From positions 1 to 36,361 of the forward strand of contig RZYF01000004.1 in the NCBI GenBank assembly GCA_010014665.1: a stretch of 36,361 bases of DNA. The letters are read 5' to 3'. The notes under the pieces are model-generated. The model was not told the DNA's origin, made no database searches, and was given only the letters and a program-made list of their open reading frames with translations. Both the position numbers and the translations under genes were made by a program. The DNA comes from Candidatus Saccharimonadota bacterium (GTDB taxonomy: Bacteria > Patescibacteriota > Saccharimonadia > Saccharimonadales > Saccharimonadaceae). Shown one piece after another: positions 1 through 36,361 of this stretch. Within the stretch, counting starts at the first letter, position 1; each line of letters starts with the position of its first letter.

Positions 1-623
1 CAGCAAACGATGGATCATAAAATCCACGAACAAGCCACGAATCGTACAGTGGGCCTAAAGCAGGGTCTATAAATCAACCAGCCAAAATCGAGCAGGTAGT
101 CCAAATGAAACATAAGGCCAGTAACTAGCCGCGGGGAACGTACAGACAAACCAACTTTGTGTTCTATAGTCTACGTCGCACAATATATCTTTTACGACTC
201 GTAAGAAGTAGTTCAAAGATGATTACACATACGTCTTTATAATGACGTTTATTGAGATATATATTACAAATGGGGGACTTAGCGCCCTACATACATAAGT
301 GCCAATACAATAGTTGTAATTACTTCACATAGCTAACACTTCACGCCTTATGTTATCTTCGTTTATATGTACGATTAATGTCACACGTCCATAAACGCCT
401 AGTTTGATTTTTCCACAGCTTATGACCTCGTAGCTAATATTTGACTTTTTTATTATATTATTCCCCCACTATCACTTTTACCCTATTTTGACTTTTACAA
501 TATTCTGTGTTTTGGTATAGTTTTTTTCAGAAATTGATAGTACAGCTTTTTTAGAACAAATATAGAACAGAAGTAGTGGAGCAGGAGGGTAACAGGTTGA
601 TCTCTAAATAAACCTAGAAACGA

Positions 624-1532
624 TTATCGATAGAACGCTTTGGAGCTAACACGAACGTCCACGTAAGACACTGGTACAATCTGCTTAGTATCCAAATAAG
701 AAATTATATTCACGATATCCGCAACCTGCCCTGCCGGGTCTCGGTCAATACTGGTTTTGAAACCGTATCCCCTACCCTCTAGATACACATCTACCTGACG
801 TGAGGTTAGGAGTGGTAGTTCTAGCCTCGATACCCCCTGCCCTTTTTCACTCAAAATAGCGACCAGTCGGCCTACGTATCTAATCATTCGCTCGGGAGCA
901 ACAGAGCTAGAACTGTTTGGGTCAATCCCGCTTTTATCTTCGACTACAAGGGTTGGAGGCACACCGACAATCTGCTCAAAAGCTACCCCGCTGGCATCGA
1001 TATAGTATTGTTTTCCACCTATTACCCAGCTAGCAACAGGCTGACGTAGTTCTACCGCAACTTGGGCTGGCTGCAAAAATCCAGTTAGGGCTACTTCAAC
1101 ATTTTTCACTTCAGGATGCCTCTGTTGAGCATATCGAGTTAGAGTAGCTGATTGTAGAGAAAAACTAAAACGCTCTCCAGGACGTGATGAAAAATACGAG
1201 TTTACCGTATCTTTATAGGCCTCTACTCTTGTCACATCTTCAGTCGCTATCTGAACCGAGAAAATACTTTGGGATAACAGTGCGTATATAAACGCCACAG
1301 AGGCCAGGCATAGCAAAAAAACACCACCAAGTTTACGACGATGCGTTCGTAGGTCATGAGTCTTGAGACGATCAGAGCGCAACTGTGAATTCTGTTCGCT
1401 AGCCACTCGAATTTCACTCGAAACCGCCCCGGTTATAGTGCGACTGCGCCGAAAAGTATAATCCGATTGATCTTCAAGATGTGGAGACCGTACAGAATTA
1501 GTGTTTTTAGTGAATCTATGAAACAGCCTCAT
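624..1532 (-). CDS. ftsQ: Cell division protein FtsQ/DivIB-like (one TM segment plus POTRA-like region)
   Basis: Last gene of the dcw-type cluster. Basic N-terminus, single TM (GGVFLLCLASVAFIYALL), then POTRA-like region (SLQSATLTRYAQQRHPEVKNVEVALTGFLQPAQVAVELRQPVASWV). Start chosen at the ATG at 1532 (MRLFHRF), which overlaps the murG end by 17 nt; the ORF track extends to 1553. Confidence 0.75.
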   Translation of the reverse strand: MRLFHRFTKNTNSVRSPHLEDQSDYTFRRSRTITGAVSSEIRVASEQNSQLRSDRLKTHDLRTHRRKLGGVFLLCLASVAFIYALLSQSIFSVQIATEDVTRVEAYKDTVNSYFSSRPGERFSFSLQSATLTRYAQQRHPEVKNVEVALTGFLQPAQVAVELRQPVASWVIGGKQYYIDASGVAFEQIVGVPPTLVVEDKSGIDPNSSSSVAPERMIRYVGRLVAILSEKGQGVSRLELPLLTSRQVDVYLEGRGYGFKTSIDRDPAGQVADIVNIISYLDTKQIVPVSYVDVRVSSKAFYR

Positions 1533-2691
1533 CCGACCCCTTCGGTTGTGCAACTATTTCTAAGATTAACTTTGCTACTTGCGTAGCCGCGTCAGGTCGA
1601 GCGAAGGCGTGTAGAGCGGTCGAGATACTAGCTGAGTAATCTGGGTTATCTAGTAGTTCTAGGATTGCAAGGACTAGGGTATCGCCTTGAGCTATGGCGT
1701 CATCACTCAATACTACAGCTGCGTTAGCCCGTTCATAAATTTCAGCGTTTTTAACCTGATCGCCTAATACTTTAGCTGGGATCATGATAGTTGGCCTAGC
1801 AAGAGCGGCTAGCTCCTGCATAAACGTCGCACTACCTCGAGCCACTACTACATCAGCTACCGCTAGTATTTCGTGCATGTTCTCGTATACAAAAGGTACA
1901 AGTTTGTAGTTTTCATCTTTAGGAACTAGTCCACGCAATTTATTATAATTATTCTTGCCACATATATGGTAAATTTGCACCCCTCGCTGCAATAATCTTT
2001 CGGAACCAGACAAAATAGCTCGATTTATACTCATAGATCCTAGACCGCCACCGGTAATTACTACGACAGGACGGTCAGACGCTAGTCCTAGCCTGGAGCG
2101 AAGAGCCCCCTGCTCTGCCTGACTATAAATTCGAAACTTATCACCAATCGGTACGCCTGTCTGTGTCGTGATGGATTTTTTGTATGTGGGATAGTTTTCG
2201 ACCGGCATACCTGTGGCTATCCGCGAAGCATATCCAGCCAACAAACGATTAGTCAGCCCAGGACGTGCATCTGAATCATGTATAACTAGCGGAATTTTCA
2301 ATAAATTTGCCGCATAACCGACCGGTAAACACACAAAACCACCTTTAGCAAACACCACGTCGGGACGAAAACGCTGGAATAATTTTATACTTTTAGACAA
2401 CCCGCCCATCAACTTAAACAGATCAACTGCATTTTTGCCGTGAGTTGACAAATCTATCATTTTTTGGTATAATGATAGATTCGAATATCTACGAAACTTA
2501 CCAGCCGGCACTGTAACTATTTCGACAGGAACAGTTGCATGAGCCATCAAGCCTTTGGCTTGTTCAAAAAAAGCCTTATCACAAACAAACATCACTTCGA
2601 GCGACGGGTCTGTTTTGGCTAGTTCATTTATTACGGCGAGGACTGGCGTAACGTGACCGCCCGACCCCCCGCCGGCGCACAGTAGTCTCAC
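1516..2691 (-). CDS. murG: UDP-N-acetylglucosamine--LPS/peptidoglycan N-acetylglucosaminyltransferase MurG
   Basis: N-terminal glycine-rich loop AGGGSGGHVTPVLAV, FAKGGFVCLPVGYAA, and TGGGLGSMSINRAI. GTG start at 2691, TAG stop at 1516. Confidence 0.95.
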   Translation of the reverse strand: MRLLCAGGGSGGHVTPVLAVINELAKTDPSLEVMFVCDKAFFEQAKGLMAHATVPVEIVTVPAGKFRRYSNLSLYQKMIDLSTHGKNAVDLFKLMGGLSKSIKLFQRFRPDVVFAKGGFVCLPVGYAANLLKIPLVIHDSDARPGLTNRLLAGYASRIATGMPVENYPTYKKSITTQTGVPIGDKFRIYSQAEQGALRSRLGLASDRPVVVITGGGLGSMSINRAILSGSERLLQRGVQIYHICGKNNYNKLRGLVPKDENYKLVPFVYENMHEILAVADVVVARGSATFMQELAALARPTIMIPAKVLGDQVKNAEIYERANAAVVLSDDAIAQGDTLVLAILELLDNPDYSASISTALHAFARPDAATQVAKLILEIVAQPKGSDEAVS

Positions 2692-3904
2692 GCACGGCCT
2701 CCTGTTTTGTTATGTTCATATGAGTAGTATATCGCGAAATCGCCATAACTATACCAAGCTCTAGCATAGTAAACAGCAAGCTCGTACCACCAAAGCTAAG
2801 AAATGGTAATGTTACACCGGTCAGCGGAAAAACGCCAGTCATAGCACCCACATTTACTGCTACGTGGGTTGCTATCAAGCCAAATACACCTGCGGTCAGT
2901 ATCCGCCACTCCGGTGCGACAGTCTTCTCCATAACTTTGAGAATTCTCCAAAGTAATGCGGCAAATAGGACAATAACAACAGTTGAGCCCAGAAAACCGA
3001 ACGTCTCACCAACAATCGCGAAAATCGAGTCATTTACAGCTTCAGGAAGATAACCGAAGGCTTGAACTCCATGCCCCAAGCCTTTGCCGAAAAATCCCCC
3101 AGAGCCAAGTGCAATAGTGGCTTGGTTTATGTGGTAAGAAGCAGCATCTGAAACTCCCGACGATGAAAAAAAAGTTAACACACGAGTAATGCGATGAGGA
3201 GAAAACAGCACCATCAAAACACCAGAAACTAAAGATATACCTACACCCAAAGCTAACCACTTTCGGCTCAATCCGGCCGCATACAGCATCGCAAATACCA
3301 TACCGAATATAGTAAGACCAGTGCCCATATCTTTTTGCATCACGACAACCAGTAGAACCGATACTACCACTATCAAACCAATCGGTATCAATGTCTCATG
3401 TAAATCGTTGACTTTTTTCTGGGCTACTTGTTTACCTAAGAAGGTAGCGCCAAACAGTAATATACCGAATTTCAGTAGCTCAGATGGTTGAAAGGAAATA
3501 ATTCCAAAGTCATACCACCGCACCGCCCCGTTGGTCTTGATGATCAAACCACCATCCATCAACAAACCAAGAAATGACAATAAAGCGCAAGACAATAAGC
3601 CCAAAAGTAACACGTGTTTAGGATATTTTCGCCACAAATTTAACGGCAAGCTAGCTGCAACAAAGAAAGCTGTTAACCCAACTCCAAGATAGAGAAACTG
3701 TCTTTCCATAAAATGCGTCTGAGCCAAAGCACTATTACCGCCGGCATTCATCATTTCGACACGAGCAGGCGAAATACTATAGATAACTATCAAGCCAATA
3801 ATCACCAGTATGCCCATGTAGAGCAATATCTGATAGTCCGCCCTGTGTTTTCGTGGTGTCGGATGCGCGTTACCAGATGCCCTTTGGTTGCGTCGCGGGA
3901 ACAT
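2624..3904 (-). CDS. ftsW: SEDS-family peptidoglycan glycosyltransferase FtsW
   Basis: Multi-TM protein with SEDS motifs (QPSELLKFGILL, GGFFGKGLGHGVQAFGYLPEAVNDSIFAIVGETFGF, TGVTLPFLSFGGTSLL). Lies between mraY and murG. Confidence 0.93.
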   Translation of the reverse strand: MFPRRNQRASGNAHPTPRKHRADYQILLYMGILVIIGLIVIYSISPARVEMMNAGGNSALAQTHFMERQFLYLGVGLTAFFVAASLPLNLWRKYPKHVLLLGLLSCALLSFLGLLMDGGLIIKTNGAVRWYDFGIISFQPSELLKFGILLFGATFLGKQVAQKKVNDLHETLIPIGLIVVVSVLLVVVMQKDMGTGLTIFGMVFAMLYAAGLSRKWLALGVGISLVSGVLMVLFSPHRITRVLTFFSSSGVSDAASYHINQATIALGSGGFFGKGLGHGVQAFGYLPEAVNDSIFAIVGETFGFLGSTVVIVLFAALLWRILKVMEKTVAPEWRILTAGVFGLIATHVAVNVGAMTGVFPLTGVTLPFLSFGGTSLLFTMLELGIVMAISRYTTHMNITKQEAVRETTVRRRGVGRSRYASPRRNK

Positions 3905-3907
3905 AAT

Positions 3908-4945
3908 CTAGATATACCCTCCCATAAGAGCCAGTAACAGTCCTATGAATCCCATAACGCCACCAATCACCCAAAAGCGCATAGTGACTTTTACTTCTGG
4001 CCAACCACAAGCTTCAAAATGATGATGAATCGGAGCAATCAGAAATATCTTTTTGTGACGAATTTTTTTAGACAAAACCTGCAACAAACTAGAGCCCCCT
4101 TCTAGTACAAAAACAAATCCGATCACTGGTAGCAGGAACAGTGTGTCGGTCAACATTGCGACTACCCCTAGACCCATCCCTAGAGCAAAACTGCCGACGT
4201 CACCCATGAAAAATCGAGCTGGATAGATGTTAAACCAAGTGTAGCTCAGTAGTGCACCGACAACCGTCAAACAAAATCCGGCGATACCGTAGTTACCTTG
4301 CAAAAGAGCTATGACCGCAAAGAAACCGTATGCCATTATCAGTAAGCCTCCTGCTAGACCGTCCAACCCATCACTTATATTCACGGCGTTACTGGTTGTC
4401 ACAGCCGTAACAATAAACAGCGGAACTATCCAAAGTCCAATCTGCCATTCGCCGATGAATGGTACATTTATACCGGTATATCCTAATTTGTAATAAAAAT
4501 ACCAAGCCGATACTGCAGAAACCAACAATATCAATCCAAATTTTATACTGGAACGCAGTCCAGCAACTCCGTTACCATTACCTCGAATATTTATAATGTC
4601 ATCGATCAAACCTACGACCGCTCCCCCCAGGAGAGCCAGCATTGGCAATAATGTTTGCCTAGTACTATAGTTCGCAACAACCGTAACAAAAAGTATCACA
4701 AACACAAAAACAATACCAGCCATTGTCGGTATATGGCGACGATGTTTGGCTTCGTGGAGTTTAGAAAAAACCTTCGATAGTTCACCGGTTGTCGTGGTAG
4801 TACGCGGTTTCTTCCAGAAACGATATCTATATGCTGCAAAAGTATAGACCGGGGTGATAGCCATAGTCAGCAGAAATGCCCCAAGTGCCAATGCAAACAT
4901 TTTTACAAGCTGGATAGTAAGTTCGTTAATATATATTGCGTCCAT
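3908..4945 (-). CDS. mraY: Phospho-N-acetylmuramoyl-pentapeptide transferase MraY
   Basis: DGLDGLAGG, FMGDVGSFALG and APIHHHFEACGW motifs; multi-TM. Confidence 0.95.
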   Translation of the reverse strand: MDAIYINELTIQLVKMFALALGAFLLTMAITPVYTFAAYRYRFWKKPRTTTTTGELSKVFSKLHEAKHRRHIPTMAGIVFVFVILFVTVVANYSTRQTLLPMLALLGGAVVGLIDDIINIRGNGNGVAGLRSSIKFGLILLVSAVSAWYFYYKLGYTGINVPFIGEWQIGLWIVPLFIVTAVTTSNAVNISDGLDGLAGGLLIMAYGFFAVIALLQGNYGIAGFCLTVVGALLSYTWFNIYPARFFMGDVGSFALGMGLGVVAMLTDTLFLLPVIGFVFVLEGGSSLLQVLSKKIRHKKIFLIAPIHHHFEACGWPEVKVTMRFWVIGGVMGFIGLLLALMGGYI

Positions 4946-4958
4946 CAGTTTTCACTCC

Positions 4959-6737
4959 TTATCCTGCGCTCGGCAGCACATTTAAATACCGCAGAAGCCA
5001 GTTAGACATATCGTTGAATATTGGACCGGCCGCAGAAGTCCCGGCATAACCAGGTACTTTCGCATCATCGACTCGTACCATTATGACATACTCTGGACTG
5101 TTACTACCGCCAAAACCTAGATATGTTCCAATAGAATTGTCGTCAGAATACCGACCGGTTTTGGGGTCTATAACCTGGCTCGTACCGGTTTTACCGCCAA
5201 CTTTGAAACCTTCGGGATCATTTTTACCGAAAAATCCGGTCTTTCGTCCCTGCCAAATTAGATCACGAATCTGTTCTGATATATCTGCTCTAATTACGCT
5301 CGAAGCTACAACCTCAGGCATTTTTTCTATTACCTGACCTTGTTGATATGTGCCTCTAACCAATGTTGGCTTATAGTAAGTGCCGCCATTTATTATCATC
5401 GAAAAAGCCGACGCTGTCTGGATCATTGTATTATCCATACCCTGCCCAAATGTCATGTTAGCGTAGCGAATAGAACTACCCTCTTGATCGGTAGGTTTTA
5501 TGATTGTACCAGCTAACTCTCCATCTTGCTCGACACCGGTCAACTGGCCATAACGATATTTATCATGAAAATAACTATACAGAGTGTTTCTGGCTTGATC
5601 GTTTATCGTGCCACCACCCATTTGACGAAGCACGTAGATTACACCCGTATTCAGCGAATACCTCAAAACATCCAACATAGTTGCGGCAGCTTTTTTGGGG
5701 TCATCTTCTACGTTACAAATCGCTTTCGGCCATTCTTCCATCTTGTAGCATCCTGTACCATCAGCAAAAGTAGAATTGACAGTAACCGCACCACTATCTA
5801 GCCCCGCACCCATAGTCAACGTTTTCATAACCGAACCATTTTCATAAGGGTAAGCTACCGTTTTATTTTGAAACACAGCATAATCATCAACTTCGGTATA
5901 TTTTGCTGGATCATAGGTCGGATAGTTTGCCATAGCAAGTATGCGACCATTGCTCGGGTTCATAACCAAAATACTACCTTTTGTCGCCTTAGAACGCTCC
6001 AGACCTTCCCGCAAGAGACGCTCAGCTTTGAACTGAACACTTCTATCAATTGAAAGTACCACGTCACTGCCATCGAGTGCCGGTTGCGAGACATTATCAT
6101 CGCCGATAGTTAGTGGAATCCGTCTAACATCAGTTACTGTCTCCAAACGGCCAGGTACTCCGCCCAATTCTTTATCCATGTAACCTTCCAGACCATACTT
6201 CCCAATGCCTTCGTTGTCAACGAAACCAAGCAACTGCGACGCTAGTATACCTTCTGGATAAACTCGTCTGGAACCTTTTTGCAAACCCACACCAGCCAAT
6301 TCTTTTTTTGCGATCATTTCAGCTTGAGGGCGTGAAACTTGTCTAGCGAGTACTGCGTAGCGCAACTTTTTATCGTCCAAAAGATCAAATCCTGTCTCAA
6401 CAATCTCCCCGGCGGCTATTTCATTTACGACATTACGGACTTCCAAAGCGTTTTTGACCTCGTACGGATCAGCAAACACTGTATAAACTGTTTCGTTTAG
6501 GACGAACGGCACAATCTCCTCACCCAAATTGTCCACGGCATATATGTTACCGCGTTCTGGAAATATCGTCAGTTTTGTTACTTGAGATGCCTTAGCCTCC
6601 TCCACGTAGTAAGAGTTTCGAACAACCTGAACATAAAATAGTCGTAAGATAAAGATAAACACAAAAAAAACTACTACCCACCAAAGAATTGTTGAGCGTA
6701 GTCCTACCGTCCGGTAATAATCCTGGTTTGTCTGCAT
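4959..6737 (-). CDS. ftsI: Class B penicillin-binding protein, FtsI/PBP2-type transpeptidase
   Basis: SxxK (GSVMK), SxN (SLNTG), KTGT (GGKTGTSQ). N-terminal TM and dimerisation domain. No PASTA repeats. Confidence 0.93.
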   Translation of the reverse strand: MQTNQDYYRTVGLRSTILWWVVVFFVFIFILRLFYVQVVRNSYYVEEAKASQVTKLTIFPERGNIYAVDNLGEEIVPFVLNETVYTVFADPYEVKNALEVRNVVNEIAAGEIVETGFDLLDDKKLRYAVLARQVSRPQAEMIAKKELAGVGLQKGSRRVYPEGILASQLLGFVDNEGIGKYGLEGYMDKELGGVPGRLETVTDVRRIPLTIGDDNVSQPALDGSDVVLSIDRSVQFKAERLLREGLERSKATKGSILVMNPSNGRILAMANYPTYDPAKYTEVDDYAVFQNKTVAYPYENGSVMKTLTMGAGLDSGAVTVNSTFADGTGCYKMEEWPKAICNVEDDPKKAAATMLDVLRYSLNTGVIYVLRQMGGGTINDQARNTLYSYFHDKYRYGQLTGVEQDGELAGTIIKPTDQEGSSIRYANMTFGQGMDNTMIQTASAFSMIINGGTYYKPTLVRGTYQQGQVIEKMPEVVASSVIRADISEQIRDLIWQGRKTGFFGKNDPEGFKVGGKTGTSQVIDPKTGRYSDDNSIGTYLGFGGSNSPEYVIMVRVDDAKVPGYAGTSAAGPIFNDMSNWLLRYLNVLPSAG

Positions 6738-6760
6738 ATATCTAAATCCTAGTATAAGCC

Positions 6761-7144
6761 CTAACGAGTTGCATAATCAGTGCTTGTAGGCTCAACCATA
6801 GATTTAGCTATGGAGCTATCAGCCACGCGACTAAGTGCTTGTAAACGAGCGTTTTCGATTTCAAGACCTTGTCTCTCAGCGGTAAGAGTGGCCATTTCGG
6901 TATTTTGCCTATCAAGCTCATAACCATAAGAACTGGTTTTCGTCACTTGTGAGAGATATATTAGTCCCAAAATCGCCACTAATAGAGCAATTATGATCGT
7001 ATGCGCAACTGGTCCTAGACTTACCTTGGGCGCGAATGCAACCGTATTTTGATTTCTTTGCCACTGACGATTTGCCGTAGCTTGCCGTTGCCTGCGCGAC
7101 GAAGAGAAGGTTGTTGCCGAATTTTGTGTTCGAAAATATGACAT
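6761..7144 (-). CDS. ftsL: FtsL/DivIC-like small bitopic division protein
   Basis: Between rsmH and ftsI. Basic N-terminus, one TM, then a short coiled-coil (ELDRQNTEMATLTAERQGLEIENARLQAL). Assignment is by position and architecture. Confidence 0.6.
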   Translation of the reverse strand: MSYFRTQNSATTFSSSRRQRQATANRQWQRNQNTVAFAPKVSLGPVAHTIIIALLVAILGLIYLSQVTKTSSYGYELDRQNTEMATLTAERQGLEIENARLQALSRVADSSIAKSMVEPTSTDYATR

Positions 7145-7363
7145 TTTTGCTTTTTTAATAATTTTTAGTTTTACATTAGTATTACGTAATTATTTCTTAT
7201 CAAGTCGAACCCAAGTAGGTAGACCAGCCGAAACCGGCCCACCTTACTTAGAGTTACAGACTTAATTTTGCTAACCGCGTTTTACTACGCGAACCGCTAC
7301 TTTTTGGGAGCGCGATCTGTTGACTATTTCTATAGCCATTATAGTAGTGCCCCTTTCTTGTTT

Positions 7364-8266
7364 TTATTTTTTCACTGCGGCTCGAAGCATAGCGCTTCGG
7401 GCACGCGGGTTGTGAACATCGTCAGTTTTTCCGCGAACAGCTTTTTTCTCGAGCAGGTCGAGTTCGGCTTCGTAGCCTGCACTCGCCTGCTCTTTGAAAA
7501 AGCGTTTCACGAGTCTGTCTTCTAAGCTGTGAAAACTTATGAGGACGACCCGTCCGCCGGGACGTAAAAGTCGTGGCAAAACTGTAAGCAAGCGCTCAAG
7601 TTGCCCTAACTCGTCATTAACGGCGATACGGAATGCTTGGAAGGTGCGCGTCGCTGGATGCGTTTTTTTGTACGCTCCGCGATGATGTGACAAAATGACA
7701 TCGGCAAGTTGTTGGGTAGTCTCTAGCGGTCTTGCCGCTATAATTGCTTTCGCAATCCTACGTGCCGAGCCTAACGGCTCTTCACCATATATCTCTAGCA
7801 CACGCTCTAGCTCCGCTTGGTTCATGTGATTTATCAGATATCCCGCTGTTTTTTGTTCAGCGTTATTCTGGTCCATTCGCATATCCAGCGGACCTTCGCG
7901 TTTTAGTGAGAACCCACGTTCTGCCCTGTCAAGTTGCGGTGACGAAACACCCAAATCAACAAGAATCATATCGTACTCGATACCCTGCTCCGCTGCTTTT
8001 TCGGCATACGTCGCATAATCGCTATGAACCAATTTCCCGCCTTCGGCTGCTATGTCTGTCAATGTAGCAAGCGCATCTTTGTCTCGATCGACAAGTACCA
8101 TTTTTTGTGGTGCTTGTGTTCTAGACAAGATTGCTCGTGCATGACCGCCATATCCAGCTGTCAGATCGAGATATGCTTCACCAGATCGCGGACTAAGATA
8201 GTCTACGACCTGTTCGAGAAGTACCGGTAAATGAGAGTTGAGTTGTTGTGGTGGTTTTTTGCTCAT
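7364..8266 (-). CDS. rsmH: 16S rRNA m4C1402 methyltransferase RsmH (MraW)
   Basis: HLPVLLEQVVDYL, DLTAGYGGHARAIL, DLGVSSPQLDRAERGFSL, RPGGRVVLISFHSLEDRLVK. Start taken at MSKKPP (8266) because the upstream ATG lies within a TATGAT -10; the ORF track extends to 8296. Confidence 0.95.
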   Translation of the reverse strand: MSKKPPQQLNSHLPVLLEQVVDYLSPRSGEAYLDLTAGYGGHARAILSRTQAPQKMVLVDRDKDALATLTDIAAEGGKLVHSDYATYAEKAAEQGIEYDMILVDLGVSSPQLDRAERGFSLKREGPLDMRMDQNNAEQKTAGYLINHMNQAELERVLEIYGEEPLGSARRIAKAIIAARPLETTQQLADVILSHHRGAYKKTHPATRTFQAFRIAVNDELGQLERLLTVLPRLLRPGGRVVLISFHSLEDRLVKRFFKEQASAGYEAELDLLEKKAVRGKTDDVHNPRARSAMLRAAVKK

Positions 8267-8291
8267 ATTTTTTGGACGCCTAGTACTTTTT

Positions 8292-8297
8292 ATCATA
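8292..8297 (-). promoter_or_regulatory. Putative extended -10 (TGG-TATGAT) of rsmH
   Basis: The minus strand reads ...GCATGGTATGATAAAAAG...; predicted TSS near 8285, 19 nt before the MSKK ATG. The -35 is weak. Confidence 0.45.
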
Positions 8298-8370
8298 CCA
8301 TGCGTTCGATTTATGTTACGAGGTCACCTAACTGACAATCAGTTTTTGTTTTCGCATATAGTTTTTGTTT

Positions 8371-8548
8371 TAAAGTTTAGTCAATGGAGTTGTTGTGGTG
8401 AGTGGCACTGGGCTTACCCAGTACTACGGAGATATCCCACTGACTACAAAGAGAGAGTGAGAGACTTATGTGTGAGGTGGAGTTTTTTTGGGAGGTGTTT
8501 TAAAAAATAAGGAACAAAAGCGGTGTTTTCAGAAGTCGCTTTTTTCTT
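8371..8548 (+). ncRNA. Candidate structured small RNA in the mraZ-rsmH intergenic region
   Basis: Outer stem TAGTCAATGG (8378-8387) pairs with CCACTGACTA (8437-8446), 9 of 10 bp. Inner stem-loop ACTGGG-CTTA-CCCAGT (8407-8422). Upstream CTGACA...TATAGT promoter-like pair, downstream CGCTTTTTT terminator. No family recognised. Confidence 0.35.
8516..8548. terminator. Putative bidirectional hairpin terminator between mraZ and rsmH
   Basis: AAAAGCG-N14-CGCTTTTTT (plus). The minus strand also ends in CGCTTTTG...TTATTTTTT. Confidence 0.5.
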
Positions 8549-8632
8549 CTGCTGATTGCCAGATAGTTGACCTCGTGGTGTTCTCTATCTGGTGATTTGC
8601 CGAATTGTCAATGTGCCTTCAGGAATAAAATA

Positions 8633-8992
8633 CTAATGTTTTTTTAATCGCCAGTACTTACCGGCTCGCACTGCTACGACATCACGGCTTATGCCAGCGT
8701 AGTCAAGCAAATGCTGTTCTATGGTCACTCTGCCCTGTTTTTCATCTGGATCTACGACGCTTTTACCTTCACGAAACTGTACGTTTAGGTCAGCCACGCG
8801 CTCATCGAGAATACTTCCTCCTAGAGCTGGTTCTACGTCATTGTCCCAGACGATCTGGGGATATAAGTGCAAGTACTCGCCGAAACCTCTAGTTATGACT
8901 ATACCGCCTGCAAACTCGGCTCGAAGTTCAGCGGGTATAGTTAACCGTCGCTTATCATCAAGCTTTCGTTCAAAGTAATCGGTGTTTGCCAT
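8633..8992 (-). CDS. mraZ: Transcriptional regulator MraZ
   Basis: MANTDYFERKLDDKRRLTIPAELR matches the MraZ/AbrB-like N-terminus; first gene of the dcw cluster. The ORF could also begin at a GTG at 9070. Confidence 0.85.
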   Translation of the reverse strand: MANTDYFERKLDDKRRLTIPAELRAEFAGGIVITRGFGEYLHLYPQIVWDNDVEPALGGSILDERVADLNVQFREGKSVVDPDEKQGRVTIEQHLLDYAGISRDVVAVRAGKYWRLKKH

Positions 8993-9084
8993 ATTAGGCT
9001 GTCCGTACTTCCTTGTTAGTGTTGATATTTTTGGAATGGTGGTTTTTTCTTTTTGAGTGCTTTTCGGCACCTGCCACTGTCAAC

Positions 9085-9114
9085 ACTATACTACCCACAG
9101 CTACCCACTTGCAA
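9085..9114 (-). promoter_or_regulatory. mraZ promoter with two MraZ-box-like TGGGT repeats in its spacer
   Basis: Minus strand: TTGCAA (9114-9109), 18-nt spacer GTGGGTAGCTGTGGGTAG, TATAGT (9090-9085). TGGGT repeats at 9107-9103 and 9097-9093 are 10 bp apart; a third TGGGT is at 9138-9134. Confidence 0.65.
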
Positions 9115-9209
9115 GTATATTTTTGAATTTCATACCCACAAATAGCTACTTTTTAATCGTTTTCTGTGGATAACTGCTATGCTAAACCCCTGTAAATACA
9201 TAGCTAGCT

Positions 9210-9260
9210 CAAAAAATAAAAATTGAGCACCATGCCCTGGCGCTCAATTTTTATTTTTTG
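9210..9260. terminator. Bidirectional intrinsic terminator (19-bp perfect stem)
   Basis: CAAAAAATAAAAATTGAGC (9210-9228) is perfectly complementary to GCTCAATTTTTATTTTTTG (9242-9260); 13-nt loop. Confidence 0.8.
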
Positions 9261-9302
9261 TTTTCTTGCGGAAATTTTTGTTTTCTTATATTTATCTGAC
9301 TA

Positions 9303-9464
9303 TTACTTTACTGATAGAACTAGCCAAGTAGTAAATGTAGCTAAGTTGATTAGGAAAGAAAGTATCACTGTCGAAATCAATATATCGCCTGTAATGTTTG
9401 ATTTTATGCGTACACATCCGATACAGGTGTGTTCATTTGTTGGGTTGTTTGTTTCTTTATCCAT
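9303..9464 (-). CDS. Small (53 aa) single-TM protein with a CxxC motif; not in the supplied ORF track
   Basis: Translation: MDKETNNPTNEHTCIGCVRIKSNITGDILISTVILSFLINLATFTTWLVLSVK*. Preceded by TTGACA-N17-TAATAT and followed by a strong terminator. Confidence 0.6.
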   Translation of the reverse strand: MDKETNNPTNEHTCIGCVRIKSNITGDILISTVILSFLINLATFTTWLVLSVK

Positions 9465-9470
9465 ATCTCC

Positions 9471-9499
9471 ATATTAGCATAAGCTTGTATATTTGTCAA
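9471..9499 (-). promoter_or_regulatory. Sigma-70-type promoter of the 53-aa ORF
   Basis: TTGACA (9499-9494), 17-nt spacer, TAATAT (9476-9471) with upstream TGC. Predicted +1 is the A of the ATG at 9464. Confidence 0.65.
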
Positions 9500-9627
9500 T
9501 ATATAGGCTTCCCTGTTATTGACAATTGATTATCAATGTTTTATCTGTATTGTTGCATTTTGATGTCGTTTAGTGTTATAAAATGATTAAATAGCCGTGG
9601 AAAAGTCTCAGTCAATTGCGGAAAACT

Positions 9628-9656
9628 AATACTGCAGAGATAAACCCTGCAGTATT
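9628..9656. terminator. Putative terminator hairpin 3' of the GalU-like gene
   Basis: AATACTGCAG (9628-9637) is a perfect inverted repeat of CTGCAGTATT (9647-9656); 9-nt loop. Confidence 0.5.
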
Positions 9657-9674
9657 ATTCATCTATTAATCGTG

Positions 9675-10520
9675 TTATTTGATTTGGGTTTGTTCGAACA
9701 GCCAGTTGTTGGATTTTACCCAATTACCTAACGAGCCACACTCGAGATATTCTCCTGTGGCCTCTCTTACACAAACCTTACCGCCTTGATTCACTAGATC
9801 GTTGACCGAATCGATTATTAGGTACTCACCTTGGCTAGTTCTCTTCTCGTCAACCTGCTTGTCTAAGAGATCGAAGAACGTACCTGGAAACAAATATATA
9901 CTAGAATTATTGAGATTAGTATTTACCTCCCCGTCTCTAGGATGTTCAACAATCCGCTTATAAAAACCTCGGTCGTCTTTTTCGACTATACCAAAGTTCC
10001 CAATCTGTTCCCACGGGATCGGGTTACCTACTAGACCAGCGTCGGAGTTAGTATCTTCGACAAGCTTAATCAAATCTGCCATCTCTGAACCGCCATCAAG
10101 TCGGTAAAGTGTTTGGTCACCCATAATCACTAGAATGTTTTCGTCAGGCTCTACATAGTCACGACACAGCCAAACCGGTATCGTCGTACCATATCGACCG
10201 TCAGAAAGATCCTGTGTAATGTAATGAAAAGTTACACCTGCTGGTGGAGTTATCTAAGACAACAGATCATTTTTGCCTTTGCGCTCAAGATATGCTTCGA
10301 GTTCCATGTCACGCTCATAATAATTTCTTAACTGCCTAGCGTCTCCGCTGACAACAAAATAAATATCTTTCACCCCAGCTTTAACGCAATCCTCGACTAC
10401 ATAATCAACTATCGGACGATTGAGTAACGGCACCATACACTTTTCGACTGCTTTAGAGATCGGCAAGCGTCTAGTTCCGTACCCAGCAACAGCGATAATA
10501 GCTTTAGTACAGGTTTTCAT
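9675..10520 (-). pseudogene. GalU/RfbA-like sugar-nucleotide (UTP--glucose-1-phosphate type) nucleotidyltransferase with one in-frame TAG stop
   Basis: The two ORFs (10254..10520 and 9675..10130) are in the same reading frame, split only by TAG at 10256-10254. Conceptual junction: ...KGKNDLLS*ITPPAGVTFHYITQDLSDGRYGTTIPVWLCRDYVEPDENILVIMGDQTLYR... N-terminal AVAGYGTRRLPISKAVEKCMVPLLNRP is the nucleotidyltransferase signature. Confidence 0.75.
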
Positions 10521-11100
10521 ACAAATACTCCTTTACTGCTTTCAAACTCGAATATATTGGCCATGGTTTATCCTGAACGACTATATCATCTGGCGATATA
10601 ACTTGCACGAAGTGTATGTTATCGGGTGGTTTTACGCCAAGATCTTTGTCGTCAATCAACCAACAATCACCAGATTCACGCAAAATCTCTAGTTTAGGCT
10701 GAAGTGTAGTAACAACAGGTATACCGACTAGCGACAGGCATAGCGCGGCCTTACAACGCTGATAATCATCAGGGCCATAAGTAAGCACAGCAACATCAGC
10801 TACACCCTTAAGCCACGTTACTAATTCAGAAGCATACGGCATTTCCAGGCGACCGTCACTCATCTCCGACTCTATAACCTGTCGATAGGCTTGATTAGAA
10901 TCAATACCGTATGAACGTAGTTGGTTGGACATGTCGTGCATATAGGTTTCATCTTTCCAGATATAAAATTGATCTCGTTCAGCTACGCACATCTCGGGTA
11001 CGATATCGTAATATTTTGCCCACACCTGCCAAAATTCAATAGCTCTATCAGTATCAAATATCGTCCTGTCGAGATCGAGGAATACTTTCGGTCGGTTCAT
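10504..11100 (-). CDS. HAD-superfamily hydrolase-like protein
   Basis: Motif I FLDLDRTIFDTD, motif II VLTYG, motif IV WLIDDKD. ATGA overlap with the yvcK stop. Confidence 0.75.
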   Translation of the reverse strand: MNRPKVFLDLDRTIFDTDRAIEFWQVWAKYYDIVPEMCVAERDQFYIWKDETYMHDMSNQLRSYGIDSNQAYRQVIESEMSDGRLEMPYASELVTWLKGVADVAVLTYGPDDYQRCKAALCLSLVGIPVVTTLQPKLEILRESGDCWLIDDKDLGVKPPDNIHFVQVISPDDIVVQDKPWPIYSSLKAVKEYLYENLY

Positions 11101-12098
11101 TCAAAATAAATCCTCATTAATTGGCGAGCTATAGCATCAGAGTCATGGCGGATAAAACTACGTACGCTAGCCAACGGATCACTACCCTGTGAACCAGTCC
11201 AAACTTTTTTAGCTAACAGATCAGCTCCTTTACTTCGATAATGACGCTTTTTCAAAGTTACTCTGTCTAGTTCTACCCCATATTCACCTTTGTGAGCATA
11301 TTTATTCATCAGTTCATCACTTGGCATTTCGGTATTATATAACATATAATCAAGGAATTTATCGCCAACTAGTCGCTCGATTTCGTCTGCAAAATCATGG
11401 ACCTTATAGGCTTCGGTTGGACCTGGTTTAGTAACGAGATTAGCAACGTAGACACGCTTAGCTGTCGTTTTAATTAACGCATCACTGATACCAGATACTA
11501 CTAGGGCTGGTGCTAAGCTACCATACAGATTACCGGGAGCTATCACGACTACATCGGCTTCAAGGATTGCTAGGACAGCATCAGGATTGGCTTCGGCTAC
11601 CGGCTCGAGCCAGATTTTAGGATTTTTAGCTAGCTCTTTATGAGCTGCCACAAACTGCCCGCGAATAGTTTTACCGTCTTTGCCTTCTGAACAAAGTACT
11701 GTATTGGTAAGCGTCACTGGCTCTACTCGGCCAGTTATACTCAGCACTTCACTAGCTAGTTCGACCGCATCAACGAAATTACCAGTCATATCTTCAAGCG
11801 CCGCAAGGAAAAGATTACCAAAAGCATGGCCCTTGAGCGATCCATCACTAAATCGATGGTTAAACAAATCTCGAGATTTAGGACTATTACTGAGCGCAAC
11901 CAGACACTGGCGCACGTCACCCGGAGGTAACACTCCTAATTCGTCGCGAAGTTGTCCTGTTGAGCCACCATCGTCAGCCATGTTCACTAAAGCCGTGATA
12001 TCACTGACGTATTTTTTCAGACACGTCAATAGTGCAAAACTACCAGTTCCACCGCCGATTACAACAAATTTTGCGCCTTCACTTAAATCGTCACTCAT
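11097..12098 (-). CDS. yvcK: YvcK/CofD-like (gluconeogenesis factor family) protein
   Basis: FVVIGGGTGSFALLTCLKKYVSDITALVNMADDGGSTGQLRDELGVLPPGDVRQCLVALS; GHAFGNLFLAAL; VVIAPGNLYGSLAPALVVSGI. Confidence 0.92.
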   Translation of the reverse strand: MSDDLSEGAKFVVIGGGTGSFALLTCLKKYVSDITALVNMADDGGSTGQLRDELGVLPPGDVRQCLVALSNSPKSRDLFNHRFSDGSLKGHAFGNLFLAALEDMTGNFVDAVELASEVLSITGRVEPVTLTNTVLCSEGKDGKTIRGQFVAAHKELAKNPKIWLEPVAEANPDAVLAILEADVVVIAPGNLYGSLAPALVVSGISDALIKTTAKRVYVANLVTKPGPTEAYKVHDFADEIERLVGDKFLDYMLYNTEMPSDELMNKYAHKGEYGVELDRVTLKKRHYRSKGADLLAKKVWTGSQGSDPLASVRSFIRHDSDAIARQLMRIYFE

Positions 12099-12105
12099 AT
12101 TACTT

Positions 12106-13362
12106 CTAAACTCCTCTGATCTTTTTCACGACCATCGCATAGTATGCAGCCGACTTTTTGGGAATTCGTCTTAAATTGTTTTCATAATCTATACCGATTA
12201 GCCCGAATCGAGGCCAGCGACCATATGCCCATTCAAAATTATCAAATAAATTACCATAAAAATATCCTTTTACGTCTACACCAGAAACTCTAGCCCGCTG
12301 TATCGACAGAATAGTTTTGCTTATCCAATCACGTCTATAGTTATCGCCTATGTCTGCCACACCAGTTCCCATAACATAAATTGGTTTTTTATAACGTCGC
12401 AATCGTTTCAGTACATGCTCCAACCCTTCTGGTTGTAATCCCCAGCCCAAATCACTTACTACTGGATTAGTGTGAACAGTCTGAAAACCTTTATAGACAT
12501 CTGTCAGATAATAACTGACTCCTAAAAAATCTTGCCGACGACCAATATAACGTAAAATTATACCGTCTTTAATCGCGTAATCGAGCCAAACCGCCAGCTT
12601 TGTCAAAAAACGCTCGTCACCACGCACAACATTAGTATAGTTTTTTACGAAGCCTATCTGGAAATGTCTCGAACGTCTTTTGGCTAAGCTATAGATTCGT
12701 TTGTGAGCTTTAAGTTGATTACGATAAACCCATATAGATTTAGTTAATGATCTTTTCTGTGGGGGATGTTCTTGAGTAAAATAACCTCGTTGGGCAAGTG
12801 TATCAGGCTCATTGACCGTTATTATGTATTGCAAATCAGGCCCAAGTTCTTCAAGTATCTTCTCGGCAAAGCGTACGAAATATTCAATGTTACGAGATTT
12901 TTCAAAACCACCTTTGTCAGCGAACCAAACCGGAGAAGCCCAATGATACAGTGTCAATATCGGTTCAATGCCTCGTAATCTCAAGGTTTTGATATATCGT
13001 TTGTAATGCTCAACTTCAGTTACGTTCCACATTCCTTCATCTGGTTCAACGCGAGACCATTCTATGCTAAATCGAAAAGCGTTGAGGTTCATTTTGCGAA
13101 CAATATCAAAATCTGACTCGAAACGATTATAGTGATCTATGGCTATACCCGACAGATAATTTTCGGATCGTACCGCTTCTGATCGTATATCGTTCCACAT
13201 TGGCAAATCACGTAATTTATATTCAGCCAACTTCGCAAGCGTTTTTGCATTTTCTAATTCCCACACACTCCAGTTGTTGTAATTTCCGCCTTCAACCTGA
13301 TAAGCAGAAGTGGCTACACCCCATAAAAAACTTTCAGGAAAACTGGTAGGTCTTTTGTTCAT
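12106..13362 (-). CDS. Glycoside hydrolase family 1-like protein lacking the canonical nucleophile motif
   Basis: FLWGVATSAYQVEGG, NAFRFSIEWSRVEPDEG, TLYHWASPVWF, TVNEPDT (acid/base Glu), DNFEWAYGRWPRFGLIGIDYE. The TENG motif position reads VMGTGVAD. Confidence 0.9.
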   Translation of the reverse strand: MNKRPTSFPESFLWGVATSAYQVEGGNYNNWSVWELENAKTLAKLAEYKLRDLPMWNDIRSEAVRSENYLSGIAIDHYNRFESDFDIVRKMNLNAFRFSIEWSRVEPDEGMWNVTEVEHYKRYIKTLRLRGIEPILTLYHWASPVWFADKGGFEKSRNIEYFVRFAEKILEELGPDLQYIITVNEPDTLAQRGYFTQEHPPQKRSLTKSIWVYRNQLKAHKRIYSLAKRRSRHFQIGFVKNYTNVVRGDERFLTKLAVWLDYAIKDGIILRYIGRRQDFLGVSYYLTDVYKGFQTVHTNPVVSDLGWGLQPEGLEHVLKRLRRYKKPIYVMGTGVADIGDNYRRDWISKTILSIQRARVSGVDVKGYFYGNLFDNFEWAYGRWPRFGLIGIDYENNLRRIPKKSAAYYAMVVKKIRGV

Positions 13363-13431
13363 CTAGCTACACATTATACCCTATGGGCCTTAAGCAACAA
13401 CGCTATGACGGTCGAAAATATTTGACGAATA

Positions 13432-14961
13432 CTAAATTTGTACGATATCTTCACCGAAATGTTTTTGAAGACGCAGGATAATTGATCGCTCATGGCGACC
13501 AAGCAGTTCAGATAGCTTAGCTAAACTGGCACCTTGCTGAAATTCTTGCTTCAGCTGATCATCTTGTTCAGCCGTCCACGGTCTGTATGCATTAGGGTGT
13601 TTTTCACGCATCTTCTCTAGCCTTTCATTCCAGCTAGTAGTTTTTTTATCTTTGAGTTCAGTTTTTTTCTTCGCCTCTTTTTCCCTCTTGATGGCTTTTT
13701 TGCGCAGATGCTCAAATCGCACGTGGTCATCGCAGGCTTTTTTGCGCAAGTCTTCGTCAATCCGGAGAGCTTCTGGGCTGACTTTCAGCGCCATCTGATT
13801 AATACCCATTAAACTTATTCCTTCTAGACTACGTACTCGACTGAGTGCTACATAACCCATTCCTTCCACAAACGCTTTACGCAAGTCAATCCGCGCTGCA
13901 TCGAGCGTCATCCCCTGACTTTTGTGCACTGTTATTGCCCATGCTAATCTAAGCGGAATCTGGCTTAGGCTAGCTCGTTTTTTGTCGCCATCACGTAACT
14001 CCCAAGTATCAGGCTTCATCGTAACTAAGCGACCGTTTCGAAATTGTACAACCGGGTAATTAGTAACTGTTTCAAAATCTTTGACTATACCTACGCTGCC
14101 ATTAACGTATTTTCGTTCCAAGCTATTTTTTATCGCCATAACCAAGGCACCTTTTTTTAGCGATAACTGATTTTGCGCTATACAAGATCGCTTGAGCGAT
14201 TCGACATAGTTTTCTTTGCCAGTCGTGACAGCGTAAAAAACCATCTCATTACCATCAAGATTCTTTAGTTTTTGACTGTTTATGCGGTCCACGTCGACAT
14301 TTACTGTATGTAGTTCTGTGACTTCCCCGCCAACCAACTCAGCATCAATCCTGCCCAATAGCGCCTCAGCATGCCTTCTGCGTAAATCATCACGTCGCAT
14401 GGAACCCAGTACGTCTAGTAGCAATTTATCTTCTTGCCTGTGTTGTTCCGCTAAATAACAAATAACTAGACCTAACTCTTCCCAGACATTGGCGTTTACG
14501 ACAAAACCGCCTTCACGGCTATCGCTACGATTAACAGGAGGTAGTTGGAAAAAATCACCACACAGGACTATCTGCAAACCACCAAACGGTCTTTCGTCTT
14601 CGCGAACCTTGCGCGTTACGATATCGACCATGTCTAGACGATAATCATGCATCATCGATATTTCGTCTATTACTAACACATCGGCAGTCTCGATAATATC
14701 GCGACGACTTTTGAGTAAATAATCTTCAAAATCCGTTTCTAATTCATCTCGTATACCTATACCACTCCAGGCGTGTATGGTCGTTCCGCCCAGATGTGTG
14801 GCAGCAAGACCAGTGGTCGCTGTCACGCTAACATGTTTGCCTAACTTTTTGGCATGAGCAATAAATTGGTTCAAAAGAAAAGTTTTACCTGACCCAGCCG
14901 GCCCGGTTAGAAGTACGTTTTTTCCCGAAAGTAATATCTCGAGCGCGAGCTGTTGGTCCAT
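13432..14961 (-). CDS. PIF1/RecD2-like superfamily 1 helicase with C-terminal HTH-like extension
   Basis: Walker A GPAGSGKT, VLVIDEISMM, VLCGDFFQLPPV, AWAITVHKSQGMTLD, GYVALSRVRSLEGI. C-terminal basic linker then AYRPWTAEQDDQLKQEFQQGASLAKLSELLGRHERSI. Confidence 0.9.
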   Translation of the reverse strand: MDQQLALEILLSGKNVLLTGPAGSGKTFLLNQFIAHAKKLGKHVSVTATTGLAATHLGGTTIHAWSGIGIRDELETDFEDYLLKSRRDIIETADVLVIDEISMMHDYRLDMVDIVTRKVREDERPFGGLQIVLCGDFFQLPPVNRSDSREGGFVVNANVWEELGLVICYLAEQHRQEDKLLLDVLGSMRRDDLRRRHAEALLGRIDAELVGGEVTELHTVNVDVDRINSQKLKNLDGNEMVFYAVTTGKENYVESLKRSCIAQNQLSLKKGALVMAIKNSLERKYVNGSVGIVKDFETVTNYPVVQFRNGRLVTMKPDTWELRDGDKKRASLSQIPLRLAWAITVHKSQGMTLDAARIDLRKAFVEGMGYVALSRVRSLEGISLMGINQMALKVSPEALRIDEDLRKKACDDHVRFEHLRKKAIKREKEAKKKTELKDKKTTSWNERLEKMREKHPNAYRPWTAEQDDQLKQEFQQGASLAKLSELLGRHERSIILRLQKHFGEDIVQI

Positions 14962-15017
14962 ATATCTAGTATATAGGATAGAGGTTGTTACGTGGCGTTT
15001 GTTGTATACTTATCTCT

Positions 15018-15827
15018 ATGAAAATTGCTATCCAAGGAGAAGCTGGCTCATTTCATGACGAAGCCAGTCAAATCTTATTCGGGCCAGATATAACACTTGT
15101 TGCTTGCGAAAATTTTCGAGATGTTTTTGCAGCTGTTTCTGATAGCGTGGCTGATGCAGGCTTGGTTGCTGTAGAAAATTCGCTCTATGGTTCACTACAC
15201 GAAACCTACGATATGATTGCTCGCTATAAATTTCCAATAATCGGCGAGGTATCACTGGCGATCCGCCAACAATTAATCGGCTTTCCCGGCGCCACCAAAA
15301 CCGAAATTGATGAAATCTACTCTCATCCAGCCGCGCTAGACCAATGCCGCAACTATCTTGAGACAAATTTTCCAGATGCCGAACTAATCGAACATTACGA
15401 CACTGCAGCAGCCGTCGAGCATATCAAATCTGCCGGTCTACTCGGATCGGCGGCAATTGCTTCAAACAGAGCTGCTGAGCTACATAACATGCAGGTACTA
15501 GACAAAAACATCGAAGATGAAGCCGAAAATATAACTCGATTTGTAGCAATTTCACCCACTTCAAAGCCATCAGGTGACGCCAACAAAGCCGCACTAGTCG
15601 TTACTACTAAACATAACCCTGGAGCTCTCTATGAGGCTTTGGGCGTGTTTCAGAGGCTAGGAGCTAACCTGACCAAGCTCGAGTCACGCCCAATCCGCGG
15701 CGAAGCTTTCAAATATCAGTTCATTATCGATACACTAGCTGACAATTATCAGATTACGAAAATACAAAGCAATCTTGAATCACAAGGTTGCTCCGTGACA
15801 CTACTCGGCCACTATAAATCTAGTTAA
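15018..15827 (+). CDS. pheA: Prephenate dehydratase with C-terminal ACT domain
   Basis: KIAIQGEAGSFHDEA, VENSLYGSLHETYDMI, NITRFVAIS (TRF motif), GALYEALGVF...LTKLESRPI (ACT). Start at 15018; the track starts at 14985. Confidence 0.92.
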   Translation: MKIAIQGEAGSFHDEASQILFGPDITLVACENFRDVFAAVSDSVADAGLVAVENSLYGSLHETYDMIARYKFPIIGEVSLAIRQQLIGFPGATKTEIDEIYSHPAALDQCRNYLETNFPDAELIEHYDTAAAVEHIKSAGLLGSAAIASNRAAELHNMQVLDKNIEDEAENITRFVAISPTSKPSGDANKAALVVTTKHNPGALYEALGVFQRLGANLTKLESRPIRGEAFKYQFIIDTLADNYQITKIQSNLESQGCSVTLLGHYKSS

Positions 15828-16243
15828 AGACGTGCACCGTCGCGGGCTTTGTTAGCCCAAGTATCAGCCAGTTCGTTACCATCATGACCATTGTGCCCCC
15901 GCAACCAAACTAGCTTTGCATTTGAAGCCTGGTAAAGTACGTAGAGTTTTTTAACGATATCGAGGTTTTTAATCTCTCCGCCTTTTTTTGCCCAACCCTT
16001 AGCCTCCCATTTAGGTGCCCACTTAGTAACGACGTTAATCCAAAACTCACTATCGGTTTTAACTTCCGCCTTATCACCGTTTAAAAATTCTAAAGCATTT
16101 ATAAGAGCTAAACCTTCCATGCGAATATTGGTGGTTTCACCGTCTTCACTACCAATTCTTACAGGCCATCCTTTTTCTATTACAGCAAACCCTCCCGGAC
16201 CGGGATTCGGGCTTGCGCTGCCGTCCGTGTATAGAATTCTCAC
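15824..16243 (-). CDS. rnhA: Ribonuclease H (RNase HI family)
   Basis: YTDGSASPNPGPGGFAV, MEGLALINAL, TDSEFWIN, WLRGHNGHDGNELADTWA. Confidence 0.85.
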   Translation of the reverse strand: MRILYTDGSASPNPGPGGFAVIEKGWPVRIGSEDGETTNIRMEGLALINALEFLNGDKAEVKTDSEFWINVVTKWAPKWEAKGWAKKGGEIKNLDIVKKLYVLYQASNAKLVWLRGHNGHDGNELADTWANKARDGARL

Positions 16244-16788
16244 TAATAAAGCCCTTCGTTAACAGAAACCAGTGGCTTGTTTAAGCCTAGTTTTTCAATC
16301 ATTTTTTCAGAAACTGGTAGCAAAGATACCGTATCACCTTTTTTTGCATAAATAACTAAAGGAAAAGATTCATCGGTATATGCAGCTACGAAAGCCCATA
16401 TGCCTGCTTCGAAATTACCTAAGGCTTGTTGGATTTGAGAAAAATCACGGTTTGGCCCAACCCACTGCTCCATGTTACGGAACCATACCGCTTCGGCCTT
16501 AGCCATACCTGGCGGGACTTCGCTTGCCTTACTCTTTAGCAACTCCAGTTCGCTATCACTAAATGTAAATGGTTCAGTAGTACGAAAAACCATAATATTA
16601 TAGTGATCTTTGGCTAACTGTACAGTCCTGAGATTAAAATTTAAATATACTCCACGCTCATCGGAATCAGTGTAGATTTTATAAGCTTCTGTAGCTTGAG
16701 CCCTGTTAAAAAACTTACGAAAAAAAGGCTTAAAAGCAACTGAACTTGTCAGCATTCTTTCTAGCCGATCAGCCATATCTTGCTGCAT
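16243..16788 (-). CDS. Hypothetical protein (181 aa)
   Basis: Open frame abutting rnhA; strong SD (AAAGGAGG) before the ATG. No family recognised. Confidence 0.7.
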   Translation of the reverse strand: MQQDMADRLERMLTSSVAFKPFFRKFFNRAQATEAYKIYTDSDERGVYLNFNLRTVQLAKDHYNIMVFRTTEPFTFSDSELELLKSKASEVPPGMAKAEAVWFRNMEQWVGPNRDFSQIQQALGNFEAGIWAFVAAYTDESFPLVIYAKKGDTVSLLPVSEKMIEKLGLNKPLVSVNEGLY

Positions 16789-16830
16789 ATTCCTCCTTTG
16801 TTTTGTTTATATAATTGTAGCAAAATCTTG

Positions 16831-17502
16831 TTAAATTAGCGTGCCACGTTCTATCAACGTTTCTGTAAAATAGCTTTCTTTCACATCTACAATCTCGATT
16901 ATTTCGCTAGCAACCTTGCGCGGATCATTGAATGTACTGTATTCTTCGTCACCCGGCTGCCAACCAGTCCAAAAAGGAGTTTTCATACCACCCAGTATAA
17001 ACAAGTGTACATTAACCGGAACTTCCAGCCGAGCCGCCTCCGCACCTATCGCTCTTGCAAAACCGGTCTGAGCAAATTTAGTTGCTATATAAACAGCATT
17101 ATCTGATCGAATACGAACACCACTTACCGAACCCAGTACAACAAATTTTGATGGTTTAGCCTGTACTATCATCTGCCGCCATGCCCATTGGGCAATCGGT
17201 AGAGCACCAGCAAAGTTCACTTCCCCCATACTACGCACGTCTGCCTGATCGGCAAAATTACCTCTATATCCATATCCTGCCGCCCAAGAAAATGAATCTA
17301 TATGCTCATCACCACACATGTCCTGTAGCTGATTTGTAATTTGTTCAACCGAATTCGGATCATACAGGTCTACGCGCAGACCTTCTCCGTGATATTGTTC
17401 TTCGTGATTATGACCCATTACTAAAACGCGTTCGCCACGTCCACGAATTTGGCTCATCATCTCCCAGCCGAGTCCGCTCGTCCCACCTAAAATAATATGC
17501 AT
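16831..17502 (-). CDS. Short-chain dehydrogenase/reductase
   Basis: GGTSGLGWEM nucleotide-binding loop, SWAAGYGY (NAG-like), VLGSVSG, YIATKFA (YxxxK). Confidence 0.85.
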   Translation of the reverse strand: MHIILGGTSGLGWEMMSQIRGRGERVLVMGHNHEEQYHGEGLRVDLYDPNSVEQITNQLQDMCGDEHIDSFSWAAGYGYRGNFADQADVRSMGEVNFAGALPIAQWAWRQMIVQAKPSKFVVLGSVSGVRIRSDNAVYIATKFAQTGFARAIGAEAARLEVPVNVHLFILGGMKTPFWTGWQPGDEEYSTFNDPRKVASEIIEIVDVKESYFTETLIERGTLI

Positions 17503-17592
17503 AACCCTAGTATAACGCTTACGTTTTATTCACGCTATATACAATTACTGTTTGGTTTTTCACTCATCACAACCTTCTACTATTTTTCCGAC

Positions 17593-18165
17593 TTAATTAT
17601 CTATTTCTCTTCGAATATCATCAAGTGCTTCACAACGCCGAATCACACTAATCCGGGTCGTGTCGAAAGTACGCGATCGAAGATCGACATAGGGTACATG
17701 ATGTATTTCATGTATTATCTCGCCATCAATATCTGGTGTTGCTTTGTGTTTTGCGACAATATTGCTCGCAAGAAATACATGGAGAAACCATTCTATCTTT
17801 ATCTCTGGCTGAACCGTCTCGATATACTGCCACTGTGCGCATTCAATTCCGGTTTCTTCCACTAACTCATGTTGTGCGGCATCGAGTACCGACTTATACT
17901 GTGGATCAACGCGCCCACCGGGAAGTCTGTATTCACGCAGCGGCAGACCCGGCTGCTCTTCTGTTATTACGACAACTCTATCTTGATCATCAACAGCTAT
18001 TACTAGCACAGTATCGGCGCGTTTTAACATCTCGAATGTTTTATACGAATCATCAAACATTTTTTGTTGCCACTGATATACATCGAATAAAACACCTTCG
18101 AATACTTTTGTAGCTTCTTCAGGGATAAGTTTGTATTTTTTCTTTGGTAATGGTCGATCTATCAC
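17593..18165 (-). CDS. NUDIX hydrolase family protein
   Basis: YRLPGGRVDPQYKSVLDAAQHELVEETGIE, a Nudix box with non-consensus positions. Start overlaps the CYTH stop. Confidence 0.8.
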   Translation of the reverse strand: MIDRPLPKKKYKLIPEEATKVFEGVLFDVYQWQQKMFDDSYKTFEMLKRADTVLVIAVDDQDRVVVITEEQPGLPLREYRLPGGRVDPQYKSVLDAAQHELVEETGIECAQWQYIETVQPEIKIEWFLHVFLASNIVAKHKATPDIDGEIIHEIHHVPYVDLRSRTFDTTRISVIRRCEALDDIRREIDN

Positions 18166-18752
18166 ACCGGCTCCTTCAGCTGTTCAGGTATAGGGTCGTT
18201 AAAGCGCACAAACGGTAAATCCCCTGTACAAAAGCTATCGCCTAGGAACGGATACTGTATCTTATAAACTACTGTGATATCACCGTGCATGGCGCTATTC
18301 ATGTCAAAACCAAGTTGTTCTGCAACTTCAGCAACTCGCAATTCGCTTGGACCTTCAACCTCTATAAGTGGCTGTAGCCAGGGCCACTCGTCGAGTACAA
18401 TCTCAACATCGCCAAGTTTCCATGTCTCACGTTTTGATTCCTGATACGAACCACCTTCAAGCTCAAGTGCTCTGTAGATGTCAACCATATTGTCGAAATC
18501 ACTCACCTCCAACTCGATCTCCTTCATACCATCGAGGCTTAATTTGTCGATCTGCTTGTATGCAGTCGTCACTTTATCGCCCTCGTCACGGACTCGTATC
18601 CAACCGCCCTTTGCTTTCATGGCAGGATTATCAAATGTGTAGCGTCGCATTGTCCGCATTGGTTTTTCGCATATCGCACCAAGACCAGTCAATATGGCTC
18701 GTATATCATCATGATTAACACCATAAAACTTCGCTTCAATTTCTGTATTCAT
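18162..18752 (-). CDS. CYTH-domain protein (class IV adenylate cyclase / triphosphatase family)
   Basis: N-terminal ExExK motif (MNTEIEAKF), RYTFDNPAMKAKGGWIRVRDEGDKVTTAYKQ. Start at 18752; the track extends to 18767. Confidence 0.8.
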   Translation of the reverse strand: MNTEIEAKFYGVNHDDIRAILTGLGAICEKPMRTMRRYTFDNPAMKAKGGWIRVRDEGDKVTTAYKQIDKLSLDGMKEIELEVSDFDNMVDIYRALELEGGSYQESKRETWKLGDVEIVLDEWPWLQPLIEVEGPSELRVAEVAEQLGFDMNSAMHGDITVVYKIQYPFLGDSFCTGDLPFVRFNDPIPEQLKEPV

Positions 18753-18779
18753 AGCTCTATTATACAATTATAGCTTTTC

Positions 18780-20138
18780 TTATAGATCATCGGCAGGCAC
18801 ACGCTTTTGTTCTGTTGTATCGCGATCACGCACCGTCACAGTGTCATCTTCAAGCGACTGAAAATCGATAACTATACAAGCTGGCGTACCAATTTCGTCT
18901 TGACGACGATAGCGCTTACCAATATTTCCGTTGTCGTCCCATTCGCAAATATACTTTTTCGACAAGGCATCATAAACTTCACGTGCTTTAGAAACTAACT
19001 CCGGCTTGTTTTTTAACAACGGAAAGACAGCGTATTGTACCGGCGCAAGTTCAGGTTTAAGTTTTAGAACAGTTCGAATTTGGCCCTCACCTATACTTTC
19101 AACCGTGTAAGCATCACTTATGACAGCCATAAACATGCGCCCCATACCGGCAGAGGTTTCTAATACCCATGGAATGTATTTTTCACCAGACACTGGCTCA
19201 GTATAGTTGAGATCCGTACCACTAAACTTCATATGCTGACTAAGGTCATAGTCAGTTCGGTCATGTATCCCCTCCATTTCGTCAAACCCAAGACTAGGAA
19301 AGTTATATTCGATATCCCATGCATCACTAGCATAGAACACAAGATTTTCGTGTTGATGCCAACGAAGGTTTTCAGGTTTTATTCCAAGCTCATTAACATA
19401 CCAGTCCCATCGCGTCTGCTTAATTTTCTCATACTGATCCTTGTTTTCATGTGGCCGCACGAAATACTGAGTGTCAGCTTGTTCCATTTCACGCGTCCGA
19501 AAAAGAAAATTTCGCGGCGAGATCTCGTTACGAAAAGCCTTTCCGATTTGTGCGATACCAAACGGAACTTTCATGCGCGTCGTATCAACAACGTTTTTGA
19601 AGTTAAGATAAATACCCTGGCACGCTTCACCCGGCAAATATACTGGGCGTTCGTCCTGTGCCGTAAAATCGCCAAGATTTGATTTGACGAGCAAGTTGAA
19701 TGCTCTTACTTCTGTAAAATCTTTCTCACCACAGTTCGGGCATTTGATCTTATTACGATTTTCATCAAATAGTTTGTTGAGCTCCTGTTCACTCATCTTT
19801 TCATCAGCAAACACACCGATACTACCTAACTCTTTGTCAGCGCGGATACGAGTATGACAGTTTTTACACTCCGCAAGTGGGTCGCTAAAACCGCTCGTAT
19901 GCCCTGAAGCATCCCATACCTTCGGATTTTTAAACATTGCGCTATCGATACCGACAAAGTCTTCTCGCTGATGTACGTTAGAGCGCCACCAAGCTCGTTT
20001 AATATTGTTAAGTAATTCAACGCCGTAGGGACCAAAATCATACAACCCAGCTTCGCCGCCGTAAATCTCGCTTCCCTGATATACAAAACCCCGTCTCTTA
20101 CATAGGCTTACGATGTCATCTAGCTTAGTTTCACTCAT
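18780..20138 (-). CDS. glyS: Glycyl-tRNA synthetase (single-chain, class II)
   Basis: LCKRRGFVYQGSEIYGGEAGLYDFGPYGVELLNNIK, FRNEISPRNFLFRTREMEQADTQYF, PWVLETSAGMGRMFMAV. Start taken at MSETK; the track extends to 20171. Confidence 0.93.
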   Translation of the reverse strand: MSETKLDDIVSLCKRRGFVYQGSEIYGGEAGLYDFGPYGVELLNNIKRAWWRSNVHQREDFVGIDSAMFKNPKVWDASGHTSGFSDPLAECKNCHTRIRADKELGSIGVFADEKMSEQELNKLFDENRNKIKCPNCGEKDFTEVRAFNLLVKSNLGDFTAQDERPVYLPGEACQGIYLNFKNVVDTTRMKVPFGIAQIGKAFRNEISPRNFLFRTREMEQADTQYFVRPHENKDQYEKIKQTRWDWYVNELGIKPENLRWHQHENLVFYASDAWDIEYNFPSLGFDEMEGIHDRTDYDLSQHMKFSGTDLNYTEPVSGEKYIPWVLETSAGMGRMFMAVISDAYTVESIGEGQIRTVLKLKPELAPVQYAVFPLLKNKPELVSKAREVYDALSKKYICEWDDNGNIGKRYRRQDEIGTPACIVIDFQSLEDDTVTVRDRDTTEQKRVPADDL

Positions 20139-20250
20139 ACAGATTCGCACCTTTCTCCATGTTGGCAACATGACGATAACTAATTAGTAATTAGTTTATC
20201 ATACCTCTGTTGCTACATTATAGTTTTGACAACCATCGACTGAGCCAAAA

Positions 20251-20928
20251 TTAATGTGCAACTACCCTCTCAGCCAACCAACGAACCGTAGTGTGTAACT
20301 CGGTATTATCTATTACGATTGATGCCGTTTTTGGCGTTTGAGCACAAAGTAGCCGCAAAAATTTTATATGATTTGTCGTGAATTCACCGTGTTCATTGAA
20401 GCCAAAAGCCATAGACTCAATATCAAAGGTGTAATTCTTATCTTCAACTAGCTTCATCCCGTTTAAATCAGTTGCCAGATTTAAACCTTGTCCTTCAAGA
20501 ATAGCTAATTGTAACCAAAACCATGATACCGTAATATCGATATGTATATCAAAATCATTTAACGATTCAAACACGATCAAAAGTAATCTATAAAAAGCTT
20601 CGTCTTCGATCTGATCAGTAACCTTAGATACCCTAGCTATGGCTCCATAAGCAAATTGCATCCGATCGTAATCTGACAATATGTGAATAAAAAATGTATC
20701 CATTCTCGCCCCTGTTAGGGTCCACATATCACCTTTCCCGGATACTAAATTGACATCCGATATCGACAAAAGTTCAATCCCGCCAGCCAATTTACTTTTC
20801 TCCCGACGCGCCCCTTTTGCTATAACACTAATCCTACCATTCTGGGGAGTTAGTAACTGAAGTATTCTGTCAGCTTCACCGTAATTAGTACGACGTAAAA
20901 TAATTGCTTTCGTGCGTAAGTTTTTCAT
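20251..20928 (-). CDS. recO: DNA repair protein RecO
   Basis: N-terminal OB-fold pattern RTKAIILRRTNYGEADRILQLLTPQNGRISVIAKGARREKSKLAGGIELLSISDVNL. Confidence 0.85.
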   Translation of the reverse strand: MKNLRTKAIILRRTNYGEADRILQLLTPQNGRISVIAKGARREKSKLAGGIELLSISDVNLVSGKGDMWTLTGARMDTFFIHILSDYDRMQFAYGAIARVSKVTDQIEDEAFYRLLLIVFESLNDFDIHIDITVSWFWLQLAILEGQGLNLATDLNGMKLVEDKNYTFDIESMAFGFNEHGEFTTNHIKFLRLLCAQTPKTASIVIDNTELHTTVRWLAERVVAH

Positions 20929-21293
20929 AAAATCATTTCTTGTACCGAAATCAACAGCTGTTCAGGCGTCAGGATAGTTTTGTTTAATACTGCAACTACC
21001 CCATAATAATGCAATGTTTTCGCGTCGATATCGGGGCTATCCAGAGAAGTACATACTATAACAGGAATTTTTTGTGTATCTTCGTAAGTTTGAAGCTCAT
21101 GGAGTAGCGGTAATACGGTATTCGTATTTAAGAGCATATCCGCCAAAATAAGATCGGTTGGTTTTGAGCCTAATATCCCAAAAGCCGCTTCGGCATACTG
21201 GATAGCTGTGACATGATATCCACCAGCTTCAAGTGTGGACCTGTAGCTATCTGCTAACCACTTGTCGTCTTCTATTATCAAAATATGCTTCAT
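20925..21293 (-). CDS. Single-domain response regulator (receiver only)
   Basis: HILIIEDDKWLADSYRSTLEAGGYHV, LILADMLL (phospho-Asp), VCTSLD, LNKTIL. ATGA overlaps with both the kinase and recO. Start at 21293; the track extends to 21410. Confidence 0.85.
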   Translation of the reverse strand: MKHILIIEDDKWLADSYRSTLEAGGYHVTAIQYAEAAFGILGSKPTDLILADMLLNTNTVLPLLHELQTYEDTQKIPVIVCTSLDSPDIDAKTLHYYGVVAVLNKTILTPEQLLISVQEMIL

Positions 21294-22000
21294 AGCAAAG
21301 ATATTTGAGCTGAATATGGCATCAATACCGACACGGTCACTCCACCGGATCGATGCTTTATAAAAGCCAACTGACCCTGCATAGTATCTGCAAAACGTGA
21401 AGCGATCCAAAGCCCCAACCCACTGCTCCTTGGTCTATCACCTTCAATCGGGAATGCCCCACGCCCCGTTTGGCTACGAATCATTTCAAATTGCCTACGA
21501 CTCATCGGTGGCCCGTAATCTCTTACAGAAAACTTCACACCCTTCTCTACAGCTTCTGCAGAAATAACCACGCTCTCTCCCGTAACGTTATGCTGGAGCG
21601 CATTGTCGCAAAGGTTAACTAAAAGTGCCACTAGAAGCGAACGGTGACCGACAACCGCACCTGCCCGTCTAGATACCCTTACGGATATAGTTTGCCCATG
21701 CTGTCTTGCAAAAGGATTTAACTCATCTGCGACAACACGGCACACCGTTTCCGCCATCAACGGTTCGGTTTCAAACAAACCGTCTTCTAATCGACTCGTT
21801 TTAGTTAATTGATCAACTAAACGCAAACTTCGTTCTACAGTTAGTATAAGTCTTTCAATAGTCCGTGTTTGGGGTGAACCAGATGATTTCAGCTCTAGCA
21901 CGAGCTGGCGCATCAATACAAGTGGCGCTTTTAACTCATGCGCAGCAACATAAATAGATGGTAAACTCTGGTTTTTCTGATAATCTAAACCCTCACTCAT
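21290..22000 (-). CDS. Soluble sensor-less histidine kinase (HisKA + HATPase)
   Basis: H-box AAHELKAPLVLM, N-box LVNLCDNALQHN, VRDYGPPMS, SSGLGLWIASRFADTMQGQL. No TM segment or sensor domain before the H-box. Confidence 0.88.
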   Translation of the reverse strand: MSEGLDYQKNQSLPSIYVAAHELKAPLVLMRQLVLELKSSGSPQTRTIERLILTVERSLRLVDQLTKTSRLEDGLFETEPLMAETVCRVVADELNPFARQHGQTISVRVSRRAGAVVGHRSLLVALLVNLCDNALQHNVTGESVVISAEAVEKGVKFSVRDYGPPMSRRQFEMIRSQTGRGAFPIEGDRPRSSGLGLWIASRFADTMQGQLAFIKHRSGGVTVSVLMPYSAQISLL

Positions 22001-22092
22001 ACTTACCTCATTATATCATCTAGGACTCAGGTAAATGAAAGAGTAGGATTAATAAAAGATATCGATGATTTACTACTCAGTCGATTCTTTTA

Positions 22093-22749
22093 TTATGGAT
22101 TGAAATCGATAGACTTAGCTACTACTTCTTCAAAGTCTTTGGTAAATTCGGTCGAATCTGAAGCAACAACTACAGTTTTGTCTCTAACTTTGAGTACTAT
22201 CATTGTGCCAGAGCGATAATTGGAAAATTTGCCATCAAGCTTCACGCCCGTCAGATTATTTATTGTAATTGGGTTTGAGCGAAGATCTCCTTTTTTTACA
22301 AGTCCATCATATCGACGCAAGAATGACTCGTAAACATCACCCGATATTACGAGGCGTGTAGCAAACGGTGTTGAGGCACTAACTGCCGGCACCGAACCTG
22401 GATGCAAATACGCTTCGTAGTTCTCACCGCGTAGACCGTCTTCTGCTATATAGACACTCCAAGTTTTAGGATAACTAAACGAAACTGAGCCTAAATCTTC
22501 CGGACCAATTAATTTACTGTAAGGTTGCTTCTCTTTTTCCAAAAAATCTTTCTTGTCAGCTTCGATCTGGTCATTCACCGCTTTAGTAACCGCTGCTTCA
22601 ACCTTTTCTTGTACATTATCTCTATGATCGACGTAATTCGAATAAGCCCATATAAAAGCTCCACCTAGTACCAAACTTAGTATGCTCAGTAAAATACACA
22701 TCACCATCAATGGGTTCGCTATTCCCTGTTCTTGTTTTATTGAGTTCAT
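22093..22749 (-). CDS. Hypothetical membrane-anchored protein (218 aa)
   Basis: N-terminal TM (NPLMVMCILLSILSLVLGGAFIWAYSNYV), then charged linker and an extracellular domain. Promoter TATAGT 6 nt from the ATG. Confidence 0.75.
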   Translation of the reverse strand: MNSIKQEQGIANPLMVMCILLSILSLVLGGAFIWAYSNYVDHRDNVQEKVEAAVTKAVNDQIEADKKDFLEKEKQPYSKLIGPEDLGSVSFSYPKTWSVYIAEDGLRGENYEAYLHPGSVPAVSASTPFATRLVISGDVYESFLRRYDGLVKKGDLRSNPITINNLTGVKLDGKFSNYRSGTMIVLKVRDKTVVVASDSTEFTKDFEEVVAKSIDFNP

Positions 22750-22761
22750 GGTTATACTATA

Positions 22762-23262
22762 TCAAAAATTGTATATATTGAAAGCACCCGATTTTTCTGA
22801 CGGTATTTCACCGGGTAACGAGAACCCATAACTTACCAACCGAAAGTGCCGACCTTGGGATTTTTGGTGAGCTACGTATTCTTTGAGTTTAGGCATAAAT
22901 TTTTCAGCAAAAAATACAAAAACATGCGACGTTTCCTCGGGAAGTTTATAACGCCACATATCGCCCAGCGATACATCCACACGATCCTTGAAAAGTCGCG
23001 TTCTATAGCGTGATATCCAGACCAGAAACGGGTTTAGCTCAACCCCACTCACTCGTGCCCCACGTTTTGCACATGCCAGCAATATTTTACCGTCACCACA
23101 TCCTAGGTCTACAACATGGTCTTTGGCACCAATCTTGAGAGTTTTAATAACTTCTTCTAGATCCTTTGAAAGAGTCGGGACATACGGAGGCCCGAAAGCT
23201 ACTATTCCTAGCCACACAACTAACAATATAGCTACTAAGCTCCATGCAAATAATTCCAGCAT
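22762..23262 (-). CDS. Membrane-anchored class I SAM-dependent methyltransferase
   Basis: N-terminal hydrophobic helix, DHVVDLGCGDGKILLACAKRGARVSGVELNPFLV. Confidence 0.8.
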   Translation of the reverse strand: MLELFAWSLVAILLVVWLGIVAFGPPYVPTLSKDLEEVIKTLKIGAKDHVVDLGCGDGKILLACAKRGARVSGVELNPFLVWISRYRTRLFKDRVDVSLGDMWRYKLPEETSHVFVFFAEKFMPKLKEYVAHQKSQGRHFRLVSYGFSLPGEIPSEKSGAFNIYNF

Positions 23263-23268
23263 ATGTCG

Positions 23269-23478
23269 CTATACCTCGTCGAATCGTTTTTTTAGAATAG
23301 TTATGTCGTTTTGTAGAATCTCGAGTTCATTTGTGATCTCTTCAGCTAATTGTTCAGCTTTCTTATATTGCACAAGGGCTTCTTCTAATACAAAATCATC
23401 ACTCTCGAACCAACCAACCAGGTTTTCTAGATCAATAATCTTTTGACTGATAGTTTTCTCGCTATTTTTTTGTGACAC
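23269..23478 (-). CDS. xseB: Exodeoxyribonuclease VII small subunit
   Basis: 69 aa, LENLVGWFESDDFVLEEALVQYKKAEQLAEEITNELE; overlaps xseA by 17 nt. Confidence 0.85.
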   Translation of the reverse strand: MSQKNSEKTISQKIIDLENLVGWFESDDFVLEEALVQYKKAEQLAEEITNELEILQNDITILKKRFDEV

Positions 23479-24553
23479 GTTTAACCTCCGCTTTGATTAT
23501 ATCGCTTGCACGCTCAATTTCGATATTTTCTCCTACGACGACATTACCTCGAACTAGAGCATAGCCACGAGCCAAAACAAAAGACGGGTCATAGGCCCGC
23601 AAAGTTCTGAGTTGATTCTGAATTTTTTCATTTTGTAACTTGGCACTATCGCGCATCCGATCTATGGACATCATTAGATGTTGCCGAACTTCATCAACAG
23701 CGTCCTGACAACGTAGATCTGTCACATCTAGAGCATGTTTGATGGCGCGCTCACAGTTTCTGATAATCTCGTTACGATCCGGCGTAATTAACTGAGCCGC
23801 ATGACTAGGCGTAGCGGCACGTACATCCGCTACGTAGTCCGCCAAATACTCATCAGTTTCATGCCCTACTCCAACTATTGTTGGTATACGGCTAGAGGCA
23901 ATTTCACGCACCAGTGCTTCATCGTTAAAAATAGCCAAATCATCAGCACTACCGCCGCCTCTAACTATAGCTAGAACATCACATGGTTGCTCCTGCTGGT
24001 TAAAGTACCGTATAGCACGAATTATCTGATCCGAAGCACTAGCACCCTGGACTTGAACATGAGCAACTAATATATGCGCCCCACCCCACCTCTCGCCGAT
24101 TATACGTATAAAATCAGCGTAACCTGCTGCCTGAGTACTGCTAATAACAGCAATGTTTTCCGGCATTTCAGGTAAACTACGTTTTCGCTCAACCGCAAAT
24201 AAACCTTCTCTATCAAGTTTGATCTTTAATAATTCTACCGTTCGCTTAATAGTTCCTTCGCCAATCGGCTTAATTTCTCTAACCGTTAGACTAAATTTAC
24301 CCCAGGCAGTCAGCCTAGGAGTCCCCACTACTTGTATTCGCATACCGTCTTCTAGAGGTACTCGTAGGCTAAAAATCATCATAAAACACCCGAGTGAACT
24401 ATCAGTGTCTTTCAGGTCAAAAAAAACAAACTTTCCCTGGTTTACCTTGAAGCTAGCGACTTCGCCCTCGACTACGATAGTCGGAAAAGCATACTCAAGC
24501 GACTGATTAATCAGCGCTACAGCATCGCTAACCGATAACGGGAGGTTTTTCAT
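23462..24553 (-). CDS. xseA: Exodeoxyribonuclease VII large subunit
   Basis: LSVSDAVALINQSLEYAFPTIVVEGEVASFK, AVISSTQAAGYADFIRII, VRGGGSADDLAIFNDEALVREIASSRIPTIVGVGHETDEYLADYVADVRAATPSHAAQLI. Start at 24553; the track extends to 24604. Confidence 0.93.
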   Translation of the reverse strand: MKNLPLSVSDAVALINQSLEYAFPTIVVEGEVASFKVNQGKFVFFDLKDTDSSLGCFMMIFSLRVPLEDGMRIQVVGTPRLTAWGKFSLTVREIKPIGEGTIKRTVELLKIKLDREGLFAVERKRSLPEMPENIAVISSTQAAGYADFIRIIGERWGGAHILVAHVQVQGASASDQIIRAIRYFNQQEQPCDVLAIVRGGGSADDLAIFNDEALVREIASSRIPTIVGVGHETDEYLADYVADVRAATPSHAAQLITPDRNEIIRNCERAIKHALDVTDLRCQDAVDEVRQHLMMSIDRMRDSAKLQNEKIQNQLRTLRAYDPSFVLARGYALVRGNVVVGENIEIERASDIIKAEVKRVTKK

Positions 24554-25571
24554 GCTTACCATACTTTTTAAGAGCCGAGTTGTAACAAACATATCCACTA
24601 GCAATAGTTAAAAGAATCATTGAGGTTCGAGCCAATAGCACACCAGCTAGCGCTGTACTGGAAGCCATAGACGAAGCTGCCAAAAACAGCACCAGTATGG
24701 CTTCGTACCCACCAGCACCGCCAGGTGTTGCAAAAAAAATCGCTACCATACCAGCTAAACCCTGTCCAATTAATATCGGAGCTGGATTTACGATATATCC
24801 AAGTGACCAAAAAGCTATAAAAAACATCAGCGTCTCTGCGAAATTAAAAATCACACCCCAGCCCAAAGGCCTCAACAAATATTTAGGATGCCCTCGAAGT
24901 TCCATGTAATCACTGTGTAAGTCATCGAAAAACTCTGTAATCGTATTTGTTTTAACTATGTCTTTCTTGAGTCGAAACCAACGCTTGATTTTTATATTCA
25001 ACAAACTATCCATAACTAGTTCAAGTTTTTTTAATCTACTACGGTCACCTAGTAAACACATCGAGAGCAAAGTACCCAATACCACCGCCGTAACCATCCC
25101 CGAAGCTGCCAAAATAGTTGTCCGCTGTACTCCGACATCCACTGTCACTAATATCGTCGCGACCACCAATAAGCCTGCATATGCTATGAACATCGCGGCA
25201 AATTTCACAAACTGCGCCAATGTAGCGCGACCACTACTTACCCCAAGCTTATTGAGCCGCCAAGTCATAAATGATACTCCTGACACCCCTGCTGTTGGAA
25301 AAACGTGATTTACAAAATTCAATTCCAAAGCCATGCGCGGCATCTCTGACCAGCCAACATTTTTCAGATCACCACGCTGTTTTAAGTACGAAAAAATCAT
25401 AGCACCATGGGCATAATAGCTCAAAAACTGCGCGGGGACTATAAGCAAAAACACACCCAGGTCAACAGAACCCAATAGACGCCATGCATCTGCTATATCG
25501 TTACGAGCAACAAACAAAACCAGTCCGACTAAAACTAGTGTAATAATACTTAGCCAACTTTTAAATGACAT
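24528..25571 (-). CDS. Lysylphosphatidylglycerol synthase TM-region / UPF0104-like membrane protein
   Basis: Multi-TM; FLSYYAHGAMIFSYLKQRG, VNHVFPTAGVSGVSFMTWRL, ATPGGAGGYEAILVLFL. Confidence 0.8.
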   Translation of the reverse strand: MSFKSWLSIITLVLVGLVLFVARNDIADAWRLLGSVDLGVFLLIVPAQFLSYYAHGAMIFSYLKQRGDLKNVGWSEMPRMALELNFVNHVFPTAGVSGVSFMTWRLNKLGVSSGRATLAQFVKFAAMFIAYAGLLVVATILVTVDVGVQRTTILAASGMVTAVVLGTLLSMCLLGDRSRLKKLELVMDSLLNIKIKRWFRLKKDIVKTNTITEFFDDLHSDYMELRGHPKYLLRPLGWGVIFNFAETLMFFIAFWSLGYIVNPAPILIGQGLAGMVAIFFATPGGAGGYEAILVLFLAASSMASSTALAGVLLARTSMILLTIASGYVCYNSALKKYGKHEKPPVIG

Positions 25572-25601
25572 ACTATTTATTATACCTGTATAATTGACCG
25601 T

Positions 25602-26789
25602 ATGGATACACTTTTTATACTTGGTCGTCAGCCTGAAATTGGCTTAGCAGAGCTAGAAGCATTGTCAGATTCCAGCTCAGTGCACCAAATAAACGACACT
25701 TGCGCCACGGGCAAAGTCGACATAGCATTTTCGAGATTAGGTAGTAGCCAAAAAAGCGGTCCTATCCTAGCCGTGTACAATACTACCGACATTCATAAAG
25801 TCTTCGCTAGTCTAACAAACGAGATCCCAAGTCTTATTGCTAACATGCCAACCGAGGGTAAAGTCAAACTCGGTGCCAGTTTATATGGTTTCGACGCCAC
25901 AGCATATACACTCCAGGGTGAACTGCTTCGTCTCAAGAAATATCTTCGTAATCATGGACGATCTGCCCGTGTCATCCCGAACGAAACCGTCGCCTTATCC
26001 AGTGCTACAACTTACCATAACCACCTCACCCGAGAACTTGGACTAGAGTTCGCCCTGGTTCGTGATGGTAAACAAACTATTGTTGCACGCATGATAAACG
26101 TCCAAGATATTGACAACTACCGCATCCGTGACCGCGAACGACCGAAACGCGACGCTTTCGTCGGTATGTTACCCCCTAAGCTAGCGCAGACCATGATCAA
26201 CCTAGCTCAAGTCCAACACCAACAAGCGCTCTGGGATCCGTTTTGTGGCACCGGAGTAATCCTCATGGAAGCAATGTTACAAGGTATTAGTGTCTACGGC
26301 AGTGATGTAAGCGAAAAAATGGTCAAATACACCGACCTAAACATAGCTTGGTTGATTCAACACTACAATCAATATTTCAGTAGTAACCAAGACGTACGCT
26401 ATGAAACGTTTGTTGGTGACGCCACAAAATTTCAATTATTAGTAGAACAATCGAGCCGCCTTCAGTCTATCGTTACGGAGACTTACCTGGGTCAACCGCT
26501 TGGCGGACAACACCCTAGCGAAGATAAAATCCACGATATTATACGTGGGGTCAACAAGATTTCCCGTGATTTTCTAGAAAATGTCTCCAAACAAGTTGCT
26601 AGCGGCACCAGACATTGCATTGCTTTTCCGGCCTGGTACATAGATGACCACGAATATCATCTACCGGTCATAGACGAGCTAGCAGATCTTGGTTTTGAGC
26701 GAATCTCTTTTGCTTCTACGTCAAACATTATCTACCATCGCGAAGACCAGATAACTGCCCGCGAAATTTTGGTTTTAATAAAAAACTAA
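25602..26789 (+). CDS. Trm11/TrmG10-like SAM-dependent RNA/DNA methyltransferase
   Basis: RDRERPKRDAFVGMLPPKLAQTMINLA, DPFCGTGVILMEAMLQGISVYGSDVSEKMV (motif I). Motif IV region reads IVTETYLGQPLGG. Confidence 0.82.
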   Translation: MDTLFILGRQPEIGLAELEALSDSSSVHQINDTCATGKVDIAFSRLGSSQKSGPILAVYNTTDIHKVFASLTNEIPSLIANMPTEGKVKLGASLYGFDATAYTLQGELLRLKKYLRNHGRSARVIPNETVALSSATTYHNHLTRELGLEFALVRDGKQTIVARMINVQDIDNYRIRDRERPKRDAFVGMLPPKLAQTMINLAQVQHQQALWDPFCGTGVILMEAMLQGISVYGSDVSEKMVKYTDLNIAWLIQHYNQYFSSNQDVRYETFVGDATKFQLLVEQSSRLQSIVTETYLGQPLGGQHPSEDKIHDIIRGVNKISRDFLENVSKQVASGTRHCIAFPAWYIDDHEYHLPVIDELADLGFERISFASTSNIIYHREDQITAREILVLIKN

Positions 26790-26793
26790 AAAA

Positions 26794-26810
26794 TAGCCCC
26801 TAGTGGGCTA
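26794..26810 (-). terminator. Putative terminator of the 105-aa minus-strand gene
   Basis: Inverted repeat TAGCCC-N5-GGGCTA; on the minus strand it is followed by ATTTTTTAGTTTTTTATT. Confidence 0.55.
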
Positions 26811-26838
26811 AATGCGTTATAAAAATATTGTCCGATTA

Positions 26839-27156
26839 CTAGAGAGCCCTGGGACTATTCATCCCTCTTGGTCGAGTGACTACGCTCATACTGTTGCTAG
26901 AGTTATAAGCTTGACGACCCCGGACGGCCTTAGCGATCGGTGTATAGCGTGACCTAATACCTAGTGTCGCGTCGCCTTCCATAGCCATGCGCCTAATCTC
27001 ACCTGGTTTTAACCTGTTATGCATAGAAGGTGTTTGTTTTTTGAGTTCTGGCTCAGAAGAGAAATTAGATATAGATACTTTTCTACCTATACTGTTGGCT
27101 GGTGACGTTGGGCGTATCGATCTAAATTTTATTTTATTTGTATTTTTAGGAACCAT
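26839..27156 (-). CDS. Hypothetical basic, low-complexity protein (105 aa)
   Basis: Open frame with its own perfect-consensus promoter and a downstream terminator. No family recognised. Confidence 0.65.
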   Translation of the reverse strand: MVPKNTNKIKFRSIRPTSPANSIGRKVSISNFSSEPELKKQTPSMHNRLKPGEIRRMAMEGDATLGIRSRYTPIAKAVRGRQAYNSSNSMSVVTRPRGMNSPRAL

Positions 27157-27162
27157 ACTTTA

Positions 27163-27191
27163 ATTATATCAAAATAATTATGCTTTGTCAA
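27163..27191 (-). promoter_or_regulatory. Perfect consensus sigma-70 promoter TTGACA-N17-TATAAT
   Basis: TTGACA (27191-27186), 17-nt spacer, TATAAT (27168-27163). Predicted +1 is the A of the ATG at 27156. Confidence 0.85.
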
Positions 27192-27308
27192 GTTGCTTAT
27201 ACTATTTCTGTCCTTTAGACTCAGATACGCTAGACATGAGATTTATACGGTACATTAAATAGACTAATTACACCTATCGAACACCTTTATGCTATCATAT
27301 AAAATATC

Positions 27309-28496
27309 ATGCAAAAAACCGCTATCCTGCTTCTAGGAATTATACTGCTAGGATTCACCACTTCGACCGCTCACGCGGGAGTCGAGAGCGCTTACTTCGA
27401 AGCTCCAAAAAACATTGAAGCCGGGACTGAACTCAAGATACTAATACGAGCCAATCTGTCCCAGGACGAACACTCATCATGCTTTGCCAAAACTACACTA
27501 TCTTACTCAGGTAACCTCAAGCTAAAAACCGCAACTACTGGTAACTATCCCAGTCCTATAAATTTCCAGCAGAATTTGCAAAATATCAATATGACTACTG
27601 GTGAGTGTCGTTCAGCTGGATATACTGGATCATATATTCTAGCCTACCTTACCTTTCAAGTTCTTAGTGAAGGCAAAGCCACGATAACCTCGAAGGCTTG
27701 GAAAAACGACGATATAGAAGTAAATGGTAGCGTCGTGCGACTATCACCGATCGTTATAGACGTAGCACCATCTGCAAATACTATCGTCGGGCCACGTTTT
27801 CAGGGTATAACAATTAATCCCTATGTTGGTGCTATAGAACTAGCCTGGGGCTCAAATGTAACGGCAAAAGACATCAAACTATCTTATACACCAACCGATA
27901 GCAATTCAGTTATCGAGGCAAAAGTTACCACGTTACCTAACAACTCTTATAGTGGCATACTCGGACAACTTGAAGCATCTTCTTCTTATAATTTCACAAT
28001 AACAGGCATGGCCGAAGACGGTACGGCGCTTAGATACGACGGCTATGCGACTACAAAAGGTTATCCCATAAAAATATTTGTTCAAAAAAACAATTTACCA
28101 GTGGCTAACGCATCAATAATAATTGATGACTATACCTACAAAACTGACTCAGAGGGTATTTATCTAACCAACGTACCTCCTGGTAAAGCCGATATTCGTA
28201 TCGAAGTAGACGGCAAAACAACTCGCCAGACAATCAACGTCGATAAAAAACTGTTGCAAGACAACGGCAAAGTAGCAGACCGTCAAGATTTTACAATCAC
28301 ACTTGATTCAGATGTTACGGTCACTGAAAAATTAAACTGGATACCCTATGTAGTTACTGCAGTTTTCGTTTTGATTATAATAGCCGGAGCTGTGTTAGGA
28401 TTATGGTTCCGAAAGCGTATGAAATCGCCTGAATTGCCCACCCAACCAGAAAACACAGAGTCAACCCAACCGCCAAACCCAAATATCGAATCATAA
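27309..28496 (+). CDS. Secreted, C-terminally membrane-anchored multidomain surface protein (cohesin-like + FN3-like + carboxypeptidase-regulatory-like domain)
   Basis: Signal peptide (AILLLGIILLGFTTSTAHA), LAYLTFQVLSEGKATIT, FN3-like LEASSSYNFTITGMAEDG, GKADIRIEVDGKTTRQTINVDKKLL, C-terminal TM and Pro-rich tail. Confidence 0.7.
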   Translation: MQKTAILLLGIILLGFTTSTAHAGVESAYFEAPKNIEAGTELKILIRANLSQDEHSSCFAKTTLSYSGNLKLKTATTGNYPSPINFQQNLQNINMTTGECRSAGYTGSYILAYLTFQVLSEGKATITSKAWKNDDIEVNGSVVRLSPIVIDVAPSANTIVGPRFQGITINPYVGAIELAWGSNVTAKDIKLSYTPTDSNSVIEAKVTTLPNNSYSGILGQLEASSSYNFTITGMAEDGTALRYDGYATTKGYPIKIFVQKNNLPVANASIIIDDYTYKTDSEGIYLTNVPPGKADIRIEVDGKTTRQTINVDKKLLQDNGKVADRQDFTITLDSDVTVTEKLNWIPYVVTAVFVLIIIAGAVLGLWFRKRMKSPELPTQPENTESTQPPNPNIES

Positions 28497-28569
28497 CTAC
28501 AAAAAGTCTGCTCCATCTCTAGGAAACTCAACCTACATAGAGTAATTTGACCCATAAGCCTGAAGCCTC

Positions 28570-28598
28570 TTGACTGAAAGCAGTTTTTTAGGTAAAAT
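28570..28598 (+). promoter_or_regulatory. rpmA promoter
   Basis: TTGACT (28570-28575), 17-nt spacer, TAAAAT (28593-28598). SD TAGGAG lies upstream of the ATG at 28644. Confidence 0.65.
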
Positions 28599-28643
28599 GG
28601 TTTAGAATTTTTGATAAATAAATCTTAGGAGTTAGGTAATTAT

Positions 28644-28916
28644 ATGTCACATGTCAAAGCTGGTGGTACAGCCAAAAACGTTCACGATTCAGCTGGTCAG
28701 CGACTTGGCGTTAAGCTATTTGGTGGCCAAAAAGCTAAAGCTGGCAATGTAATAGTTCGTCAAGTTGGCGAGACCAAACAAGCTGGTCCCGGCACCTACA
28801 TGAGCAACAACTTTACTATCCACGCCGCAAAAGACGGTGTTGTTGGCTACAAACAAGTCAAAACCCGCAAATTCACCGGCAAAACCGCCCGCCGCACACA
28901 AGTAGTCGTCGAATAG
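28644..28916 (+). CDS. rpmA: 50S ribosomal protein L27
   Basis: SHVKAGGTAKNVHDSAGQRLGVKLFGGQKAKAGNVIVRQVGETKQAGPGTYMSNNFTIHAAKDGVVGYK; TAG stop. Confidence 0.95.
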   Translation: MSHVKAGGTAKNVHDSAGQRLGVKLFGGQKAKAGNVIVRQVGETKQAGPGTYMSNNFTIHAAKDGVVGYKQVKTRKFTGKTARRTQVVVE

Positions 28917-28936
28917 TTTTGTCGATAAAAACTATT

Positions 28937-28964
28937 AAAACTCCCATATCTCTATGGGAGTTTT
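28937..28964 (+). terminator. Intrinsic terminator of rpmA
   Basis: AAAACTCCCATA-TCTC-TATGGGAGTTTT, 12-bp perfect stem with an U-rich end. Confidence 0.8.
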
Positions 28965-28999
28965 ATATTGAGGTTTACTAACCGCTCCGTTCAGACTAT

Positions 29000-29638
29000 T
29001 TATTCACTGGGTTTTTCAAAACCTGTCATATCAGTGATAGCTGCCAATATTCTGAATACTCTTTCATTATTTTCAGTGTCACTTTTAGAAACATCTGAAT
29101 CTGGAGGTAATTCATAAGTTTTAGAAAATTGACTACCTGATTCATCACGTGGTCTACTGGTCGTAATTCTGGCACTATTATCATCTGGATAAACGCTAAG
29201 ATCAATTCGTGTAACAACACCCTGACCGTCTGGTAATTCAAGAGGTTTTGCATACAGCTCCGTGCGCTCGACACCAGGTTCAACACCACCAACAGTAGCT
29301 AACTGTGCTAAGATAAATCTTCGTGGTTTAGTTTTACCGTCAGGATCGATTTCCGTCCCAAACTTGACGCTACCTGGATGTTTTGTTGCAAGCTCAAATA
29401 GTGAAGTATAGGCAGCTCCTGCCACAGTCCCCTCGGTTTCAACGACATATCTTTGAAGTTCAGTTATCATTTCAATATTTGGATCTACTTCGTGTTCAAG
29501 ACTTCGTGGTCTACTGAATGGACCTCTACCCATAAGTAATCCTAGGCGACGTGCAATTGCTCCTACGCGGTTGGTTAATTTTTTAGTTTCTATTCCTGGT
29601 GTTTGTGGTTGTGTGTCTGGTTTTGGTTGTTCATTCAT
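29000..29638 (-). CDS. Hypothetical protein (212 aa)
   Basis: Open frame preceded by TTGACA-N17-TACTAT (29674-29646) one base short of leaderless. No family recognised. Confidence 0.65.
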   Translation of the reverse strand: MNEQPKPDTQPQTPGIETKKLTNRVGAIARRLGLLMGRGPFSRPRSLEHEVDPNIEMITELQRYVVETEGTVAGAAYTSLFELATKHPGSVKFGTEIDPDGKTKPRRFILAQLATVGGVEPGVERTELYAKPLELPDGQGVVTRIDLSVYPDDNSARITTSRPRDESGSQFSKTYELPPDSDVSKSDTENNERVFRILAAITDMTGFEKPSE

Positions 29639-29645
29639 GTCTCAT

Positions 29646-29674
29646 ATAGTAGCAAATAATTGCCTTTTTGTCAA
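29646..29674 (-). promoter_or_regulatory. Promoter of the 212-aa ORF
   Basis: TTGACA (29674-29669), 17-nt spacer, TACTAT (29651-29646); +1 predicted 1 nt before the ATG. Confidence 0.55.
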
Positions 29675-29744
29675 GTTTAAGTCAAATAGCTTATTATACA
29701 TAGGCTATTTTTTTAGACTGATAAATAACTATTTTCTCGAATAT

Positions 29745-30125
29745 TTATTTGCTAAGTCCCAGATGGTGCTTGACCCGTTCGACAACGTCACCTATAACAA
29801 CCTGTGATTTAACCAGATAATCGTCTGCGCCTAGTTGTTCGGCACGCTCTTTGTCTTTAGGTTGCGACAAAGCAGTCAACATAACTACGTGAATATTCGC
29901 AGTTTCTGGAGTATTTCGCAGTATATCTAATACGTCAAATCCATTGACCTTAGGCATCATAGCATCGAGTAATATAAGATCCGGTTTATATTCTGTAACC
30001 TTAGCAAGTGCTAGTTCACCGTTCGGCACATGCTCAACAGCAAAGCCTTCGAGTTCCAATCTTGAACGATATACACTAGCTAGAGCGTTATCGTCTTCTA
30101 CTAACAATATTTTCTTTTTTTCCAT
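29745..30125 (-). CDS. Stand-alone CheY-like response regulator
   Basis: KILLVEDDNALASVYRSRLELEGFAV, LILLDAMMPKVNGFDVL, VVMLTALSQ, GADDYLVKS. Receiver domain only. Confidence 0.92.
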   Translation of the reverse strand: MEKKKILLVEDDNALASVYRSRLELEGFAVEHVPNGELALAKVTEYKPDLILLDAMMPKVNGFDVLDILRNTPETANIHVVMLTALSQPKDKERAEQLGADDYLVKSQVVIGDVVERVKHHLGLSK

Positions 30126-30181
30126 GTCATTATCTTACACTACACCGCTCACGGTTACAAGCATCGCACTATCAGATATAA

Positions 30182-30210
30182 AAGAGCTTGCGCAATATAC
30201 GCAAGCTCTT
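30182..30210 (-). terminator. Hairpin terminator in the ctpA-response regulator intergenic region
   Basis: AAGAGCTTGCG-N7-CGCAAGCTCTT, 11-bp perfect stem; TTTTATAT tail on the minus strand. Confidence 0.65.
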
Positions 30211-30557
30211 GCCTTTTACCGCCTAATTTTCATAGCAATTGTATATATTTATCGTAGTCTATATACAAATGACGTTACGTTAGTCATATAACTAACTGCA
30301 GAATTATTTATTTTTACTCAAGTACCTCCTTTGCCTTAAAGGAATGAGATACTTCGGCCGAAAAGTCTTTTTTAGTGTTGAGCATTTTGTTTTTTACTAG
30401 CAGATTATCTAAATATAATAATGCGTAGTAATTCTCTGTTTTTGTGATTTTTGTTTTAATAAACTACTCTTTAATATTAGCATATTTCTAAAAAAGAAAA
30501 AGCTTTTTGACCAAAAACAGTCGTCTGCCGAGAAATTATTCCGTCTGTTTAAAAACT

Positions 30558-31766
30558 TTATTTATTTAGTTCTTGGATAGCTGCGGTTTTCTGGGCATCA
30601 AGTCCAGTAGTTAGTTCGTCTTGACCTGGTTCAATGATTACATCTGGTTTTAAACCTTTTTTATCAACATTTAAACCTTTTTGTGTATACCATTTAGCTA
30701 CTGTTATTTTGAGTGTTCCTCCGTCGCGTAAGGCTTCGGGAACCTGCATAGTGCCTTTACCGTATGTTTTTGTACCTACCAATTTGGCTACACCGTATTC
30801 CGAAAGAGCAGCTGCTACGATTTCGCTAGCACTAGCACTGGCACCATCGACTAAAACAACTGTTTTCATACCTGCTAGAGGAGCATCTTGGCCTGTCGTG
30901 AATGTTCGTTGTACTATACCCCCTCGACGTTCGGTAGCCACAACCTTACCTTTCAGCCATAGGCCTGCTAATTCCTGGGCTGCACTCACATATCCACCAG
31001 AATTACCACGTAAGTCAAGTATAATATTACTAACCCCCTGCTCTTTCAGCTTTATAGCTTCAGCCCGAGCTACCGCAGGAGTATCCTCACCAAATCTCGA
31101 AACTCTAAAATATCCAATCTTCCCGTTTTCTAGTAATTCAGAAGATACACTAGGAGAAGTTATTACCCCTCTAACGACCGTCACCTCTTGGGTCTGTCCA
31201 TCGCGCAAAATAGTTAGTTTTACCGTAGTATCTTTCGTGCCTCGAATTTTTTTAACTGCTTGCCCTACTGTAAGACCAGCAGTATCTTCATCATTTACTT
31301 GTAATATCATGTCCTTAACCTGTATGCCAGTTTGTTTGGCCGGGCTATCGTTGAGGACTCCTAAGATTGTCAGGATACCGTCTACTTTGCCCAGCTCAGC
31401 GCCAATGCCTTCAAACTGACCATTCAGGTCATCATTGAAATCAGAAGACTCTTGAGCGTTGAGATACATAGTATGCGGATCGCCAAGAGCGTCAACCATG
31501 CCATGTTTCGCACCGTCAATTAGTTTGTCCTTGTCAACTTCGCCATCATACATACTAGATAAAGTTGTATACATTTCGCTTAACGATGAAAAATCGTCAT
31601 TTGTTGTCTCGTTACCAAATAACGGTATCTTGTAGGCACGTGTGCCTAGTACGAAAGCTAAAACAATGATTATTAACAACAATAATAATGCCGTAGGATA
31701 CGACATAATAATCTGTCGATTAACTAGCGGTTTCTTTGACACAATATTATCTTGTTTTTGCTGCAC
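30558..31766 (-). CDS. ctpA: S41-family C-terminal processing peptidase with PDZ domain
   Basis: PDZ region (GIGAELGKVDGILTILGVLNDSPAKQTGIQVKD), LDLRGNSGGYVSAAQELAGLWL, VDGASASASEIVAAAL (Ser), GTKTYGKGTMQ (Lys). GTG start with AGGAGGAG SD. Confidence 0.93.
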   Translation of the reverse strand: MQQKQDNIVSKKPLVNRQIIMSYPTALLLLLIIIVLAFVLGTRAYKIPLFGNETTNDDFSSLSEMYTTLSSMYDGEVDKDKLIDGAKHGMVDALGDPHTMYLNAQESSDFNDDLNGQFEGIGAELGKVDGILTILGVLNDSPAKQTGIQVKDMILQVNDEDTAGLTVGQAVKKIRGTKDTTVKLTILRDGQTQEVTVVRGVITSPSVSSELLENGKIGYFRVSRFGEDTPAVARAEAIKLKEQGVSNIILDLRGNSGGYVSAAQELAGLWLKGKVVATERRGGIVQRTFTTGQDAPLAGMKTVVLVDGASASASEIVAAALSEYGVAKLVGTKTYGKGTMQVPEALRDGGTLKITVAKWYTQKGLNVDKKGLKPDVIIEPGQDELTTGLDAQKTAAIQELNK

Positions 31767-31844
31767 TTAACTCCTCCTAAAACGCTTATAATACTATAGC
31801 ACAGCGAGAACTATGATTAAATCGATTGATTTAAATTTGTGTTT

Positions 31845-32987
31845 TTAGAAGTAGATAAATGTCAGACCATTAGGATTTATGTCCATCTCGCTGAATTCGC
31901 CCTGGACACGCCAGTTAAACTGACTAACATGGATAGTCCCATTGGAATTAATGCTCTCAACATACATTGCATGACCATAATAACCTATGTACATGATTGC
32001 GACTGAACCAACCTGAGGCTCAGAGCCGGTAGAAATACCATCTTCTCGGGCGCTAGCTGGCCATTGATTGGCATTACCACGACCACCCCAACACGGCATA
32101 TATCGTCCACTGGCTGCCACTTTCCAAGCAGTATAGCTAACACATTCGCGATTATACATACCCCAGTTGTCTAATAGAGAATCTTGCACCGAGTTACACC
32201 AGATTGCTGGATAGCCACCACAACCAGCGCCACCTGGTGTCAAACCAGATATTGAATAGGTTCTAGAAGCTGCAGCATTAGCTGCGGCCTGTTGAGCTCT
32301 TAGATCGGCAATCTGACTTTCGCGTTGACCAATAATTTGCTGATAAGCCCCTTCAGCTCCTTGTGTATCTGCTAGTAATTTTGACTGTTCAGCTTCTTTG
32401 GCGGCTAGCGCATCACGTTGACTCTTCTGGTCATTCAATACCCGTTCAGCATCAATCTTTTGTGCTTCCAATTGTTTAGTTATTTCTATAACATCTTTTA
32501 CTGACTGTTGTAGCTGGTCTTGCATATTTGCATAATAATCTTGGGTTGACACATAATCGCCAACAGAATCCGATCCGGCTAACACTTCTATAGGAGTTAC
32601 ATCGGTCCCAACCGACATATCTGCGATTATCGTACTCAATACATCCTGTTGACTAACAAGTTTTTTCTCGTTTTCAGCGATATCAGCGATGAGTTTATCG
32701 TATTTAGCTTGGCTTAAATCAATTTGAGCTTGGATAATATTTTTTTGCATCGCTAAACTGTCTAGCTCTTGTTGAAGAGATTTAGACTGTTCAGCTAAAC
32801 GTGCCGCTTCGGATTGATAGCTCCCGATTTCACTTTCGATCGAACTAATACGAGAATCGTATGAATCAGCAAAAACCGACCGCATATAGGTCAATGGCGC
32901 ACTAATACCTATAACTAACGCCACAAGGACGAGCCATTTACGGGTCGTCTTAATACGGAGTAATTTTGTGGTGGTTTTTACTTTCAT
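31845..32987 (-). CDS. Secreted coiled-coil peptidoglycan hydrolase with C-terminal CHAP domain (PcsB-like)
   Basis: N-terminal signal/TM, long coiled coil, then CHAP: NRECVSYTAWKVAASG (Cys) and GHAMYVESINSNGTIHVSQFNW (His). Confidence 0.88.
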   Translation of the reverse strand: MKVKTTTKLLRIKTTRKWLVLVALVIGISAPLTYMRSVFADSYDSRISSIESEIGSYQSEAARLAEQSKSLQQELDSLAMQKNIIQAQIDLSQAKYDKLIADIAENEKKLVSQQDVLSTIIADMSVGTDVTPIEVLAGSDSVGDYVSTQDYYANMQDQLQQSVKDVIEITKQLEAQKIDAERVLNDQKSQRDALAAKEAEQSKLLADTQGAEGAYQQIIGQRESQIADLRAQQAAANAAASRTYSISGLTPGGAGCGGYPAIWCNSVQDSLLDNWGMYNRECVSYTAWKVAASGRYMPCWGGRGNANQWPASAREDGISTGSEPQVGSVAIMYIGYYGHAMYVESINSNGTIHVSQFNWRVQGEFSEMDINPNGLTFIYF

Positions 32988-33049
32988 AATAAATACACAT
33001 CAATTTAAGCATAAGGTTGTTGTTAAGTCAAGACTTTTTATGTAGTATT

Positions 33050-34054
33050 TTATATTTTTAGATAACGACGAACCGCTAAATGAGCGGAAATAATACCGAT
33101 TATGGCACCTAGCGCTATCATTCCTATCAAAACTATTGGCCACAATGTCATCAGATTGTTGTGAAGTGGTTGAGTAGCGATTCCGTATCCAAGCAACTTG
33201 GGTTCAAGTGAGATAAAGCCGAAGAAGCCGATAGCCGTAGATAACACTGCCGCAATAAATCCGTACATTATCGCTTCAACCACGAACGGACCTCTTATAA
33301 AATTTTTATCTGCGCCAATTAATTTCATCATCTCTATCTCATCGCGACGATTAAATATCGCCATACGTATAGTGTTAAATATTATCAACATAGAAATTGC
33401 AATGAAAACAATAGCAGCTAAAAATCCGACTTTTTCGGCAGTTGATGCCCACTGCCCTATAGTCTCGATAACCCGTTTATTTTCACCGGTAAAAGCTGGT
33501 GCTAGTCGCGGATTCTGATTTAGGGCGTTCTTTACTTCGGTGTCATTTTTCACTAAATCGATAAGAGACGCAGTTTGGTTAGGGTCTTTCAAAACGACAC
33601 GCAAAGAAGGGGCAAAAGGCATAGTAGGCAAATCAGAGATAGTTTGCAACTGTTCTTTGGATGGTTTGTATTTTTCTATGAAATCATTTCGTGCTTCTTC
33701 GAGAGTTACATAATTTACTGAAACAACATCCTCGCTTTTTTCAAGCTTGTAACTAACTTGTTTAACTTCTTTATCAGTAATATCCGCACGTAAATGAATC
33801 GGGATATCGACACGCTGACGCAATACATCTACAGTATCACTAAGAACAGACCTAGCTGCAATCGAAGAAAATACTATCAAAAGTGTTATGGTCATAACTA
33901 CCGTAGCGGCCGTCGTCAACCAAACATTACGGGTAAAACTGTTGATACCGTAACGCATCATGCGTGTCCAGGTTACCCATTTGCGCCTTAAGCGTTTATT
34001 GCTTCGCAACTGCACATTGGCATCGGTGCTCTTTGATTGTTTTTTTACGTTCAT
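33050..34054 (-). CDS. ftsX: Cell division ABC transporter permease FtsX
   Basis: Four-TM FtsX architecture; DTVDVLRQRVDIPIHLRADITDKEVKQV, FNTIRMAIFNRRDEIEMMKLIGADKNFIRGPFVVEAIMYGF. Overlaps ftsE. Confidence 0.93.
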   Translation of the reverse strand: MNVKKQSKSTDANVQLRSNKRLRRKWVTWTRMMRYGINSFTRNVWLTTAATVVMTITLLIVFSSIAARSVLSDTVDVLRQRVDIPIHLRADITDKEVKQVSYKLEKSEDVVSVNYVTLEEARNDFIEKYKPSKEQLQTISDLPTMPFAPSLRVVLKDPNQTASLIDLVKNDTEVKNALNQNPRLAPAFTGENKRVIETIGQWASTAEKVGFLAAIVFIAISMLIIFNTIRMAIFNRRDEIEMMKLIGADKNFIRGPFVVEAIMYGFIAAVLSTAIGFFGFISLEPKLLGYGIATQPLHNNLMTLWPIVLIGMIALGAIIGIISAHLAVRRYLKI

Positions 34055-34734
34055 TGCCTGTAAACTCCCTTGGACTGATCTGAAACCACCTTACCGTTAT
34101 CGATAGTAATCACGCGCCGCTTCAGCCTGTTTACTATATCTGCATTGTGAGTAGTTAAAATAACTGTTGTCCCATAATGATTGATTTTTTCCAGTAATCG
34201 TACAATATCCCAACTATGCTTTGGATCGAGATTACCGGTCGGCTCATCAGCTATTAAAATCTTCGGCTGGCGTACTACTGCCCTAGCTATTGCTACTCTC
34301 TGACGCTCACCTCCGGAAAGTTGATGAGGGAATTTTTTTTCTTTACCATTCAGACCAACAAGTTCAATAACCTTTGGTACCGTGGTCTTAATCTCACGGT
34401 TTGTCATACCAGCAATCTCAAGCGCAAAAGCAATATTTTCAAACACAGTACGCTGTGGTAGGAGCTTAAAATCTTGATAGACTACACCAATTTTACGTCG
34501 TAACAACGGAACATGTTTTTTACGAAGGGTGTCATAGTCTATACCGCCCACGACAATTTTTCCACTTGTTTGCTTGATTTCTCGCGTCAATAACTTAAGC
34601 AAAGTTGATTTTCCAGCCCCTGAAGTACCTACTATTATGACAAATTCTTTGGGTTCAATATGCAAACTAACACGGTTAAGTGCCGGTGATCCCTCTTTAC
34701 CATAAACCTTTGATACCCTATCAAGTAAAATCAT
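34051..34734 (-). CDS. ftsE: Cell division ATP-binding protein FtsE
   Basis: Walker A GTSGAGKST, VVYQDFKLLPQRTVFENIAFAL, signature LSGGERQR, ILIADEPTGNLDP. Confidence 0.95.
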   Translation of the reverse strand: MILLDRVSKVYGKEGSPALNRVSLHIEPKEFVIIVGTSGAGKSTLLKLLTREIKQTSGKIVVGGIDYDTLRKKHVPLLRRKIGVVYQDFKLLPQRTVFENIAFALEIAGMTNREIKTTVPKVIELVGLNGKEKKFPHQLSGGERQRVAIARAVVRQPKILIADEPTGNLDPKHSWDIVRLLEKINHYGTTVILTTHNADIVNRLKRRVITIDNGKVVSDQSKGVYRQ

Positions 34735-34777
34735 TACTTACACAAGTATAACTCATTTGTAATAGTCCACCAAAACT

Positions 34778-36184
34778 CTATTGGTTCTGAGAATCAAGTG
34801 GCGTTGGCGCTGATACTATACCAACATTTTGAGATTCTGGGACGTCTCGAAGATGTTTACGTCGATTTTTTTTGTAAACGATAAACCCTAGAACAGAACC
34901 TATGATAGCCAAGGAACAGGTAATCAATACATAAACCCACAACGGTATTGTCTGTGGTGACTCTATTTCTAGTGTAAATTCTTGCGTTTCACGCACGCCG
35001 GTTGCCTCGTTTACGAGAGCTTTTTTTACGTCTATGACATGTGTCTCTTTAATTTCGCCGATCTGGACATCCACACTAACCTGACCGCTAGCTGATTCAA
35101 ATTCAGTTGAGCCATATGAATCAGTATTAGTAGAAACTCCTGCTATCGTTACTTTCGCACCTGATCTGACGTCGCCAGTTTGCCTGACAATTACTTCAAT
35201 CGGATATCCTCGAGTCTTCGCAACGCCTGTATATCGTGCCACCTCACCCAAACTGTTTTTTCCGGTGATAATTATTTTATAATCCGTAAACACTTCAAGA
35301 TTACTGATCATCAAAGATGCTGATAAATTATCTATTTCAGGCTGATTTGCGGTCGTTTTACGCGTTTTCCCTGGTTCCGAATACTCGACTTTAATTTCAC
35401 TCAAAGTTTTGATTATGTCCCATCGTAATAAGACTGAGTCTATAAACGAGATATAAGTTACTTCACCGATACTGCCAGAATTGTCTATTTCTTGAAGTTT
35501 CAAATTTTTGAACTGATACGAGAAGCTGTCCTGTTCAATATTGCCAGGATCCTCACCATCTAAAGTCACACATTTACCTGAATCATCTTTTTTCATTCCG
35601 ACCGGTACGACTGTTTGCGCGCCACCAATATTCGGACAAACGTCTTTTAGGTCATCCATCACCTTACAGTCTGGTGGTATGCCTGTTTTACCAGCTGGAC
35701 AAACATCTGAGTATACCGTTACGATCCTTGCCTGTAATGGTGTAGAAATATTTGCAATCATAGCAGTACCGTTATTACTAAAGATGGAAGCATCGCCCGT
35801 AATAATTGTTTCGGCCGTAAATGTCGCTACCAGATGAGTTCCGTCTGGAATACAATCATATTTGCTAGGTGTACTAATTATATAAGAACCATCTGTAGAT
35901 TTTTCGAGAGTTGAATTTGGTATATCACCGATTTTTGCATCAATTATTCTCATATTTGCTGCATTTATGTTTACGTAAGTACGTCCGCAACTTTGTTTTT
36001 TACTATTATTACCCTTTGTCGTAGCACTCAGTGTAAGTGTAAAATTTTTACCTAAATTAGTGTAGGCTGCACCACCAAAAAATGCCCCGACTTCTATAAC
36101 CGCCATAGCCGGAGATGATATTACGATACTTGCTAAAATAGCCCATGATAGAGCTACTAGTTTTATCTGTCCTTTGTGTTTCAT
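34778..36184 (-). CDS. Surface protein paralogous to 27309..28496 (signal peptide, Cys-containing N-domain, FN3-like, regulatory-like domain, C-terminal TM)
   Basis: TRGYPIEVIVRQTGDVRSGAKVTIAGVSTNTDSYGSTEFE...SVDVQIGEIKETHVIDVKKAL...IPLWVYVLITCSLAIIGSVLGFIVYKKNRRKH parallels the plus-strand gene's C-terminal half. Confidence 0.7.
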   Translation of the reverse strand: MKHKGQIKLVALSWAILASIVISSPAMAVIEVGAFFGGAAYTNLGKNFTLTLSATTKGNNSKKQSCGRTYVNINAANMRIIDAKIGDIPNSTLEKSTDGSYIISTPSKYDCIPDGTHLVATFTAETIITGDASIFSNNGTAMIANISTPLQARIVTVYSDVCPAGKTGIPPDCKVMDDLKDVCPNIGGAQTVVPVGMKKDDSGKCVTLDGEDPGNIEQDSFSYQFKNLKLQEIDNSGSIGEVTYISFIDSVLLRWDIIKTLSEIKVEYSEPGKTRKTTANQPEIDNLSASLMISNLEVFTDYKIIITGKNSLGEVARYTGVAKTRGYPIEVIVRQTGDVRSGAKVTIAGVSTNTDSYGSTEFESASGQVSVDVQIGEIKETHVIDVKKALVNEATGVRETQEFTLEIESPQTIPLWVYVLITCSLAIIGSVLGFIVYKKNRRKHLRDVPESQNVGIVSAPTPLDSQNQ

Positions 36185-36247
36185 ATACTATACAGTTTAC
36201 TACAAAACTCTTAAGTTTTGTTCAAGCCTTCTTTGAAAACGGTATAT

Positions 36248-36361
36248 TTATTTTAGATTAGCAAAAAGATTATTTTTTTCGGCTTCTTCAAAAATATCTT
36301 CAGGTTCATCGTTATTATTTGGTTTAGCTTGCGAATTTTGTTGAATCCCTTCATTTCCCTG
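36248..36361 (-). CDS. C-terminal fragment of a CDS running off the right edge of the window
   Basis: The minus-strand frame is open from the window edge to TAA at 36250-36248: ...QGNEGIQQNSQAKPNNNDEPEDIFEEAEKNNLFANLK*. Confidence 0.6.
   Translation of the reverse strand, partial: QGNEGIQQNSQAKPNNNDEPEDIFEEAEKNNLFANLK

Follow-up and report, generated by a model that had tools for sequence, protein, structure and literature searches.

Leaderless or near-leaderless expression, from a -10 element that adjoins the ATG start codon, is very probably (probability of about 0.88) a general mode in the genome studied here and in its family. The window, as we call the whole stretch of 36,361 nucleotides that was analysed, comes from a Saccharibacterium (Patescibacteria), a member of a group of tiny parasitic-type bacteria. 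The best reading of the sequence is that between about one in five and one in three leading genes would be expressed from leaderless or near-leaderless transcripts, beside genes led by a Shine–Dalgarno (SD) site. The original prediction had cited such mRNAs from Actinobacteria and Deinococcus; the lineage is Saccharibacteria instead, for which no report of transcription starts or leaderless mRNAs was found in the literature searched. This would be a known kind of expression in a lineage for which it is apparently unreported.

Genome-wide distribution of the -10 element

Genome-wide counts were made for 382 transcription-unit-leading genes in 609 kb of sequence from the genome to which the window belongs (66% of that genome; GC content 42%). 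Gene starts were taken from a coding-only gene finder that uses the coding score alone and no upstream signals, and a strict -10 was defined as TA...T matching TATAAT in at least five of six positions. Loci of Clostridia, considered as a negative control, were rejected because they show their own peak at a gap of 6 nt, derived partly from repeated orthologous neighbourhoods; controls were therefore dinucleotide shuffles (300), gaps of 12–53 nt and internal ATGs of the genome itself.

A strict -10 lies 6–7 nt upstream of the start codon in 54 of the 382 leading genes. Dinucleotide shuffles gave 8.34 ± 2.77 such genes (at most 18 in 300 shuffles), and 8.7 would be expected from gaps 12–53 (p = 5e-25). 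The profile rises from one gene at gap 5 to 25 and 29 genes at gaps 6 and 7, and is followed by a shoulder of 16, 15, 16 and 7 genes at gaps 8, 9, 10 and 11. Within the window, six of 25 leading genes have a strict -10 at gap 6–7, compared with 1.0% of internal ATGs (binomial p = 1.6e-7). An annotation-free scan found TATAAT-N7-ATG 35 times against 10.7 ± 3.3 per gap, and gaps 6 and 7 together gave a 2.5-fold excess (p = 6e-9). The scan that had been proposed, against internal ATGs and shuffles, thus produced the sharp peak at 6–7 nt that was predicted, and a -10 hexamer at a fixed spacing of about 6–7 nt, as in TA-led genes, is present above chance. It could be objected that, at a GC content of 42%, upstream sequences rich in A and T supply TATA-like hexamers everywhere, from which those near an ATG were picked; TANNNT by itself is indeed frequent, any given position having it in about 4% of leading genes. 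This chance reading is nevertheless refuted by the positional test, by the peak that needs no annotation and by recurrence in all 61 genomes of the family, and retains a negligible probability.

The gap 6–7 class comprises 14% of leading, 23% of divergent and 4% of operon-internal genes, and a strict -10 at gap 6–10 is found in 26% of leading and 36% of divergent genes; an SD motif occurs in 31% and 27%, respectively. The claim of a major mode for operon-leading genes therefore holds in moderate form. All 62 gap 6–7 sites precede an ATG, and no -10 peak was found at GTG or TTG starts in the annotation-free scan of this genome. In Mycobacterium tuberculosis and other Actinobacteria, GTG-started leaderless genes are also common, whereas the peak described here is confined to ATG.

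Transcription start and reading of the start codon

The hard lower edge at gap 6 would be explained if a closer -10 pushed the transcription start site past the ATG. Under the usual spacing of 6–7 nt, the modal gaps 6 and 7 would place +1 at the A of the ATG. A pyrimidine occupies position -1 in 56 of 62 gap 6–7 sites compared with 129 of 204 SD genes (p = 3e-5), which fits a YR initiator at that A. The shoulder at gaps 8–11 implies that many transcripts would carry 1–5 nt rather than exactly none, and it is conceivable, if less likely, that +1 usually lies a few nucleotides before the ATG (5′ UTR of 1–5 nt) and that few genes are strictly leaderless. Orthologues of proS, whose -10s spread across gaps 6–11 with an ambiguous start in some of them, point the same way; the modal gaps and the initiator base in the gap 6–7 class argue against it.

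The -10s might also be real with the true start codons further downstream; the mRNAs would then carry conventional leaders, and the annotated genes would be overlong. Start prediction is uncertain, and a few genes have another ATG close downstream (20% within 15 codons). However, starts were called by coding score alone, the next in-frame ATG lies at a median of 58 codons, and the gap-6 edge coincides with the called ATGs. In the case of the PIF1-like helicase gene of the window, orthologues in most relatives align from residue 1 and are preceded by a stop no more than about 20 codons away. We regard this explanation as very unlikely. No alternative in-frame start exists upstream in 49 of the 62 genes.

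Promoter type and Shine–Dalgarno sites

Motif discovery without a positional prior returned TGnTATAAT upstream of leading genes, mostly at gaps 6–11, and AAGGAG upstream of operon-internal genes. The commonest hexamers are TATAAT and TATACT, and TGn precedes the -10 in 30 of 62 sites (48%) compared with 8.9% of the same hexamers genome-wide, as in extended -10 promoters. TTGACA shows no clear preference for positions 16–18 nt upstream (mean best match 2.84 versus 2.51 in the control), and matches of at least five of six were found at two of 61 sites. A -35 box is not general, and in this respect the original prediction needs correction: the promoters of this genome appear to be TG-extended -10s rather than classical -35/-10 pairs.

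An A/T-rich translation-initiation signal inside an ordinary leader, of the kind suggested for Bacteroidetes-type starts, could look similar, and a -35 box that is not clearly enriched would agree with it. Nevertheless, the motif is precisely the extended -10 of sigma70, TGnTATAAT(A), and SD-bearing leading genes carry the same element about 25–30 nt upstream. The enrichment of the element at divergent and leading genes and its depletion at operon-internal genes are what a promoter, not a ribosome signal, would show, and the translational alternative is very improbable.

The two kinds of start largely exclude each other: a -10 at gap 6–10 is accompanied by an SD motif in two of 101 leading genes, while an SD motif is present in 115 of the 281 others (Fisher p = 2e-16). 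This bears out the prediction that genes with an adjacent -10 lack an SD and that both initiation modes coexist. Neither feature was detected in 166 of the 382 leading genes, which form a large third class. The 16S gene stops at a contig edge, just before the anti-SD, but the SD-type motif of operon-internal genes argues that the anti-SD is intact.

From these patterns we infer that the hexamers act as sigma70-type -10 elements, mostly TG-extended, from which RNA polymerase would start at the ATG or within about 0–5 nt of it. The resulting transcripts would be leaderless or near-leaderless and devoid of an SD site, and translation would begin directly on a 5′-terminal AUG, in the manner known from leaderless mRNAs of other bacteria. 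Alongside them, a classical class would operate in which an SD motif is combined with a more distant -10. Loss of ribosomal protein bS21, which the control genomes of Corynebacterium, Deinobacterium and Thermus (all from leaderless-rich groups) lack, was considered as a correlate of leaderless use. The idea was rejected because PF01165 has matches in Saccharibacteria genomes, G000 and G003 among them, although some of these matches score under the curated cut-off.

Occurrence in relatives and comparison with known systems

In relatives, exact TATAAT-N6-7-ATG was compared with N16-17 as control spacing. Summed over 61 genomes of the family, the counts are 3936 and 1295, with an excess in each of the 61, and a smaller excess is seen in the wider phylum. 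Two genomes of about 0.7 Mb each (G003 and G011) have about 145 excess sites per genome. Among proS orthologues, 12 of 31 have a -10 at gap 5–11, compared with 0 of 14 in the operon-internal recO family. That leaderless or near-leaderless expression from TG-extended -10s is a standing mode across Saccharibacteria seems slightly more likely than not.

In TA-led genes, the initial T of a TANNNT signal stands about 12 bp ahead of the start (Zheng et al., 2011; PMC3160421), and the genes described here resemble them in their Pribnow-like signal, the absence of an SD and the coexistence of SD-led genes. That survey reported about 19% in Actinobacteria, about 39% in Deinococcus-Thermus and 4% in Firmicutes, among other phyla, and noted the TG extension chiefly among Firmicutes of low GC content, Lactococcus for example; TM7/Saccharibacteria are absent from its text. 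In Deinococcus-Thermus, nearly one-third of genes have a -10 motif 6–7 bp before the ORF, beside a class with a ribosome site (GGAG) (Zhong et al., 2025; PMC12340547). A similar pair of classes is seen here, although the commonest hexamer there is TACACT, in place of TATAAT/TATACT with a TG extension, and promoter function there was tested experimentally, whereas here it is deduced from sequence. As in M. tuberculosis and other Actinobacteria (Cortes et al., 2013; PMC3898074), leaderless and SD-led genes occur in one genome, but leaderless transcripts were mapped there by RNA-seq and are predicted here. Known extended -10 promoters likewise combine a weak or absent -35 with TG two bases ahead of TATAAT; unlike them, the element here is fused to the start codon.

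If these readings are correct, some Saccharibacteria would stand near the leaderless-rich Deinococcus-Thermus and Actinobacteria. Should one-fifth to one-third of the leading genes be leaderless, start-codon annotation, the choice of promoters for expression tools and translation models for these reduced ribosomes would have to change, and a comparison with the Actinobacterial hosts, also users of leaderless mRNAs, is opened. Saccharibacteria are cultured and genetically tractable Patescibacteria, with natural competence, Tn-seq and reporters available (PMC10633639).

Genes and promoters in the window

All eleven hexamers originally listed, with their spacings, were read back from the sequence. 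The PIF1-like helicase gene (13432–14961, minus strand; Pfam PIF1) has TATACT at 14968–14973 (gap 6), and the prephenate dehydratase gene divergent from it (15018–15827, plus strand; Pfam PDT) has TATACT at 15005–15010 (gap 7). TATACT also precedes the short-chain dehydrogenase gene (16831–17502, minus strand; Pfam adh_short) at 17509–17514 (gap 6).

Two minus-strand sites with a gap of 6 follow same-strand genes closely. TATAAT of the CYTH-domain gene (18162–18752; Pfam CYTH) at 18759–18764 sits inside a 28-nt gap behind proS; in L245, by contrast, the orthologous gene combines an SD motif with TATAAT at a gap of 17. TATAGT of gene 22093–22749, at 22756–22761, lies within a 12-nt spacer; a candidate orthologue in L024 has TATAAT-N6 before an ATG that precedes the aligned start by about 34 codons. 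Because of these two sites, the original description of the genes as operon-leading does not hold strictly.

A 30-bp divergent spacer is shared by the lysylphosphatidylglycerol synthase TM-region gene (24528–25571, minus strand; PF03706), with TATAAT at 25579–25584, and the RMKL-like methyltransferase gene (25602–26789, plus strand), with TATAAT at 25589–25594. Both have a gap of 7, and the two -10s are 4 bp apart; if they function as proposed, divergent genes can share spacers of about 30 bp with back-to-back promoters. In the L024 orthologue of the former (29% identity), the gap after TATAAT is 8. The methyltransferase has orthologues in 99 of 101 relatives, including L022 (45% identity; TATAAT-N7-ATG) and L024 (40%; TATAAT-N6-GTG).

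The three TTGACA boxes that had been noted 17 nt upstream of a -10 are present on the minus strand, and these sites are exceptions within the genome. One box (29669–29674) precedes the weaker TACTAT at 29646–29651 (gap 7) of gene 29000–29638. The others, at 9494–9499 and 27186–27191, precede TAATAT at 9471–9476 and TATAAT at 27163–27168, where the protein genes starting at 9464 and 27156 are doubtful: the former is a 53-codon ORF only, behind a real-looking promoter, and the latter a 105-aa ORF without a Pfam match that the coding model did not call. No Rfam family or tRNA was found at either site, and the structure of the transcript from 27156 is not unusual (z = -0.51). TAATAT and TACTAT fall under the strict -10 threshold, as does the weak -10-like TAAGAT at 30132–30137 (minus strand, gap 6) of the response-regulator gene (29745–30125; Pfam Response_reg).

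As a contrast, gene 16243–16788 (minus strand) has an SD-type start with an AGGAGG region just upstream of its ATG (16788–16800), confirming the clear SD reported for it, and its nearest strict -10 lies at gap 25; rpmA and ctpA, cited with it, were not located. The ORF at 10254–10520 is a nucleotidyltransferase fragment (Pfam).

Position and class of promoter-adjacent genes

The window corresponds to contig C65 of a draft genome of 928 kb (157 contigs, about 90% complete), and genome-wide scans covered its 68 contigs without masking (609 kb, 66% of the genome). Genes in this portion were called with a purpose-built finder based on coding sequence only (3-periodic Markov model), which is blind to non-coding signal, so that start codons were picked independently of upstream motifs. 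A strict -10 was defined as TA...T with at least 5/6 match to TATAAT.

According to the original prediction, a positional scan against shuffled sequence and internal ATGs would reveal a sharp excess of -10 hexamers 6-7 nt before the start codon (gap 6-7), and this excess was recovered. Strict -10s occur there in 54 of 382 leading genes (first in their transcription unit), compared with 8.3 ± 2.8 (maximum 18) in 300 dinucleotide shuffles, 8.7 expected from other positions (p = 5e-25) and a frequency of 1.0% at internal ATGs of the same genome; the window alone contributes 6 of 25 leading genes (p = 1.6e-7). Counts at leading genes are 1 at gap 5 and 25, 29, 16, 15, 16, and 7 at gaps 6-11, a hard edge expected from initiation geometry because a nearer -10 would shift the start site beyond the ATG. 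An annotation-free scan yielded 35 TATAAT-N7-ATG versus 10.7 per gap, and no peak behind TATAAT for GTG or TTG.

The predicted coexistence with Shine-Dalgarno (SD)-led genes was borne out, and the two classes are mutually exclusive: an SD motif was identified in 2 of 101 leading genes with a -10 at gap 6-10 versus 115 of 281 others (p = 2e-16), and the -10 of SD-motif genes lies mostly at gaps of about 25-30. Among leading, divergent, and operon-internal genes, respectively, strict -10s are found in 14, 23, and 4% at gap 6-7 and in 26, 36, and 6% at gap 6-10, and SD motifs in 31, 27, and 53%. A large class (166 of 382 leading genes in this genome-wide scan) has neither. Judging from these frequencies, a fair estimate for the share of putative leaderless plus near-leaderless genes among leading genes is between about a fifth and a third.

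Promoter signature and proposed initiation

A motif search without positional prior returned TGnTATAAT at leading genes and AAGGAG at operon-internal genes. TGn precedes 30 of 62 adjacent -10s versus 9% when the same hexamers are counted across the genome. All 62 adjacent -10 genes start with ATG, and a pyrimidine occupies -1 in 56 of them versus 129 of 204 SD genes (p = 3e-5). No clear -35 enrichment was detected (at least 5/6 match at only 2 of 61 sites), and the three TTGACA-N17 boxes reported earlier, although present in the window, are thus exceptions rather than a general feature.

These sequence statistics establish that predicted promoters are placed next to the ATG. In the favoured explanation, a sigma70-type polymerase would bind the TG-extended -10 and, as the geometry and the -1 pyrimidine suggest, begin transcription at the A of the ATG or 1-5 nt before it; by analogy with leaderless mRNAs elsewhere, translation of the SD-less transcript would start on an AUG at or near its 5' end. 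Independence from a -35 would allow a divergent pair of putative leaderless genes to make do with a common spacer of about 30 bp. Spacers of 30 bp (window 25572-25601, between 25571- and 25602+) and 32 bp (3511-/3594+ in locus L191) hold two back-to-back -10s, 4 bp apart in the 25571/25602 pair. Each polymerase footprint in these spacers would cover the other start; polymerases at paired promoters of the 25571/25602 type could hardly bind together.

Sites in the window

All eleven hexamers originally listed, with their spacings, were read back from the sequence. Two sites stand before doubtful reading frames; the genes behind the others are ordinary and, as originally described, unrelated, including a PIF1-like helicase, prephenate dehydratase, short-chain dehydrogenase, CYTH protein, LPG-synthase-type membrane protein, RMKL-like methyltransferase, and response regulator. 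Both 18752- and 22749- lie a short distance behind same-strand genes, which would place their promoters inside a possible operon.

The first doubtful frame, at 9464- (TTGACA-N17-TAATAT), is a 53-codon ORF (9300-9464, minus strand) with a hydrophobic C-terminal half, which may encode a small membrane protein. The second, at 27156- on the minus strand of the region 26790-27308, follows a strong consensus promoter (TTGACA-N17-TATAAT) and is a 105-aa frame between neighbouring genes that is poorly coding, is not called by the coding model, and has no Pfam match; no Rfam family was found in the region, which may produce a small RNA or a peptide particular to the lineage. Despite these frames, both sequences are still good promoter candidates.

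Relatives and known systems

Exact TATAAT-N6-7-ATG was counted on both strands of relatives' genomes by pattern matching only, with TATAAT-N16-17-ATG as control. The same family (61 genomes) gave 3936:1295, every genome exceeding its control (median ratio 2.9), with 175 versus 30 in G003 and 158 versus 22 in G011, both genomes of about 0.7 Mb. The remaining families of the order (40 genomes) gave 1663:762, and other Patescibacteria (137 genomes) 5647:3401 with wide variation. Because Clostridia loci also peak at gap 6, modest ratios in distant Patescibacteria should not be over-read until set against a clean negative control. In these gut MAG loci (L030, L049, L050, L073, L081, L088, L091, L093, L094, L096, and L101), TGnTATAAT-N6-ATG recurs before the same few gene families, such as ORFs in the proS neighbourhood with lengths of about 283 aa and about 100 aa; the peak is at gap 6, not 7.

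The proS gene offers a natural experiment: 12 of 31 orthologues carry a -10 at gap 5-11 before the ATG closest to the conserved core, compared with 0 of 14 in the operon-internal recO family. In L024, where protein identity is 29-40%, the divergent 25571/25602 pair retains adjacent -10s at gaps 8 and 6. In L022, TATAAT-N7-ATG is seen at the 25602+ orthologue.

TA-led leaderless genes (Zheng et al., 2011; PMC3160421) show the same combination of features. It also agrees with the -10 motif of Deinococcus-Thermus, whose distance to the ORF is likewise 6-7 bp and which marks almost a third of genes there (PMC12340547). Leaderless expression is well established as a kind, given that GeneMarkS-2 work predicted it in 21.6% of bacterial species (PMC9581028). 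A literature search, thin on subscription journals, found no report for Saccharibacteria or other Patescibacteria; the genes described here apparently represent a known kind in a lineage without a report found.

The window proS (18780-20171) encodes a ProRS with 74-79% identity to those of Candidatus Saccharibacteria MAGs, which identifies the source as a Saccharibacterium (TM7, Patescibacteria). ProRS of the family fall into two groups, 66-81% or about 45-57% identical to the window copy, and both occur within the same genus (G001, 52%; G002, 79%). This split within one Saccharibacteria family suggests gene replacement.
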